64,000 nucleotides of DNA from assembly GCF_000949475.1 (NCBI RefSeq), contig NZ_JRHC01000001.1:1860001-1924000 (forward strand), written 5' to 3'. Positions 1 to 64,000 of the stretch are shown here, piece after piece. The DNA is from Draconibacterium sediminis. GTDB taxonomy: Bacteria > Bacteroidota > Bacteroidia > Bacteroidales > Prolixibacteraceae. The position numbers and the translations under genes are program-made. Below the pieces are notes generated by a model that saw only the letters and a program-made list of their open reading frames with translations, did no database searches and was not told where the DNA came from. Position 1 is the stretch's first letter. Each line of letters begins with the position of its first letter.

Positions 1-19
1 ACTTTCGGGTTAAGTTTTG

Positions 20-55
20 AAAAAAGGAAACAATCGCTATAATTGATCCTTTTTT
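20..55 (+). terminator. Terminator of an upstream gene outside the window
   Basis: A-rich left arm AAAAAAGGA (20-28) pairs with TCCTTTTTT (47-55), and an inner CAAT/ATTG pairing closes a short loop, with one small bulge. The right arm ends in a run of six T. This is the form of an intrinsic terminator read on the + strand. A TAA at 11-13 could be the stop of the gene it serves, but too little of that gene is visible to say. Confidence 0.55.
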
Positions 56-122
56 GAGCGGTTTTTCGAATTTGTTTCTGCAATTTGACGATTCTGTTAC
101 AGTAACCAAGCTATCAGTTAAA

Positions 123-130
123 TAAATTTG
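123..130 (+). promoter_or_regulatory. Possible -7 box for the first GH43 gene
   Basis: TAAATTTG matches the Bacteroidota -7 consensus TAnnTTTG and lies 35 bases before the ATG at 165. I see no clear -33 TTG at the expected distance and no TGTACA element 36 bases upstream, so this promoter, if real, does not belong to the set shared by other units here. Confidence 0.35.
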
Positions 131-164
131 TAGCAATAGAAATCAGTATATAAACTACATACAA

Positions 165-2360
165 ATGAATAAATCAAAACCTAAGTCAGTAGTGACAATG
201 CTAAAATGTCTCCTGTTTTTTGCCGTACTGTTTCCAATCGTTTCGTGTCAAAACAAAACACCACAAACTGATGCCTATCTGTTTACCTATTTTACGGGTA
301 ATGGGCCGGGGGGTGAGGCCATTCGCTATGCGGTAAGTACCGATGGTTATAACTATCGTGCACTAAACAACAACCAGCCGGTTTTGGATTCCAAAAAAAT
401 AAGTACGTCGGGTGGTGTTCGCGATCCGCACATTTTACGTGGCGCCGATGGTAAAACCTTTTACATGGTTGCCACCGATTTATATGTGCCCGAACAAGGC
501 TGGAATAATTTCGCGATGATCTTGATGAAATCGACAGATCTGATTAACTGGAAAACAACAGTAATTAATATTCCTGAGACGTACCCCGAAGAGTATGGTG
601 ATGTAGACCGTGTTTGGGCACCGCAAACCATTTACGATAAAGCCACAGGAAAATATATGGTTTACTGGTCGATGAAATACAGTGGTTCCCATCCTGATAT
701 TATTTATTATGCCTATGCCAATAAGGATTTTAGTGGTTTCGAGGCAGCACCAAAACAGTTGTTATACAATCCAACCAACAATGCTTGTATCGACGGGGAT
801 ATTATTGAAAAAGACGGTAAGTTCTATTTTTTCCACAAGTCGGAAAGTGGTGCACCGGGAATAAAACTGGCTATTTCTGATAAACTCACAGAAGGGTACA
901 CGTATCCGAATTTTGATCGTGTGGATAAAGAAACGGAACGGGTGGAAGGCTCAGGCGTTTTCAAACTGAATAATTCTGATGAATATATACTAATGTACGA
1001 TGTTTATACCAACGGCCGCTACCAGTTTACAAAAAGCCCTGATTTACAACATTTCGAAGTGATCGACGAGGAGATTTCGATGAATTTTCACCCGCGGCAC
1101 GGTACGGTAATGCCGATTACTACAGAAGAGTATAATCGTTTAATGGCAACTTATGCTAAAACCAACGATTTGTTTATTGATGTCACTGCCGATCAGTTAA
1201 AAAGGAACAATGTACTTATTAACGGGGAGGAAAAGACGATTTATCTTCCTGTAAAAGTAGGCACAGATTTAAGCACATTTGATCCGCAGTTTACCGCCTG
1301 GCGAGGTATTACAGTTGCGCCGCAAGGCCCGCAGGACTTTTCGAAAGGTGCAGTTGACTATACATTTACCATTGTTGGGCAGGAGCCGGTGGTTTACAAC
1401 GTAGCCGCATCAGAACACCATAACCCTGCGTTGGTTGGGTTTTATGCCGATCCGCAAGTGTTGTATTCCAACAAAACCGGGAAATACTACATCTACCCAA
1501 CTTCTGACGGATTTCCGGGTTGGTCGGGCTACTATTTCAAAGTGTTTTCTTCTGATGATTTAGTGAACTGGAAAGATGAGGGCAAAATTCTGGATATGAA
1601 AGCCGGCGATGTGCCGTGGGCTGACGGCAGCTCGTGGGCACCAACCATTGTGGAAAAGAAAGTGGGTGACGATTATAAATACTACTACTATTTCAGCGGA
1701 AACTATGTGGCCGGAGGAGGCAAACAAATTGGGGTAGCGATTGCCGATGATCCAACCGGACCGTTTGTTGCCAGGAAAGAGCCGATGATCAAGGAATCTC
1801 CTGCAGGCAGGGGACAACAAATCGATCCTTGTGCTTTTATCGATCCAGTTTCAGGTAAAGCATACATCTACTGGGGTAATGGTTATCTGGCAGCAGCAGA
1901 GCTGAATGACGATATGCTTTCGATCAAAAAGGAAACAATAAAAGTTTTAACGCCAAAAGGAGGAACGCTTGCTGATTATGCTTTCCGCGAAGGAATTTAT
2001 GTGATTTACCGCGAAGGGACTTATTATTTTATGTGGTCGGTTGATGATACCGGTTCACCAAACTATCATGTTGCCTACGGAACTTCCAAATCGCCAATGG
2101 GGCCAATTAAAGTGGCCGAAAACCTAATTGTACTCATTCAGGATGCAGACAACAGTATATACGGAACCGGACACCACTCGGTACTTCAGGTGCCCGGTAA
2201 AGACGAATGGTATATTGTGTATCATCGAATCAATGCAAAGCATTTAAAAGATGGTCCCGGATATCACCGCGAAGTTTGTATCGATAAAATGGAATTCAAT
2301 GAAGATGGTACCATTAAACCTGTTTTCCCGACTATTAGCGGAATAGATCCTGTTCAATAA
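165..2360 (+). CDS. Two-domain GH43-type glycoside hydrolase, lipoprotein
   Basis: 731 residues with a lipoprotein signal peptide (lipobox IVSC, Cys28). Two five-bladed-propeller GH43-type modules lie in tandem. The N-terminal one (about 38-330) has a VRDPH motif with Asp87. The C-terminal one (about 420-725) has YADPQ with Asp429, IDPC with Asp554 and an REG motif near Glu609, which fit the base, pKa-modulating and acid residues of GH43. A linker of about 90 residues separates them. GH43 enzymes remove arabinofuranose, xylose or galactose; I cannot assign the subfamily. The C-terminal module looks complete; the N-terminal one is less typical and may be a binding or second catalytic unit. It stands alone between two terminators. 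Confidence 0.85.
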   Translation: MNKSKPKSVVTMLKCLLFFAVLFPIVSCQNKTPQTDAYLFTYFTGNGPGGEAIRYAVSTDGYNYRALNNNQPVLDSKKISTSGGVRDPHILRGADGKTFYMVATDLYVPEQGWNNFAMILMKSTDLINWKTTVINIPETYPEEYGDVDRVWAPQTIYDKATGKYMVYWSMKYSGSHPDIIYYAYANKDFSGFEAAPKQLLYNPTNNACIDGDIIEKDGKFYFFHKSESGAPGIKLAISDKLTEGYTYPNFDRVDKETERVEGSGVFKLNNSDEYILMYDVYTNGRYQFTKSPDLQHFEVIDEEISMNFHPRHGTVMPITTEEYNRLMATYAKTNDLFIDVTADQLKRNNVLINGEEKTIYLPVKVGTDLSTFDPQFTAWRGITVAPQGPQDFSKGAVDYTFTIVGQEPVVYNVAASEHHNPALVGFYADPQVLYSNKTGKYYIYPTSDGFPGWSGYYFKVFSSDDLVNWKDEGKILDMKAGDVPWADGSSWAPTIVEKKVGDDYKYYYYFSGNYVAGGGKQIGVAIADDPTGPFVARKEPMIKESPAGRGQQIDPCAFIDPVSGKAYIYWGNGYLAAAELNDDMLSIKKETIKVLTPKGGTLADYAFREGIYVIYREGTYYFMWSVDDTGSPNYHVAYGTSKSPMGPIKVAENLIVLIQDADNSIYGTGHHSVLQVPGKDEWYIVYHRINAKHLKDGPGYHREVCIDKMEFNEDGTIKPVFPTISGIDPVQ

Positions 2361-3009
2361 CTTTTGCAGGGAAAAGGAATAAACTAGTTTTAAAACGATC
2401 TGTGAATCTATTATATTAGTCCAATAAGCTGTAACGCATATTTTGTACTAGTCATATAAAAAAAGAAAAGCAACAAACTAATTTAGTTTATTGCTTTTTG
2501 TTTGGTGCCCAGAACAAGGACATGATTTATTTCGTAATGCGCTAATTGTCAGTGATTTTTATTCCTGTTTCTTTTAGTGGTCCCTTTAGGGTAACTCTAT
2601 AAATACTTGTTGTTTAATAATTCAAATATCGTCTAAATATACTAAATTTTATGTAGTTCCAATAATGTGAATTTAAGATTCTTGAGAAATTTGGGAGTTT
2701 TGTTTTGGAGAATTCACACACTATTTTAATGTTCAAATAGGAGGAATTATTAAGCTCTCAGTAAACACGATAATCACAGCTGTTATTCCCACTGGGATTA
2801 TGACTTGATCCTGCATGTAAACAAAGTTTAAAAGAATGGATTGGTGGCATAAGCAAATTTTATCGAATTCAATAATTTTATAATAATCTTGAATTTATCG
2901 ATTGCATTTAAACGAGCAAATGTTAAAAGAGATGACAGATTAATGTTTTGTTTAAGTAGTTTAAATTGAGTGTGATATTATTTTTTCATTTCATTAAGCT
3001 GTATGATCC
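2361..3009. other. Long intergenic region without a gene
   Basis: I find no convincing coding sequence on either strand. It holds the terminator at 2466-2498. A short palindrome, TCCCA-C-TGGGA (2787-2797), resembles the core of the hairpin after the third GH27 gene at 39837-39862. The rest is AT-rich and structureless by eye. The promoter of the first GH27 gene follows from 3010. Confidence 0.6.
2466..2498 (+). terminator. Intrinsic terminator after the two-domain GH43 gene
   Basis: A 15-base left arm (2466-2480) pairs with 2484-2498 with one mismatch around a three-base ATT loop. The right arm ends in TTTT and further T follow. Flanking A and T runs would let it work in both directions. Confidence 0.75.
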
Positions 3010-3064
3010 GGCAAAAACTATGTTCAAATGAACAAGCCAAAATTATCTTTGATAGATATTTTTG
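3010..3064 (+). promoter_or_regulatory. Candidate regulator-controlled promoter, unit A
   Basis: GGC at 3010-3012, then TGTTCA at 3021 within a perfect inverted repeat TGTTCA-AA-TGAACA (3021-3034), then TATTTTTG at 3057-3064. The distance from TGT to the TAnnTTTG box is 36 bases and from GGC to TGT is 11 bases, the same geometry as before the genes at 7936 and 44480 and within one base at 35402. The GH27 start codon follows 42 bases after the box. Confidence 0.55.
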
Positions 3065-3105
3065 TGTTTGATATTTACATTTTCTAATTCAATAAATCAC
3101 ATTTG

Positions 3106-4491
3106 ATGAAAAAGGTTTTTTCACTTTGCTTTTTTATATCCGTTATAGCGTTTTCTGTCCAAGGGCAAAGGTTCGATTTTAAGAACTGGGCCGAAACACC
3201 TCCAATGGGATGGAATAGTTATAATTGTTACGGTGCAGCTGTTCAGGAAAAAGAAGTAAAAGCCAATGCCGATTACATGGCTGAAAAATTAAAGAATTTA
3301 GGTTGGGAATATGTAGTAATTGATTATTGCTGGTCGTACCCGCATCCACCAAACAGTACCCAAAATAATCCGCCACAATTTCGTTTAAGTAAAGATAATG
3401 CGCCGGTACCTTGGCTGGCAATGGACGAGTGGGGAAGACTTTTGCCTGACCCTCGTAAATTTCCATCTACAACTGGAAATGGCAGTTACAAACAGCTTTC
3501 GGATTATATACATAGTTTGGGATTAAAATTTGGAATTCACGTAATGCGGGGAATCCCACGTCAGGCTGTATGGGCGAAATCACCTATTAAAGGAACAGAT
3601 GGAATTACTGCCGATATGATTGCTGATACAACATCAATTTGCCCATGGTTAAACCAAATGTATGGAGTTGATATGAGCAAAGCCGGTGCTCAGGAGTATT
3701 ATAACTCCTTAGCTGAGTTGTACGCCGAATGGGGAGTTGATTATATAAAAATAGATGATATAGATTTAAAAGAAGGTTATCCATATCGTGGTAGTGAGGC
3801 GGAAGCCATGCACAAAGCAATTCTGAATTGTGGACGAGAAATGGTGCTAAGTCTTTCGCTAAATATGAAGCTGGAAAATATGGAGCATGTAAAATCTATT
3901 TCAAATCTGTGGCGTATTTCAAAAGATTTTTGGGATGACTGGAATTTGCTGAAAAACCAGTTTGAATTGCTCGATAATTGGGAAGCAGCCCGGGAACCCG
4001 GGAATTGGCCTGATGCCGATATGTTACAATTGGGGTGGATTTCTCGACGTGGGCCGCATGGTCCGGAACGTGAAAGCCAGTTTACAAAAGACGAGCAAAT
4101 AACACATATGACATTGTGGTGTATTGCTAAATCGCCACTTATGATGGGGGGCGATATGCCAGATAATTCTTCATTTGTCGAAAAACTTTTAACAGCCGAT
4201 GAAGTATTGGAAGCCAATCAGAATTCTTATGATGCCAGGCAGTTGTATCGAAAAGATGGACATGTGGTTTGGACTTCAAAGATCCCTGATTCAGAAGATA
4301 TTTATGTGGCATTTTTTAATCTGAATGAAAAAACGGAAACTGTTTCTGTTGATTTCAAGGAACTTGGATTAAAAGGAAAGTGCCATGTGCGCGATCTTTG
4401 GGAAAAAGAAGATGTTGGCAACTTCAGTAAAAGTTTTAGCCACGAAGTAAATTCGCATGGTGCACAAATTTTTAAAATAAGTAAAAAATAG
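3106..4491 (+). CDS. GH27 alpha-galactosidase-like enzyme, exported
   Basis: 461 residues counted from ATG 3106; the in-frame TTG at 3103 is less likely. The signal peptide ends near VQGQ. The mature protein opens with the GH27 signature PPMGWNSY and is a TIM barrel followed by a C-terminal beta domain (about 385-461). The nucleophile is expected at Asp217 in KIDD, and the acid/base at Asp274 in RISKDFWDDW. GH27 enzymes release alpha-galactose or beta-L-arabinopyranose from non-reducing ends. It is the first gene of a unit with two sulfatases, so the substrate is probably a sulfated glycan. Two other GH27 genes (7936, 38503) are clear paralogues; all three share an insert of aromatic and proline residues after the first barrel strand. 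Confidence 0.9.
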   Translation: MKKVFSLCFFISVIAFSVQGQRFDFKNWAETPPMGWNSYNCYGAAVQEKEVKANADYMAEKLKNLGWEYVVIDYCWSYPHPPNSTQNNPPQFRLSKDNAPVPWLAMDEWGRLLPDPRKFPSTTGNGSYKQLSDYIHSLGLKFGIHVMRGIPRQAVWAKSPIKGTDGITADMIADTTSICPWLNQMYGVDMSKAGAQEYYNSLAELYAEWGVDYIKIDDIDLKEGYPYRGSEAEAMHKAILNCGREMVLSLSLNMKLENMEHVKSISNLWRISKDFWDDWNLLKNQFELLDNWEAAREPGNWPDADMLQLGWISRRGPHGPERESQFTKDEQITHMTLWCIAKSPLMMGGDMPDNSSFVEKLLTADEVLEANQNSYDARQLYRKDGHVVWTSKIPDSEDIYVAFFNLNEKTETVSVDFKELGLKGKCHVRDLWEKEDVGNFSKSFSHEVNSHGAQIFKISKK

Positions 4492-4604
4492 AACTTAGTG
4501 GAATATGGGACTTAGTGTAAAGGGTGAAAACTTTCGTAAATACGGAAATAGTAAAATCAAGTAAGTTCTATCTTATTCTGTAGAAAACAAACAATATCAA
4601 TAAA

Positions 4605-6074
4605 ATGAAAAAATTAATTAATGGATTGCTTATCGGTATAATGCTTTTTAGCATGGCCTGCACTCCAACGCAAAAAGAGCAAGAAAAGAAAGTGCCTGAA
4701 TCACCAAATGTTATTCTGGTATTGGTGGACGACATGGGGTACGGCGACCTGAGTTTTTACGGGCAAAAAACCCTTTCAACCCCAATCATCGATAAAATGG
4801 CAACCGAGGGTATGCATTTTACTAATATGTATACCGGCTCAACAGTTTGTGCACCATCGCGGGCTTCCCTAATGACTGGTAAACATACCGGACACACTAA
4901 TGTTCGTGGGAATTTACCTGCTCAATTACTTAGCGACGATGAGTTAACCATTGCCAAAGTATTCAAGAATGCTGGTTATGTTACGGGTGGAATTGGAAAA
5001 TGGGGGATCGGTCACCCTCCTCCATCCGATGATCCTCAGAAAAAAGGTTTCGACTATTTTTATGGTTACATAAACATGTGGCATGCGCATAACTTCTATC
5101 CTGAGTTTTTAATCGAAAATGGAGAAAAAGTTCCGTTAAAAAACAAAACTACTTTGGTTGATGGAAAAAATCCTTGGGCCGACATGCCTGAAGGAACTGG
5201 TGTTGCTGCTGTTCGCGAAGAGTATGTTCACAACCTGTTTGATAAAAAAGCTATTGACTTTATTGAAGAGAATAAGGACAACAAATTTTTCTTATACATG
5301 GCTTATAATGTTCCGCATGCCAACAATGAAGGAGGTCCTTTTGCAGGCGACGGAATGGAAGTTCCCGATTATTATGAGTTTGCTGAAAAAGATTGGCCAC
5401 AACCCGAGAAAGGTTTTGCATCGATGATTCGGAACATAGATAATTCAGTTGGAATGTTATTGGACAAGGTTAAAGAACTTGGATTGGATGAAAATACCAT
5501 GGTAATTTTTTGTTCGGATAATGGGCCACACCAAGAGGGGCGTCATGTCATGGAATTTTTTAACTCAAACCGTGAATTACGCGGAATGAAGCGCGATTTT
5601 TACGATGGTGGTGTTAAAACGCCATTTATCGTTCGTTGGCCTGGTTCAGTTAAAGCTGGTTCAAAATCGGAACAAACTTTTGCTTTCTGGGATTTCTTAC
5701 CAACGTTTGCCGATCTGGTTGGAGGTGAAAAGCCTGTCGAGACAGACGGTATTTCTTTCCTTCCAACTTTGCTCGGAGAAGAACAAGCGGTAGAGCACGA
5801 TTATTTATACTGGGAATTTTTCGAATTGGGAGGTAAACAAGCCATTCTAAAGGGAAATTGGAAAGCAGTGAAGTTGAATGTTCGCGGACCAAAAGAAAAA
5901 GTGATTTTCGAATTATATAATCTTGAATCGGATCCGGAAGAAACAAACAACATAGCTGATCAGCATCCTGAGTTAGTAAAAGAATTTGAAGAGTTATTCC
6001 TTTCTGCCCGTGATGAGTTTGCAGTAACACCACTATTTGAGTCAGATGGAAAGGAAGTAGAAACTCCTTTTTAA
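4605..6074 (+). CDS. S1-family sulfatase, lipoprotein
   Basis: 489 residues; lipobox FSMAC with Cys19. The formylglycine motif CAPSR starts at Cys82, the metal ligands Asp42-Asp43 lie in LVDDMGYGD, and a second metal site is in CSDNGPH. The length and the TGKHTGHTNVRGN segment match arylsulfatase-A-like members, close in style to the S1_16 group from memory, which would fit galactose sulfates; this subfamily call is tentative. Formylglycine formation needs a maturase that is not in this window. It lies 113 bases after the GH27 gene and 16 bases before the next sulfatase. Confidence 0.93.
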   Translation: MKKLINGLLIGIMLFSMACTPTQKEQEKKVPESPNVILVLVDDMGYGDLSFYGQKTLSTPIIDKMATEGMHFTNMYTGSTVCAPSRASLMTGKHTGHTNVRGNLPAQLLSDDELTIAKVFKNAGYVTGGIGKWGIGHPPPSDDPQKKGFDYFYGYINMWHAHNFYPEFLIENGEKVPLKNKTTLVDGKNPWADMPEGTGVAAVREEYVHNLFDKKAIDFIEENKDNKFFLYMAYNVPHANNEGGPFAGDGMEVPDYYEFAEKDWPQPEKGFASMIRNIDNSVGMLLDKVKELGLDENTMVIFCSDNGPHQEGRHVMEFFNSNRELRGMKRDFYDGGVKTPFIVRWPGSVKAGSKSEQTFAFWDFLPTFADLVGGEKPVETDGISFLPTLLGEEQAVEHDYLYWEFFELGGKQAILKGNWKAVKLNVRGPKEKVIFELYNLESDPEETNNIADQHPELVKEFEELFLSARDEFAVTPLFESDGKEVETPF

Positions 6075-6090
6075 GAGCCAAAGTTGAAAA

Positions 6091-7506
6091 ATGAAAATAA
6101 CCAGATCAATAATAGCAGTTTTCCTTATAGGTTTATCTATTTTGTCATGCGGTGCACGAGAGATAGTAGCCGAGCAAAACGAAAACAAACCCTATAATGT
6201 CCTGTTTATAGCCATCGACGATTTAAACGATTGGACAGGTTTTGCAGGAGGACATCCGCAAGCGCAAACCCCAAACATGGATAAATTGGCCAAACAGGGG
6301 GTTGTTTTTGAAAATGCTTATTGTGCCGCCTCGGTTTGCAATCCGTCGCGTGCAGCTTTAATGAGTGGATATCGACCATCAACAACAGGTGTATATGGAA
6401 ATGGCACCCAAATGCGGGATTCTGAAGTGTTAAAAGATGCATTAACTATTCCGCAATGGTTTTCGAAACATGGTTATTTTACAACGGCGCGTGGTAAGAT
6501 CTTTCATTCGGCAAATGGCGAAAAAGCGGATACCATTTCGTGGGATAAATGGGTACAAACCACAGGTGGATACGGAGCTGTTAAAAAACAAGCTGGTTAC
6601 TTGGTAAATGGGATACCAAAAGGAGAAGCCGATGAAAATTTTGATTGGGGACCAACCGATGCAGCATTCGAAGAAACGCAGGATTATATTACCGCCAAAT
6701 GGGCTGCCGACCAGCTGGATAAGGACTACGACAAACCATTCTTTTTGGCTTGTGGAATTTTTCGTCCGCACCTTAAATGGCATGTTCCGCGAGAGTTTTT
6801 CGATAAGTTTCCTGAAGAAGAAATGATCTTACCCGAGGTAAATGAAAACGACTATGACGATATTCCAAATTCAGCGCTTGGTCCATCAAAAAATTACTTC
6901 GCTGCAAAAAAATATAAAAAGCAGCAAGCGGCTGTTCAGGCGTACCTGGCATGTATTAATTATGCCGATGCTTGTGTTGGAGTCGTTTTGGATGCATTGG
7001 CAAATAGCAAATACGCCAACAATACTATAGTTGTACTCTGGGGCGACCACGGCTGGCATTTGGGCGAAAAGCTTCGTTACAAGAAATTTACCCTTTGGGA
7101 AGAGGCCTGCAACATGCCACTAATTTTTAAAGTTCCTGGTGTTACTGAGGCTGGTTCTCGTTGCAACAATCCGGTAAGTTTAATGGATTTATATCCAACG
7201 CTTTCAGAATTGTGTGGCTTGCCTAAAAATGCTAAAAACGAGGGCAATAGTATTGTCCCTTTATTAAAAAATGTAAATGCTGACTGGGATAAACCAGCAC
7301 TTACGACACTCGGATTTAACCGTCACACTGTGCGCAATAAAAAGTGGCGGTATATAAGATATCAGGATGGTGTGGAGGAATTGTACAACCATGAAAATGA
7401 CCCGTTGGAATGGAAGAATCTGGCGAATGATCCACAGTTCAACTCAGTCAAGAATGAAATGAAAAAATACCTTCCAAAGGTCAATCATTATGAAGTAGAA
7501 AATTAA
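6091..7506 (+). CDS. S1-family sulfatase, iduronate-2-sulfatase-like, lipoprotein
   Basis: 471 residues; lipobox ILSC with Cys20. The formylglycine motif is CNPSR at Cys83, and Asp43-Asp44 stand in AIDDLNDW, a form typical of iduronate-2-sulfatase-like (S1_7-type) enzymes. GDHGWHLGE carries the second metal site. It is only about 30% alike to its neighbour by eye, so the pair probably removes sulfate at different positions. Last gene of unit A; a strong terminator follows at 7569. Confidence 0.93.
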   Translation: MKITRSIIAVFLIGLSILSCGAREIVAEQNENKPYNVLFIAIDDLNDWTGFAGGHPQAQTPNMDKLAKQGVVFENAYCAASVCNPSRAALMSGYRPSTTGVYGNGTQMRDSEVLKDALTIPQWFSKHGYFTTARGKIFHSANGEKADTISWDKWVQTTGGYGAVKKQAGYLVNGIPKGEADENFDWGPTDAAFEETQDYITAKWAADQLDKDYDKPFFLACGIFRPHLKWHVPREFFDKFPEEEMILPEVNENDYDDIPNSALGPSKNYFAAKKYKKQQAAVQAYLACINYADACVGVVLDALANSKYANNTIVVLWGDHGWHLGEKLRYKKFTLWEEACNMPLIFKVPGVTEAGSRCNNPVSLMDLYPTLSELCGLPKNAKNEGNSIVPLLKNVNADWDKPALTTLGFNRHTVRNKKWRYIRYQDGVEELYNHENDPLEWKNLANDPQFNSVKNEMKKYLPKVNHYEVEN

Positions 7507-7568
7507 TGTACTCTATAATAATGGATTAATTTGGTTAGTTAGTTAGTTAAATTAGTAGTTAGTTTGTT

Positions 7569-7603
7569 AAAGGACTTTTCATTTATTTGAAAGGTCCTTT
7601 TTT
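7569..7603 (+). terminator. Intrinsic terminator, end of unit A
   Basis: A 13-base left arm (7569-7581) pairs with 7588-7600 with one G-T wobble around a six-base loop, followed by three more T (six T in total). A strong terminator for the GH27-sulfatase-sulfatase unit. Confidence 0.85.
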
Positions 7604-7697
7604 AGTGTCTTAATCTGCCTCAAAAACTGATAATCAATTTAACTGAACTGAATCACTTTCTACACAGAGATTGAAATAAATTTTATCACACACTTAC

Positions 7698-7731
7698 AGA
7701 GTGTAAAAATCCTACAGAACATTTACACTCT
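7698..7731 (+). repeat. Inverted repeat, possible second terminator or regulatory site
   Basis: AGAGTGTAAA (7698-7707) and TTTACACTCT (7722-7731) form a perfect ten-base inverted repeat with a 14-base loop, followed by TTTG. It is less terminator-like than 7569-7603, and it lies about 150 bases upstream of the next promoter. Confidence 0.45.
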
Positions 7732-7832
7732 TTTGTAACTATATAAAAATAAATTGTACAAAACCTGGGTTTAATAGAAAGGCGTGCCTGTTAATGTATT
7801 GATATACAGGGAGTAGTGGGCGTATACAAAAG

Positions 7833-7887
7833 AGCAAAACAAGTGTACAACCAGATAAAAGCTTTTTAGGCTTAGAAAATATATTTG
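7833..7887 (+). promoter_or_regulatory. Candidate regulator-controlled promoter, unit B
   Basis: AGC at 7833 (GGC at other promoters), TGTACAACC at 7844, and a perfect -7 box TATATTTG at 7880-7887. Spacing is 11 and 36 bases. The start codon follows 48 bases after the box. It would drive the GH27 gene and, with no terminator before 20548, the two SusC/SusD pairs as well. Confidence 0.6.
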
Positions 7888-7935
7888 TTACTGAATTCGT
7901 GTTGAAATACCATTATAACGAAAAATAACAAATTT

Positions 7936-9363
7936 ATGAAAAAGCTAAAATACCTGGGAATTGGTATAATATTATTGGCATTTTATGCATTTGCCTTTTC
8001 TACTTCTCAAGAATCAGATTCAGTAAAAAAGAAGGTTGAGGTAAAAGTCGCACAAACACCACCATTGGGATGGAATAGCTTTGATGCTTACGACTGCCGA
8101 ATTAACGAGGAGGAATTTAGAGGTGTTGTTGATTTTATGGCTGACAATCTACTGGAATACGGTTGGGAGTATGCAGTTATAGATTATATATGGTGGCATC
8201 CCGAGCCCGGAAACTGGGATACTCCGCGTAGAAAAGGTCATCCAAATTTGCGTTATAAAAGTCCGGGCGAACCTTTATATCCAGAGTATACAACACACGA
8301 TGAATACGGTCGTTTGATTCCTTCGGTTGAACGTTTTCCATCTTCAGCAAACGGCCAGGGTTTTAAACCCATTGCCGACTATGTACACAGTAAAGGCATG
8401 AAATTCGGGATTCATATCATGAGAGGTGTACATCGTTACGCTGCTTTTCAGGATTTACCAATTAAAGGGACAGATTATACATTAAAGCAGATTGCAGAAC
8501 CCTGGGACACTTGCGCTTGGTGCAACCACATGTGGGGAGTTGATCCAACCAAACCGGGTGCTCAGGAATATTACAACTCGCTGTTCGAATTGTACGCTGA
8601 TTGGGGTGTCGATTTTATTAAGGCTGACGACACAATGTATCCGCCATACCACGAAGGCGAAATTGCAATGATGCGTAAGGCCATTGAAAACTGTGGCCGC
8701 CCGATTGTTCTAAGTTTATCATGCGGAGAAGCGCCACTTGGTCAAGCCGACCACCTTAAAGCAAATGCTAATATGTGGCGCATTTCTGCTGATTACTGGG
8801 ATAAATGGGAAAGTCTTGAACACAATTTCGATTTGCTGAATGTTTGGGCTCCACATGCTAGACCAGGTGCCTGGCCCGATGCCGATATGATTCCAATCGG
8901 AAAAATATCGCTCGACGACCGCCCGCACGGCCCGGAACGAATGACCAAATTTACAAAAGACGAGCAGCTAACCATGATGACCCTATGGAGCATTGCGCAA
9001 TCACCGTTAATGCTTGGTAACGATATGTTAGATGTTGACGATTTCACCCTTTCTCTGATTACCAATCCTGAAGTGCTGGCTGTTAACCAAAATGGAAATG
9101 ATGCACGCCAGATTTTCGAACGAAACGGACAACGTTTCTGGATATCAACCGACAAAGAAACCGGCGATAAGTTCATTGCGCTTTTTAACCTGAATGAGGA
9201 AGAAAAAGAACTGGCATTTGATCTGGAATGGGATTACCTGCGTGATGCTTACACTTTGCGTGATTTATGGAAGCGGAAAGATATGGGAACAGTAAAAGGA
9301 AAAGTGAAAGCAAAACTGCCTGCACATGGGGCAGCATTATATCGCTTATCAAAAGTTCAATAA
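7936..9363 (+). CDS. GH27 alpha-galactosidase-like enzyme, exported
   Basis: 475 residues. An N-terminal hydrophobic segment (about 5-22) is followed by a Lys/Val-rich stretch and then TPPLGWNSF. The predicted nucleophile is Asp231 (KADD) and the acid/base Asp286 (RISADYWDKW). A C-terminal beta domain ends at HGAALYRL. There is no lipobox Cys, and the cleavage site is unclear, so it is either a periplasmic protein or anchored by an uncleaved helix. It heads the transcription unit that continues into the SusC/SusD genes, which suggests that it acts on the fragments those genes import. Activity on alpha-galactose is the family expectation, not shown here. Confidence 0.88.
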   Translation: MKKLKYLGIGIILLAFYAFAFSTSQESDSVKKKVEVKVAQTPPLGWNSFDAYDCRINEEEFRGVVDFMADNLLEYGWEYAVIDYIWWHPEPGNWDTPRRKGHPNLRYKSPGEPLYPEYTTHDEYGRLIPSVERFPSSANGQGFKPIADYVHSKGMKFGIHIMRGVHRYAAFQDLPIKGTDYTLKQIAEPWDTCAWCNHMWGVDPTKPGAQEYYNSLFELYADWGVDFIKADDTMYPPYHEGEIAMMRKAIENCGRPIVLSLSCGEAPLGQADHLKANANMWRISADYWDKWESLEHNFDLLNVWAPHARPGAWPDADMIPIGKISLDDRPHGPERMTKFTKDEQLTMMTLWSIAQSPLMLGNDMLDVDDFTLSLITNPEVLAVNQNGNDARQIFERNGQRFWISTDKETGDKFIALFNLNEEEKELAFDLEWDYLRDAYTLRDLWKRKDMGTVKGKVKAKLPAHGAALYRLSKVQ

Positions 9364-9578
9364 TAACTTATCAAAAATCTAATGTTTATGAAAAAAACTA
9401 TTCGAATGAAAAACCTAAAAGAACATTTACAAGGAAGTCCTTAATTCTCTTTTATAATGACTAAGCCAAGGTCAATTCAATTTTTATCAAAACAAACGAT
9501 GGAAAGTCGCATATAAAACCTACTTATCTAAAACCATTGGGGCTTTTCAGTAAGGAATTGATTAACTAATAATTTAAA

Positions 9579-12500
9579 ATGATGCAAAAACTTAAACTTT
9601 TAATCATTCTGTTGTTTATCAGCGTCCAGGCTGTTTTTGCGCAAACAAAAACAATTAAGGGAACTGTTGTCGACAGTGAAGGGCTTCCTCTGCCCGGAGT
9701 TACTGTGGTAGTGGTTGGAACTACAACAGGAACGGTTACCAGCATCGACGGGAATTTTACCATCGATGTAGAACCAGCAAATGAGCTTCGTTTTTCGTTT
9801 ATCGGATTTGCCGAACAGGTAATTACTGTTGGAGAACAAACAGTAATTAATGTTACTTTGGCTGCCGATACTGAGGAACTCGAAGAAGTTGTGGTTGTTG
9901 GTTATGGTACACAAAAGAAGGAGAGTGTGGTTGGAGCCATTACTCAAACCAAAGGAGAGGACCTTAAAAAACAAGGTAATGTTTCAAATCTTTCGGATGC
10001 ACTGGCAGGTGCTATGCCTGGCGTTTCGGTTATGACTGGTACCGGTCTTCCCGGAGGCGGTGGTAACTTAACCGGTAACAACTACGAAGAAACCGAAATT
10101 TTGATCCGTGGTAAAGCTACCTGGAACAATTCATCGCCACTTGTATTGGTTGATGGCATTGAACGTAATATGGATGATATTGATGTAAACGAGGTGGAAA
10201 ACATTTCGGTTCTAAAAGATGCTTCGGCCACTGCAGTTTATGGTGTTAAAGGGGGTAACGGAGTTATTCTTATTACCACAAAACGTGGTTCGGTAAGTAA
10301 GCCCAAATTTACATTCGAAGCCAACACAACCTGGGAAAACATTAGTAAAATTGCGCAGGTTGAAGATGCCTACACCGGAATACTTTCACGTAACCGGGCA
10401 ATTATTAACGAAGCAGCTGTAAATCCTGATAGCTGGAACGATTATGTCCCCGATGAGATTTTAGGCTACTACCGCGATAATACTTATCCTTATGCTTACC
10501 CAAGTTTAGATCTTACCGAAACCATGTTGAAAGACTACGGTCGATCGCATCGTTTTAATATGAATGTAGCAGGGGGAACCAACTTTGTAAAATACTTTGG
10601 ATCGCTTAGTTACAACCACGTAGGTGATATTATGGCCACCGAAGATGTTGGCCAGGGATATAATCCTGAATATTCGTACGACAGATTTAACTTTCGTTCT
10701 AACCTCGACTTCGCAATAACAAAAACTACCGACTTATCGGTTAATTTAAGTGGTTTTTATGGAGCACAGCAAACCTCAGGAGCCAACTACCATACCGTAT
10801 GGTACGGCTTATATAATCATGCACCTGATTGGCCGGTAACGGTATACGAAGATGGAATATATGGTAACAGCGAAGGTACCTACGAACGCGTAGGTGAAAA
10901 TGAATTGGCAGGACTTTTGTTTCAGGGATACAATAAGTTTAATAATACTGAAATCAATACAGACTTTAAATTGAACCAGAAACTTGATTTTATTACCAAA
11001 GGATTATCGGCAGCAGGTAAATTTGCGTATGATAACAGTTTTGTGACCGCTGGTGAGAACATAAGTGATGATGGTGTTTTAACAAAAACAATTGATCCTG
11101 AGTTTTATACATCTGGGGGTTATTGGGATGAAGCTTCACAAAGTTATAAACACCCGGATGGATTGGATGTAGAAGATTTCACTACCTATTATTATCCTGA
11201 AGGATACAATGCAAGTTCGGGTTTTAACTGGAAAGAAAATCCGCTGGGATATACCCCTGAGAATGTGCAAATTGGAAATACCAATTATTTAAACAGAACA
11301 AGAAGAAACTTGTATTATGAGGTGGGTTTAAACTATAACAGAACTTATGGAAAGCACGAAGTAACGGGTTTAGCACTTTTCAGCCGTCAGCGTACCGAAA
11401 TAGGCAGCAATTGGGCCCAGTTACGTGAAGACTGGGTAGGTCGTGCCACTTACTATTTCAATCGTAAATATTTGTTGGAACTGAATGGTTCTTATAACGG
11501 CTCCGAGAAATTCGGGCCTGGTTATAAGTTTGACTTCTTCCCTTCGGTTGCAGTGGGGTGGACCGTTTCAAACGAACGTTTCTTTAAAGAAAATTTGGAA
11601 TTTGTAAATCTATTTAAGATAAGATATTCTGATGGTGTGGTTGGTAACGACCGCCTAAGTGGAATTCAATGGGGTTATGCAACCATATGGGACGATGGCT
11701 CGATGTGGAGTGGCAGCACTCAAGCTCAGGAGAGATTTGGAGATGAATTCCTGGTTCAGGGACCACTGAAATATAACGAAGGTACGCCAGGGAATCCTGA
11801 CTTACAATGGGAAACTGCACACAAACGTAATCTTGGTTTCGAATGGGGTGCGTTTAAAAATGTATTTACCGGTTCGTTAGATGTGTTTTGGGAAGACCGC
11901 GACAATATGTTGGTTGCAGCCAATCAGCGTAATATTCCTGAAACCTTTGGTCAAACAGCACCTGCGGCAAATATTGGAGCTGTAAAATCGAATGGTATGG
12001 AGGTTGAGGCCAGCATTCGAAAAAGCTATAGAAATTCATTTAGTTTTTATGTCTCAGGGAACTGGACCATTGCGAAAAATGAAATTTTGGAAAAAGAAGA
12101 CCCGGAATTAAAGCCTGATTATCAGAAACAGGAAGGTTATGCCATTGGTCAGAACCGTTCTACACTTGAAAGTGAAATTATGCAAAGCTGGGACGATGTG
12201 TACACTGGTGTGCTGGATTATTCAAACAACAGCGATGTGTTGCCTGGCGATTTCCGTTTTGTAGATTTTAATTCAAACGGAGAGATTGATCCTAATGATG
12301 GGGTACCTTATGGTTACCCTATTTATCCGCAGAATACCTATGGTTTTTCCGGTGGCTTGTCGTATAAAGGATTTAGTTTGAATGTGCAATTTTATGGTGT
12401 TTACAATGTTACTAAAAACATACGTTTAGACAGATACTCTTTCGATTCACCAACCATTTATGAGGTTTTGTTGGAAGATACCTGGACTCCTGAGTATGGT

Positions 12501-12791
12501 AATGCTAATCCGACTTATCCACATTTGACCTATAAAAAGCAGAACAATGGTACTGGTGCTTATAACCTTTGGGATGCCTCGTACCTACGTTTAAAAACTG
12601 CAGAACTTTCTTACTCATTGCCATCCCGTTGGTTAGACCCTATTGGTTTAAGCCAACTGAGAGTGTTTGTGAACGGAAACAACTTGTTTGTCTGGACCGA
12701 TATGCCTACCGATGGCGAAGGTGCAAACTTCGACATAAAAAATTATCCGGTCAAGAAGCAAATGACATTAGGCTTAAACCTTCAGTTTTAA
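9579..12791 (+). CDS. SusC-like TonB-dependent outer-membrane transporter
   Basis: 1070 residues. Signal peptide ends at VFAQ; a carboxypeptidase-D-like domain (about 24-100) with GTVVDSEGLPLPGV follows, then a TonB-box segment EEVVVVGYGTQKK (about 105-118), the plug with the LVLVDGIE and SVLKDASATAVYG motifs, and a long beta-barrel ending in an aromatic residue (LNLQF). SusC proteins form the gated pore for glycan import, capped by SusD. The 215 bases upstream hold no terminator and no good promoter box, so it is probably co-transcribed from 7880. ATG 9579 or 9582 could each be the start. Confidence 0.95.
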   Translation: MMQKLKLLIILLFISVQAVFAQTKTIKGTVVDSEGLPLPGVTVVVVGTTTGTVTSIDGNFTIDVEPANELRFSFIGFAEQVITVGEQTVINVTLAADTEELEEVVVVGYGTQKKESVVGAITQTKGEDLKKQGNVSNLSDALAGAMPGVSVMTGTGLPGGGGNLTGNNYEETEILIRGKATWNNSSPLVLVDGIERNMDDIDVNEVENISVLKDASATAVYGVKGGNGVILITTKRGSVSKPKFTFEANTTWENISKIAQVEDAYTGILSRNRAIINEAAVNPDSWNDYVPDEILGYYRDNTYPYAYPSLDLTETMLKDYGRSHRFNMNVAGGTNFVKYFGSLSYNHVGDIMATEDVGQGYNPEYSYDRFNFRSNLDFAITKTTDLSVNLSGFYGAQQTSGANYHTVWYGLYNHAPDWPVTVYEDGIYGNSEGTYERVGENELAGLLFQGYNKFNNTEINTDFKLNQKLDFITKGLSAAGKFAYDNSFVTAGENISDDGVLTKTIDPEFYTSGGYWDEASQSYKHPDGLDVEDFTTYYYPEGYNASSGFNWKENPLGYTPENVQIGNTNYLNRTRRNLYYEVGLNYNRTYGKHEVTGLALFSRQRTEIGSNWAQLREDWVGRATYYFNRKYLLELNGSYNGSEKFGPGYKFDFFPSVAVGWTVSNERFFKENLEFVNLFKIRYSDGVVGNDRLSGIQWGYATIWDDGSMWSGSTQAQERFGDEFLVQGPLKYNEGTPGNPDLQWETAHKRNLGFEWGAFKNVFTGSLDVFWEDRDNMLVAANQRNIPETFGQTAPAANIGAVKSNGMEVEASIRKSYRNSFSFYVSGNWTIAKNEILEKEDPELKPDYQKQEGYAIGQNRSTLESEIMQSWDDVYTGVLDYSNNSDVLPGDFRFVDFNSNGEIDPNDGVPYGYPIYPQNTYGFSGGLSYKGFSLNVQFYGVYNVTKNIRLDRYSFDSPTIYEVLLEDTWTPEYGNANPTYPHLTYKKQNNGTGAYNLWDASYLRLKTAELSYSLPSRWLDPIGLSQLRVFVNGNNLFVWTDMPTDGEGANFDIKNYPVKKQMTLGLNLQF

Positions 12792-12809
12792 CGATTAAAG
12801 CTTATAATT

Positions 12810-14681
12810 ATGAAGAAGATATTTAAACAAATCATATTTGTAATGATAGTTGCCTTGGGAGCATGGAGCTGTGAAGATTACCTGGATGTTCCGCCCGATG
12901 CAAATATCTTGGAAGAAGATATTTTTAGTAATTACAACTCGTTCCAGGGGTTTGTTGACCAATGTTACGAGTTTATTGTAGATTATAACTCTCACGCTAT
13001 ATGTGTAAGTGGAAACCTTGGTGGCGAAGTAATGGGATCAAAACCGTGGATTTCTGGTTATCATGGTTCTTACGGTTTATACTGGAGCCTGGCAAACGAT
13101 GGCGGGCAACGTTCCATTTTTAATGGTTACAATAGTGGTAACAATCTCGATCAAAACGGAATCTGGGACTTTTGCTGGGATGGTGCACGTATTTGTAACA
13201 TTGGATTATCCAACTTTGATATGCTCACAAATGCCACACAGGAAGAAAAGAACATTATTAAAGGACAATTGCATTTCTTCCGCGCTTTTCTGCATTGGGA
13301 AGTAGTTCGTGCCTATGGTGCAATCCCCTATGTTGACACAGTATTAACAGCAGATAACCTAAAAATGCCACGTTTTTGGGAATACCAGAAGAACGGTAAA
13401 ACTTATAAAAACACACAGGCTGTTTTCGAACGAGTAGTTGACGATCTGGATGTTGCAATAGGTTTGTTACCTGAAATTTGGGATGCACCAGAAGCTCTGG
13501 CCGGAACCAACCAGCCAAATTTGGGACGAATTACTAAAGGAGCTGCTTTAGCTCTTAAAGCAAAGGCCTTGTTGTTTGCCGGTAGCCCTTTGTTTAATGA
13601 AGAGTCGGGTGGTTCGGCAACATTCGATACTGATTACATGAACCGAGCAGCACAGGCGGCCGGAGAAGTGATAAAATTGGCCGACAAAGGAATTTATGGT
13701 CTGGAAGAAATGATTCCGGATGAAGACCTCGACCCTTACCGCCAGATGTTTGCTACTGTTGACGGAACCTACCCATACAGTGCAAAAGAAACATTGTTAG
13801 GTCGTATTCGCAACCGAGGAAAAGGAAAGGGACGTTTTGACAACTCTTTGTCACGACTTTATTCAACTGGTAACGGTGGGGTTAACTTCGGAGGTAATGC
13901 TCCTATTGAAACACCTACCCAGAATTACCTCGATAAGTGGGAAATGGCTGATGGTACACGCTATAAACCAGGTAAAGCATCCGAAGGTGGTTACGACGAC
14001 GATGCTGATAAACGCTGGGAAAATCGTGACCCACGTTTCCGAAAAACATTTTGGGTGCATGGTGATGATTTTGGAAAGTTTAAATTAAACTGTCAGGTTG
14101 GAGGAAAAGATAATTCAGCCGTAGTGTTGAATCCTGTATTTATTCATAAGTATTGGCCAAAAGGAGTAGACCAAAAGAATAAGAATTGGAGACAATTCGA
14201 TTTTTCAACTCCAATGATTCGATTGGCTGAAGTTTACTTAATCTATGCTGAAGCAATATTTGAAGGAACAGGCGATCCCAATGCATCTGTTTCAGGAGTA
14301 GGTATGAGTGCTGTTGATGCAGTAAATAAAGTGCGGGAACGTGCAGGAATGCCACCAACTACTGCAAATCCTGTGGCCTACCAAAACATTTTGGAAGGGC
14401 ATGGAGAAACTTCTTCCGACCATCCTTTCCGTTTGTTGGTTCGCAATGAAAGGGACGTAGAATTGTGTTTCGAAGGACATTACTGGTGGGATATACGTCG
14501 CTGGAAGATTGCACATACGCTTAACAAAAATTTATACCGCTTAGACTTTGATAAGGATGTGACCTATACATCGCGCGAGGTAGTACAAGAGTACTTGTTT
14601 GAAACACGTCATTACTGGTTGCCATTTAAAACCAACGTGACTTTGATGTACGAGGGATGGCCACAAAATCCGGGGTGGTAG
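12810..14681 (+). CDS. SusD-like surface glycan-binding lipoprotein
   Basis: 623 residues, 18 bases after SusC. Lipobox AWSC with Cys21 followed by Glu-Asp, an acidic tail typical of surface-exported Bacteroidota lipoproteins. TPR-like helices of the RagB/SusD fold follow, and the C-terminal signature ERDVELCFEGHYWWDIRRWK (about residues 550-569) is diagnostic. It forms the lid of the preceding SusC and binds the imported oligosaccharide. It is on the long side for the family. Confidence 0.94.
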   Translation: MKKIFKQIIFVMIVALGAWSCEDYLDVPPDANILEEDIFSNYNSFQGFVDQCYEFIVDYNSHAICVSGNLGGEVMGSKPWISGYHGSYGLYWSLANDGGQRSIFNGYNSGNNLDQNGIWDFCWDGARICNIGLSNFDMLTNATQEEKNIIKGQLHFFRAFLHWEVVRAYGAIPYVDTVLTADNLKMPRFWEYQKNGKTYKNTQAVFERVVDDLDVAIGLLPEIWDAPEALAGTNQPNLGRITKGAALALKAKALLFAGSPLFNEESGGSATFDTDYMNRAAQAAGEVIKLADKGIYGLEEMIPDEDLDPYRQMFATVDGTYPYSAKETLLGRIRNRGKGKGRFDNSLSRLYSTGNGGVNFGGNAPIETPTQNYLDKWEMADGTRYKPGKASEGGYDDDADKRWENRDPRFRKTFWVHGDDFGKFKLNCQVGGKDNSAVVLNPVFIHKYWPKGVDQKNKNWRQFDFSTPMIRLAEVYLIYAEAIFEGTGDPNASVSGVGMSAVDAVNKVRERAGMPPTTANPVAYQNILEGHGETSSDHPFRLLVRNERDVELCFEGHYWWDIRRWKIAHTLNKNLYRLDFDKDVTYTSREVVQEYLFETRHYWLPFKTNVTLMYEGWPQNPGW

Positions 14682-14703
14682 TAAACAAAACAGAAAAATT
14701 TAA

Positions 14704-17700
14704 ATGAAGGTTAAAATGAAGAAAATAACATTAATAATATCATTGCTTCTGTTTGGTTTTACCCTTGCCTTTGCGCAAAAAAACTACACAGGAACAATTA
14801 CCGACGAAAACGGTACTGCCATTGCCGGTGCCCTTATTTCGGGCGACGAAGGCTCGGTGCAGGTACTGACTGATGCTGATGGAAAATACACCATTCAGAT
14901 AAAAGGAACGAAAATTCTGGTTGAAGTTGCCGGTTTCGATCCAATGCTTGTGGATGCCAATGCAACAGAAATAATGCTTACCAAACCTGAGATTCTTTCA
15001 GGAAAAATTAATACCGTAAACGTACCTTTTGCAAAGGTTGAAAAGCGAAAAACAACAGGCTCAATCAATCAGGTTATTATTTCCGATGAAATGGAATTTG
15101 ACCAACGCTTGAGCTTACAAGCCGCCTTAGATGGAAAAGTGCCGGGTTTAAAAGGTGCCTGGAACATTTGGGGACGCGGCGACGCAATTGTAGTAGTTGA
15201 CGGTATTCCGCGCGAAGCTGAAAATTATAACCTGAATGAAGTGGAATCAATTACCGTTTTGAAAGACCCGGTTTCGCGCGCTTTGTACGGTGCACAAGCC
15301 GACCAGGGCGTAATTATGGTTACAACAAAACGCGGAAAAGCCAATAAACGCGTGCTAAGCTTTAGGGCCGAAACAGGTGTAAGCATGGAAAAAGCTCTTC
15401 CTGAATTTTTGGGAGCTGCCGATTATATGACTGCCTACAATCAGGCTTTGATTAACGATGGAAGTGCGGCAAAATATTCAGCCGAAGATATTAGTATGGC
15501 CGGAAAGAATCCATTCTATCCTGATGAAGATTTTTACAGCGACACCTATTTAAAAGGGAGTAAAAACTTTACGAATATTAGTGCAGTTGCTTCCGGCGGA
15601 AACGAAAAAACGCAATATTTCGTAACCATGGGCTGGCAGCACAATAGCGGTTGGTTCGAGTTGGCCGACGACAACGAAAACAAGTTAAACCTGCGAGGTG
15701 CGGTTGATTTTGATATTACCGAAAACGTTTCTATGAATTTGGATGGTATTGCAAAAATCGATTTCCGTAATATGCCAAACGTTACCGATTTCTGGCAACG
15801 TGCTTCTTCAACAGTGCCAAATGCATACCCTGCACTTTGGAACCCGAGCGTTATCACAGATGATGCCGAGCGCCAAGAAATTATGGCTAAGGCAAAACTA
15901 ATTAACGGAATGCTTTTGGGCGGTAACAATACGTATACACAAAACATTTACGGCGACTTTTTAAAAGGTGGCGAACGTAAAGATATGGACCGTTTTATGC
16001 AATTTAATACCGGACTGGATTGGGATTTAAACAAAATCACTCCTGGATTAAAAGCAAGTGCCTATTTTACTTTCGATTTTATGAATCGGTTGACAACAGC
16101 ACAGAACAGTAAGTATGCAGTATATAATCCAATTGAAAACGCAGATGGTACTGTTAGTGCCCAGGTGATAGGTGAAGATAAATCGGTAGGTAATTTCTCA
16201 ACAGAAACTTCTTCGGCAACTTTCCACCGTAGGTTTGGTGCTTATGGCACTATTAGCTACGAAAAGAAAACCGAAAACAGCGATCTCTCGGTTGTTGGAG
16301 TGGCTTACCGTGACCAGATTTCGTTCCGCGAACAGCTTCAGGACTTCAAGAATCTGACCTTTGGTTTATCAGCAAATTATGCATTCAAAGGAAAATATTT
16401 GGCCGATGTTGCAGCTGTTATGGTTGGTTCGCAAAAATTATCTGACGATAACAACATGGCTTTTACACCTGCATTAGGTATTGGCTGGATTCTTTCGGAA
16501 GAAGATTTTATGAGTGACAACCAAACCTTTGATTTTCTGAAATTGCGTGCCAATTTTGGGATTCTTAAAAACGACCTTTGGTACACTGCCAATGATGCGT
16601 GGAGCGGAGATGGCGATTATTCAGATTATTTCTTATACGAAACAGCTTATCAGCGTGGAGGTAATTTCTTCTATAACAACCGCAATAATTCGAATGAAGA
16701 GATGAATATTGCAACACGTGCTAGTAACATTGGTTGGCAAAAACGTACCGAGTTTGTTTTAGGAGCCGATGCTGCCATGTTTGATAAAAAGCTGTGGTTA
16801 GAAGCCTCTTTCTTTAGTTCAAAACTGGGAGATATTGTAACTGAAATGGAATACACCTTTCCTAGTTTAATGGGGGCGGTTCCGTTCTACAGTAATTACA
16901 ATGCTGAAAGTAATACCGGTTTCGATTTAGGAATTAGCTATAATACAGGCGGAAGTGATTGGGATTTAACCGTTGGTTCAAACCTGGTTTATTCTATTCC
17001 AAAAATTACGCAAATTGAAGAGCCAATGTACGACAATTTGCATTCATATCTAAGTAAAGACGGTACTGCAACTGATGCAATCTGGGGGCTGGAAGCCAAT
17101 GGATTATACAGTGAAAGCGATTTTACAACCATGGATTACATAAATCAGGTTTTCACCCTAAAAGATGGCATGCCAGTTTCTTCTTATGGTAATGTTCAGC
17201 CAGGCGATATTAAGTATGTTGATCAGGACGGTAACGGAATTATCGACAACGAGGACCAGATGGAGATTGGAAACAACTCATCACGTATTCAGTATAGCTT
17301 GTATGTAAAGCTTAAATTTAAAACGTTTGAATTGTACGCACTGGGAATTGGTCAAACGGGAAATTACAATAATCGTTCAAATAATTATTACCGTTTTTAC
17401 GGCGATATGAAATACCCTGAGTTTGCAAACCAGGCTTACGGTCCGAATAACAAAGATGCAAATGCGTCATATCCACGTTTATCATCATCGAAAAACAATA
17501 ACAACTACCGTAATTCAACTTACTGGTTGTACGAAAACAATTGGTTTAAAATTCCAACACTACAAATTGCTTACAATATAAAAAGTAACAATGTAAATGG
17601 AGTTTTAAAAGATGCAAAAGTGTTTGTTCGCGCTGCAGAATTACTTACCATCAGTAAAAACAAGGACCTTACTGAAGTGAATTGGAACAGCGCACCACAA

Positions 17701-17739
17701 ACAAGAAGTTTTTCAATCGGATTTGTAACTAAATTCTAA
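14704..17739 (+). CDS. Divergent SusC-like transporter without a clear TonB box
   Basis: 1011 residues; signal peptide ends at AFAQ. A short carboxypeptidase-like domain (about 28-95) is followed directly by a plug: AIVVVDGIP, ITVLKDPVSRALYG and GVIMVTTKRG. Between the two, where other SusC proteins show EEVVVVGYG, there is only KINTVNVPFAKVEKRKT, so the usual TonB-box region is absent or strongly changed. The barrel looks complete and ends in FVTKF. It lies 22 bases after the first SusD and abuts its own SusD. SusC proteins of this divergent type commonly pair with DUF5627 lipoproteins, as here. Confidence 0.9.
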   Translation: MKVKMKKITLIISLLLFGFTLAFAQKNYTGTITDENGTAIAGALISGDEGSVQVLTDADGKYTIQIKGTKILVEVAGFDPMLVDANATEIMLTKPEILSGKINTVNVPFAKVEKRKTTGSINQVIISDEMEFDQRLSLQAALDGKVPGLKGAWNIWGRGDAIVVVDGIPREAENYNLNEVESITVLKDPVSRALYGAQADQGVIMVTTKRGKANKRVLSFRAETGVSMEKALPEFLGAADYMTAYNQALINDGSAAKYSAEDISMAGKNPFYPDEDFYSDTYLKGSKNFTNISAVASGGNEKTQYFVTMGWQHNSGWFELADDNENKLNLRGAVDFDITENVSMNLDGIAKIDFRNMPNVTDFWQRASSTVPNAYPALWNPSVITDDAERQEIMAKAKLINGMLLGGNNTYTQNIYGDFLKGGERKDMDRFMQFNTGLDWDLNKITPGLKASAYFTFDFMNRLTTAQNSKYAVYNPIENADGTVSAQVIGEDKSVGNFSTETSSATFHRRFGAYGTISYEKKTENSDLSVVGVAYRDQISFREQLQDFKNLTFGLSANYAFKGKYLADVAAVMVGSQKLSDDNNMAFTPALGIGWILSEEDFMSDNQTFDFLKLRANFGILKNDLWYTANDAWSGDGDYSDYFLYETAYQRGGNFFYNNRNNSNEEMNIATRASNIGWQKRTEFVLGADAAMFDKKLWLEASFFSSKLGDIVTEMEYTFPSLMGAVPFYSNYNAESNTGFDLGISYNTGGSDWDLTVGSNLVYSIPKITQIEEPMYDNLHSYLSKDGTATDAIWGLEANGLYSESDFTTMDYINQVFTLKDGMPVSSYGNVQPGDIKYVDQDGNGIIDNEDQMEIGNNSSRIQYSLYVKLKFKTFELYALGIGQTGNYNNRSNNYYRFYGDMKYPEFANQAYGPNNKDANASYPRLSSSKNNNNYRNSTYWLYENNWFKIPTLQIAYNIKSNNVNGVLKDAKVFVRAAELLTISKNKDLTEVNWNSAPQTRSFSIGFVTKF

Positions 17740-19416
17740 ATGATTAACACTATGAAGACTATAAAATTAATATTATCAGTTATCGTAATCCTTAGCTTTA
17801 TTTTTACGGGCTGCCAGGATTATTTAGAACCGAACGACGACAACCGATTGACCTTGGATATTGTTCTTAGCAATCCTGAATTTGCCGAGGGATTTATAAT
17901 GAAAGCATACAACGGTCTGCCAACCAACTATAACTTTAACGAAGCGATTGCTTCTGATGATGCGGTAACCAACGATCCTGCTTCAAACATTGTATCAATG
18001 GTGACAGGTGGTTGGAATGCACAAAATAATCCGCTCGCAACATGGAATGGTTCTTTCGAACGTATCCTGTATTTGAATACTTTTCTCGAAAATATGGATG
18101 GTGTGGAATGGAGCTGGGAAAGCACTATGCAAAACGAATTGTTTGCCAAAAAACTGCGTGCCGAAGCACACGCTTTGCGTGCGTGGTATAACTTCAATTT
18201 GTTACAAGCTCACGCAGGCGTTGGTAAAAATGGCGAATTGTTAGGTTTCCCTATTGTTAAAGAAGTTTTAGACCAGGAAGACAACTACGAAATTCCTCGC
18301 TCATCATTTGCCGACTGCGTAGATTTTATTTTGAGCGATTGCGACGAAGCATTAAAAGCGCTTCCTAATAAATGGGAGGATACCGGTGATGCCTTGGTAG
18401 ATCAGGTAAACGGTGCACGAAACACTAACCGTATTAATGGTTTGGCTGTTCGTTTACTAAAATCGAAAGTTACTCTTTACGCAGCAAGTCCATCGTATTC
18501 TGCAAGCGGTTTTACAATGGAGCAAGCTGCACTGGCAGCTGCTGATGTAATAAATGCAAAAGGGGGCCTGGACGGATTAAAAGTATCGGATCTTGAATTT
18601 TACAACAATCCTGCCAGTTCTGAAATTATTTGGGCATCAGCACGTCAGACTAACCAAACAAATTGGGAAAAGAATAATTTCCCTCCATCGTTATTTGGTG
18701 AAGGAAAAACAGGACCAAGCCAGAATTTGGTAGATGCATTCCCAATGGCAGATGGTACACCTGCACAACCAGGGGCACCCTACGAAAACCGCGACCCGCG
18801 TTTAGCAAAATATATCCTTTACAATGGCGCTTCGTATCATGGAGGTACAATTTATACCTACAGCGGTAGTGGCATTGATGCTCCAGGGGTAGATAAGTAT
18901 TCAACAAAAACAGGTTATTATCTGCGTAAATTTTTACAAGAAGGCGTTGATATCGACCCTGCACTTTCGAGTCCGGTTGGAGGTCAGCATTTCTACACCT
19001 ACGCGCGTTATACCGAGGCTTTGTTAAACTTTGCTGAGGCTGCAAACGAATCTGTTGGCCCAAATGACGTAATTGGCGGTTACGCTGCTGTTCAAATCGT
19101 TGAAGCCATTTGGAATCGAGCTGGAATACCAAATACATATTTGGCTAGCTTAGATCAAGCCGGTTTACGCGAAGTTATCCGTAACGAACGTCGAATCGAA
19201 CTTTGTTTCGAGGGGCACCGTTTCTGGGACATTCGTCGCTGGGGATTAACAAATGTTATGAGCGAATCAGCGAAAGGAATCAGCATTGCTCCCGATCAGG
19301 TTACAATGTCGGTAGTAAACGTTGAGGGACGTAATTACGATTCGCACCATAAGTATGGACCTATTCCTTACGCCGAAACGTTGAAATACGACCTAATTCA
19401 AAATGAGGGATATTAA
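17740..19416 (+). CDS. SusD-like surface glycan-binding lipoprotein
   Basis: 558 residues if started at ATG 17740, directly after the TAA of SusC; ATG 17752 gives a more normal signal peptide and is equally possible. Lipobox FTGC with Cys25, then Gln-Asp. The C-terminal SusD signature is ERRIELCFEGHRFWDIRRW. It should form the lid of the preceding divergent SusC. By eye the sequence is only distantly related to the SusD at 12810, so the two pairs probably bind different fragments. Confidence 0.94.
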   Translation: MINTMKTIKLILSVIVILSFIFTGCQDYLEPNDDNRLTLDIVLSNPEFAEGFIMKAYNGLPTNYNFNEAIASDDAVTNDPASNIVSMVTGGWNAQNNPLATWNGSFERILYLNTFLENMDGVEWSWESTMQNELFAKKLRAEAHALRAWYNFNLLQAHAGVGKNGELLGFPIVKEVLDQEDNYEIPRSSFADCVDFILSDCDEALKALPNKWEDTGDALVDQVNGARNTNRINGLAVRLLKSKVTLYAASPSYSASGFTMEQAALAAADVINAKGGLDGLKVSDLEFYNNPASSEIIWASARQTNQTNWEKNNFPPSLFGEGKTGPSQNLVDAFPMADGTPAQPGAPYENRDPRLAKYILYNGASYHGGTIYTYSGSGIDAPGVDKYSTKTGYYLRKFLQEGVDIDPALSSPVGGQHFYTYARYTEALLNFAEAANESVGPNDVIGGYAAVQIVEAIWNRAGIPNTYLASLDQAGLREVIRNERRIELCFEGHRFWDIRRWGLTNVMSESAKGISIAPDQVTMSVVNVEGRNYDSHHKYGPIPYAETLKYDLIQNEGY

Positions 19417-19425
19417 AAATTGAAT

Positions 19426-20460
19426 ATGATGAAAAAATTTATAATACTATTTGCATTTGCAGTTGCCTTGTTTAGCTGCGAAAATCAGGATAACGACTTT
19501 GAAGATTATGATTTTCAAACGGTTTATTTCCCGATTCAGTATCCTGCACGTACTTTAGCTTTGGGTGAAAGCCGTTCGGATAATAGCATTGATTTAGAGC
19601 ATGCCTTTAGCATTGGTGCATCGGTTGGCGGCATGTATGAAAATACAAAAGAGCGTGTGGTAAAAATCCGTCTGGCACCCGAATTAGTTAATGGGGCTTT
19701 TGTTGCCGGTCGTCCAGTTCAAATGCTTCCATCAAATTATTACGAAAATACCGATTTCTCAAGTATTACCATTCCTGCAGGCGAATTCAACGGTAAATTA
19801 CGTGTAAATTTAACCGACGCATTTTTTGCCGATACACTTTCAACCGAAGTGAATTATGTAATTCCTTTGGTTATAGAGCAAAGTACAGAAGATTCGGTTT
19901 TATCCGGTGTCCCTCTTCCTGAAATTGGTGCTTCAGCCGACCGTCGTGTTGATGCTGACTGGATGCCTGGTTTCGAACCAAAAGATTACACGCTGTTTGC
20001 AGTAAAATATATAAATCCTTACCACGGAATGTTTTTGCATAGCGGTGTTGATGAAACGTTGGATGAAAGCGGTAATGTTGTTGAAACATTCACCTATAGA
20101 GCTGATTACGTGGAGCAGGATCTTTTAACACTGTTAACCACAAAATCGATGACAACGTGTTATATGGATCGTTTAGGAGGTCAAAATCAGGGCGACAATT
20201 TTAAAGTTGAGCTAACATTCAACGAGTCGGGCAATATTACAATAGAATCTGCAAACGGCGATGATACCGTTTCTGGTACCGGTACATTCGTAACTGCCGA
20301 TGATCCGAACGCAGTAGAGTGGGGTGAAAGGGGACACATGACCTTAAATCTGGATTACTACTATACTGTTGGCGGTGTTACCCACCATGCTGTTGACCAA
20401 CTGGTTTACCGCGACAACAATATGCAGTATGAAGAATTTTCCATTACAATTGAAGACTAA
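19426..20460 (+). CDS. DUF1735/DUF5627 surface lipoprotein
   Basis: 344 residues from ATG 19426 (TTG 19420 is in frame but unlikely). Lipobox LFSC with Cys18, followed by a strongly acidic stretch (ENQDNDFEDYD), as expected for surface display. The N-terminal half (about 30-170), with VYFPIQYPARTL and the GASVGGMYENTK segment, matches DUF1735; the rest, with DYTLFAVKYINPYHGMFLHSG, matches the DUF5627 type. Such proteins follow SusD genes and are thought to be surface glycan-binding proteins. Last gene of unit B, before the terminator at 20548. Confidence 0.85.
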   Translation: MMKKFIILFAFAVALFSCENQDNDFEDYDFQTVYFPIQYPARTLALGESRSDNSIDLEHAFSIGASVGGMYENTKERVVKIRLAPELVNGAFVAGRPVQMLPSNYYENTDFSSITIPAGEFNGKLRVNLTDAFFADTLSTEVNYVIPLVIEQSTEDSVLSGVPLPEIGASADRRVDADWMPGFEPKDYTLFAVKYINPYHGMFLHSGVDETLDESGNVVETFTYRADYVEQDLLTLLTTKSMTTCYMDRLGGQNQGDNFKVELTFNESGNITIESANGDDTVSGTGTFVTADDPNAVEWGERGHMTLNLDYYYTVGGVTHHAVDQLVYRDNNMQYEEFSITIED

Positions 20461-20547
20461 GATTTTGTTTGTAACTCGAAACTTTTGAGATGCAGCTAAA
20501 AAAAATAGGTAGGTTAGGTTTAATTGGTTTTAGATAGAAACCTTGGC

Positions 20548-20584
20548 AAAGAGGGTGCAGACCGTTAACGGTAGCATCCTCTTT
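20548..20584 (+). terminator. Intrinsic terminator, end of unit B
   Basis: An 11-base left arm (20548-20558) pairs with 20574-20584 with one G-T wobble. The loop contains its own palindrome, ACCGTTAACGGT (20561-20572), so the hairpin can extend to a longer two-part stem. The T tract is short (CTTT, then AACTTT). Confidence 0.7.
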
Positions 20585-20648
20585 AACTTTAAAACCAAAT
20601 ATTCTATAATCAATGAGTAATTTTGTTTACATCAAAACCAGATCAATA

Positions 20649-22235
20649 ATGAAACAAATACTTTTTGTTCTAATTACTTTTATTGTTGGTTTTTCTTCTT
20701 GCAAATCCAGCATCAAAAATCCAGCATCTGATATCGAACGCCCTAACATACTTTTTGCAATTGCCGACGATGCATCATGGAAACATTTTAGTGCCTATGG
20801 CTGTAGCTGGGTGAAAACTCCAGGCTTTGACCGTGTCGCAGAGCAGGGTATTCTTTTTACCCGCGCTTATACGCCAAACGCAAAGTGTGCACCTTCGCGT
20901 TCGTGTATTTTAACCGGACGAAACAGCTGGCAACTGGAAGAAGCTGCGAATCACTTTCCGAATTTTCCGGCAAAATTTAAAACCTATGCCGAAGTTTTGG
21001 GCGAACACGGGTATTGGGTAGGGAGTGTAGCCAAAGGTTGGGCGCCAGGTAATCCGGGAGAAATAGGTGGAAAAAAACGTGAACTTACCGGCCCTAAATT
21101 CGATAAGTTTAAAACAACACCGCCGGCAAAACATATCTCGAATATCGATTATGCAAAAAATTTTGAAGACTTTTTGGAAAGACGCCCAAAAGAGCAGCCT
21201 TTTTGTTTTTGGTATGGAAGTACAGAACCACATCGTGCATACGAATTTGAAGCAGGAGTTAAATATGGCGGAAAATCGACTGATGAAATTGACGAAGTGC
21301 CCGCTTTTTGGCCTGATGTGGATACTATACGCAAAGATATGCTAGATTATGCCTTCGAGATTGAATATTTCGACAACCATCTTCAACAAATGCTGAAAAA
21401 GTTGGAAGAAATAGGCGAATTGGAAAATACCCTGATAATTGTTACTGCGGATAATGGAATGCCTTTTCCGCGTATAAAAGGGCAGGTATACGAATATTCA
21501 AACCATTTACCTTTGGCAATTATGTGGCCTGATGGAATTAAAAATCCAGGCAGGGTAGTGGATGATTTTGTAAATTTTATTGATTTTGCACCAACTTACC
21601 TCGAGCTAACCGGATTAACAGCAGAAGAGACAGGAATGCAAGCTGTTACCGGAAAAAGCTTAACCGATATATTTTATTCAGATAAAGAAGGAACAGTTAC
21701 TGAATATCGCAATTTTGTGCTAGTTGGTAAAGAACGCCATGATATTGGCAGACCGGATGATCAGGGATATCCGGTTAGGGGGCTGATAAAAGGAGGATAC
21801 CTTTACCTGCGTAATTTTGAAACTGATCGTTGGCCATTGGGAAATCCTGAAACAGGATACCTGAATTGCGATGGTAGCCCGACAAAAACCTACATTTTGG
21901 ATACTCGTCGTAAAAAAGGAATAATGGAGTACTGGCAATTAAATTTTGGGAAACGTGTTTCTGAAGAATTATATGATATTAAGGCTGACCCGTTTTGCCT
22001 GAAAAACTTGGCTGATAGTTCTGGATATATTAACCAAAGGGAAAACATGTTTGCTGAAATGAAACAAAAGTTAACAGAACAAGAAGATCCCCGAATACTA
22101 GGGAGAGGGGATATATTTGACAACTATGAGTATTCTGGTTCCGATCGTAACTTTTATAATCGTTATTTCAGTGGTGAAAAGCTTTCTCCGTCGTGGATTA
22201 ATGCATCAGATTTTGAAACGGATTTGAAGGAATAA
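20649..22235 (+). CDS. S1-family sulfatase, lipoprotein
   Basis: 528 residues counted from ATG 20649, where a normal lipoprotein signal begins (lipobox FSSC, Cys18). An in-frame ATG at 20613 adds 12 polar residues and is less likely. Formylglycine motif CAPSR at Cys80; Asp40-Asp41 in IADDASW and TADNGMPF form the metal site. The [16 protein letters not shown] start and the WQLEEAANH segment resemble the heparan-N-sulfatase-like branch of S1; the substrate cannot be read from this. It lies alone between the terminator at 20548 and the promoter region at 22352; I see no clear promoter of its own. Confidence 0.92.
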
Positions 22236-22351
22236 AGCTCAAGTGGTCCTCTCAAAATTGGCACGAACATTATTATTTGCGAATATAGTATTTCGTAACC
22301 CTATTTCGTATCACCTTTTTTTTATACCAGCATCCTGAATAGTAACAGGGA

Positions 22352-22416
22352 TGTACACCAAAACAAAACAAAAAAACACCAAAACAAAAGCCTCGAAACT
22401 TTACGGCCTAGATTTG
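22352..22416 (+). promoter_or_regulatory. Looser version of the shared promoter element, unit C
   Basis: TGTACACC at 22352 lies 87 bases upstream of the start codon, matching the 80-108 base spacing at other units, and a perfect -7 box TAGATTTG lies at 22409-22416. The distance between them is 57 bases rather than 35-36, which is 21 more, about two helical turns. No GGC at the matching upstream position (AGT instead). Confidence 0.4.
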
Positions 22417-22438
22417 GAACAGATTAAAATCGTTACCA

Positions 22439-24685
22439 ATGAAACAAATATTTTACGCCTTTTTACTAAGTATTTTTTCGTTTGCCAGTCTGGCACAAGT
22501 CGAAATTTATCCTTTTCCAACATCTGATTCGGAAATAATTTCAGAACAATATGCCGTTCGGATTCGTATTTTAAAAGCCGATGGAAGTCATGATAGTTGG
22601 CAGGAAATTACAGTACTGAATGTTGTTCCTCGGGAACCATACGAACATCCAATTTGTGGCGAACAATCCAGTGCTTTTAATATAACCGGCGACCGCCGGA
22701 CAAGCTTTGCGCCCTTTGGATTTTCCGGACCAATTGAAGTAGAAGTAACTAAACAGTTTGGAACCCTTGCTACAAGTGTAGAAATTACACCCAAAGCTTA
22801 CTCCATTAATCCACATTATTTCGATGGTCAAACAGTACGTTTTGCAATAAACCAATGGGGGTACATTAGCGTAAATTTTGTATCTGAAGACAACCGCGAC
22901 GGCGATGGGGCAGGAGGTATGCATATAAAACATGGCTTAATGCTTTTTGCCGATAGATCCGAGAGTGAAGCAGGTTACGATATTCCTCTTCCTAACGATC
23001 AGGGGGTAGTAGTTTGGAATAATGATACTGATATTGAAACCTTAAGAAATGCAGATATTATTTACTTCCCGGCTGGCGACCATAAAATGAAAGAGCATAA
23101 GGACAACGAACAGGAGTTTCTAACAGTACCTGGAGACATGGAATCGTCGCCGTTATATCATGGACAACTGCGTTTAAAAAAGTCGCAAAAAATCTATCTC
23201 GCTCCCGGTGCTTATGTTCGAGGTTGTTTTAATGGGCGTGGAAACGATGGTGTTTGGATTTATGGAAGAGGGGTAATTTCCGGCCGTGATCACTTGTTTC
23301 ATGAAATCCTCATACCGGAGTTCGACAATGAAGGCAACTGGGTACACCGAACTGCTACAAAAGAAGCTTTTGTAGATTTAATTGGCTGCGACGATATTCG
23401 AATGGATGGCATTTGTATCATCGAACCTTTTCATCATACTTGCCCATCGGGGAATAGAGGATTGATTAAAAATATTAAAATTCTAGGTTTTAACTATAAT
23501 AACGATGGTGTTCGCCCCGGAGATGGGACAGTAGTTGACGAAATTTTTATAAAAACCATGGATGATTACGACTACGCAAGGGGTAACCACATGTTTAAAA
23601 ATTCAGTTATCTGGCCCATGTTTAACGGCTCGGTGGGGATGATTTCGTGGAGTACTCTGGGTGGTGAAGGCTGGTGGTTTCATAACAACCATATCATTAA
23701 TTCCGAAACAAAAAATAATTATTCGAATAACGATGGAATTGTGGGCTCGCAAGCCGATTTCGGTATTCAAACACACAATATTGAACTGAAAAATATTCAT
23801 GTTGATCATCCGATTACCAACCTGGTTGATGCCCTGATTCTCGATGAGGGAACATCAACCAACTACGATACCTGGTTTCGAGATTTCAGGTTTGTAAACA
23901 TAAAAGCCGATTACCCGTTTCAACGCACCAATGGAGAGGTGCAACTCAACCGTTTAAAAGGTATGAAGCGCGATAACCGAATTGCCTGGGTCGAGAATTT
24001 TACCTTTACTAATTTTGTGGTCGACGGTACATTGGTAACTTTCAATAACTACAAAAATTATTTCGATCTGAATCTGCAAGGGGCAAATGGTGTAAATACT
24101 GATGTTGATAATTATGTCCGGAATATTACTTTCAATTCAAGCGGTGAACTCTTTGTAATTGATGAAATCTGTGGCGAAGGAGGAGAATGTTTTCCTAAGG
24201 GAACAAGCGGGAAAGTTGATTGTCCGTCGGGAACGTCGCAATCAATTTCAATAAAACCAAACCTAGGTTTTAAAATAAAAGAAGTAATAGTTGATGGAAA
24301 AAGCATTGGACGAGAACAAATTCACCATTTTAACAATGTTCAGCAAAACCATACACTTGAGGTTCTTTTTGAAGAAGGTGACGATTATTTTGATTTGCCG
24401 GTCAATACAGATATCTTTTCTGTCATAACATCAACACAAAAGGATTATAACTTAAATGACAGATTGCTGGTTTATCCGAATCCCGCTACTAATCAGGTTA
24501 CTATTTCAGGATTAGTAGGAAATGGACAGCTTCGTTTGTGCGATATTTCCGGAAAAGTTATTAGAGCTATCGATTATTCAACATCGAGTAGTTTGTTCGA
24601 TATCTCTGATTGTAGGAAGGGCATTTATCTTTTGCATGTCATCAGCGGAGTGCAAATGCAGGTTAGCAAGCTAATTGTCAACTGA
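22439..24685 (+). CDS. Secreted right-handed beta-helix polysaccharidase with T9SS tail
   Basis: 748 residues. Signal peptide ends near SLAQ. An N-terminal beta-sandwich (about 20-230) precedes a right-handed beta-helix (about 240-590) with YLAPGAYVRG, IYGRGVISG, NNDGVRPGDG and TMDDYDYAR; this order resembles GH49 (dextranase) and, more loosely, GH28. Asp residues in NNDG and MDD are the catalytic candidates. Then come a bacterial-repeat-like domain (about 600-660, GFKIKEVIVDGK) and a type A T9SS C-terminal domain (about 675-748, VYPNPATNQV and GIYLLHV). It is the only T9SS cargo I see here, and so the best candidate for the extracellular depolymerase. The family is uncertain. Confidence 0.8.
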   Translation: MKQIFYAFLLSIFSFASLAQVEIYPFPTSDSEIISEQYAVRIRILKADGSHDSWQEITVLNVVPREPYEHPICGEQSSAFNITGDRRTSFAPFGFSGPIEVEVTKQFGTLATSVEITPKAYSINPHYFDGQTVRFAINQWGYISVNFVSEDNRDGDGAGGMHIKHGLMLFADRSESEAGYDIPLPNDQGVVVWNNDTDIETLRNADIIYFPAGDHKMKEHKDNEQEFLTVPGDMESSPLYHGQLRLKKSQKIYLAPGAYVRGCFNGRGNDGVWIYGRGVISGRDHLFHEILIPEFDNEGNWVHRTATKEAFVDLIGCDDIRMDGICIIEPFHHTCPSGNRGLIKNIKILGFNYNNDGVRPGDGTVVDEIFIKTMDDYDYARGNHMFKNSVIWPMFNGSVGMISWSTLGGEGWWFHNNHIINSETKNNYSNNDGIVGSQADFGIQTHNIELKNIHVDHPITNLVDALILDEGTSTNYDTWFRDFRFVNIKADYPFQRTNGEVQLNRLKGMKRDNRIAWVENFTFTNFVVDGTLVTFNNYKNYFDLNLQGANGVNTDVDNYVRNITFNSSGELFVIDEICGEGGECFPKGTSGKVDCPSGTSQSISIKPNLGFKIKEVIVDGKSIGREQIHHFNNVQQNHTLEVLFEEGDDYFDLPVNTDIFSVITSTQKDYNLNDRLLVYPNPATNQVTISGLVGNGQLRLCDISGKVIRAIDYSTSSSLFDISDCRKGIYLLHVISGVQMQVSKLIVN

Positions 24686-24721
24686 AGTATTTATATCTTC
24701 AGGCAATCTAAATTACCAAAA

Positions 24722-26395
24722 ATGATTAAAAAGACTTTTTTTCTTTCGCTGATTGCAACTTTTCTTTTAGTTACAGGACACAGTTTTGCACAGTCATTAT
24801 CGGATTACCGTTGGACAACCATTGGTGCCACTGGCGAAGCAACGGGCCGCCACGAAAATGCTTTTGTTGAATATAAAGGTAAATTTTATTTACTGGGAGG
24901 GCGCGGAATAAATCCTGTAAATGTATTCGATCCTGCAACAAATACCTGGGAATCAAAAGGGAAGTCGCCAATGGAAATTCACCATTTTCAGACAGTGGTT
25001 TATGGCGATGCAATTTGTTTAATGGGTGCTATGACCGGAAAATATCCAAAAGAAGTACCCATGGAGAATATCTGGAAATATTATCCTGAAACCGATACCT
25101 GGGAGAAAGGACCCGAAATCCCGGAAGACAGGAGACGAGGTGGAGCCGGAGCGGTTTTATACAATGACAAAATTTACCTGGTTGGAGGAATTGAGTATGG
25201 TCATACCAGCGGTACCAACAATTATTTTGATAGTTATGATTTGAAAACAGGTGAATGGCAAATATTAACAAAAGCGCCTCATATTCGCGACCATTTTCCG
25301 GCAATAGTGGTGGATGACAAATTATACTGTGTTGGCGGAAGAAATACAAGCGTTCATTATCCTGACAATTTTGGAGCTTTCTTTGCCGCTACAATTCCCG
25401 AAGTTGATGTATTTGATTTTAAGAAAGAAACCTGGGCTACTCTGAAGGAAAAACTGCCCTTTCCATCAGCTGCCGGTGGTTTGGTTGAAATCGATAATAA
25501 ACTTATTTATATGGGAGGCGAATGCAGTTGGGCGAATGCCAGTTTTCAAACCCAAGCACTCGATCTGGAAACCGGGAAATGGGAACAACTGGCTTCATTG
25601 GTTATCGGACGTCACGGTAGTGGAGCGATAGTTTACAACAACAATATTTACCTGGCAGCCGGCAGCCCTAACAAAGGCGGAGGAAACATGAATTCCATTG
25701 AGGTTTTTTCAGCACTGCACGATTGGAAGAAATTATTTAATGGAGAGAATCTCTCAGGTTGGGAGGTAAAATGTACACAGCAGGATAAAGGAAAGAATTA
25801 CTGGACGGTAGATAACGGAACAATTTTGTGTGATACCAAAGGGAATTCTGATCATCAATACATTTGGTTGCAATCGAATGATGAATTCACCGATTTTGAA
25901 TTGCGCTTAAAATTTCAGGCAAGCGCCGAAAATAAAGGGAATGCCGGAGTACAAGTCCGTAGTCGATACGACGATTTCGCTAAAGTTGACAGAGACGTTG
26001 TGGGTTGGATGGACGGGCCACAGGTGGACATCGATCCAACGAATCCGTGGCGTAACGGTTTTATTTACGATGAAACACGGAAAACCCGACGCTGGATAAT
26101 TCCAAGCCTGCCCGATTGGAAAATATCAAAAGAGGAATATGCACCTAAAAAAGTGATCTACTACTGGGATAATGAAGGAACTGGTTGGAACGATATACGC
26201 ATCATTTGTAAGGATAAACACATCACGACTTACGTAAACAACCTAAAAGTGGCTGACTATGATGGAACCGGCGTTTTGGATGACAAGGACCATACCATAA
26301 ACAACGTTGGTGCAAGAGGGCACATTGCTCTTCAGCTGCATATGCATTCTAACAATTTTATTCGTTTTAAAGATATTGAAATAAGGGAGTGGTAA
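24722..26395 (+). CDS. Kelch beta-propeller fused to DUF1080 domain, exported
   Basis: 557 residues; signal peptide ends at SFAQ. Residues about 28-335 hold repeated Kelch-type blades (KFYLLGGRG, KIYLVGGIE, KLYCVGGRN, KLIYMGGEC, NIYLAAGSP). Residues about 336-557 are a DUF1080 (3-keto-disaccharide hydrolase, LamG-like) domain starting at KKLFNGENLSGWEV and ending in FIRFKDIEIREW. DUF1080 members cleave oxidised 3-keto sugars in some species or bind glycans. It lies 36 bases after the beta-helix gene and is followed by a strong terminator. The fusion of the two folds is unusual in my experience. Confidence 0.85.
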   Translation: MIKKTFFLSLIATFLLVTGHSFAQSLSDYRWTTIGATGEATGRHENAFVEYKGKFYLLGGRGINPVNVFDPATNTWESKGKSPMEIHHFQTVVYGDAICLMGAMTGKYPKEVPMENIWKYYPETDTWEKGPEIPEDRRRGGAGAVLYNDKIYLVGGIEYGHTSGTNNYFDSYDLKTGEWQILTKAPHIRDHFPAIVVDDKLYCVGGRNTSVHYPDNFGAFFAATIPEVDVFDFKKETWATLKEKLPFPSAAGGLVEIDNKLIYMGGECSWANASFQTQALDLETGKWEQLASLVIGRHGSGAIVYNNNIYLAAGSPNKGGGNMNSIEVFSALHDWKKLFNGENLSGWEVKCTQQDKGKNYWTVDNGTILCDTKGNSDHQYIWLQSNDEFTDFELRLKFQASAENKGNAGVQVRSRYDDFAKVDRDVVGWMDGPQVDIDPTNPWRNGFIYDETRKTRRWIIPSLPDWKISKEEYAPKKVIYYWDNEGTGWNDIRIICKDKHITTYVNNLKVADYDGTGVLDDKDHTINNVGARGHIALQLHMHSNNFIRFKDIEIREW

Positions 26396-26426
26396 AATTT
26401 TGTATTAATACAGTTAAAATATCCTC

Positions 26427-26433
26427 TGTACAA
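26427..26433 (+). promoter_or_regulatory. Isolated TGTACAA copy before unit D
   Basis: TGTACAA lies 81 bases before the ATG at 26508, the usual distance for this motif in the window. No TAnnTTTG box stands 36 bases downstream; that position falls inside the terminator hairpin. It may be a weak or chance copy. Confidence 0.25.
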
Positions 26434-26452
26434 TCGAGGTAGATTTCAGAAC

Positions 26453-26490
26453 AAAAGAACAATTCAATTAAAGTGAATTGTTCTTTTTTT
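26453..26490 (+). terminator. Strong intrinsic terminator, end of unit C
   Basis: A perfect 14-base left arm (26453-26466) pairs with 26474-26487 around a seven-base loop, ending in seven T (26484-26490). It stands only 17 bases before the start of the next gene, which leaves no room for a promoter in between. Confidence 0.88.
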
Positions 26491-26507
26491 GCTTTAAACC
26501 TATTGCA

Positions 26508-28682
26508 ATGATTAAACTAAACCAATTAGCATCAATTATCATTCTAGTCTGTTTATGGTCGTGTAAGGCTGGCAATACTAATCTTGTTGAAATTTTAGAC
26601 AATTCACCACAGGCTCACTTTGCTTCAGAACAAATTAATCGAGCATTGTATGATTTAGGAACGACTTCAAAAGTACAGGTAATTTTAAAGATTGATTCTA
26701 CGCTCAATGAACAAGCATACACCATTCAAAAGAAAAACAGAAAAATTGTTGTGAGTGGGGGCGATGATATCGGCCTCATGTATGGAGGATTAGAGTTGGC
26801 TGAAATAATAGCTGTTGAAGATAGAATTCCAGAGCTGGCAGAAACGATATCCGGAAAACCACACATTAAAAAACGAGGATTAAAATTCAACATTCCACTT
26901 GACATCCGCACTCCAAGTTACCAGGATGCTGGCGATGCTGCACAAAATAATATCGTGGAAATGTGGAATATAGATTTTTGGAAAGCCTATTTAGATATGA
27001 TGGCCAAAAACCGTTACAATGTGCTTACACTTTGGAATCCGCATCCCTTCCCATCGATGATTAAAATGGAGAATTATCCCGATGTTGCATTGGAGAATGT
27101 TTGTGGAACCAGTTTTCCGCTCGATACGGAACGAACCGACGAGCCCGATGCCACATTTATTGCAGGCTGCGGTGTTTCAAAAGATGTGCTTGATAATCTG
27201 ATTGTACTAAAAGAGCTGACAATCGACGAAAAAATTCAGTTCTGGCGTGCTGTGATGAAATATGCGAAAGACCGGGGAGTGGAAGTTTATTTTATTACCT
27301 GGAACATTTGGATGAACGGTTTGGCCCCGCCCGGGTGGTACCGCAATCAGGAAAATAAAAAAGGTGATGAGGGCAAATACGGAGTCAACAACGATCAGGG
27401 AAATCCACTTACCATTACCTACCTGCGCGAGGCAGTAAAAGAATTTATTCTCACTTATCCTGATTTAGCAGGTATTGGAACCACTGCGGGAGAAAACATG
27501 GAAGACCGCAACGATGAATTCGACCGTGAAAAATGGTTGTGGAATTCTTATGGGCAAGGTGTTTTAGATGCTAAAGAACTTCAGCCTGAACGAGAAATAA
27601 AATTTATCCATCGGTACTGGCAAAGTGGTGTCGACAAAATTGTCGACGATTTTATGTCAAAATATCCCGATGAAATAAATTTGAGCTTTAAGTACGCACG
27701 GGCGCGAATGTATGCTACTCCAAAACCCGAATGGGCAAATGAATACATAAAAGAATACCGAGCATTTGGGTTCAAAAGCTGGTGGAATATCCGTAACGAC
27801 GACATCTTTCATTTTCGCTGGGGCGATCCTGGATATGTATCTGAGTTTATGAAGAACCTGCCCGAAGAAGAATTAACCGCCGGTTATTTTATGGGCTCCG
27901 ACGGTTATGTTTGGGGGCGCGAGTTTATCAGTAAACACCCGAAAAATCCAAGAGAACTCGAGATCGATAAACATTGGTATAATTTTATGTTGTGGGGCCG
28001 AATGGGATACAATCCTGACTTGGAGAAGAAACGGGTGATAGGATTAATAAAGCAAAAGTATCCCGGCGTAGATGTTGGCAGATTATTTAATGCCTGGGCA
28101 ACCGCATCGAAAATACCCTCGTTGGTAACCAATTTTCATTGGAATGACTGGGACTTTCAGTGGGCTGTGGAAGGTTGCCTCGACCTGCGAAACGGATTTC
28201 ATACCGTAGAACGTTTTATTACTAATCCAACTCGGCAAGGTTCCGGCATTCTTTCGATTCCCAATTTTGTGGAGTTGCAGAAAAAACAAAAAACAATAAC
28301 GGAGACAACTCCACTTGATGTGGCTGGCAAACTCGACTCTATGGCTAATGAGGTTCTCCGTTTTGTTGACATTCAAACTGAATTTGCGGATCCATCTTAT
28401 GCAGAATTGGTTTACGACCTTCAAGCCTGGGCATACATGGGTAAATACTATGCCAATAAAATACGTGGAGCATATCAGCTGCATGCTTCACGGAAAGGTA
28501 TTGAATACGCAAGTTTATCTCAAGCTAAAGAGTCCTTAGCCATGGCGTTGGATATGTGGAAAAAGTATGCCGAAGCTGCCACTAGAAACTACCATCCGCA
28601 GTTTATGGCAAAAACACGAACCATTGACTGGAATGCCCTTACGAATAACGTAAAAGAAGATATAACTCAAATAAAAATGTAG
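26508..28682 (+). CDS. GH67-like TIM-barrel glycoside hydrolase, lipoprotein
   Basis: 724 residues from ATG 26508; an upstream in-frame TTG (26478) lies inside the terminator. Lipobox LWSC with Cys19. Residues about 25-125 resemble the zincin-like N-terminal domain of GH67/GH20 enzymes (IVVSGGDDIGLMYGGLELAE). A TIM barrel then begins at IKKRGLKFNIP, with the carboxylates in GTTAGENMED and the NFHWNDWDFQW segment as candidate active-site parts, and a helical C-terminal domain (about 600-724) follows. GH67 and GH115 members are alpha-glucuronidases, so removal of a uronic acid branch is possible, but the family is not certain. First gene of unit D. Confidence 0.65.
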   Translation: MIKLNQLASIIILVCLWSCKAGNTNLVEILDNSPQAHFASEQINRALYDLGTTSKVQVILKIDSTLNEQAYTIQKKNRKIVVSGGDDIGLMYGGLELAEIIAVEDRIPELAETISGKPHIKKRGLKFNIPLDIRTPSYQDAGDAAQNNIVEMWNIDFWKAYLDMMAKNRYNVLTLWNPHPFPSMIKMENYPDVALENVCGTSFPLDTERTDEPDATFIAGCGVSKDVLDNLIVLKELTIDEKIQFWRAVMKYAKDRGVEVYFITWNIWMNGLAPPGWYRNQENKKGDEGKYGVNNDQGNPLTITYLREAVKEFILTYPDLAGIGTTAGENMEDRNDEFDREKWLWNSYGQGVLDAKELQPEREIKFIHRYWQSGVDKIVDDFMSKYPDEINLSFKYARARMYATPKPEWANEYIKEYRAFGFKSWWNIRNDDIFHFRWGDPGYVSEFMKNLPEEELTAGYFMGSDGYVWGREFISKHPKNPRELEIDKHWYNFMLWGRMGYNPDLEKKRVIGLIKQKYPGVDVGRLFNAWATASKIPSLVTNFHWNDWDFQWAVEGCLDLRNGFHTVERFITNPTRQGSGILSIPNFVELQKKQKTITETTPLDVAGKLDSMANEVLRFVDIQTEFADPSYAELVYDLQAWAYMGKYYANKIRGAYQLHASRKGIEYASLSQAKESLAMALDMWKKYAEAATRNYHPQFMAKTRTIDWNALTNNVKEDITQIKM

Positions 28683-28684
28683 AA

Positions 28685-30430
28685 ATGAGGCAATTAGTAT
28701 TCTGTTTAATCATTGCAATATTACACGGATGTACTTCATCACAATCTAAAATTGATGGTACTTTATTTAAGTGGGAACCGATTACCATGTCTTTTATTGG
28801 TCCCAATTTTACTGAGTCGTCCGAAGTATTCAGAAATTATCGTTTAAATGTTACTTTTTATAACGAAAAGGATACGCTGATTGTGCCTGGTTATTTTGCC
28901 GCCGATGGCGATGCCGCAAATACATCTGCAAATTCTGGGAATATTTGGCAGGTTGTTTTTACACCCACCAAAGAGGGTGTTTGGTCTTACAAGGTTTCGT
29001 TTCAGTACGGCAAAGATTTGGCCGCCAGCCTTGACCCAAACGAAGGAAAGCCTCTCGCTTTTGATGGTGAAACCGGGAATTTTGAGGTGAACGGAATAAA
29101 TCCCAATGCAAAAGGAGCTTATGCCAAAGGGAAATTAATATACGTTGGACAACGCTATCTTCAGTATACCGGAACGGGTGAATGGCTTATAAAAGCCGGC
29201 CCCGGAGGCCCTGAAAACTTTTTTGGGTACGTTGATTTTGACAGCACTTTTAACGTGTCGGGAGGTATTAACGACAGCGCCTTAGGGCCTGACGGCCTGC
29301 ACAAGTACTCGCCTCACATACAGGATTGGAAAGAGGGTGATCCTGTGTGGAAAGGCGATAAGGGTAAAGCCATAGTTGGAAGCATTAATTACCTGGCCGA
29401 AAAAGGTGTAAACTCGCTTTACCTGGTAGTAAACAATGTAAACGGAGATGGACGGGATTGTTGGCCCTGGGCCGGGTATAACGATCGAGATATTTATGAT
29501 GTTTCAAAATTGGCGCAGTGGAATATCGTTTTCAAACATATGAATGAAAAGGGAATTCAACTGGATTTTTTGTTTTGGGAATCTGAAAATACCACCTTGT
29601 TGAATAATGGTAATTTGGGCGTGGAAAGAAAAATTTATTACCGCGAGTTACTTGCACGTTTTGGGCATTTGCCTGCAATACGATGGAATATATCGGAAGA
29701 ACCAACAGCAACGCCAGAACAGATTTTGGCCGATGTGGATTTTATCAGTCGCATTGATCCATATGGTCACGCAGTTGGAGTTCACTGCGGATATACCGTT
29801 GAACGTCGCGACAATGAATATCCTCCTCTGCTTGGAAAAGAAAATTTTGACGGGGCATTTATGCAATGCCACGAGAACTTGCACGACGAAGTTAAACGCT
29901 GGCTTCAGAAGTCCGAAAAATCAGGTAAAAAATGGGTGGTAAGTGTCGATGAATCTTTACCAAACCATCCTGCTGATATCGAAAAGGTTCGTCGCGAATT
30001 TTGGGAAGTAGTTACCGCCGGAGGAGAAGGCTACGATGTGTATTTCGGCTATGGAACCGGAACATGTGATATTGCCAATGAAGACTTCCGTAATCGCGAT
30101 AAAAAGTGGAGCCAGTTAGCTATAGGATTAGATTTCTTTAACAACACCGAGTTGAATCAGCTTCTCCCATATATGAAGAACTATGATGATTTGGGAACAG
30201 GGTATATTCTTGCAAAACCAGGAGAGATGTATGTAATGTACACCACCCTGGATAAAAATACCATTGATTTGACCGACTTTACTCAAGAGTTTGAGATCGA
30301 CTGGCTCGATATTAATAACGAAAGCGGACTTTTAAAAGGCAGTATCGAAAAGGTAATGGGGGGCCAGATTGTTGATTTGGGGAATGCCCCGTCAACAAAA
30401 ACAGATTGGGTGGTTTGGATTCATTATTAG
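28685..30430 (+). CDS. DUF5060-containing glycoside hydrolase, lipoprotein
   Basis: 581 residues, two bases after the previous gene. Lipobox LHGC with Cys16. An N-terminal DUF5060 beta-sandwich (about 25-130, with FKWEPITMSF and IWQVVFTPTKEGVW) precedes a TIM barrel (about 140-500) and a small C-terminal beta domain. The candidate acid/base Glu lies in RWNISEEP and the nucleophile in VVSVDESLP, as in clan GH-A-like retaining enzymes. DUF5060 proteins occur in algal-glycan loci, but the activity of this one is unknown. Translational coupling with both neighbours is likely from the spacing. Confidence 0.75.
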   Translation: MRQLVFCLIIAILHGCTSSQSKIDGTLFKWEPITMSFIGPNFTESSEVFRNYRLNVTFYNEKDTLIVPGYFAADGDAANTSANSGNIWQVVFTPTKEGVWSYKVSFQYGKDLAASLDPNEGKPLAFDGETGNFEVNGINPNAKGAYAKGKLIYVGQRYLQYTGTGEWLIKAGPGGPENFFGYVDFDSTFNVSGGINDSALGPDGLHKYSPHIQDWKEGDPVWKGDKGKAIVGSINYLAEKGVNSLYLVVNNVNGDGRDCWPWAGYNDRDIYDVSKLAQWNIVFKHMNEKGIQLDFLFWESENTTLLNNGNLGVERKIYYRELLARFGHLPAIRWNISEEPTATPEQILADVDFISRIDPYGHAVGVHCGYTVERRDNEYPPLLGKENFDGAFMQCHENLHDEVKRWLQKSEKSGKKWVVSVDESLPNHPADIEKVRREFWEVVTAGGEGYDVYFGYGTGTCDIANEDFRNRDKKWSQLAIGLDFFNNTELNQLLPYMKNYDDLGTGYILAKPGEMYVMYTTLDKNTIDLTDFTQEFEIDWLDINNESGLLKGSIEKVMGGQIVDLGNAPSTKTDWVVWIHY

Positions 30431-30439
30431 GATTATTAC

Positions 30440-31969
30440 ATGGAAAAGAGAAAAAATATGAACTCCGGATTTGCATGCAGCCTGATTTTCATTCTTTACT
30501 TTCTGGCAGGATGTGAAACAAAAACCAAGCTTTTTGTTGAAGAGCTTCCCAAACACCGGATTATTGTTTTAACTGATATATTAAATGAACCTGATGATTC
30601 GCAGACTTTGGTTCGGCTGCTGATGTACTCAAATGAGGTAGATATTGAAGGGCTCATTGCTGTGTCCTCTTGTCATCAGTACAAGGGAAAAAACGATCCA
30701 AATCCAGACAGGAATACCGTTCATCCGGATGAAATTAGAAAATACATCAGCGCATATGGTGAGGTACGCGAAAATCTATTGAAGCATAAGGATGGCTGGC
30801 CAACCACGGCTTATTTAATGGAGGTAGTTGGTGCTGGCCCGGAAGGATTTGGAACCCGGGATATTGGGCCTGGGCTGTCAACCTCTGGCTCTGAGATAAT
30901 TTGTAATGCCATAAAGAAGCATGATAAGCGACCACTTTATATCATCATTAATGGAGGGGCCAATTGTTTGGCACAGGGACTCATCGATTTGGGACAACAA
31001 AAATCGGGGGAAGAACTCGACGAGTTGTTAAAAAATGTACGGGTATGTGATAATGCAGGACAAGACAATGCCGGAGCCTGGATAGCTCATAATTATCCCG
31101 ATTTACACTATAAACGAAGCTCACATCAGGTTTACAATTTTATGAATCAGACGGGGCCCGCAGTTTGGGATACTACCTGGTATCCTGGGAAAGCCCAACA
31201 TTTGTGGGCTGCAGAACATATACAAAACAACCATGGTGCACTGGGAGCAATTTATCCTACCCGCATGCGATGGAAAGATCCGACTACCTTCAGTACAATC
31301 GAAGGGGGAGGTAGCGGAAACTTTATCGGTTTTGTAAACAGAGGACTTTACCATCCTGAACACATAGATTGGGGAGGCTGGGGTGGTCGTTTTAAAACTG
31401 AAAAGGAAAAAAATATTTATGCCAATCAGCTGAAATGGGCAGAAGAAGATTTGTTTTATTCTGAAGATGAATTTAAACCCTACTTTATGTACCCCGAAAC
31501 CAGCGATAACTGGACCGATCCGATTACCGGAAAAGAATACAATGGCATTGGTGTGCCAATATTTCGGTGGCGACGCGCTTATCAGAACGACTTTAGGGCA
31601 CGAATGGATTGGTGCGTAGATGATTTCCTCACGGCCAACCACAATCCGGTTGCCGCTGTAAACGGAGATAAAACCGACGGTATAGTTCATGTGAACGTAA
31701 TAGCAGGGAGTACAGTAATGCTAGATGCTTCTGCTTCAACAGACCCCGATTCTGATGAATTGTCTTTTCGGTGGTTTTTTTACTCTGAGGCAGGAACTTA
31801 CCAAGGTTCAGTTCAATTGAGTGAAAAGGATAATGCGGCAACGGAAATCCATGTGCCCGTAGATGCTGGCGGAAAACAAATTCATATTATTCTGGAAGTA
31901 GAAGACAAACATCCCGAAGTTCCGCTAACTGCATATCGAAGAGTTATTATAAAAGCAACCAATAAATAA
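30440..31969 (+). CDS. DUF1593 nucleoside-hydrolase-like lipoprotein
   Basis: 509 residues; lipobox LAGC with Cys25. The N-terminal domain (about 38-395) has LTDILNEPDDSQTLVRLL, which mirrors the Asp-rich calcium site of inosine-uridine nucleoside hydrolases, and IIINGGANCLAQGL. A PKD-like beta domain (about 410-509) includes ASTDPDSDELSFRWFFY. This two-domain order is the DUF1593 family. Its reaction is unknown to me; hydrolysis of an N- or O-glycosidic bond is suggested by the fold. A shorter relative is at 52469. Confidence 0.85.
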   Translation: MEKRKNMNSGFACSLIFILYFLAGCETKTKLFVEELPKHRIIVLTDILNEPDDSQTLVRLLMYSNEVDIEGLIAVSSCHQYKGKNDPNPDRNTVHPDEIRKYISAYGEVRENLLKHKDGWPTTAYLMEVVGAGPEGFGTRDIGPGLSTSGSEIICNAIKKHDKRPLYIIINGGANCLAQGLIDLGQQKSGEELDELLKNVRVCDNAGQDNAGAWIAHNYPDLHYKRSSHQVYNFMNQTGPAVWDTTWYPGKAQHLWAAEHIQNNHGALGAIYPTRMRWKDPTTFSTIEGGGSGNFIGFVNRGLYHPEHIDWGGWGGRFKTEKEKNIYANQLKWAEEDLFYSEDEFKPYFMYPETSDNWTDPITGKEYNGIGVPIFRWRRAYQNDFRARMDWCVDDFLTANHNPVAAVNGDKTDGIVHVNVIAGSTVMLDASASTDPDSDELSFRWFFYSEAGTYQGSVQLSEKDNAATEIHVPVDAGGKQIHIILEVEDKHPEVPLTAYRRVIIKATNK

Positions 31970-31976
31970 TTACAAA

Positions 31977-32765
31977 ATGAGAATAATTACCAAAATAGGT
32001 ATCGTACTAACAGCATTATTTGTGGCATGTAGTGCCAATAATGGTTCCGTTCCATTATTTAACGGGAAAAACCTGGATGGATGGACCATTCAACTTCGAA
32101 AAGGTGGCAATGGTCTGGAAGAAAAAGTATTTGGTGTTAACAATAGTGGAGAGGTTCATGTATTTCAAGGATTGCCCGATAGATACCAGCTTGGTACCGG
32201 ATCTGATACACATGGAATGATTTGGACAAATAAGGAATACAGCATGTTTCATTTCCGGTTCGAATATAAGTGGGGCAAAAAGATCTGCAATAATTTTCAT
32301 CAGTTTCAGTACGATGCAGGATGTTATTACCATGTAAATGATCAGGAAATATGGCCCAAGGGTATCGAATATCAAATTCGGTACAATCACGAAACCAACG
32401 AGAATCATACCGGTGATTTCTGGGCGTCAAGTGTGGATTTCCAATGGTATGTAAATGATAATAATGAGTTCTTACCTCCGGCAGAAGGGGGAAAACCAAT
32501 GGAGAAAAGAATGGGAGAACATCGCGCCAAAAGAACCGATAACTACCATGCACTTGATGATGAGTGGAATATCTGTGAAGTTATCGTTATGGGCGACAAG
32601 TATGCCATTCATAAACTGAACGGGGAGATCGTGAATTATGCAACTGATTTGGGGAGATCATCAGGTATAATTGGGCTGCAATCTGAGACTGCGGAGATTT
32701 TCTACCGCAATATTGAGATAAAGGAATTTTATGAATTTATTCCGGCTGAAGAATTTCTAAAATAG
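31977..32765 (+). CDS. DUF1080 domain lipoprotein
   Basis: 262 residues; lipobox FVAC with Cys18. A single DUF1080 domain fills the mature protein: PLFNGKNLDGWTIQ at the start, the EYSMFHFRFEYKWG strand, WPKGIEYQIR, and EIFYRNIEIKEF at the end. It resembles the DUF1080 protein at 55514 more than the C-terminal domain at 24722. Some DUF1080 proteins hydrolyse 3-keto-glycosides made by Gfo/Idh-type dehydrogenases; no such dehydrogenase is present in the window. Seven bases separate it from each neighbour. Confidence 0.88.
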   Translation: MRIITKIGIVLTALFVACSANNGSVPLFNGKNLDGWTIQLRKGGNGLEEKVFGVNNSGEVHVFQGLPDRYQLGTGSDTHGMIWTNKEYSMFHFRFEYKWGKKICNNFHQFQYDAGCYYHVNDQEIWPKGIEYQIRYNHETNENHTGDFWASSVDFQWYVNDNNEFLPPAEGGKPMEKRMGEHRAKRTDNYHALDDEWNICEVIVMGDKYAIHKLNGEIVNYATDLGRSSGIIGLQSETAEIFYRNIEIKEFYEFIPAEEFLK

Positions 32766-32772
32766 ATGAGGT

Positions 32773-33822
32773 ATGAGAAGAATAATTCTTGTTGTATTGC
32801 TGTTTAAAGTGTGCCTGCTTTATGCACAAATGAAACCCAATACCAATTTACCTTATAATCCGATGCCCCCGTATCTGGAGAAAATAACAACTTTCGGGCA
32901 ACGTTGCGATTGGTCGCACGATGGGAAACATCTTATTTTTCTGGAAAAGACTTTTGGCGATGTATACGAAGTTGAAGTAGAAACAGGAATATTAACGCCA
33001 CTTACCCATCATTTTTTTCACGAAGGATTTGTTCGGGCCTTGTACCTGGCTAATGGCGATATCTTATTATCCGGGGCGAAAACCTTCGATGCCACTGAAC
33101 CTTGGAAAAGCCGTAGCCCTGAAAATGCCGAACTTTGGGTGTTAAAACGCGATTTGTCAGGTCCGCCAACACCGCTGGGAGTATTTTGTAAAGAAGGGCC
33201 AACCTGCTCGCGAAAACAAATGAAAATAGCCTGGACGGTTGACGATATTTACATGGCCGATATTGTATATAAAAATGGTATTCCTCAATTGTCTGAAATT
33301 GATACTCTTGTTAAATCTGAAAACCTTCCGGAACCCCTGAATGGTTGGCGATTGGAAACCCAGAACTTCAGACCTCCTTTTGATAACGAACTGATTTTTA
33401 ACGCACATTTTCCCTCCGTAGAATACGAAGCAGAGGTAATGGGCATCGATTTACAAACCGGAAAAATTGTAAACTATTCGCAACGGGAAGACCGTTACGA
33501 CGAGCCGGAGGGAATTTTCCCCGATGGAAAACACATTTTGGTGGAAAGTACCCGACACCATCCTAAACGGGGAGAAAGAACCACCTGGGATTACATCGAT
33601 TTGTATAAACTTTCTTTGGATGGTTCGGCCGAAATGGAACGACTTACCTTTTTTAACGAAGGATTAAAATTCAAAGCAACAAATCCGGTGGTAAGTGATG
33701 ATGGACGATATATGGCTTTTCAGTATTCAATTGTTGGAGAAACAACTGGTATTGGACATGGAATTTTGATTTGGGATTTTGAAAAACAAAAACAGTATAA
33801 AAAACAACAAAATGAGCAATAG
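32773..33822 (+). CDS. PD40/TolB-like beta-propeller protein, exported
   Basis: 349 residues; signal peptide ends at LLYAQ. Repeated blades with the pattern WSHDGKHLIF, FPDGKHILVES and VSDDGRYMAFQYS mark a TolB/PD40-type propeller. Oligogalacturonate lyases (PL22) use a similar scaffold, but I cannot see their full signature, so catalysis is open and a binding role is equally possible. The C-terminus (IWDFEKQKQYKKQQNEQ) is basic and polar, and overlaps the start of the next sulfatase by 11 bases. Confidence 0.7.
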   Translation: MRRIILVVLLFKVCLLYAQMKPNTNLPYNPMPPYLEKITTFGQRCDWSHDGKHLIFLEKTFGDVYEVEVETGILTPLTHHFFHEGFVRALYLANGDILLSGAKTFDATEPWKSRSPENAELWVLKRDLSGPPTPLGVFCKEGPTCSRKQMKIAWTVDDIYMADIVYKNGIPQLSEIDTLVKSENLPEPLNGWRLETQNFRPPFDNELIFNAHFPSVEYEAEVMGIDLQTGKIVNYSQREDRYDEPEGIFPDGKHILVESTRHHPKRGERTTWDYIDLYKLSLDGSAEMERLTFFNEGLKFKATNPVVSDDGRYMAFQYSIVGETTGIGHGILIWDFEKQKQYKKQQNEQ

Positions 33823-35233
33823 ATTTTTACTCGCATGGATTCTTATCTTGTCTTTGCACAACTGGGCAGCATTTGGCAGCTCATCACAAAAAAAGCAACA
33901 AATGCCAAACATTATTCTGGTTTTTGTCGATGATCTCGGATACGGAGATTTAGGTTGCTATGGTCAAAAATTGATACAAACACCCAATATCGATAATATG
34001 GCAGAACAAGGTATTCGTTTTACCGATTTTTATGCCTCAAGTCCGGTTTGTGCCCCATCTCGCTGCGGGTTAATGACCGGAGAACATGCAGGTACAGCGT
34101 GGATTCGTCACAATATGAACGTGTTACCAATGGGGCAAATGCCTATTCCTGATGAAGAAATTACTATTGCAGAAATATTGCAGGACAATGGATACAAAAC
34201 CGCAGCCTTTGGTAAATGGTCGTTGGGGGCTCCCTGTAATTCCGGGGATCCTCAAAAACAGGGATTCGATCATTTTTTTGGATATTACTGCCAATGTTAT
34301 GCTCATAATTACTTTCCGGAGGTACTTTGGAAAGATGGTGATTCAATTTTGCTAAAAAATGAAACCACTCCTGTTCATGTAAATTTTATCGATTATCCTT
34401 TATCATATGCCACAAAAAAAGTGGAGTATTCTGCCGATTTGATTTTTGATGAGGCATTAAAGTTTGTGGAAGATAATCGCGATAATCCATTCTTTTTGTA
34501 CTACGCTTCGGCGTTGCCGCATTCAAATGGCGAGGCTCCTGTTAACGAGAGATTTGAAATACCGGATTGGGGGATTTATGCCGATTCGGCCTGGACACCA
34601 GTAGAAAAAGGTTACGCGGCAATGGTTACCTTGCTTGATAAACAAATGGGGGAAATTAATGATAAACTTACCGAGTTGGGAATTGCTGATAATACCCTGG
34701 TAATTTTTACCAGCGATAATGGCCCAACCAAATTTGCCAAACGTTTTGAAAGTGCAGGAGCTCTGCGTGGCCGAAAACGCGATTTGTACGAAGGTGGAAT
34801 CCGGGTACCTCTTGTTGCACGTTGGCCAGGTATTATTGCTTCCGGAGAAACTGTTTCAAAGCCCGCTGCCATGTACGATTTAATGCCAACTTTTGCCGAA
34901 ATCATCAATGCCGAAATTCCTGAAGAATGTAATGGTGAACCGATTAATGCATTTGTTAAAGATAAAAGACATTCACAAAAGCGGTATTTGTACTGGGAGT
35001 TTTACGAAGGCGATCGGGCTCCCAAACAGGCAGTGCGTAAAGGAGATTGGAAGCTTCTTCGTTTTAATTTTGACAGCCCAGAAAAAAGCGAACCAGAGTT
35101 GTATAACCTGGCTAACGACTTTGGGGAGAAGAAGAACCTTGCAAAAGAGTATCCTGAGGTGGTCAAAAAACTGTCGAAGATTATGGACGAGGCACACAAG
35201 AATTATCAATTTGCTGATGTAGATCCAAAATAG
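33812..35233 (+). CDS. S1-family sulfatase, exported
   Basis: 473 residues from ATG 33812, which lies inside the end of the preceding gene; an in-frame TTG at 33779 would extend it but is unlikely. Signal segment about 5-22, no lipobox. Formylglycine motif CAPSR at Cys80; Asp40-Asp41 in FVDDLGYGD; FTSDNGPT. TGEHAG, GDPQKQGFDHFFGYYCQ and KPAAMYDLMPTFAE make it a close relative in style of the sulfatase at 4605. Last gene of the compact unit D; no clear terminator follows. Confidence 0.93.
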   Translation: MSNRFLLAWILILSLHNWAAFGSSSQKKQQMPNIILVFVDDLGYGDLGCYGQKLIQTPNIDNMAEQGIRFTDFYASSPVCAPSRCGLMTGEHAGTAWIRHNMNVLPMGQMPIPDEEITIAEILQDNGYKTAAFGKWSLGAPCNSGDPQKQGFDHFFGYYCQCYAHNYFPEVLWKDGDSILLKNETTPVHVNFIDYPLSYATKKVEYSADLIFDEALKFVEDNRDNPFFLYYASALPHSNGEAPVNERFEIPDWGIYADSAWTPVEKGYAAMVTLLDKQMGEINDKLTELGIADNTLVIFTSDNGPTKFAKRFESAGALRGRKRDLYEGGIRVPLVARWPGIIASGETVSKPAAMYDLMPTFAEIINAEIPEECNGEPINAFVKDKRHSQKRYLYWEFYEGDRAPKQAVRKGDWKLLRFNFDSPEKSEPELYNLANDFGEKKNLAKEYPEVVKKLSKIMDEAHKNYQFADVDPK

Positions 35234-35310
35234 TCAGGTGTTATTTTTTGTACTGGCGGTGAAGTCAACGTATTGTTTGATGCTGACTTATTTTTTGGTA
35301 TGCACAAATA

Positions 35311-35364
35311 GGCTTAAAGAATGTACAAACAACCAACTCAATGAATCAATTTTAAACTTATTTG
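35311..35364 (+). promoter_or_regulatory. Candidate regulator-controlled promoter, unit E
   Basis: GGC at 35311, TGTACAAACAACC at 35322, and CTTATTTG at 35357-35364, one base closer than at the other promoters and with a weaker match at the first two positions of the -7 box. The GGC-TGT distance is 11. The 18 bases from GGC (GGCTTAAAGAATGTACAA) closely match those before the SusC at 44480. The start codon follows 37 bases later. Confidence 0.55.
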
Positions 35365-35401
35365 CAAAAAAAAAATCATAAACCATATAACTTGATAATT
35401 C

Positions 35402-36649
35402 ATGATGAAGTCTTTTTATTTATTTCTACTAGTTGCAATTGTAGTTTCAGCTTGTACTGTTTCTAGTAAAACAGATTCAACAATAAAATCGGTTAAAACG
35501 CGTATTCAATCCCGTAATTATCCTTCGTTATTTCAGGCTTGGTATGGAATTGATATGCCCGAATATCCGCAAACCACCAATGAACAACGTTTGCAGGCAG
35601 CCGCAAAACACGATTTGCTGTGGGAAGAACCATTAAGTCAGTTAGGCGAAAATGTTGATCTTACCCTAGGGCTTGTTTGGGATCATGATAATCATGGATT
35701 GGCAACTAATTTTACTGAAGAAAGTCTGTCTCATGCTTTGGCGAATAGAAAACGCATGTTGGAACTGAATCCGAACATGATATTTTTATTTGAGGTGCGC
35801 TGGCGGGATGCTCCAATGAGCTTCTTACCTGAAAACAGTGACTGGTGGCTACGTAACGATGAAGGGGAAATTGTAAAAGGTTGGCTGGGAGGCTGGGAGC
35901 CTTTTTATATGTTGAATTATAATAATCAGGATTTTCAGGAAAACGTGGCGCGTCAATGCAAAATTGCCATCGAAAGCGGGGTATATGATGGTGTGATGTT
36001 TGACTGGAGTGGCCATCTTGAAATCATTAAAAAAACACGAGCTGCCATTGGCGACTCTGCTTTAATAATCGTAAACATTCACGATGATATTCACCATGGT
36101 ATGGATTATCAACCGTACATAAACGGCTCTTTTATGGAATTGAATCCTATTGACAGCCTGAGTTTACCTGTTGATGAACTTGTGTTGAATAGCAAAGATG
36201 ATGTAAATGCACGTACCTGGGATAACATAAGAGATGCTTTAATATGGTTTGAAGAAAACCTACAAGAACCCAGAATTAATTGTTGCGAGGTATGGGGAAA
36301 CCGCGATGATCTCTCGCGTATGCGCGCCGTAACAACATTAACTCTAACACACTCTGATGGCTACACTTTGTATGCTGATCCAAATCCATTGAAAACTCCG
36401 GACCACTATCACGACTGGTACCCGTTTTGGGATGCTGATCTGGGAAAACCACTTGGCAAGAGAATAGACAGGGAAGACGGTGCTACTTTACGCGAATTTG
36501 AAAATGGTACGGTGGTGTATAACCATTACGGGAATAATTCAGTTAAAATTGAATTTAACGAAGAGTACAAACGCATCTCGGATGGTAGCACAGACAAAGT
36601 ATTTAATGTTAATGGTCGCGATGGAGATATTTTTTTAAAGATCAAATAG
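35402..36649 (+). CDS. GHL15-like putative glycoside hydrolase, lipoprotein
   Basis: 415 residues; lipobox VSAC with Cys18. A TIM-barrel-like sequence with SLFQAWYGID near the start, DLTLGLVWDHDNHG, and VYDGVMFDWSGHLE, where the Asp of DGVMFDW stands at a barrel strand end as in hypothetical glycosyl hydrolase families of the GHL15 type. NCCEVWGNRDDLSRMRA and HSDGYTLYADPNP are conserved-looking blocks late in the barrel. No activity is known to me. It is the first gene of the unit with the symporter and cytoplasmic GH27, so it may act just before uptake into the cytoplasm. Confidence 0.6.
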   Translation: MMKSFYLFLLVAIVVSACTVSSKTDSTIKSVKTRIQSRNYPSLFQAWYGIDMPEYPQTTNEQRLQAAAKHDLLWEEPLSQLGENVDLTLGLVWDHDNHGLATNFTEESLSHALANRKRMLELNPNMIFLFEVRWRDAPMSFLPENSDWWLRNDEGEIVKGWLGGWEPFYMLNYNNQDFQENVARQCKIAIESGVYDGVMFDWSGHLEIIKKTRAAIGDSALIIVNIHDDIHHGMDYQPYINGSFMELNPIDSLSLPVDELVLNSKDDVNARTWDNIRDALIWFEENLQEPRINCCEVWGNRDDLSRMRAVTTLTLTHSDGYTLYADPNPLKTPDHYHDWYPFWDADLGKPLGKRIDREDGATLREFENGTVVYNHYGNNSVKIEFNEEYKRISDGSTDKVFNVNGRDGDIFLKIK

Positions 36650-36675
36650 ATTAACTAATTCATAATCTGGAAAAT

Positions 36676-38475
36676 ATGGCTTTGCATTGGCTCGATTTTA
36701 CTGCCTTTTTTACTTACTTCATTTTACTCAGTGTTATTGGCTGGCTGGCAGGAAGAAGTAAAAAACAAATGGCATCTGATTACTTTTTGGCAGGGAAATC
36801 ATTACCCTGGTATGTTGTTGGTAGTTCGTATATTGCCGCAAATATAAGTACCGAACATTTTTTAGGAATGATTGGTGCCGCTGTACTTTATGGTATTGTG
36901 GTTGCAACTCCTGAATGGAGTGCAGTTATTGCTTTTACCTTTCTGATTTGGTTGTTCATTCCTTTTCTTCTTTCTTCGAAAGTATATACAACTCCCGAGT
37001 TTCTGGAAAAAAGATTTAATAGGCAAATTCGGTTTATTTTCGCTTTAATAACAATAATTGCAAATATTTCCGCATTTATGGCACCCGTAATTTATGGCGG
37101 AGGATTAATTGTAGAAGAAGCCTTAGGATTTAACCAGTTGTTTGGATTGAATGTTGAAGCAATTAACAATGGTGCCGCCACAAACTGGGGATTGTTTTTC
37201 TCAATTGCCTTAATTGCTTTCGCTGCCGGAATATGGGCCATATGGGGGGGCTTAAAATCCGTGGCCTGGATGGATGTACTTACAATAGTAATAATGGTTG
37301 CCGGCGGATTAACCGTAACAATTCTCGGATTGGCTTACATTAGCGATGGACAAGGTATTGTTGCCGGCTTCAGGAAAATGGTTGATATTAATACCGCTAA
37401 TAGTGGCTGGACAAAAGAATGGCTTGATACACATGTGGTAAATATCCTGAATGGTGCAACAGAGGGGGCTTCTTATAAACGACTTTCGGTATTGCAACCC
37501 ATTAATCACAGCGTTACGCCATGGACTCACTGGGTGTTTTCATTCTTCTACATTGGCTTGTGGTACACGGTAATAAACCAACACATGATTCAAAAGGTGT
37601 TTGCAGCAAAAGATATCTTTCATGCACGTATGGGAATGGTATTTGCTTCGTTTTTGAAGCTCTTACTACCTTTTATAGTTGTTATACCCGGATTGATCTA
37701 TTTTGCAATGAATCCTGATTTTCTGCATAGTAATAATTGGAACTTTATGCGAGAAGAGGCCAATAAAACATATATTTTGATGATTGGCAGATTAGTGCCT
37801 GTGTTTTTAACAGGATTTCTGTTGGCAGCCTTATTTGGAGCAATTCAAAGCACAGTTAGTTCAGTACTCAATTCGACCTCAACCATTTTTACTATGGACT
37901 TTTATAAAGAGTACTTAAACAAAGAAGCAAGCGAAAGAAAAGAAATTAGAATGGGTAAGATATCCGGAACTGTAATTCTCATATTTTCCATAGCACTGGC
38001 TATTTTTCTGGCGCTAACCAAAATAAACATCTTTGTGTATATACAAACCATGTATACGTTTATTGCTCCGCCATTTTCAGCTATTTTTCTTATCGGTATG
38101 TTGTGGCGGCGGATTAATGGTAAAGATGCTTTGTTTGCCATTATTGGTGGTTTTGCTCTGGCTGCCATTTTAAAATACCTGGAACTTGGACCATTGGCAG
38201 AGGTAGATACACCATTTGCCAATTTTATTAAACCCTTTGCCAATCAGGGATTAATTGTGTGGGGATTTAGTATGTTAATTGCTGCAGTTTCAGGATTAAT
38301 TACTCCACCACCTGCTCCTGAAAATGTAGGAGACGGACTTGCTTTCAATTTCAGAAAGATGAGCCTGTTAAAAGGTGGACTGGGCACTAATTGGTACAAC
38401 AGTGTTACGCTTTGGTGGGGCATCTGTTTCTTGCTGATGATCGTGTTTGTTTTGGTGTTTTCGTTGTATATATAA
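36676..38475 (+). CDS. Sodium/solute symporter (SSS family)
   Basis: 599 residues with about 13-14 membrane helices and no cleavable signal peptide. SDYFLAGKSLPWYVVGSSYIA and the ANISTEHFLGMIG segment are typical of the SGLT-like branch of the solute:sodium symporter family, which imports monosaccharides or small glycosides across the inner membrane with sodium. WAIWGGLKSVAWMDVLTI is the usual helix 5 region. Located 26 bases after the GHL15-like gene and 27 bases before a GH27 that lacks a signal peptide, it is the likely route of the final saccharide into the cytoplasm. Confidence 0.93.
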   Translation: MALHWLDFTAFFTYFILLSVIGWLAGRSKKQMASDYFLAGKSLPWYVVGSSYIAANISTEHFLGMIGAAVLYGIVVATPEWSAVIAFTFLIWLFIPFLLSSKVYTTPEFLEKRFNRQIRFIFALITIIANISAFMAPVIYGGGLIVEEALGFNQLFGLNVEAINNGAATNWGLFFSIALIAFAAGIWAIWGGLKSVAWMDVLTIVIMVAGGLTVTILGLAYISDGQGIVAGFRKMVDINTANSGWTKEWLDTHVVNILNGATEGASYKRLSVLQPINHSVTPWTHWVFSFFYIGLWYTVINQHMIQKVFAAKDIFHARMGMVFASFLKLLLPFIVVIPGLIYFAMNPDFLHSNNWNFMREEANKTYILMIGRLVPVFLTGFLLAALFGAIQSTVSSVLNSTSTIFTMDFYKEYLNKEASERKEIRMGKISGTVILIFSIALAIFLALTKINIFVYIQTMYTFIAPPFSAIFLIGMLWRRINGKDALFAIIGGFALAAILKYLELGPLAEVDTPFANFIKPFANQGLIVWGFSMLIAAVSGLITPPPAPENVGDGLAFNFRKMSLLKGGLGTNWYNSVTLWWGICFLLMIVFVLVFSLYI

Positions 38476-38502
38476 TCGAATGATAAGGATAGATTTTTTT
38501 GA

Positions 38503-39819
38503 ATGAACATTATGAATAATATTAGTGATTTGGCACCTCAACCCCCAATGGGATGGAATAGCTGGGATTGTTTTAGTGTGACGGTAACTGAGCAGGAAGT
38601 TAAGCAAAACGCTGATTTTGTTGCCAAACATCTTAAAAAATATGGATGGGAATATATTGTGGTTGATTTGGCCTGGTTTGCACCGGGAGCCGACCATACA
38701 AATTATAAAAAAGAGAATATACCTCAGCTGATTGACAAATTCGGGAGACTCATTCCTGATCCCGAAAAATTTCCGTCATCCGCTAACGGAGCCGGCTTTA
38801 AACCACTGGGCGATTATGTGCACCGCTTAGGGTTAAAGTTTGGCATTCATATTATGCGAGGTATTCCAGTGCAGGCGGTCGAACAAAAGTGCAAGGTGAA
38901 GGGTACCGCTTTAACTGCCGACCAGATTTCGTACGATCGCGAACGTTGTCCGTGGTATAATAGTTTGCGAACCCTTAATTTTGCAGATAAGGGAGCACAG
39001 GAATACTATAACTCAATTTTCGAATTATATGCCTCGTGGGGAGTAGACTATATTAAGGCCGACGATTTGAATGCATGGCACGAAGTAAACAACAGCGATG
39101 GTTCGCCAACAGGTGAAGGTTCTCCATATCGTATTGATGACATTGAAGGAATTGCCAGTGCAATAAAAAATTGTGGAAGACCAATGGTACTTAGTATTTC
39201 CCCAGGGGGACCGGAAACAACAGTTATAAATCACTTACGAAATCATACAAATCTATGGCGTATATCTGCAGATTTTTGGGATGAATGGGGTTCGCTAAAA
39301 AAGCAAATGGACCGATGCGCAATCTGGGCTCCTTTTATAAAACCTGGCCACTGGCCCGATGCCGATATGCTACCTCTCGGATATATGCCTCGTGGCGAAT
39401 CTGGCGGTCAGCAACGCTTTAGTAACTTTACTGCTGATGAACAGAAAACCGTTATTTCGTTGTGGTGTATGTTTCGTTCGCCATTAATGTTTGGTGGAAA
39501 TTTGCCACAGTGTAATGATGAAACAATTGCATTATTAAGCAATAAAGATGTTTTGGAAATTAACCAGTATTCAAAAAATAACCGTGAGGTTTATTGCGAT
39601 GATACTGTTCGGGTTTGGACAGCTGAGTCAACACTTCTGGACGCAAAATACCTGGCTGTATTTAATATTTCAGATGTAGATATAACTTACAGGTTGGATG
39701 TAGATGATTTTGGGATAAAAAAAACTGAAAGTGGTGTAGACTTGTGGAGTAAAAATAGAATAGTTTTTCATAACGAACTTAAGGTAAATGCCCATGGAGT
39801 TCGTTTATTTAGGTTTTAG
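38503..39819 (+). CDS. Cytoplasmic GH27 alpha-galactosidase-like enzyme
   Basis: 438 residues starting MNIMNNISDLAPQPPMGWNSW, with no signal peptide; the catalytic domain begins about ten residues in. Predicted nucleophile Asp187 in YIKADD and acid/base Asp257 in RISADFWDEW. The C-terminal beta domain (about 345-438) ends HGVRLFRF. The two other GH27 paralogues of the window are exported. Its position directly after the symporter suggests that an alpha-galactoside is taken up intact and split inside the cell. Terminator at 39837. Confidence 0.9.
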   Translation: MNIMNNISDLAPQPPMGWNSWDCFSVTVTEQEVKQNADFVAKHLKKYGWEYIVVDLAWFAPGADHTNYKKENIPQLIDKFGRLIPDPEKFPSSANGAGFKPLGDYVHRLGLKFGIHIMRGIPVQAVEQKCKVKGTALTADQISYDRERCPWYNSLRTLNFADKGAQEYYNSIFELYASWGVDYIKADDLNAWHEVNNSDGSPTGEGSPYRIDDIEGIASAIKNCGRPMVLSISPGGPETTVINHLRNHTNLWRISADFWDEWGSLKKQMDRCAIWAPFIKPGHWPDADMLPLGYMPRGESGGQQRFSNFTADEQKTVISLWCMFRSPLMFGGNLPQCNDETIALLSNKDVLEINQYSKNNREVYCDDTVRVWTAESTLLDAKYLAVFNISDVDITYRLDVDDFGIKKTESGVDLWSKNRIVFHNELKVNAHGVRLFRF

Positions 39820-39836
39820 TTTGGTTAGTTATTGAG

Positions 39837-39862
39837 AGAAGTATCCCACATGGGATACTTCT
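39837..39862 (+). terminator. Hairpin terminator, end of unit E
   Basis: A perfect 12-base inverted repeat: AGAAGTATCCCA (39837-39848) and TGGGATACTTCT (39851-39862), separated by two bases, followed by TATTTT. The loop is tight, so the innermost pairs must open. A dyad of this quality 27 bases before the regulator gene could also be a protein-binding site. Confidence 0.65.
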
Positions 39863-39888
39863 TATTTTAATTCAAACTCTTTGAGGCG

Positions 39889-42800
39889 ATGAATAAGGTT
39901 TCTTTCATATTTTTGGTTTCACTTTTTCTGGTAAGTCATTTATATGCTCAGAATCTTAAACGTTTTAAACATCTCGATCTTAATAATGGCCTCTCTCATA
40001 CTGATGCAACCTGTTTTGCTCAGGATGAAGTTGGATATATGTGGATAGGCACTTATAACGGACTTAACCGTTACGATGGATACGAAATTAAACAGTTTAT
40101 TAACGAACCAAATAATCCGGAAAGGGTTTATCTGAACCGCATAAATGTATTAAAAACTCAAGGAAATTATTTGTGGGTTGGGACTCAAAAAGGCATTCAT
40201 CTTTTTAGTACCGAATATTTGAAATTTAGTAACCTGAATGTAGTTGATGGGAATAAAAAACAGTTGAATCTCGGGAATATTAAATCGATTTATACTCATG
40301 ATTCAACACTTTGGTTTACTTCAGATAATAAACTTTTTAAAGGAGTTTTTTCGATCCAGAACTCGACATTGGAAGTTGTTTCAATAGATGAATTTGTAAA
40401 AAAAATTCCAAAAGAATTTGAACACTTAATCTTAGGAGAAATAACAGGTGTTGATGATAAGGTTATCTGGTTAAGTACCAGTAAAGGATTTTATGAGCTC
40501 GAAAAAGCAGAGAACCTTTACCATATTAAAAAAATACCACTATCGAATGATAATCTTACCACCGAAATTGCACATAGCATAACACGACAGGGAAACATGT
40601 TATATGTTTCACACGGGCATTTATTACATATCTATCTACTCCAATCCAATTTTTCGGTAGGCTCGCTTATTAAATCTATTGACGTATGTGCCTTGATTGA
40701 AAAGGAATACAAAATTAGTACGATTGATTTATTTGCATTAAAGGTTGATCGGGAAATGAATTTATGGTGCTCAACAACCAAGGGAGTGTTGTTGCTTTCT
40801 GACCTTTTGTCGAAGAAAACTTCCGTAGATCTGTTGCGTCATTCCAAGTATGATGCTCATTCAATCTCAGGGGATCATATATCATCTCTTTATATGGATA
40901 ACAATAATTGTTTATGGATTGGAACGTGGGGAAGTGGTGCCAATATATTAAATCTTGGGCAATATAAATTCAATGTTTTGAATCAGAATCCTGATCGCCA
41001 GAAATATAATCTTTCAAACGACTTTGTACGCTGTATTGCTGAAGATAAACAAGGTAATGTTTGGATCGGATATAAAGGTGGCGGGCTTGATATGTTTAAT
41101 CCTCAAACAGGTGTGACTACCCCATTTCGTTCAGCGAATGGAGCCGGGCAAGAAACGCTGTTCGATGATGTACGAAGTATAGATGTTGGAAATAAATTTA
41201 TAGCAATAGGATGCACAAAAGGTTTAGCGCTTATTGATTTAAAAACCAGATATGTGTACGAGTATATGTCTGATCCTGAAGATGTAGGTTCTATTTCTCA
41301 GGGGCCGATATTTTCCGTTAAAATAGATGACTTAAACAATATTTGGGCAGCAATGTGGGAAAGTGGCCTGAACAGGATAAAAGTAGATGAAAACTATCAA
41401 ATCAGTGTAAAAAAACTTAATGCAACAGATTCTCCTCTGCTAACTTCTAATTCCATTGTGTTCCTGGCTTTTAACAATGATCGAAATCAACTTTATGCAT
41501 CTTCAAATAGAGGATTAAATCGAATATACCTGGATAACAACAGAAATGTTGAGCGTATTGTACATTACAAAGCAAATGACTCGGATTCATCCTTAAGAAG
41601 TGAATATGTTTGGCCATTGGTTGTTGAAAATGATTCAACACTTTGGATAGGCACATTGGGCGGAGGCTTGCATCTTCTTAACCTGAAAAGTAAGGTAATT
41701 GGTACTATTGGAACCTATTCAGCCGAAAACTTCTTGTTTAAAGTAATGAATACAATGGATGTAGAAGTTCTGGAAAAAGATAATAATGGTAACATTTGGG
41801 TTGGTAGTCGTGGTTTGGTAAGGTTGAATCCAAAAACAAAAAACTATCAATATTTTGATGAAGACGATGGTTTACATGGTAATGGATTTAAAATTGGTTC
41901 CTCATTTTTGTCACAAAAGGGTACCGTTTATATGGGAGGTATTAATGGATTAACCTATTTTGATCCAAAGGAAATAAACCGAATGGAACTATCCTGCAAC
42001 GTAAAGTTGATAAAGCTTAAAGTTAACAACAAAGAGGTAGTTGTAGGTGATTCGATAAACGGGCGCAGAATACTTGAAAGAGAGCTAGCCTTAACCGATA
42101 GAGTGGTATTAAAACACGATGAGAACGATTTTTCAATTCAATACGGGAATTTGCACTTTTTGAGCCAGGGAAAGGAATGTATCCGTCATCGTTTGATACC
42201 GGTACAAGACGAATGGCAAGCCGATAACGACTTTTCAATGGAGGCAAAATATTCAAACCTATCTTACGGTAGTTATATTTTTCAGGTAATTGGAGCAGGA
42301 AAAGAAGAGGGTGATAAGGGGAATATTGTTGAATTGGAAATAGTTATTAAAGCTCCATGGTATTTAACTGGTATTGCAATTATTGCCTATTTTCTTCTGG
42401 GAAGCCTAATATTTATAGCAATTCTGTTGTATGCCCGGCGACTGATGTATATGAAACACAATCTTAGGGTAATGGAAGCAGAAGAACAAAAACGAGAAGA
42501 ACTTCATCAGCACAAATTGCAGTTTTTTACTAATATTTCACACGAATTTAAAACACCCTTAACTTTAATTCATTCTCCTCTTGAAAAGCTATATGACGAA
42601 GAAAAGCCGCAAGGAGAACGTAAGGAATTATATCGTTTGGTTTTTAATAATACACAACGTTTAAGTCGTTTGATAAATGAATTAATGGATTTTCGAAAAG
42701 CTGAGCTAAATAAACATTCACTGAAACTACAGACAACTGACTTAAATTCGTTGGTAGATGATGTATTTAAACAATTTAGTTCTCTCGCCGCGAATAAAGG

Positions 42801-44121
42801 AATAGCTTTGTCTTATAATTCCAATTCCTGTCCTAATATTTTAGTGGATAGAGACAAGGCTCAAAAGGTAATTACCAACCTGTTTTCAAATGCTTTAAAA
42901 TTTACTCCTGAAAATGGCAATGTTGATGTAAGAACATATAGTGGCAATATTGATAATCTAGATTTTAAATTTGCAAATAATTATTCGGAAGTTGGAGATT
43001 GTCAGTGCGAAAAATATGTTTTTGTTGAGGTTGAAGATACAGGGGTTGGGATATCCTCAAAATCGATTAATGCAATTTTTGACCGTTATTTTCACGAAAA
43101 CATCGACCATAATAACCATTTGGGATCTGGAATTGGTTTGGCACTGGTTAAAAGTTTTATATTGTTGATGCAGGGGTGTGTTTTCGTTTCCTCGGAGCGT
43201 AATAAAGGAGCTCAATTTATTGTTGGATTTCCTTGTGGAGATGCACATGTTTTGAAGACAAATTCAATAATTGTAGATAATGAAGCATTGCATGACGATG
43301 GGGAGGAATTCGACTTAATAACTGGTAAAGATGAATCCAAGGACAAAAATGTTTTGTTATTTGTTGAAGATAACTCGGAATTACGGAATATGCTGATTCA
43401 GCACTTTAAAACACAGTACAATGTTTTTGGCGCAGAAAATGGGCAGGTTGGCTTGTATACGGCAAAAGAAAAAGTGCCAGACTTGATAATATCCGATGTA
43501 ATGATGCCGAAAATGGATGGTGTAGAAATGTGCCGTCTGATACGTGATGATTTGAATACCAGTCATATTCCAATTATTTTGCTAACGGCCAAATCATCAA
43601 TTGATAATCAAATTGCGGGTGCTGAAAGTGGTGCGGATAGTTTTATCTCAAAACCATTCAGTTTAAAACTGCTTGAGGCAAATGTGACAAGAATTCTTGA
43701 ACATCATCGCGTTTTAAAAGAACGGTACTCAAAAAATATCTTCTCGAATACCCGCGAGATTATACGCAATGCAAAGGACAAAGAATTTTTTGATAAACTG
43801 ATGGGGATTATTGAAGAGAATATTGAAAATCCGGAATTTACTGTAGAAGATTTGGTGCCGGAATTGGGTATAAGCCGAACAAAATTATATCAGAAAATAA
43901 AGGGAGTAACCGGAAGTTCTCCTCTTGAATTTATACGTAGTCAACGTCTCAAGTTGGCAGCAAAGATACTTTTAACCGAAGGTGTGACAATTTCAGAAGT
44001 AGTTTATCGGGTTGGCATCCAATCAACCAGTTATTTCTCGAAAGCTTTTAAAACTGAATTTGGAATGACACCATCAGAATTCTTAAAAAAATACGAGAAA
44101 ACAGGCGAAAAAACATTGTAG
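39889..44121 (+). CDS. Hybrid two-component system sensor/regulator (HTCS)
   Basis: 1410 residues. Signal peptide ends at LYAQ. Residues about 25-720 carry two-propeller Reg_prop repeats (MWIGTYNGLNRYDG, LWVGTQKGIHLF, LWIGTWGSGA, VWIGYKGGGLDMF, LWIGTLGGGLHLL), then a Y_Y_Y domain (about 745-815) and one membrane helix (about 824-850). The kinase has the phospho-acceptor His885 in NISHEFKTPL, and N and G boxes near 1000 and 1050. A receiver domain (about 1152-1270) has phospho-Asp1203 in SDVMMPKMDG, and an AraC-type DNA-binding domain ends the protein (about 1310-1402). It senses an oligosaccharide in the periplasm and activates the locus. It appears to be the only regulator in the window. Confidence 0.97.
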   Translation: MNKVSFIFLVSLFLVSHLYAQNLKRFKHLDLNNGLSHTDATCFAQDEVGYMWIGTYNGLNRYDGYEIKQFINEPNNPERVYLNRINVLKTQGNYLWVGTQKGIHLFSTEYLKFSNLNVVDGNKKQLNLGNIKSIYTHDSTLWFTSDNKLFKGVFSIQNSTLEVVSIDEFVKKIPKEFEHLILGEITGVDDKVIWLSTSKGFYELEKAENLYHIKKIPLSNDNLTTEIAHSITRQGNMLYVSHGHLLHIYLLQSNFSVGSLIKSIDVCALIEKEYKISTIDLFALKVDREMNLWCSTTKGVLLLSDLLSKKTSVDLLRHSKYDAHSISGDHISSLYMDNNNCLWIGTWGSGANILNLGQYKFNVLNQNPDRQKYNLSNDFVRCIAEDKQGNVWIGYKGGGLDMFNPQTGVTTPFRSANGAGQETLFDDVRSIDVGNKFIAIGCTKGLALIDLKTRYVYEYMSDPEDVGSISQGPIFSVKIDDLNNIWAAMWESGLNRIKVDENYQISVKKLNATDSPLLTSNSIVFLAFNNDRNQLYASSNRGLNRIYLDNNRNVERIVHYKANDSDSSLRSEYVWPLVVENDSTLWIGTLGGGLHLLNLKSKVIGTIGTYSAENFLFKVMNTMDVEVLEKDNNGNIWVGSRGLVRLNPKTKNYQYFDEDDGLHGNGFKIGSSFLSQKGTVYMGGINGLTYFDPKEINRMELSCNVKLIKLKVNNKEVVVGDSINGRRILERELALTDRVVLKHDENDFSIQYGNLHFLSQGKECIRHRLIPVQDEWQADNDFSMEAKYSNLSYGSYIFQVIGAGKEEGDKGNIVELEIVIKAPWYLTGIAIIAYFLLGSLIFIAILLYARRLMYMKHNLRVMEAEEQKREELHQHKLQFFTNISHEFKTPLTLIHSPLEKLYDEEKPQGERKELYRLVFNNTQRLSRLINELMDFRKAELNKHSLKLQTTDLNSLVDDVFKQFSSLAANKGIALSYNSNSCPNILVDRDKAQKVITNLFSNALKFTPENGNVDVRTYSGNIDNLDFKFANNYSEVGDCQCEKYVFVEVEDTGVGISSKSINAIFDRYFHENIDHNNHLGSGIGLALVKSFILLMQGCVFVSSERNKGAQFIVGFPCGDAHVLKTNSIIVDNEALHDDGEEFDLITGKDESKDKNVLLFVEDNSELRNMLIQHFKTQYNVFGAENGQVGLYTAKEKVPDLIISDVMMPKMDGVEMCRLIRDDLNTSHIPIILLTAKSSIDNQIAGAESGADSFISKPFSLKLLEANVTRILEHHRVLKERYSKNIFSNTREIIRNAKDKEFFDKLMGIIEENIENPEFTVEDLVPELGISRTKLYQKIKGVTGSSPLEFIRSQRLKLAAKILLTEGVTISEVVYRVGIQSTSYFSKAFKTEFGMTPSEFLKKYEKTGEKTL

Positions 44122-44360
44122 TACAGGGTCGTATTTTATAAAATATTTCATCAATATTATTACTCCTATGTGCATAGGTTTGAAAATGAATTACGATCAG
44201 AGATAACATGCTTATATTTTCAATGCTGAAAGTAGTAATATGATTTAAGTATGCATATGGTTAGAGGTATGAAGCAGTGTTGTTTTGGATAATTATTTTT
44301 TATGAATTTTGCCTTGTTATGGTGTTGATAATAAGCGCTTATTGAGCGTGTGAAGAAATG
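44122..44360. other. Intergenic region between regulator and SusC
   Basis: No gene found. Directly after the regulator is an AT-only palindrome TATTTTATAAAATA (44132-44145), too weak to be called a terminator. The rest is unstructured by eye until the promoter element that begins at 44361. Confidence 0.55.
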
Positions 44361-44415
44361 GGCTAATTAAATGTACAATTGAAATAGTCTGTTCTGTATT
44401 GTGGGGCTACATTTG
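44361..44415 (+). promoter_or_regulatory. Candidate regulator-controlled promoter, unit F
   Basis: GGC at 44361, TGTACAA at 44372 and a perfect -7 box TACATTTG at 44408-44415; spacing 11 and 36 bases. The start codon of SusC is 64 bases after the box, a longer leader than at the other promoters. Confidence 0.6.
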
Positions 44416-44479
44416 ATTTTGATATTTGACCAAAAGACAATGAATATGGGTCAGCTAATCTAAATTAATAAAAGAGCTT

Positions 44480-47455
44480 ATGAAAAATTTAAATTGGAAA
44501 GTATTACTTTTTCTTTTTATGCTTCCTTGTTTTGGCTATGCACAACAAGCTATAACAGGAATGGTAACTGAATCTGATGGTGTTTCACCAATACCGGGGG
44601 TAAACATTGTAATAAAGGGAACGACTTCGGGAACGATTTCCGGAATGGACGGTTCCTATTCAATCAATGTGAATGAAGGTGAAACATTGGTTTTTTCATT
44701 TGTAGGATTTGTGTCTAAAGAAGTACTGGTTGGACAAGAATCGACTATAAATGTATCCCTTGAAACAGATGCAATTGGACTAGAGGAGGTTATAGCAGTT
44801 GGTTATTCATCTAAAAAGAAAACCGAAATTTCAAGTGCAGTTGTAAATGTTTCAAGTGAGAAACTACAAACATCAACAAGTCATGATGTAGCAACAATGT
44901 TACAAGGTAAAGTAGCAGGTTTACAAGTGATGTCCGATCAACAAAGTGTTGGCGGTTCGCCTCAAATGCGAATTCGGGGGTCAGGTTCCATTTCTGCAAG
45001 CAGCTCGCCGCTGTGGGTTGTTGATGGTATTATTGGTGGGTCATTCGATCCTCAGGATGTTGCCGATATAACCGTGTTGAAAGATGCAGGTGCAACAGGT
45101 TTATATGGTTCCAGGGCGGCTGGTGGTGTAATTGTTGTAACTACAAAGAGAGGTAAGGCAGGAGATACAAAAGTTCGTATTTCATCAACAACCGGAATTG
45201 TAAAGCCAAACTGGGGAAATCTGGAATTCATGGATGGACCTGAATTCTATGATCTAATTAGACGTGGATTTGCCTTAGGAGGAAAAACCGAAAGCGAGTT
45301 CCTTGCACTTTTCCCCTCCGAGGTTCGTAATGTGAATTACGACTGGATGGGATTTATGTATGACCAGGGATTTGTTACTACTAATAATATTTCATTATCA
45401 GGAGGTAACGAAAAAACAACATTTTATTTAAGTGGTAACTACAATCACGAAGATGGAATTTTAAGAAGCGATGTTTACGACCGAGGGAGTGCTACTTTAA
45501 ACTTGTCTCACAAGTTGTCAGATAAACTTTCAATTCAGTTAAATACCTTTTCTTCATTTGTGAAAAATCAGAATACAACATCGTTCACGGTATTTAATGT
45601 GCCATTTGATACTCCGTATGATGAGGATGGCAACGTTAGACCACAGGACTGGGTGAGAAATAACTATTACACTCAGGAGCGAATAAACTTCGCTTTACCC
45701 GAAGAACTTGGTAGTTATAATGAGCGCGGAACGTTAACACTTAATCCATCGTTAAAACTTGATTACAATCCTACCGAGTGGATGTCGGTCTCTGCATCCA
45801 CCAGAATTAATTACATGTCTTCAGTACTGGAGCGTTATGATGCAGACGGGGCACAATCAACCGATATTGGAGGAGAGGTTCGAAATAATTTAACACGTAA
45901 CAGTGATATTTTAACTAATGCTATTTTACGTTTATACAAATCGTACGGAGAACATGCATTGTCAGGAATAATTGGTGGAGAGTTTAATGAAATTACCCAT
46001 AAATATTTTGAGGCACATGGAGCAGGATATTCAGGCGAATCAACAATTCTTGACGTTGCTGCAGTTCCTCAATCAGTATCAGGAAACAACAGAACAACAA
46101 CCTATAATTCATTCTTCTCGCAAGTAGACTATAACTATCAATCGAAGTATTTCTTTACCGGTTCTTACCGAGTTGATGGATCATCACGTTTTGGAGCCAA
46201 TAACCGTTATGGCCAGTTCTGGTCGGTGGCAGGTAGCTGGATGTTGAGTAACGAAGACTTTATAAATGATTTGGGACTATTCAATTCATTAAAGCTTCGC
46301 TCAAGCTACGGTTTAACAGGTAATGCCAGCCTTGATGACTATGTGCATTTAAATACTTTTACACTTGATGCTTCATACATGGGTGAAAATGCTTTATCTG
46401 CACTATCGATTGGAAATCCTGATTTAACATGGGAAGTTGCGCGTACTTTCAACTTGGGGGTAGATGCATCTGTTTTAGATAACAGAATAAGTATGACTCT
46501 TGATTATTACTATTCAAAAAATTCAGATTTGTTGTTCCGCGTGCCTCTACCTGCTGAGTTTGGCTATTCTGAACAGTGGCGTAACATTGGCCGCTTGGAC
46601 AATTGGGGTTATGAGTTAGCTCTGGATATTGCTGCAGTTAAAACACCGGATTTTAATTGGAATGTAAACTTGCAGATTGGTTATAGCCAGGATGAAGTTA
46701 AAGAATTACCGGGCGAAGCAATTGATGCTGACGAAGATGGATTATTGGATAACAGCATTGTATATCTTGGTTCAGACCTATTCTCAAATAAAATTTTACA
46801 GGTAGGTGGTAATCGTAGCATGTTTTATGCAGCTGAGTGGTACGGTGCTGATCCACAAACGGGCGGTGCACGCTGGGTTTCTGGGTATAACAATGATGGC
46901 TCGCCAGTTTTAACTGACAATAGAGAAGAAGCATTATGGTTAACAGCCAAAGGTATGCCTGATTTTATGGGTGGATTTACTAACGTATTTGAATATAAAG
47001 GATTAAGTCTTGAAACGGTATTCTCCTATGCTTTTGGCGATTTTACTATAATTCGTGATAATGCATACGATAATGATGGACAGTATTTATTTCGCCCGGA
47101 AATGGTTGTTTACGGGCAGGAGGACAGATGGGAAAAGCCAGGTGATGTTTCATCAAGAACACCATGGGTTTATCAGGGAGATTTAAGAAGCTCTCAATAT
47201 TCATCAAAATATTGGGAAAATGGTAATTATCTCAAACTGGCTTCACTTTCATTAGGATATTCATTTAATAAAAATGTTACTCAACGTTTAGGACTTGGAG
47301 CATTGAAGGTTTTTGCAAGAGGCGAAAATTTAAAAGTTTGGCACAAATCAAGTGGTATCTCACCTGAATTAACGGGATTTGATGCTGATGCGCCTACACG
47401 AAACTCAAGACCTTTGCCATCAAAAGTTGTATTTGGAATAGATTTAACACTATAA
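44480..47455 (+). CDS. SusC-like TonB-dependent outer-membrane transporter
   Basis: 991 residues; signal peptide ends at GYAQQ. Carboxypeptidase-D-like domain (about 23-98), a TonB-box segment EEVIAVGYSSKKK (about 100-113), plug motifs LWVVDGIIGG and ITVLKDAGATGLYGSRAAGG, then a full barrel ending in VVFGIDLTL. It is the third SusC of the window and, of the three, follows the regulator most closely. By eye it is not a recent duplicate of either of the others. Confidence 0.95.
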   Translation: MKNLNWKVLLFLFMLPCFGYAQQAITGMVTESDGVSPIPGVNIVIKGTTSGTISGMDGSYSINVNEGETLVFSFVGFVSKEVLVGQESTINVSLETDAIGLEEVIAVGYSSKKKTEISSAVVNVSSEKLQTSTSHDVATMLQGKVAGLQVMSDQQSVGGSPQMRIRGSGSISASSSPLWVVDGIIGGSFDPQDVADITVLKDAGATGLYGSRAAGGVIVVTTKRGKAGDTKVRISSTTGIVKPNWGNLEFMDGPEFYDLIRRGFALGGKTESEFLALFPSEVRNVNYDWMGFMYDQGFVTTNNISLSGGNEKTTFYLSGNYNHEDGILRSDVYDRGSATLNLSHKLSDKLSIQLNTFSSFVKNQNTTSFTVFNVPFDTPYDEDGNVRPQDWVRNNYYTQERINFALPEELGSYNERGTLTLNPSLKLDYNPTEWMSVSASTRINYMSSVLERYDADGAQSTDIGGEVRNNLTRNSDILTNAILRLYKSYGEHALSGIIGGEFNEITHKYFEAHGAGYSGESTILDVAAVPQSVSGNNRTTTYNSFFSQVDYNYQSKYFFTGSYRVDGSSRFGANNRYGQFWSVAGSWMLSNEDFINDLGLFNSLKLRSSYGLTGNASLDDYVHLNTFTLDASYMGENALSALSIGNPDLTWEVARTFNLGVDASVLDNRISMTLDYYYSKNSDLLFRVPLPAEFGYSEQWRNIGRLDNWGYELALDIAAVKTPDFNWNVNLQIGYSQDEVKELPGEAIDADEDGLLDNSIVYLGSDLFSNKILQVGGNRSMFYAAEWYGADPQTGGARWVSGYNNDGSPVLTDNREEALWLTAKGMPDFMGGFTNVFEYKGLSLETVFSYAFGDFTIIRDNAYDNDGQYLFRPEMVVYGQEDRWEKPGDVSSRTPWVYQGDLRSSQYSSKYWENGNYLKLASLSLGYSFNKNVTQRLGLGALKVFARGENLKVWHKSSGISPELTGFDADAPTRNSRPLPSKVVFGIDLTL

Positions 47456-47551
47456 AAAATTTACACTACATTATAATTCTTGTTTATATGGAATTTATAA
47501 TGATTAGAGAAAATTTCATTCATTATTTTATAAATAGTAAATATTGAAAAA

Positions 47552-49189
47552 ATGAAAAAAATAAATTATATATATTTAATAATCCTACTGCCATTATTGT
47601 TCAGCTGCGAGCTGGAGCAACTACCCAGTGATTCTGTTTCTTCTATTCAGGCGTTTAGTTCTGTAAAGGGAATTGAGCAGGCTACGGTTGGCCAATACGA
47701 TACTTTCAAAAAAAATATAGTAATACGTGGGAAAAGAAGTTGGCAGTATAATATGCCAAGAGTTATCGATATGGTTAACCTTCAGGGGGATGATATTTAT
47801 ATCACAAACTCCTACAATGATTTAACCAGTTTTAATCAGTACAATCCCGAATCAAGATTACTTGATGGAGGTTTCAATCTGGCTAATTGGGCAGCGCATT
47901 ATAAAAATATTGCCGTTTGTAATAAAATCATTTCGGATGTTGATGGAACGGATGCTGAACTAAAAGCCTTGGTTGGTGAGAATTATTATCTAAGAGCACT
48001 TTGGTATTTGTCACTTACACGTACTTACGGACGACCATATACACACGGAACAGATTACTTGTCCGTTCCGCTTAGGTTAGATCCTGATGCTGATGTACAG
48101 GAAAGAGCGACAGTAGGAGAAGTTTATGCCCAAATTATTTCTGATTTGGAAATGGCAGCCGAATTATTACCAGAGGTAACCATGCGAACCCGACCTTCAA
48201 AGGAAGCTGCATGGGCACTTTTATCTCGGGTTTATACCTGGATGACGGATCCTACCGATGCATCAACAGTAAATTACGCTGATTTGGCAATTTCTTATGC
48301 AGATAAAGTGATAAACTCGGGGAAATTCCCACTTACTTCAACCTCCTCCTATTTTGGATCGTCAGAAATTCGTCCTAAAAATATGCCGGTTGGAACGCCA
48401 GTTAATCATTATTTCTCTAGAGCTAAAGAGGAGAGCGAAACAGTTTTTGCCTTAGGTGTTCTTGCATCTGATGCAGGGATTATTGCACGTGGAAAAATGT
48501 TTATGCAAACATATGAAGGATTAGGCTTCGGACAGTACTGTGCATCAGAGTATTATCGTGATATTTTGGCTTCGGATAATAACGATCTTAGAACAAATTT
48601 TGTGGAACCCCGATATCAATTAGATGAAAACGGAAATGTAAAAGTTGATGAGAATGGTAATGATATGATATTTAATCATAAAGGTTACGTACAGTATAAC
48701 ATTAATAAATTCTCATATATGGGAGGAGATCCATTTTTGGCTGATATCGTTTATCAACGTTCTGCAGAGGTTTATTTAAACAGGGCTGAAGCATATGCAA
48801 AAAAAGGATTATTTGGAGATGGCTCAGCGATTCAAAAAGCATTGGATGATGTAAATACTATTCGAACGAGAGCACATGCAGCTACCTATAATTCAATTTC
48901 TGATTACAGCGCAGTGTATCCATCGAATCCAGGGAATCCGGTTGCTGATGGAGAAACACCAAATGGCGCAGACATATTGGATGTTGTTCTCACGGAACGT
49001 TTTCTTGAACTAGCCTGGGAGTTTAATCGTTCCGTTGATGTATTCAGAAACAAAAGAAACATGTATCGTAATTACTTAGGTCCACATCTTATTAAAGGAA
49101 TTGTAAATTGGGATAATAACAGAATTATTGCTCCTATTCCATTGGATGAAATGAACGCAAATCCATTGTTAGAGCAAAATCCAAACTAG
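47552..49189 (+). CDS. SusD-like surface glycan-binding lipoprotein
   Basis: 545 residues, 96 bases after its SusC; this AT-rich gap holds an imperfect hairpin that might tune expression. Lipobox LFSC with Cys19, followed by Glu-Leu-Glu. RALWYLSLTRTYG, SAEVYLNRAEAYAK and the C-terminal VVLTERFLELAWEFNRSVDV segment fit the RagB/SusD fold, though the usual FEGHRWWDLRR form is modified. The transcript ends at the terminator at 49214. Confidence 0.92.
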   Translation: MKKINYIYLIILLPLLFSCELEQLPSDSVSSIQAFSSVKGIEQATVGQYDTFKKNIVIRGKRSWQYNMPRVIDMVNLQGDDIYITNSYNDLTSFNQYNPESRLLDGGFNLANWAAHYKNIAVCNKIISDVDGTDAELKALVGENYYLRALWYLSLTRTYGRPYTHGTDYLSVPLRLDPDADVQERATVGEVYAQIISDLEMAAELLPEVTMRTRPSKEAAWALLSRVYTWMTDPTDASTVNYADLAISYADKVINSGKFPLTSTSSYFGSSEIRPKNMPVGTPVNHYFSRAKEESETVFALGVLASDAGIIARGKMFMQTYEGLGFGQYCASEYYRDILASDNNDLRTNFVEPRYQLDENGNVKVDENGNDMIFNHKGYVQYNINKFSYMGGDPFLADIVYQRSAEVYLNRAEAYAKKGLFGDGSAIQKALDDVNTIRTRAHAATYNSISDYSAVYPSNPGNPVADGETPNGADILDVVLTERFLELAWEFNRSVDVFRNKRNMYRNYLGPHLIKGIVNWDNNRIIAPIPLDEMNANPLLEQNPN

Positions 49190-49213
49190 AAATAGTCATT
49201 TATAAAGACAGGG

Positions 49214-49251
49214 AGGCCATTTCAAAACAAGTTTTTGAGATGGCCTTCTTT
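49214..49251 (+). terminator. Intrinsic terminator, end of unit F
   Basis: A 14-base left arm (49214-49227) pairs with 49233-49246 with one G-T wobble, closed by a short loop, and is followed by TCTTT. It separates the SusC/SusD pair from the enzyme unit that follows. Confidence 0.8.
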
Positions 49252-49278
49252 GTATATCTATTGCATTTTTCATAGCCA

Positions 49279-49286
49279 TAAATTTG
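49279..49286 (+). promoter_or_regulatory. Possible -7 box for unit G
   Basis: TAAATTTG fits TAnnTTTG and lies 93 bases before the ATG at 49378. No TGTACA lies 36 bases upstream, so this unit may be controlled in another way from units A, B, E and F. Confidence 0.35.
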
Positions 49287-49377
49287 TACTGCAAATCAAT
49301 AATCTTGGACAATTGAGCAATTCGGTTTCATCTAAATCCTCTTATTTTGATTGTTATTAAATCAATAATAAACCACA

Positions 49378-51012
49378 ATGAAGTTAATTTCGATTGTATT
49401 GGTCTTGCTGTTGCTAGGAACTCAACTTTGGGCCGAAAATCCTATTCTCGAAGTATATTCAGCTCCCGGTGGCATAAAAAAGTCACAAAATTTTTCGGTT
49501 GATGTAAGTCAAAATGGAACCTCAAAAAGCTCTTTTGTATATTACAGTTCTCCGCTTGACAATGATGCTGATAATGCAAAGGCCATCCAAAGTCAGGTTA
49601 TAAGAGGAATTAATTCGAACCCTGTTCTTCGGGATTTTTATTTTGGAGGAAAGGAAAAACGGATGGATACCCAGCAGTCATGTTCATATACCTGCTTTTC
49701 CTTTTCAGGAGAAGTACAGGTAAAAGTTACTGGAAAAGAATCAATCAATTCATTTAAAATACTTCCTTCTTCCGCCGGAATTGAGGGCAAAATTGAAGGA
49801 AATACACTCTTTTTTTCGCTCGAAAATCCACAAAAGCTGGGCATCGTTTTAAATAACGATTACCTGAATCCCCTGTTTTTATTTGCGGATGCTCCCGAAC
49901 AAGGTGTCCCTGATAAAAATGCTATTGGAACTTTAATAATAAAAGAAGGAGACAATTGTGATGACTTAACAGAAAAAGTAAAAAAAGCTTCAGTAGTATG
50001 GTTTGAACCCGGGGTACATCATATAGGTGTAGCTTTTCAGATTTACGAAAACCAGACCATTTATCTGGAAGGAGGTTCGTATTTATTGGGTACGATCCAT
50101 GGGTATATGGCGCCCAATGTTACCATCAGAGGGCGCGGAATCCTGGCTGGTGATGCAATTTCGAGAAAGGCGGTTTTAGCTTTGAAACGTGAAACAGGTT
50201 TTTCCAAACGTATTGTAGAACGAATGCGTTATCATGCAATAAATATGCTCAGCACCCAGAATGATTCCAGTTGGAATGCATTTGCCAATTATCCCGGAAG
50301 TGGCTGCGATAATTTAACAATCGAGGGAATTACCATTGCAAGTCCGCGTCAGTTTTTCATTCGGGCAACTGGTGTACCAATGACAATATATAATGTGAAA
50401 ATGGTTGGCTCGTGGCCTTACAATACAGATGGCTTTTCTGGAATAGGACAAGCTAATACTACCGTTTTCGATTGTTTCTTTCACTGCAATGATGATGCGA
50501 TCTATGTAACACCAAATAATTGCCACGTTCACCATTGTAATTTCTGGCAGGGAAACAATGGTTGCGTATTTCAGTTTGCCTGGGGAAGTGCACCTAAAAC
50601 ACAGGGTGGAGGATTTATCCATGATTGCAACATTTTGCATGTAGGCCATGTGGAAGAGGCAAATAACCGAATGGTTTTTGGCTCTCGAAAAAAGGGACCC
50701 GGCGATATTGAAAACATTCATTTCAAAAATATAAATATTGAAGGTCCGGTGTGGAGCTTAATTCGCCTTGAAACAAACGGTGGTGGCGATTTAGGGTCAT
50801 TCCGTAACATCACTTTTGAGAATATTAATGTTACGGGGCCGGTGTTGCATAAAAGCACTGTTATTTCAAGTAAAGGCAAAAGCAATGATGAGGCTTCTAC
50901 TTCCTGGATTGAGAATATTACGCTGAAAAACATAAAAATAAACAACCAGAATATTACCTCTGACGATTTTATTATTGGTGATTTTCAGGTTAAAAATATT
51001 TTATTCAAATAA
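49378..51012 (+). CDS. Right-handed beta-helix glycoside hydrolase-like protein, exported
   Basis: 544 residues; signal peptide ends at LWAE. An N-terminal beta-sandwich (about 20-180) is followed by a parallel beta-helix (about 195-540): TIYLEGGSYLLGTI, VTIRGRGILAGD, NTDGFSGIG, HCNDDAIYV and NCHVHHCNFWQ. The order and the NTDG and NDDA motifs recall GH49 and GH28 enzymes. Unlike the beta-helix protein at 22439 it lacks a T9SS tail and is likely periplasmic. Cysteine and histidine are unusually frequent around residues 365-420. Specific activity unknown. Confidence 0.72.
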   Translation: MKLISIVLVLLLLGTQLWAENPILEVYSAPGGIKKSQNFSVDVSQNGTSKSSFVYYSSPLDNDADNAKAIQSQVIRGINSNPVLRDFYFGGKEKRMDTQQSCSYTCFSFSGEVQVKVTGKESINSFKILPSSAGIEGKIEGNTLFFSLENPQKLGIVLNNDYLNPLFLFADAPEQGVPDKNAIGTLIIKEGDNCDDLTEKVKKASVVWFEPGVHHIGVAFQIYENQTIYLEGGSYLLGTIHGYMAPNVTIRGRGILAGDAISRKAVLALKRETGFSKRIVERMRYHAINMLSTQNDSSWNAFANYPGSGCDNLTIEGITIASPRQFFIRATGVPMTIYNVKMVGSWPYNTDGFSGIGQANTTVFDCFFHCNDDAIYVTPNNCHVHHCNFWQGNNGCVFQFAWGSAPKTQGGGFIHDCNILHVGHVEEANNRMVFGSRKKGPGDIENIHFKNINIEGPVWSLIRLETNGGGDLGSFRNITFENINVTGPVLHKSTVISSKGKSNDEASTSWIENITLKNIKINNQNITSDDFIIGDFQVKNILFK

Positions 51013-51045
51013 TTGTTTATAAAGCCACTCGCAAAAATATATTAT

Positions 51046-52461
51046 ATGAAACTTAATGCAATTTGGGTTATCCTTAGTTTTATCTGTTTAGGTGCAATGT
51101 CTTGCAAAAAAACGGATGATGGATTAGTAAAGCCAAATGTAATTATAATCTTCACTGATGATCAGGGATACCAGGACTTAGGATGTTTTGGCTCTCCAAA
51201 TATTAGAACACCAAATTTGGATCAAATGGCAAATGAAGGCACACGTTTTACAAATTTTTATGTAACGGCTTCGGTTTGTTGTCCATCCCGTGCATCCATT
51301 TTAACCGGCAGATACTCGGCACGTAATGGTATTGGAGGTGTTTTACTTCCCGGAGCAAAAGGCATGCGTTCTTCAGAAATTACAATTGCCGAACTTTTAA
51401 AACAAGCTGGATATAAAACAGCGTGTTTTGGCAAATGGCATCTTGGCGATCAGGAGCAAAGTCTGCCAATGGCACAGGGTTTCGATGAATACTATGGATT
51501 GCCATACAGCAATGACATGCATCTGGGTCCTGCACAGGAGTTTTCTCCTGATGCTGTATTTACGAACGGTTATACACTTGAAAAGGCAAAAAAAGATATT
51601 GCTTTCAATGCTTCACATACACGGAAAGAGATAGAGGAAGAAGGATTGAGAAACCTGGTGCCATTACTCGAAGGTTCTAAAATTGTTGAATATCCTGCAG
51701 ATCAGGGTACGCTAACAAGAAGGTATTTTCAAAGAACTATAAATTTCATTGACAAAGCTGGTAAAGATCCTTTTTTTGTGTACTTGACTCCTAATATGCC
51801 ACACATACCTTTATTTGCATCAAACGACTTTGAAGGAACCAGTGAGCGTGGTTTATATGGCGATGTTGTTGATGAAATTGACTGGAATGTGGGTAAATTA
51901 ATGTCTTTTCTGAAAGAAAATGATTTAGATAAAAATACGATGGTGTTTTTTACTTCAGACAATGGACCATGGCTAGGATATGGCGATATGGCCGGGAGTG
52001 CGGATCCGCTTCGGGGAGGTAAGTTTACCAACTACGAGGGAGGAGTTAGAGTACCATGTGTAATGCGGTGGCCCGGAATATGGGAAGAAGGAAAAACAAG
52101 TGATGCGATAATTTCAACGCTTGATTTTCTGCCAACTATAGCTCATTATGCAGGAGTTGAAATTCCCCAAAATTTAATTGACGGAAAAGATATCTCGAGG
52201 CATTTGGAGAATACCGACATGGATTTATCCCAAGAGATTGTGTACTATACAAAAGGAACTGAGATTGTTGGAGTGCGAAAAGGAGAATGGAAATATTTGC
52301 CTCATAGCGGAGCTAGAAATATTACCGAAGATAGCGAACCAGAACTGTTTAATCTGAAAAACGATATTGAGGAGACAAGAAATGTATATGATGAGTATCC
52401 GGAGATTGTGGATACATTATCAGAACTTATATTGAATTATAACCAATCTGTTAGAAATTAA
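51046..52461 (+). CDS. S1-family sulfatase, lipoprotein
   Basis: 471 residues from ATG 51046; the in-frame TTG at 51013 lies directly after the previous stop and is rejected. Lipobox AMSC with Cys20. The formylglycine motif reads CCPSR, with Cys78 the residue to be modified and a second Cys in the variable position. Asp38-Asp39 in FTDDQGYQD and FTSDNGPWLGYG form the metal site. GIGGVLLPGAKGMRSSEITIAELL resembles cerebroside- or arylsulfatase-A-like S1 proteins that cap short oligosaccharides. Confidence 0.93.
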   Translation: MKLNAIWVILSFICLGAMSCKKTDDGLVKPNVIIIFTDDQGYQDLGCFGSPNIRTPNLDQMANEGTRFTNFYVTASVCCPSRASILTGRYSARNGIGGVLLPGAKGMRSSEITIAELLKQAGYKTACFGKWHLGDQEQSLPMAQGFDEYYGLPYSNDMHLGPAQEFSPDAVFTNGYTLEKAKKDIAFNASHTRKEIEEEGLRNLVPLLEGSKIVEYPADQGTLTRRYFQRTINFIDKAGKDPFFVYLTPNMPHIPLFASNDFEGTSERGLYGDVVDEIDWNVGKLMSFLKENDLDKNTMVFFTSDNGPWLGYGDMAGSADPLRGGKFTNYEGGVRVPCVMRWPGIWEEGKTSDAIISTLDFLPTIAHYAGVEIPQNLIDGKDISRHLENTDMDLSQEIVYYTKGTEIVGVRKGEWKYLPHSGARNITEDSEPELFNLKNDIEETRNVYDEYPEIVDTLSELILNYNQSVRN

Positions 52462-52468
52462 TTTGAAT

Positions 52469-53500
52469 ATGAGTAATTGGATAAGAATGATTGAGCAATT
52501 TGTATTTGCAGCATTAGTATTATTTGGGTTGGAAACTCAAGCCCAAAAACCAAAAGTGTGGATTTATACAGATATGACAGACAATACCCTGCCCGGAAAC
52601 AACCATATGGGAACAATAAACGATCCCGATGATATTTCGGCAATGGCAGGTTACCTGCTAATGGCGAATATGTTTGATACCAAAGGAATTGTGGTTGCCA
52701 GTACGCACAGAAAAGAACACAAAACAACGCCACATCAGGGCGAATGGGCAACCCGTTTTTGGGGTGAAGCCTATCAGAAAGATGTAAAAAACCTGAACAA
52801 AGTAATCGGCGGCTTTCCTGAAAAGGTTGATTTTGTGCAATCATGTATAAAAGAATCGGCAGAACGTTATAATCCCGACTATGAATATACATCGATAGCC
52901 AACTATGCAACTGTTAAATCTTTATTTGATTTGGCAGCTGATGAAGACGGAATTATTAATGTTTTGTGTTGGGGCTCGCTTACCGAACCAGCAATTTTAG
53001 TGAATCATTGCATCTCAACCGGTAGGCAGGATATCCTTAATAAACTTCGTTTTATCGCCCACTGGACCAATTCTCCCTGGCATCAGGGATCTCCGGAGCA
53101 CCCTGAAGATGTTGCCAACTGCCGGGAAGATGCCGATGCTTGTGCTTATTTGAAATTAGTGGCATTAAATGGTTATATAAAATATTACGAATGTGGTGCG
53201 ATTGGTCAGCATGGAATCGTTAGTGGAAGCCCCAAAGGCGAAGAATATTATAAGCAGTTTGCAGGAAGTGCGCTTGGGCAGAAGTTCATTCAGGGAAAAT
53301 TTGTACAAAATGCAGTAGATCATTCTGATTCTGCTACTTACTGGGTATTGCTTGAAAATTGGGGAGTACGACTGGCAGATTTAAAAAATAACGGAGCAAA
53401 CCCTCCGGAAGTAGAAAAAGCCAACGAAGAGAAGTTTAAGAATTGGTCGGAGCGGATTCATAAAGAATTGTTGAGAAGGATATTGGTTGCCGCAGGGTAA
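52469..53500 (+). CDS. DUF1593-like nucleoside-hydrolase-fold protein, exported
   Basis: 343 residues from ATG 52469 (TTG 52463 rejected). Signal peptide ends near TQAQ. WIYTDMTDNTLPG and INDPDDISAMAGYLLM correspond to the Asp-rich metal site of the nucleoside-hydrolase fold, and NVLCWGSLTEPAILV to the following strand. It lacks the PKD-like C-terminal domain of the relative at 30440. Reaction unknown; the neighbours suggest a glycan-derived substrate. Seven bases separate it from the sulfatase. Confidence 0.75.
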   Translation: MSNWIRMIEQFVFAALVLFGLETQAQKPKVWIYTDMTDNTLPGNNHMGTINDPDDISAMAGYLLMANMFDTKGIVVASTHRKEHKTTPHQGEWATRFWGEAYQKDVKNLNKVIGGFPEKVDFVQSCIKESAERYNPDYEYTSIANYATVKSLFDLAADEDGIINVLCWGSLTEPAILVNHCISTGRQDILNKLRFIAHWTNSPWHQGSPEHPEDVANCREDADACAYLKLVALNGYIKYYECGAIGQHGIVSGSPKGEEYYKQFAGSALGQKFIQGKFVQNAVDHSDSATYWVLLENWGVRLADLKNNGANPPEVEKANEEKFKNWSERIHKELLRRILVAAG

Positions 53501-53543
53501 TAGATCTTTGAAAAATCAGACATTAATTACATGCTTATCTAAC

Positions 53544-53747
53544 ATGGATAAATGTAGCCTCCCAATAATTATAGTTTGTGGCCTTGCATATGAATGTCCA
53601 AAAGGTAAAATTAGAGATAAGGAATGTCCACTGAGGGAGTTGGAATTTCTTTCTTTCTCTGAAAAGGTCCATTGGATTGATCAAATTGATTATGAACAGA
53701 TAAATGAAATTTTAGAACATCATAAAATTTGTTCAAGACAAAAGTAA
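53544..53747 (+). CDS. Small cysteine-rich protein of unknown function
   Basis: 67 residues from ATG 53544; an in-frame ATG at 53487 overlaps the end of the upstream gene. Cysteines at about 4, 12, 18 and 27, plus a C-terminal HHKIC, could bind a metal: VCGLAYECPKGK, RDKECPLRELE and EILEHHKICSR. The middle (FLSFSEKVHWIDQID) looks like an amphipathic helix. There is no signal peptide, so it would be cytoplasmic, unlike almost all its neighbours. I have an impression of similar short proteins in other Bacteroidota but cannot name a family. Its codon use and AT content do not stand out. Confidence 0.55.
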   Translation: MDKCSLPIIIVCGLAYECPKGKIRDKECPLRELEFLSFSEKVHWIDQIDYEQINEILEHHKICSRQK

Positions 53748-53922
53748 TAAGGCTTTTATGTGATTTAATACACAACTTTTATTTAATAGACGAATAGGTT
53801 TGCAAGGCATAAGAATATGAACCGGATCCAATCTGGTAATTAACGATAGGTGGAAGAAAATATGAGAAACAAAATAACATTAAGTGCTCCTTATTTTTTA
53901 GGATCACTAAAAACTGATCGAA
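53748..53922. other. Intergenic region with a possible promoter
   Basis: TAGGTTTG (53795-53802) matches the -7 consensus and lies 121 bases before the sulfatase start. TGTGAT stands 36 bases upstream of it, at 53759, with a GGC at 53751; this is at best a degenerate form of the shared element, since the GGC-TGT distance is 8 and not 11. No gene seen. Confidence 0.35.
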
Positions 53923-55488
53923 ATGATAAGGAATAACATTTTTATTTTAATCATCTGTTTTGTGCAGATTGGGTACAGTGGTTTTGCACAAAAAAAAGAA
54001 CAACCTAATATTATCTTCATTCTTGCGGACGACATGAGTTATCGGGATTTGAGTTGTTATGGGCAGGAACGTTACCAAACACCAAATATTGACGCGTTGG
54101 CTGTAGGCGGGGTAAGGTTTACCCAAGCTTATGCCGCTGCACCTGAATGCGCTCCTTCGCGTTGTAGTTTATTAACCGGTAAACATACGGGACACTCTTC
54201 TGTCAGAACCAACTCAAGCGCACGTGGTCAGGATAATTTAAGAGACAAGGATCTAACCATTGCGAAAGTACTCAAAGAAGCGGGTTACAATACCTCCTTT
54301 ACAGGCAAGTGGGGAGTTGGATTACCCGGGACTGAAGGTGTTCCCTATAAACAAGGTTTCGATCATGCTTTTGGCTTTTACGACCAAACCCGTGCACATA
54401 CATATATTCCATATTATTTGCGCGAAAACGATAAAATGATTGAATACCCCGAAAATCAGGGTTTTGACATGGCACGTCGTTATGATTACAAAGAAAATAA
54501 AGCCCAGAATACCTACGATGAAAATGGAAAACTTTATATTGAAGAATTAAAAGATCCCAAGGGATTTACATACTCGGAAAATGAAATTCAAAAAGCAGCA
54601 TTCAGTTTTTTAGATAAAAATTTACCTGAGAAAACTGGGAAACCATTTTTTCTCTATTATGCTACTCAGTTACCACATGGACCTGTTATTACAGACGACT
54701 TGGGAGAAATGAAAGATTACCCGGAAGTGAATCAGCTTTCGCGAGAATGGGGAGCGATGGTTATAAAACTGGATAATTTTGTAAGCGAACTCACTTCATA
54801 CTTAAAGGAGAAAGGTGAGTACGAAAACACCATTATCTTTTTTGCTTCTGATAACGGGTACTCGATGTGTGGATATACCGAGCGAGGCAATGCCCCGCAT
54901 TGGCCCAATGATCCGTGGTTACAAAACAAAGGCCCTTTTACCGGAGGAAAATTTTCAGTTTTGGAAGGTGGTTGCCGAATTCCTTTTTTTGTTAGCTGGC
55001 CTGCAAAATTTAATCCTGCAGTAATTAACGAACCTGTGTGGTTACCAGATTTTTTCCCAACTGCCTGTAAATTGGCAGGAATCAATGAAAAAGAATATGA
55101 ATTGGATGGAGTAAATCTTCTTCCTGCCCTGGAAGGAAACCTGAATGACTTTGAAGGGCATGATTTTATGTACTTTTCAAAGGGCCGTGAGCAAGCCGTA
55201 CGTATGGGGCCATGGAAGGCCTACCGTGAAAATCCTGACAGTAAAACCGAATTATACCTTGTCGAAGAAGATACTTATACCCAACGAAATCTGGCTGCAC
55301 TTTATCCCGAAAAAGTAAAAGAAGCCGAAGAGATAATGAAGCAGGAACATCAGCCCAGCGAGTGGTACTGGAATCCATGGGAAACGCGAGAAGAATACCA
55401 GGCTAAACAAAAACGTGCTGAAGATACCGGCAATAAGCTTCCTGCATTCCGGCCAAATGGAATGGAGAGTTTGCCTTGGGAAAAATAG
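53923..55488 (+). CDS. S1-family sulfatase, exported
   Basis: 521 residues; signal peptide ends at GFAQ. Formylglycine motif CAPSR at Cys76, Asp36-Asp37 in LADDMSYRD, and FASDNGYSMCG. TGKHTGHSSVRTN and the KQGFDHAFGFYDQTRAHTY segment place it near the sulfatases at 4605 and 33812. The C-terminus is long and carries a WYWNPWETREEYQAK segment that those two lack. It leads a run with a DUF1080 and a beta-helix protein. Confidence 0.93.
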   Translation: MIRNNIFILIICFVQIGYSGFAQKKEQPNIIFILADDMSYRDLSCYGQERYQTPNIDALAVGGVRFTQAYAAAPECAPSRCSLLTGKHTGHSSVRTNSSARGQDNLRDKDLTIAKVLKEAGYNTSFTGKWGVGLPGTEGVPYKQGFDHAFGFYDQTRAHTYIPYYLRENDKMIEYPENQGFDMARRYDYKENKAQNTYDENGKLYIEELKDPKGFTYSENEIQKAAFSFLDKNLPEKTGKPFFLYYATQLPHGPVITDDLGEMKDYPEVNQLSREWGAMVIKLDNFVSELTSYLKEKGEYENTIIFFASDNGYSMCGYTERGNAPHWPNDPWLQNKGPFTGGKFSVLEGGCRIPFFVSWPAKFNPAVINEPVWLPDFFPTACKLAGINEKEYELDGVNLLPALEGNLNDFEGHDFMYFSKGREQAVRMGPWKAYRENPDSKTELYLVEEDTYTQRNLAALYPEKVKEAEEIMKQEHQPSEWYWNPWETREEYQAKQKRAEDTGNKLPAFRPNGMESLPWEK

Positions 55489-55513
55489 TTTTCGAATTAA
55501 TTTATAAATACTA

Positions 55514-56269
55514 ATGCGCACACATTTAATAATATTGTTCGTTCATCTACTCCTGTTTAACACCCTAAAAGGACAAAATATAAATACAGAAGGATCAGTG
55601 AATTTATTTAACGGCGAAAACCTTGATAACTGGGACATTTTAATAGATGACAAGGGAACAGACAAAAATCTTTTTACGGTTGAAAACGGGATGATACATG
55701 TGTATGCACAGCAAGCTGATCAATCCCTGCAGTCGTTTGGAGGTATTGTAAGCAAAGAAGAATATGGCAGTTATATACTAACCCTGGAGTATAAATGGGG
55801 CGAAAAGAAGTTTCAGCCCCGCCACGAATTTGTAAGGGATGCCGGAATAATTTTTCATATGCATGGAGATGATGTTATATGGCCCAACGGGGTTGAGTGC
55901 CAGATACAGGAAGGCGACACCGGTGATTTGTGGGCCATTGGTACACGTGTATTATCTACAGTACAAAATGTAATTCGGAATTATAGTGAAAAAGGCGATA
56001 CAATAACCCGTGGAAACCAGGAACATCGTTTTCAGCGTTTTCATCGGGCTTATTGTTGGGAAAATCCTGGATGGAATACCGTAAAACTCATAGTGAAAGG
56101 CAATGAGGCCATTTACGAGGTGAATGGAAAAATTGTAAATAGAGCCTTTGATATGAAATATTGGAACGAAAATCTGAATGAATGGAAAGCCTTGACAAAA
56201 GGACGAATACTATTACAGGCTGAAGGTGCCGAGATTTTTTACAGAAATATTACCATTGAAATATTATAA
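55514..56269 (+). CDS. DUF1080 domain protein, exported
   Basis: 251 residues; signal peptide ends at KGQN. Single DUF1080 domain: NLFNGENLDNWDIL, the SYILTLEYKWGEK strand, WPNGVECQIQEGDTGD, and EIFYRNITIEIL at the C-terminus. It has no lipobox, unlike the relative at 31977. Start 25 bases after the sulfatase; only one base separates it from the next gene. Confidence 0.87.
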   Translation: MRTHLIILFVHLLLFNTLKGQNINTEGSVNLFNGENLDNWDILIDDKGTDKNLFTVENGMIHVYAQQADQSLQSFGGIVSKEEYGSYILTLEYKWGEKKFQPRHEFVRDAGIIFHMHGDDVIWPNGVECQIQEGDTGDLWAIGTRVLSTVQNVIRNYSEKGDTITRGNQEHRFQRFHRAYCWENPGWNTVKLIVKGNEAIYEVNGKIVNRAFDMKYWNENLNEWKALTKGRILLQAEGAEIFYRNITIEIL

Positions 56270-56270
56270 T

Positions 56271-57257
56271 ATGACGCGAAATATAAGCTTGTTTATTGCA
56301 CATTTTTTACTAATAGTTTCTGCCAGAGCCGGGGCACAAACAGTGCAAGAACTCCAAAAATATTATTCAGGGACAACCCATTGGAATGCTCAAAATGCAA
56401 CACTAACTTTCGAATCTTCAGGCAAGCTTGAATTCGACAGGCAAGACACCTGTTTTAATTATTTTTGGAATGTACCCAACGAAGTAAAAAAGATTGTTAT
56501 TAACGAGAATACAACTGTAACAGCAGGATTTCATACCTACAACGATTGTATTATTGAAGGTGAAAATCGAAAAACCTCAGTTATTTATGGTACACCCGAG
56601 CAAAGCTGGGCCAACAACCGCAAAATTGTTGCCTGGAAATACAGCCACATCTTAAACCATGGTGGTGTGCTTCGAATAAATAACCTATCGATGATAAATC
56701 CCTATTCGTTTTTTGTAAGGAGTTTCAACCAGTTGGCACATATCAGAAACTGCGATTTTATCGATTATCGAGGCGGACATCATAACCACAGTGATGGTTT
56801 TGCAGGTGGCGATGGCTCGACTGTTGATAATTGTTACTTCGCAACCGGCGACGATGCTATAAAGCTTTATGCCGACATGACAGTTACCAACACTACTATT
56901 GAAATGATAACAAACTGTGTTCCCATACAGCTGGGCTGGGGCAATTATTCTGATGGCGCTGTTGGAACATTTAAAAACCTCACAATTATTGGCGAAGCGG
57001 GAAGAAATAATTCCGATATGGCTGTAATTTCGGGTAGAAAAGGTAAATACGAAGTAACCGTTAATATCGATGGTTGCGAGATAAAAAATCCAAACGCAGT
57101 GCTGGTAAGTTTATGGGATGAAACCATGACCTTAAACGGAGAAATAAAAAATGCCCGCATCAATGTGCGTGCTTACTCCGATCGACGCACCGCTGGAACC
57201 GACAACCTTGTTGTTTGTGGAGCCCGGGAAAAGAAATCGAAATATAACTGTAAATAA
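56271..57257 (+). CDS. Small right-handed beta-helix protein, exported
   Basis: 328 residues from ATG 56271; the upstream in-frame GTG at 56226 lies inside the DUF1080 gene. Signal peptide ends at AGAQ. A beta-helix (about 60-320) shows NHSDGFAGGDGS, ATGDDAIKLY and PIQLGWGNYSDG, again close in order to the GH49-like NxDG and GDDA motifs, but the N-terminal beta-sandwich of the two larger relatives is missing. Ends KYNCK. Likely periplasmic; enzyme or not is open. Confidence 0.7.
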   Translation: MTRNISLFIAHFLLIVSARAGAQTVQELQKYYSGTTHWNAQNATLTFESSGKLEFDRQDTCFNYFWNVPNEVKKIVINENTTVTAGFHTYNDCIIEGENRKTSVIYGTPEQSWANNRKIVAWKYSHILNHGGVLRINNLSMINPYSFFVRSFNQLAHIRNCDFIDYRGGHHNHSDGFAGGDGSTVDNCYFATGDDAIKLYADMTVTNTTIEMITNCVPIQLGWGNYSDGAVGTFKNLTIIGEAGRNNSDMAVISGRKGKYEVTVNIDGCEIKNPNAVLVSLWDETMTLNGEIKNARINVRAYSDRRTAGTDNLVVCGAREKKSKYNCK

Positions 57258-57313
57258 AATCATTAATTGAATAACATAATCGCCGAAAGTCAAAATTTTG
57301 AAACTTAAAAGAT

Positions 57314-58915
57314 ATGAAAAAACTAATATTTATAATTGTACTGTTCGTAATTGGAAACACACTAATTGCCCAACCCGAAACCTACAAAAATCCTATCCTT
57401 CCGGGATACCATCCCGATCCGTCAATATGTCGTGTTGGTGAGGATTATTACCTGGTAAATTCAAGCTTCGAATGGTACCCTGGATTACCGGTTTACCATA
57501 GCAAAGATTTAGTAAATTGGGAACTAATTGGATATGGAATGCATCGGCCAGAACAAGTTGAATTACCCGTTGGACTGGGAGACTCTCGTGGCGTTTATGC
57601 TCCTACCATTCGTTATCACGAAGGTGTTTTCTATATTATAAACACCTGTGTGCAATGTAAGGGGAACTTTTACATTACTGCTACCAATCCTGCCGGACCA
57701 TGGTCTGATCCGGTTTGGCTGGGCTCGCGAGGCATCGATCCCGATTTGTTTTGGGACGATGATGGAACGTGTTACTACACCGGGCATGCTAATATTACCG
57801 GAGTAAACGACTGGCCGGATAAAAACGGTGCCTGGATGCAAGAGTTGGATTTGGAACAGGAAAAGCTGGTAGGGCCACAAAAACAACTCACCCATGGTCA
57901 TGCAAAAAATGCACGCTGGACCGAAGGCCCGCACATGTATAAAATTGGTGGAAAATATATGTTAATGGTTGCTGAAGGTGGCACCGGCTTTCACCATGCA
58001 ACTACCGTTCACCACTCCGATAGTGTTTGGGGTCCATATATTCCGAACCATTCCAATCCGGTTCTAACGCATCGTCATTTGGGACAGAATTACCCAATTC
58101 ATTCGGTTGGACATACCGATTTGGTGCAAACACAGAATGGCGATTGGTGGGCAGTAATGTTGGGTAAACGATCAGTTGATGGAAGTACGCTTCTGGCCCG
58201 AGAATCTTTTTTAGCGCCTGTTGAATTTCAAGAGCAGGAAGGCGTGTTAACACCGGTGTTTAATCCCGGAGTTGGCAAATTGCTGGAAGAACAGAAACGC
58301 CCCGATTTGCCTTGGACCCCGGTTGAAAAGCCAGCTGAAACTGACAATTTCGAAAAAAATGAATTGGAGTTGTATTGGAATTTCCTGCGTACACCTTACA
58401 AAAAATGGTACGAATTAAAAGATAACAAGCTAAACATACAACTCCGTCCTGAAGTGGCCGACAGTATGGTGAATCCGTCGTTAATTGCCCGGAGAATTGA
58501 AGACCATGTTTGGGAAGCTTCAACTTTAATTGCATTCAAATCAAAAAAAGCAAACGAACAGGCCGGTATAATAATTTATCGCAACAGCCAAAATCATTTT
58601 CAATTAGTAAAAGAAAAGGGCGAAGTAGTTCTGGTAAAAACAAAAAAGGGAGTTAAAACAGAAGTTGCACGAACAAATTGTACAGAAAACGAGGTTGTTC
58701 TAAAAATTAAAGCCAATAAAACCAGGGTTGAATTTAGTTTCGGAAAATCAGAAACAGAATTGAAGAATATCGGTGGAGAAGAAGAACTTACATTAATCTC
58801 CGACGAGGTAGCTGGTGGTTTTAATGGCCCGTATGTTGGAATGTATGCCACATCGAATGGTGAAGAAAGCAACGCAATTGCTTCATTTGATTGGTTTAAA
58901 TATGAAGGGAAATAA
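57314..58915 (+). CDS. GH43 glycoside hydrolase with C-terminal beta-sandwich, exported
   Basis: 533 residues; signal peptide ends at LIAQ. GH43 propeller (about 24-320) with base Asp35 in YHPDPSICRV, Asp142 in GIDPDLFW and acid Glu204 in WTEGPHMYK. A C-terminal beta-sandwich (about 340-533) of the kind found in beta-xylosidase-like GH43 proteins follows. Xylose or arabinofuranose release is the family expectation. The next gene is a paralogue with nearly the same motifs. Confidence 0.92.
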   Translation: MKKLIFIIVLFVIGNTLIAQPETYKNPILPGYHPDPSICRVGEDYYLVNSSFEWYPGLPVYHSKDLVNWELIGYGMHRPEQVELPVGLGDSRGVYAPTIRYHEGVFYIINTCVQCKGNFYITATNPAGPWSDPVWLGSRGIDPDLFWDDDGTCYYTGHANITGVNDWPDKNGAWMQELDLEQEKLVGPQKQLTHGHAKNARWTEGPHMYKIGGKYMLMVAEGGTGFHHATTVHHSDSVWGPYIPNHSNPVLTHRHLGQNYPIHSVGHTDLVQTQNGDWWAVMLGKRSVDGSTLLARESFLAPVEFQEQEGVLTPVFNPGVGKLLEEQKRPDLPWTPVEKPAETDNFEKNELELYWNFLRTPYKKWYELKDNKLNIQLRPEVADSMVNPSLIARRIEDHVWEASTLIAFKSKKANEQAGIIIYRNSQNHFQLVKEKGEVVLVKTKKGVKTEVARTNCTENEVVLKIKANKTRVEFSFGKSETELKNIGGEEELTLISDEVAGGFNGPYVGMYATSNGEESNAIASFDWFKYEGK

Positions 58916-59031
58916 AATCTTTTCAGTGTGCAACGAAAATGAATTTTAAGATATGAAAATTCACAAACAAGCATGTGTAAAATATTTCGTGAGTTACATC
59001 GACTACAAATGGAATAGACAATTTTAATGAG

Positions 59032-60678
59032 ATGAAACCATTTTTAATTGTTGTTTTTGGTGTTTTGTCGCTGTGCAGTTTGGCACAGTTCGAAACATAT
59101 ACCAACCCAATCATTCCGGGTTTTTACCCCGATCCATCGGTTTGCAGGGTTGGCGATGATTATTACCTTGTAAACTCATCGTTCGAGTGGTGGCCCGGAA
59201 TTCCGGTTTGGCACAGTCGCGACCTGGTTAACTGGAACCACATCGGTCACGCAATTCATCGAAAAGGACAAATCTGTACGAATCCAAATATTTGGGCTCC
59301 AACTATTCGATATCATCAGGGGAAGTTTTATGTTATTTGTACCGAGCGCCCGGGGTCAGTGTTTTTTGTAACAGCAGATAATCCTGCCGGGCCATGGTCT
59401 GATGCGGTATATTTCGATATCGACAAGGAAAAAGTTTCAGCAATTGATCCCTCGCTGTTTTGGGACGAGGATGGCACTTGCTGGCTGGCTTCAAACGACC
59501 GTAATAAATCGGGGACGATTAAACATTGGGTTTGGATTCAGAAAGTTGATTTGAAGCCGGTAAATAGAGGAGGAAGATTGGAGGCATCGTTCGTTGGCGA
59601 ACGAAACTACATTTGCGATGGTTCGGGTGTTGGTCCAGATAATTATGCTGAAGGTCCACATCTTTTTAAAGTTGATGGCTTTTATTATTTGATGATTGCC
59701 GAAGGGGGAACTTGGGATAACCATGCTGTATCCTTTCTTCGTACCGATGACCTTGAAAAATCTGCCGAAGATTGGGAATATTGCCCATTTAACCCGGTTT
59801 TAACCCATCGCGATAAACAATCTCCTATAAGTGCAACCGGACATGCCGATATGGTTGAAACACAAAACGGTGACTGGTGGTTGGTACATTTGGGCGTAAG
59901 AAAACAAGATGGAAAACATAAACTGGGACGCGAAACCTTTTTGGTGCCACTTCAATGGAAAACTGATTCATTGGGAAGGAAATGGCCGTTAGCTAATCCT
60001 GACAAAGGCAATAAAACACTAATGGAAGACCAGTGGCCAAATCTTAGTTGGAGTCCGGAAAAACAACGAGCCAATATTGATGAATTTCAGAACGGAACGT
60101 TGGGGCTTCAATACAATTTTTACAACGAACCTGAAAATCTGGATTGGTACAAAATTGTAGATGGACAACTTCATATAAAACTGCTACCTGCAAAGGCAAC
60201 CGACAAAGGACATTGCGCTTTTATTGCACGTAGGCAGCAACATCATAATTTCAATGTTGAAACAGAAATTTTTTTTCATCCAAAAAATGAAACTGAAGTA
60301 GCCGGTTTGATGACCGGTATAAAAAACACAAATCATATTCGTGTCGAAATTTCTAAACCGGGAAACGAAACAATGGCAACACTTTATTATGTTTCTCCAC
60401 ATGGAGAAAAAAATGTGGCACGAGTGAATGTGCCAACAGGCAATCATTATTTCTTACGACTCGAAGCTCGTGGTTGGAATTTTCAGTTTTATATAGGAAC
60501 AAAGAAAAATAAATGGGTAAAACTTGGGGGCCTGCAAGATGCCCGAATTATGAGTTCCGAAATTGCCAAAGGATTTACCGGCAGTTATGTGGGAATGTAT
60601 GCCTCTTCTAACGGAAACACATCGGATAACTGGTGCCGGTTTGAATATTTTATGTACGAACCATATCATAACAATTAA
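59032..60678 (+). CDS. GH43 glycoside hydrolase with C-terminal beta-sandwich, exported
   Basis: 548 residues; signal peptide ends at SLAQ. Base Asp34 in YPDPSVCRV, Asp139 in AIDPSLFW, acid Glu207 in YAEGPHLFK. The C-terminal beta-sandwich spans about 350-548. It shares the YYLVNSSFEWWPGIPVWHSRDLVNW type of segment with the preceding gene, so the two arose by duplication and have diverged. The 116-base gap before it holds a hairpin without a T tract (58940-58963). Confidence 0.92.
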   Translation: MKPFLIVVFGVLSLCSLAQFETYTNPIIPGFYPDPSVCRVGDDYYLVNSSFEWWPGIPVWHSRDLVNWNHIGHAIHRKGQICTNPNIWAPTIRYHQGKFYVICTERPGSVFFVTADNPAGPWSDAVYFDIDKEKVSAIDPSLFWDEDGTCWLASNDRNKSGTIKHWVWIQKVDLKPVNRGGRLEASFVGERNYICDGSGVGPDNYAEGPHLFKVDGFYYLMIAEGGTWDNHAVSFLRTDDLEKSAEDWEYCPFNPVLTHRDKQSPISATGHADMVETQNGDWWLVHLGVRKQDGKHKLGRETFLVPLQWKTDSLGRKWPLANPDKGNKTLMEDQWPNLSWSPEKQRANIDEFQNGTLGLQYNFYNEPENLDWYKIVDGQLHIKLLPAKATDKGHCAFIARRQQHHNFNVETEIFFHPKNETEVAGLMTGIKNTNHIRVEISKPGNETMATLYYVSPHGEKNVARVNVPTGNHYFLRLEARGWNFQFYIGTKKNKWVKLGGLQDARIMSSEIAKGFTGSYVGMYASSNGNTSDNWCRFEYFMYEPYHNN

Positions 60679-60710
60679 AGAAGATTTTACTGTAACTTCT
60701 AAAATAAATT

Positions 60711-61379
60711 ATGCGAAGAATATTACTTGTATTGTTTTTATTTTTTATACTGTTTTCATCATACGGTCAGGGAAAAATAATACGTGGACAAATAACTGCC
60801 CACGAGGAAATTCCTTTAATTGGTGCCGAAATTTTTGTGGAAAGTTCAGGTAATCAATTTAGATCCGACTCAATGGGGAATTTCAGAATTAGTTGTCAGC
60901 AAAAGGATAAAATTAAGGTATCTGCCAAAGGTTTTCATTCCGAAGAAATAAAAATTAAGAAGAAGAACAAATATGTGCTTGTAAACCTGAAATTGAAGTC
61001 GGGAGAGGAAAATAAGAATTTGGCAATGGGATACATAAATATTGATAATAAGGATAAATTGTACGCCATAAAAGCTATCGATGATGATGAGATCGATTAC
61101 TCAATGTATCGAAATATTCATGAAATACTAACCGGCAATTTCCCCGGATTACAGATACAAAATGGAAAAATTGTTATTCGAAATACGGCCTCGTTTACAG
61201 GCGATAATGCAGCTTTAATAATAATTGACGGTAGAGAATCGACTATGAGCTCCTTGGAAAACATAGCCACTTCCGATATTAAAAACATCAGCGTAATGAA
61301 AGATGCCTCCGCGGCGATGTATGGTTCGCGCGGTGCAAATGGTGTTGTAATTGTAAACACAAAACGAGGAGAGAAGTAG
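60711..61379 (+). CDS. Barrel-less SusC-like plug protein
   Basis: 222 residues; signal peptide ends at SYGQ. A carboxypeptidase-like domain (about 22-100, IIRGQITAHEEIPLIGAEIF) is followed by a TonB-receptor plug: EILTGNFPGLQI, ALIIIDGRES, ISVMKDASAAMYGSRGANGVVIVNTKRG. It then stops at EK, where other SusC proteins begin the barrel. No barrel fragments follow in any frame. The coding frame is clean, so I regard it as a whole gene and not a fresh break. Role unknown: perhaps an anti- or co-factor of TonB or SusC. Confidence 0.8.
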   Translation: MRRILLVLFLFFILFSSYGQGKIIRGQITAHEEIPLIGAEIFVESSGNQFRSDSMGNFRISCQQKDKIKVSAKGFHSEEIKIKKKNKYVLVNLKLKSGEENKNLAMGYINIDNKDKLYAIKAIDDDEIDYSMYRNIHEILTGNFPGLQIQNGKIVIRNTASFTGDNAALIIIDGRESTMSSLENIATSDIKNISVMKDASAAMYGSRGANGVVIVNTKRGEK

Positions 61380-61610
61380 TGGCAGCAAGCAGTTCGCAAA
61401 TATGAGTCGTAGTAGTCTGATTAAGGACTTTGGAGTGGGAACTGAAAGTTACAATATGGAAAAGACAAAAAAAGAACTTTTAAAGAGTTCATTATAAATA
61501 ATCCCGGAGATTTATCATGGGGACAACAAATGGAGTGAATTAAAAGGTGCATTCACGTCCGTTAATAAGAAAGATAAAATGGCATGCACCATAATCAACA
61601 ATAAATTAGT
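61380..61610. other. Spacer with possible remnant reading frames
   Basis: Two short open stretches lie here: a 31-codon frame from ATG 61403 and an ATG-less frame of about 38 codons that runs to the TGA overlapping the start codon of the next gene (ATGA). Neither has a recognisable match. I treat the spacer as non-coding, possibly the remains of a deleted gene. Confidence 0.3.
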
Positions 61611-62690
61611 ATGAAGCAAATTCTAATATTCTTAATTCTGGTTATTCCAACATTCCTAAACGCTCAGGAATACACTCAATCCATTTCAACGATCAGGGAA
61701 GCTATTGAGGCTCATGAAAAGGCCGTTCATATTTTTCACGATTGGCAGCGCGATCCGTTTATTACGCTTGCTCCCGATGGCAATTACTACTTAACCATGA
61801 CCCAACATGGCGAAACCATTGACGAGCGGAAGTGCATAAACTGGGGAGCTCCTTTGTACAAAAGTAACGATTTAGCCGATTGGAAATTCGCCGGATATTA
61901 CTACGATATTTCAAAAGATGCTGGCAATTACAACGACTATCTCAAACGTTGGGAGGAACGTAAAAGTCAAAAAGGACTAACTGACCCCTTAAAACTATGG
62001 GCACCAGAAATTCATTTTATAAACGGGAAATGGCACGTTTTGCATACCTCTAATTCGGGATTGGGAAATTTTGCCACAACACAAGGCGAAGAACTAGAAG
62101 GGCCTTATTCGGGCTGGAACGAAAAATTTGCACAACAACACGACCCAACGCTTTTTCAGGATGACGATGGCAGTGTTTGGCTGGTTTCGAGGTGTACCCA
62201 AATTCAAAAGCTGAATAAAGAGTTAACTGCCTTTGAAGGAGAGCCGATTAATATTGGACCATCGAACCGTAAGATGGGACACGAGGGGGCTTATATCATT
62301 AAATTTGAAAACAAATACATTTTGTTTGGAACAGCGTGGAGTACCGATACCATGCGCCATGGAACTTACAATTTGTATTACTGTACCTCTGATAAATTGG
62401 AAGGACCATACAATGAACGAAAATTTGCAGGCCGTTTTTTAGGGCACGGTACTCCGTTTAAAGATAAGGAAGGCCGCTGGTGGTGCACGGCTTTTTATAA
62501 TGCAAATATGCCAACACTCGAACCTGGAGATGCTCAAAATAAAAATTTAAGCGACACGGCATACACCATAAATAAACAAGGTTTAACTTTGGTTCCACTC
62601 GATATTAAAAAGGTAAATGGCGATATAGTGGTTACTGCAAAAGATGAAGCCTATCGTTATCCTGGGAAAGAAGAAGTTCAACAATTTTAG
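61611..62690 (+). CDS. GH43-like glycoside hydrolase, exported
   Basis: 359 residues; signal peptide ends at LNAQ. Single five-bladed propeller: WQRDPFIT with Asp48 as the likely base, LWAPEIHF, QQHDPTLFQDDDG for the modulating Asp, and GHEGAYIIKF for the acid Glu. There is no C-terminal beta-sandwich, which sets it apart from the two preceding GH43 genes. The GH43/GH117-type fold is clear; subfamily and sugar are not. Confidence 0.82.
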   Translation: MKQILIFLILVIPTFLNAQEYTQSISTIREAIEAHEKAVHIFHDWQRDPFITLAPDGNYYLTMTQHGETIDERKCINWGAPLYKSNDLADWKFAGYYYDISKDAGNYNDYLKRWEERKSQKGLTDPLKLWAPEIHFINGKWHVLHTSNSGLGNFATTQGEELEGPYSGWNEKFAQQHDPTLFQDDDGSVWLVSRCTQIQKLNKELTAFEGEPINIGPSNRKMGHEGAYIIKFENKYILFGTAWSTDTMRHGTYNLYYCTSDKLEGPYNERKFAGRFLGHGTPFKDKEGRWWCTAFYNANMPTLEPGDAQNKNLSDTAYTINKQGLTLVPLDIKKVNGDIVVTAKDEAYRYPGKEEVQQF

Positions 62691-62699
62691 GTCGGGAGA

Positions 62700-64000
62700 A
62701 TGAAAAATATCAAATTGAATTTAATCGTTCAAATCTTTCTGTTTCTCGGTATAAATGTGTTTGGGCAAACCCAGTATTTTCGGGCACCGTCCTATCCGTT
62801 GGTTACACATGATCCGTATTTTAGTATTTGGATAAATGATGAAGTGCCAACCCGAACGGAAACGACACATTGGACACAAAAACCTATGCCCATTCGCAGT
62901 ACAATTAAAATTGATGGAAAAGCTTATCGTTTGATGGGTAAATCTCCGGCTTTTATTCCCGAAGCGAAATCAACAGGAGCAAAATTAAGCCCAACGCAAA
63001 CCACATTTTTGTTTCAGCAGGACGGTACAGAAATTAAACTGAATTTTCTTTCTCCGATACTCATTGACGATTTGGATATGGTTTCCCGGCCCTTAACATA
63101 TGTGTCCTGGCAGCTAAGCTCGCTGGATGGTAAATCTCACGCAGTTGAAATTTATTTTGAGATTTCGGCGCTGGCAGCGGTTAATACAAGAGGACAAAAA
63201 GTAAAATGGGAGAAATACCGTGAAGGTGAACTTCAAATTCTAAAAGTTGGAAATGTAGATCAACCGGTTCTGGAAAAAAGCGGCGACGATATTCGGATTG
63301 ATTGGGGATATTTATATGCGGCAGCTAGCCAAAGTACGATTAGCCAGTTTTTTGCAGGAAGAAGCGAAGATGCATTGCCTGCATTTGTTGAATCGGGGAA
63401 ATTGCCCGCCATTAATAACAACGATCAGGAGACAAGAGTAGTGGAGGGGCAAAAAGTATTGGCCTATGTCATTCCGGTAGAAGTTTCAGCAGCAAAAAAG
63501 GTTGAAAGACACCTTATGCTGGCTTACGATGATGTTTACTCAGTAGAGTATTTTGGAGAACGTTTGGAAGGCTATTGGAAAAAGAAATTTGATGGCATAA
63601 ACGATTTGCTTCAAACAGCAGAGAAGGAGTATCCGGCCATAAAAAAACGGTGCGATACCTACGATGCCGATCTGATGCAAAAAGCCGAAAAGCTAGGCGG
63701 AAAAGAATATGCTGCCATCTGTGCACTGGCTTACCGGCAGAGCATGGCTGCGCATAAAGTGGTAAAAGACGCAAACGGAGAATCGCTGTGTTTCTCGAAA
63801 GAGAATTTCAGTAACGGTTCGATGGGTACCGTTGATGTGTTTTACCCGGCAGCGCCTATCTTTTTATACCTGAATCCGGAATTGATAAAAGCTCAGACAA
63901 CTCCCATTTTTGAATATGCCGAATCAGGTCGGTGGCCGTGGCCTTATGCCCCGCACGATATTGGCAAATATCCGTTGGGTAACGGACAAAAATACGGTGG
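62700..64000 (+). CDS. Glutaminase-A-like (DUF4964/DUF5127/DUF4965) protein, partial
   Basis: Starts at ATG 62700, nine bases after the previous stop, and runs open for 433 codons to the end of the window, so the 3' end is missing. Signal peptide ends at VFGQ. YFRAPSYPLVTHDPYFSIW opens the DUF4964 part, WTQKPMPIRSTIKIDG begins DUF5127, and ALAYRQSMAAHKVV with FSKENFSNGSMGTVDVFYP belongs to the DUF4965 domain. Full proteins of this type are about 800 or more residues. Some are called glutaminases, but in glycan loci the helical domain may act on sugars; the true role here is open. Confidence 0.85.
   Translation, partial: MKNIKLNLIVQIFLFLGINVFGQTQYFRAPSYPLVTHDPYFSIWINDEVPTRTETTHWTQKPMPIRSTIKIDGKAYRLMGKSPAFIPEAKSTGAKLSPTQTTFLFQQDGTEIKLNFLSPILIDDLDMVSRPLTYVSWQLSSLDGKSHAVEIYFEISALAAVNTRGQKVKWEKYREGELQILKVGNVDQPVLEKSGDDIRIDWGYLYAAASQSTISQFFAGRSEDALPAFVESGKLPAINNNDQETRVVEGQKVLAYVIPVEVSAAKKVERHLMLAYDDVYSVEYFGERLEGYWKKKFDGINDLLQTAEKEYPAIKKRCDTYDADLMQKAEKLGGKEYAAICALAYRQSMAAHKVVKDANGESLCFSKENFSNGSMGTVDVFYPAAPIFLYLNPELIKAQTTPIFEYAESGRWPWPYAPHDIGKYPLGNGQKYG

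Follow-up and report, generated by a model that had tools for sequence, protein, structure and literature searches.

A 21-base tandem site through which an HTCS family probably activates a large gene cluster for polysaccharide degradation

A family of hybrid two-component system (HTCS) regulators probably turns on a large gene cluster for polysaccharide degradation in Draconibacterium sediminis through a 21-base tandem site. The repeated promoter element found in the window (the whole stretch of DNA analysed, 64,000 nucleotides) is genuine and not a product of chance, and it is part of a larger tandem DNA site, i.e. the direct repeat TGTACAA-N3-RGC-N8-TGTACAA, whose half-sites are 21 bp apart (Table 1). 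We put the probability at about 0.86 that this site is the operator of one HTCS clade, bound by a dimer and activating, the regulator being the HTCS encoded at 39889, its paralogue at 98680 or both. The first-pass annotation had described an element composed of GGC, TGTWCAA and a TAnnTTTG-like box at four units. The sequence bears out the four positions, and the hexamers do lie 80-108 bp before the start codons (82 or 85 bp for 3021, depending on the start codon). The element with its fixed spacing is real, but the description was incomplete in that the second half, 21 bp upstream, had been missed: a weaker TGTACAA-like copy precedes TGTWCAA by 21 bp at all four sites. Since this upstream half is present at all four, the GGC forms the inner portion of half-site 1 rather than a box of its own. 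At u1 and u4, half-site 1 is degenerate.

Table 1. Predicted operators, promoter boxes and associated genes (window coordinates; distances are from the start of half-site 1).
Feature	Position	Strand	Remarks
Operator u1, TGTATGA-N3-GGC-N8-TGTTCAA	3000..3027	+	before GH27-like gene at 3106
-7 box of u1, TATTTTTG	3057..3064	+	at +57
Operator u2, TATACAA-N3-AGC-N8-TGTACAA	7823..7850	+	before second GH27-like gene (7936)
-7 box of u2, TATATTTG	7880..7887	+	at +57
Weak operator, half-site 1 TGTACAC, half-site 2 degenerate	22352..22379	+	before 22439
Box of the weak operator, TAGATTTG	22409..22416	+	at +57
Doubtful operator, TGTACAATCGAGG then AGAACAA	26427..26454	+	before 26508
Operator u3, TGCACAA-N3-GGC-N8-TGTACAA	35301..35328	+	before 35402
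Poor -7-like box of u3, CTTATTTG	35357..35364	+	at +56; 4/6 consensus bases
HTCS, candidate regulator A	39889..44121	+	Pfam domains, SHIP motif, tree
Operator u4, TGAAGAA-N3-GGC-N8-TGTACAA	44351..44378	+	before SusC (44480)
-7 box of u4, TACATTTG	44408..44415	+	at +57
SusC/RagA-family transporter	44480..47455	+	behind u4
Additional operator u5, TGTACTG-N14-TGGACAA	49285..49312	+	before 49378; firm; found via the 21-bp repeat alone
Box of u5, TTATTTTG	49342..49349	+	5/6 bases, at +57

At least five promoters in the sulfatase/GH27/SusCD locus, and probably six, carry the operator. The gene run behind u3 extends over 35402-44121, with the HTCS gene as its last member. A homologue of the gene at 22439 (35% identical) in the genome G234 is preceded by a perfect TGTACAA-N14-TGTACAA with a 5/6 box at +57. 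The candidate at 26427 was downgraded to doubtful, as what looks like its "box" belongs to the T run of a hairpin resembling a terminator (GAACAATTCA/TGAATTGTTC; the hairpin was recognised by eye).

The first base of TAnnTTTG lies 57 bp beyond that of half-site 1 and 36 bp beyond that of half-site 2. The box claimed for four units stands for u1, u2 and u4, but it is poor at 35357 (4/6), where the distance is 56 bp. The primary Bacteroidota promoter has TAnnTTTG at -7 (PMC7366714), and boxes like it are found in the -7 region before the starts here, as judged from sequence alone. When tandem TGTWCAA sites were collected blind to the box, TAnnTTTG (at least 5/6 bases) stood at exactly +57 in 17 of 30, as compared to 21 boxes for the other 39 offsets together, i.e. 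about 0.5 per offset; with orthologues merged the 17 sites are 11 promoters, one being 26427.

TGTACA occurs six times in the 4120 bp of intergenic DNA (7755, 7844, 22352, 26427, 35322 and 44372). The mean under an order-1 Markov model is 1.07 and none of 400 simulations reached six, which upholds the excess claimed in the first pass; TGTWCA shows no enrichment in the window as a whole (61 observed vs 77 expected). RGC-N8-TGTWCAA by itself is weak evidence, with 59 matches in the genome vs 38 for the reversed control. With the box included, i.e. as RGC-N8-TGTWCAA-N29-TAnnTTTG, the 5.99-Mb genome holds three exact matches, which are u1, u2 and u4, and no further place matches with one mismatch. 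The control gave none, so the pattern does not stand before unrelated genes with equal frequency. Missing from the three is the site at 35311, whose box CTTATTTG is poor and lies at 35 bp.

The full pattern (two half-sites and box) with up to 3 mismatches is found at six places in this genome (G000) vs one for the control. All six, the doubtful 26427 being counted among them, are forward and in promoter orientation within one 73-kb stretch (C1:1863000-1936442). The two half-sites without the box, again with up to 3 mismatches, gave 94 places in G000 (control 102) and 104 in G064 (control 74), so that a search at this level is uninformative. The spacing of tandem TGTWCAA in the intergenic DNA of the two loci has a weak peak at 21 bp in G000 (9 vs at most 7 elsewhere), and in G064 21 bp occurs 7 times, tied with 13, 20 and 23. 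As this test peaks only weakly, the case for the operator rests on conservation and on the register of the box.

The best sites are 25-28/28 identical in the syntenic genome G064 although the surrounding DNA has diverged: the footprints agree at 28/28 positions for u2 and u5, 27/28 for u3 and 25/28 for u4. The elements are thus conserved in the orthologous locus, as the first pass had expected of a true operator. For u1 the identity is only 16/28, the orthologous site being degenerate, and for the weak site at 22352 it is 22/28. A perfect 21-bp direct repeat is present in G064 at C5:1402554-1402618 and also in G234. Conservation before orthologous genes, a mark of such operators in PMC3878776, is seen in the genomes with an orthologous HTCS, weakly for u1.

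Among 140 family genomes, exact matches to the full pattern occur only in G000, G064, G023 and G063, one in each; the pattern was derived from the G000 and G064 sites, one base was relaxed after G023 and G234 had been inspected, and the site wholly unseen when the pattern was set is that of G063. The u2 site matches exactly, in G064 and G063 too. These are also the four of the 140 for which the search (E<=1e-31) found a DNA-binding domain with 54% or more identity to that of this HTCS (54-100% in G000, G064, G023 and G063; 46% in G131), and in two genera of the family the sites track the HTCS clade. Allowing up to 2 mismatches gives 11 places, nine in these PULs and two elsewhere (G039, G062). 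With up to 3, the pattern occurs in 56 of the 140 genomes, at about 86 places in total (reversed control 31); a single repeat copied in G038, G070 and G061 accounts for ten of these. Outside the locus lie one of the six places in G064 and two of the three in G063.

The suggestion of an HTCS operator placed for an activator is well supported by the 21-bp repeat, the conservation at the locus, the co-occurrence with the HTCS clade and the fixed distance to the box. We suggest that each half-site TGTACAA-N3-RGC, 13 bp long with about one turn between its two parts, would be bound by a single AraC-type domain through both of its helix-turn-helix motifs. Head-to-tail half-sites 21 bp (two turns) apart would then bring a dimer onto one face of the DNA. 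With TAnnTTTG starting 57 bp after half-site 1, this dimer would lie just upstream of RNA polymerase and could activate transcription, presumably upon phosphorylation. The HTCS gene may activate itself, as u3 precedes the gene run that it ends.

The HTCS at 39889 contains propeller, Y_Y_Y sensor, HisKA, HATPase_c, receiver and AraC-type HTH domains in one chain, all above the Pfam cut-offs. Its paralogue lies at window coordinate 98680, about 35 kb beyond the window. The receivers of both carry the SHIP motif, in agreement with the S/CHIP description in PMC11253607, and all seven clade proteins form one clade at 100/99 in the tree. The first pass took 39889 for the natural regulator; it remains a candidate but not the sole one, given the 98680 paralogue in G000 and a 98680-type HTCS in G063, and the paralogue is at least as good a candidate. 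This is a warning that an HTCS inside a locus need not be the sole reader of its operators. The situation resembles HTCS_Rgu-1, for which BT4111 and BT4124 were proposed to share an operator and a joint regulon (PMC3878776), in that there are two paralogous HTCS and one proposed common operator; the pair here shares 39% identity over the whole protein and 54% within the DNA-binding domain, and the neighbouring loci are about 55 kb apart. When the whole HTCS was used to search for related loci, none of the best 80 contained a close orthologue (best full-length match there 35%); these loci, from which the genome itself and very near ones may be missing, served for comparison.

It is possible, though we hold it only tentatively, that the 98680 type is ancestral and the main reader of the operator, and that 39889 is a fast-evolving duplicate which shares or modulates it. 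The 98680 type is firm in three genomes (G000, G064 and G063) vs two for the 39889 type, and between G000 and G064 the former is 91% and the latter 77% identical. The single clade HTCS found in G023 and in G234, both of which have operators, group with 98680 at moderate support (92/91 and 80/91), but they may predate the split of the two types (support 80/91). BT4111/BT4124 are an earlier proposal of a paralogous pair with one common motif (PMC3878776). The main-reader argument is drawn, however, from presence and absence in draft genomes, and 39889 and 98680 could bind equally.

That the 39889 HTCS alone binds these sites, with the 98680 paralogue binding other DNA, is unlikely. In G063 operators precede GH27-like genes, and the one clade HTCS detected is a 98680-type protein (71% identical), in a genome that is 94% complete, where absence is no proof. 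The operators of G023 (76% complete, with the same proviso) and G234 likewise go with HTCS that group with 98680, and similar sites stand before 76460 and 94260 in the neighbourhood of the paralogue. No difference in sequence between 39889-type and 98680-type sites is evident by eye. What speaks for 39889 is that its gene belongs to the locus, being part of the u3 gene run, and that u3 and u4 were seen in only the two genomes with the 39889 type, the loci of the other genomes being seen in part.

A separate one-component regulator (e.g. of the LacI, GntR or Crp type) that reads TGTACA, with the HTCS as bystander, is very improbable. TGTACA is palindromic like many dimeric repressor half-sites, and TGTWCA pairs occur near some sites (3021/3029), but the conserved unit is a head-to-tail 21-bp repeat and no palindrome, and it goes with the HTCS clade in both genera. 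Moreover, the HTCS has the only DNA-binding domain detected, at the thresholds used, in a Pfam scan of 35 of the 36 window genes (62700 and short ORFs fell outside the scan). Chance resemblance within AT-rich promoter DNA would fit the weak excess of RGC-N8-TGTWCAA and the chance-level count of box-less half-sites in G000, but the best genome matches to box and geometry are these very sites, conserved inside diverged DNA, and we consider this reading refuted for u2, u3, u4 and u5 and possible for 26427.

The operator of an HTCS clade proposed here can be compared with known systems. Among the PUL regulators of Bacteroides, HTCS proteins form a major class (PMC11253607). For B. thetaiotaomicron, Ravcheev et al. 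2013 (PMC3878776) predicted the motifs of 16 out of 36 HTCS; every one is a direct repeat, with an average distance of 21 bp, and such a 21-bp repeat is the published hallmark of HTCS operators. The sites described here share this repeat, the placement before susC-type/PUL operons (u4 before SusC), an HTCS (39889) in the locus, and related motifs for related DNA-binding domains. The half-site TGTACAA-N3-RGC is that of the HTCS clade described here; the fixed distance to the -7 box is a feature seen here and absent from the text of section 8 of that paper. EMSA evidence on promoter DNA exists for fragments of the HTCS BT4124 and BT4663, and the SHIP motif of the receiver is linked to inhibition until phosphorylation (PMC11253607); the HTCS here, known from their sequences, likewise have a receiver with SHIP joined to an AraC-type domain. 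The passages of PMC11501099, PMC10994844 and PMC12125979 that were consulted hold no HTCS operator data, and no HTCS operator register is named in the titles and abstract openings searched (figures, supplements and subscription papers aside). In this literature the predicted HTCS operators are from Bacteroides only. The present work adds, for one HTCS clade, a precise predicted operator (half-site, spacing and promoter register) together with its candidate target promoters.

A rule for all Bacteroidota, to which we give not quite an even chance, would be that HTCS operators are 21-bp direct repeats in a constant register with the -7 box (57 bp here), that a SusC promoter reveals the operator and regulon of any HTCS, and that neighbouring paralogous HTCS read one operator. 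If the fixed register is general, the operators of many HTCS with unknown ligands could be read directly from genomes. As to the operator proposed here, G798 (domain 51-52% identical) carries a perfect TGTTCAAATCAGC tandem with 21-bp spacing, which lies between the HTCS and SusC of that genome and points away from SusC. Related domains go with related motifs, as in PMC3878776, with exceptions: L179 (domain 54% identical) has no tandem site in the 1171 bp of intergenic DNA available, and a convincing TGTWCAA tandem was not found in G131 (46%), G303 (50%) or G894 (47%; by this score). Two of 68 lower-ranked HTCS loci (L171, L200) fall in the same score band. In 37 SusC promoters beside HTCS genes, a set that takes in most of the 21 promoters examined first, the self-similarity peaks at 21 bp (mean Z 1.47; the next value is 0.42 at 22). 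Of the 20 strongest repeats, 11 have a box (at least 5/6) 44-54 bp past the half-site 1 centre (null mean 2.6; 11 was reached in 0 of 5000 shuffles), and 7 have one in a 10-bp range centred on the value of this operator (p 0.008); both ranges were chosen after the list was known.

The first-pass annotation had described an element GGC-N8-TGTwCAA-N29-TAnnTTTG at four promoters of the polysaccharide-degrading gene cluster (PUL). All four sites are present at the reported positions and the element is real, but it is only part of a longer one: each TGTWCAA has a second, degenerate TGTACAA copy 21 bp upstream, which had been missed, and the half-site consensus is TGTACAA-N3-RGC. When the u2, u3 and u4 promoters are aligned between this genome (G000) and its syntenic relative G064, conservation begins at the upstream half-site and not at GGC. 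The 60 bp upstream of the operators show 13-27 identical positions out of 60 in ungapped comparison, which is an underestimate where indels are present.

Predicted operator sites in window coordinates (values above 64000 lie beyond the window), with identical bases in the ungapped 28-bp comparison with G064
Site	Position	Upstream half-site	Identical bases (of 28)	Remarks
u1	3000	TGTATGA	16	degenerate in G064
u2	7823	TATACAA	28	
	22352		22	weaker site
	26427		25	doubtful
u3	35301	TGCACAA	27	before gene run 35402-44121
u4	44351	TGAAGAA	25	
u5	49285		28	
	76378 (L308:6378-6405; G000:C1:1936378)		25	near paralogue 98680; before gene 76460; same operator kind
	94162 (L102:10162-10189)		27	near paralogue 98680; before 94260; conserved TGTACAATTGTGTTAAACTTGCGTACTC, box TAGGTTTG at +57

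The hexamer TGTACA is enriched in intergenic DNA, as had been proposed (6 copies against about 1.1 expected, a count reached in 0 of 400 simulations); TGTWCA counted over the whole window showed no enrichment. RGC-N8-TGTWCAA without the promoter box TAnnTTTG is a weak signal (59 matches against 38 for the reversed control pattern). With the box, it has three exact matches in the 5.99 Mb of G000, all of them previously reported sites (control 0), and no further match at one mismatch; u3 is missed because its box is poor. The same pattern gave two exact matches in G064 (u2 and u4; control 1), u2 exactly plus one unrelated place at one mismatch in G063 (control 1), and one place at one mismatch in G023 (control 0).

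The distance to the box was investigated in a list compiled without regard to it, i.e. intergenic tandem TGTWCAA sites with a total of at most 3 mismatches and a gene within 160 bp, from 12 regions. At least 5 of the 6 box bases were found at exactly +57 from the start of half-site 1 in 17 of the 30 sites (11 promoters after merging orthologues, the doubtful 26427 among them), as compared to 21 such boxes in total, about 0.5 per offset, at the other 39 offsets. The exception in both genomes is u3, with a 4/6 box at +56 in G000 and +57 in G064. A larger tally, 25 of 27 sites with a box, is biased because a box-including matrix had been used to find many of these sites.

In 140 genomes of the family we searched for the full pattern TRYACAA-N3-RGC-N8-TGWWCAA-N29-TANNTTTG, allowing up to 3 mismatches. 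Exact matches occur once each in G000 (u2), G064 (u2), G023 (C85:3398) and G063 (C63:16096). The G023 match is not an independent test, since the TGWWCAA base was relaxed after G023 and G234 had been seen; the G063 site was unseen when the pattern was set. At up to 2 mismatches there are 11 places, 9 of them in PULs of these four genomes and two elsewhere (G039 and G062), the latter being alike and, by appearance, coding DNA. At up to 3 mismatches, all 6 places in G000 are on the forward strand within 1863000-1936442 (control 1), and the locus holds 5 of the 6 places in G064 and 1 of 3 in G063. The 3-mismatch level is not specific by itself, since 56 of the 140 genomes have a place (about 86 places, control 31). 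A repeated 65-bp sequence, TGCACAACTCACCA...TATCTTTC, fits the pattern at 3 mismatches in G038, G070 and G061; three of the six G038 copies lie 4 bases from a contig end, which suggests a mobile element. With up to 31 candidates scored per genome, DNA-binding domains like that of 39889 (E<=1e-31) were found in G000, G064, G023 and G063, plus G131 at 46%.

Such sites also occur in other genomes. G063 (C63) contains a GH27-sulfatase-sulfatase-GH27 block, 81-85% identical; one of its GH27 genes has u2 112 bp ahead of it, and the other is preceded by a weaker u1 with TGCACTA...CGTCCAA and the box TAGATTTG at +57. In G023 (C85) the HTCS is flanked by operators before a GH43 gene and a GH27-like gene. 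In G234 (C105), from another family, a tandem site precedes the GH43 gene heading the run that includes the HTCS, a perfect TGTACAA-N14-TGTACAA precedes the homologue of gene 22439, and weaker sites, found with the box-including matrix, precede a GH27-like gene and other genes. In G798, from another order, a perfect tandem TGTTCAAATCAGC-N8-TGTTCAAATCAGC lies between HTCS and SusC (C14, about 387880-387950) and points towards the HTCS, away from SusC. HTCS DNA-binding domains came from 90 sources, and 78 of these were scored for tandem sites. A score of 2.0 or lower, taken as a good match, was reached among the ten closest domains by G000, G064, G234, G023 and G798, and by 2 of the 68 sources outside these ten. 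Scores of L179, G894, G131 and G303, also among the ten, did not reach the good band, and G063 counts as a miss with only its HTCS contig scored.

The HTCS at 39889 had been named as the natural candidate regulator, which was right in kind and too specific as to the regulator. A tree built from 15 full-length HTCS groups seven of them in one clade (100/99), which contains the 39889 type (G000, G064) and the type of the paralogue 98680 (G000, G064 and G063, 100/100); the G023 and G234 proteins join the latter type at 92/91 and 80/91. G063 carries operators and only a 98680-type HTCS was found there, although at 94% completeness absence is not proof. G023 and G234 carry one HTCS of the clade each (G023 is 76% complete, so absence is again not proof), probably of the 98680 type and possibly older than the 39889/98680 split. 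Near 98680, site 76378 corresponds in G064 to two perfect TGTACAATCAG copies spaced 21 bp apart (C5:1402554-1402618), followed by a 5/6 box at +57; half-site 2 of 94162 deviates (CGTACTC), yet is identical in G064. The element is best stated as the predicted operator of this HTCS clade, and its reader may be 39889, 98680 or both. The last gene of the run behind u3 is the HTCS itself, so self-activation is possible. By eye we noticed a terminator-like hairpin, AAGTATCCCACATGGGATACTT with a T-rich tail (39839-39868), in the gap that separates the HTCS from the third GH27-like gene; its stem is kept and its loop altered in G064, and it perhaps limits read-through into the HTCS gene. Between G000 and G064 the HTCS (39889-44121) is only 77% identical, the adjacent SusC 97% and 98680 91%.

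The two helix-turn-helix motifs of an AraC-family monomer touch successive grooves. Phosphorylated HTCS dimers would fill both half-sites, and the bound dimer, its edge about 23-30 bp short of the -7 box on the upstream side, would recruit polymerase. The HTCS receiver contains the SHIP motif, linked to DNA binding that is repressed until phosphorylation (PMC11253607).

The 21-bp direct repeat is shared with motifs predicted for 16 of 36 HTCS of B. thetaiotaomicron, all direct repeats with a mean distance of 21 bp, and related HTCS of that species share predicted motifs (PMC3878776). From 138 loci with 109 HTCS and 59 SusC genes we obtained 37 SusC promoters near an HTCS, a set overlapping with most of the 21 promoters examined first. 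Self-similarity in these promoters is highest at a spacing of 21 bp (mean Z 1.47, the top spacing in 12 of 37), followed by 22 bp (0.42, top in 7); in nine SusC promoters lacking an HTCS within two genes there was no clear peak (0.50 at 21, 0.77 at 25). In 11 of the 20 strongest repeats a box follows the centre of half-site 1 at 44-54 bp (null mean 2.6); for a window centred on the value of this operator the count is 7 of 20 (p 0.008). Both windows were picked with the list already in view, and the set includes related promoters (two Maribacter loci), so we put forward a phylum-wide fixed operator-to-box register as a hypothesis only.

The window, G000:C1:1860001-1924000 of a 6-Mb genome, encodes three Melibiase_2 proteins, which we take to be GH27, many sulfatases, GH43 proteins, 3-keto-disaccharide hydrolases, SusC/SusD proteins and one HTCS, and this content suggests a sulfated galactose-containing polysaccharide as substrate. 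Synteny with G064 starts at 3106, with reciprocal best hits of 69-97% identity; such hits are absent for 165-2360 and 28685-30430, the latter a DUF5060-domain gene with no counterpart in the otherwise syntenic locus. Beside the GH43 genes, 60711-61379 encodes a 222-aa N-terminal piece of SusC with CarboxypepD_reg and plug domains only. Its G064 counterpart is likewise 222 aa long and 78% identical, and the piece may be a short SusC-like protein that is conserved, not a fresh decay product.
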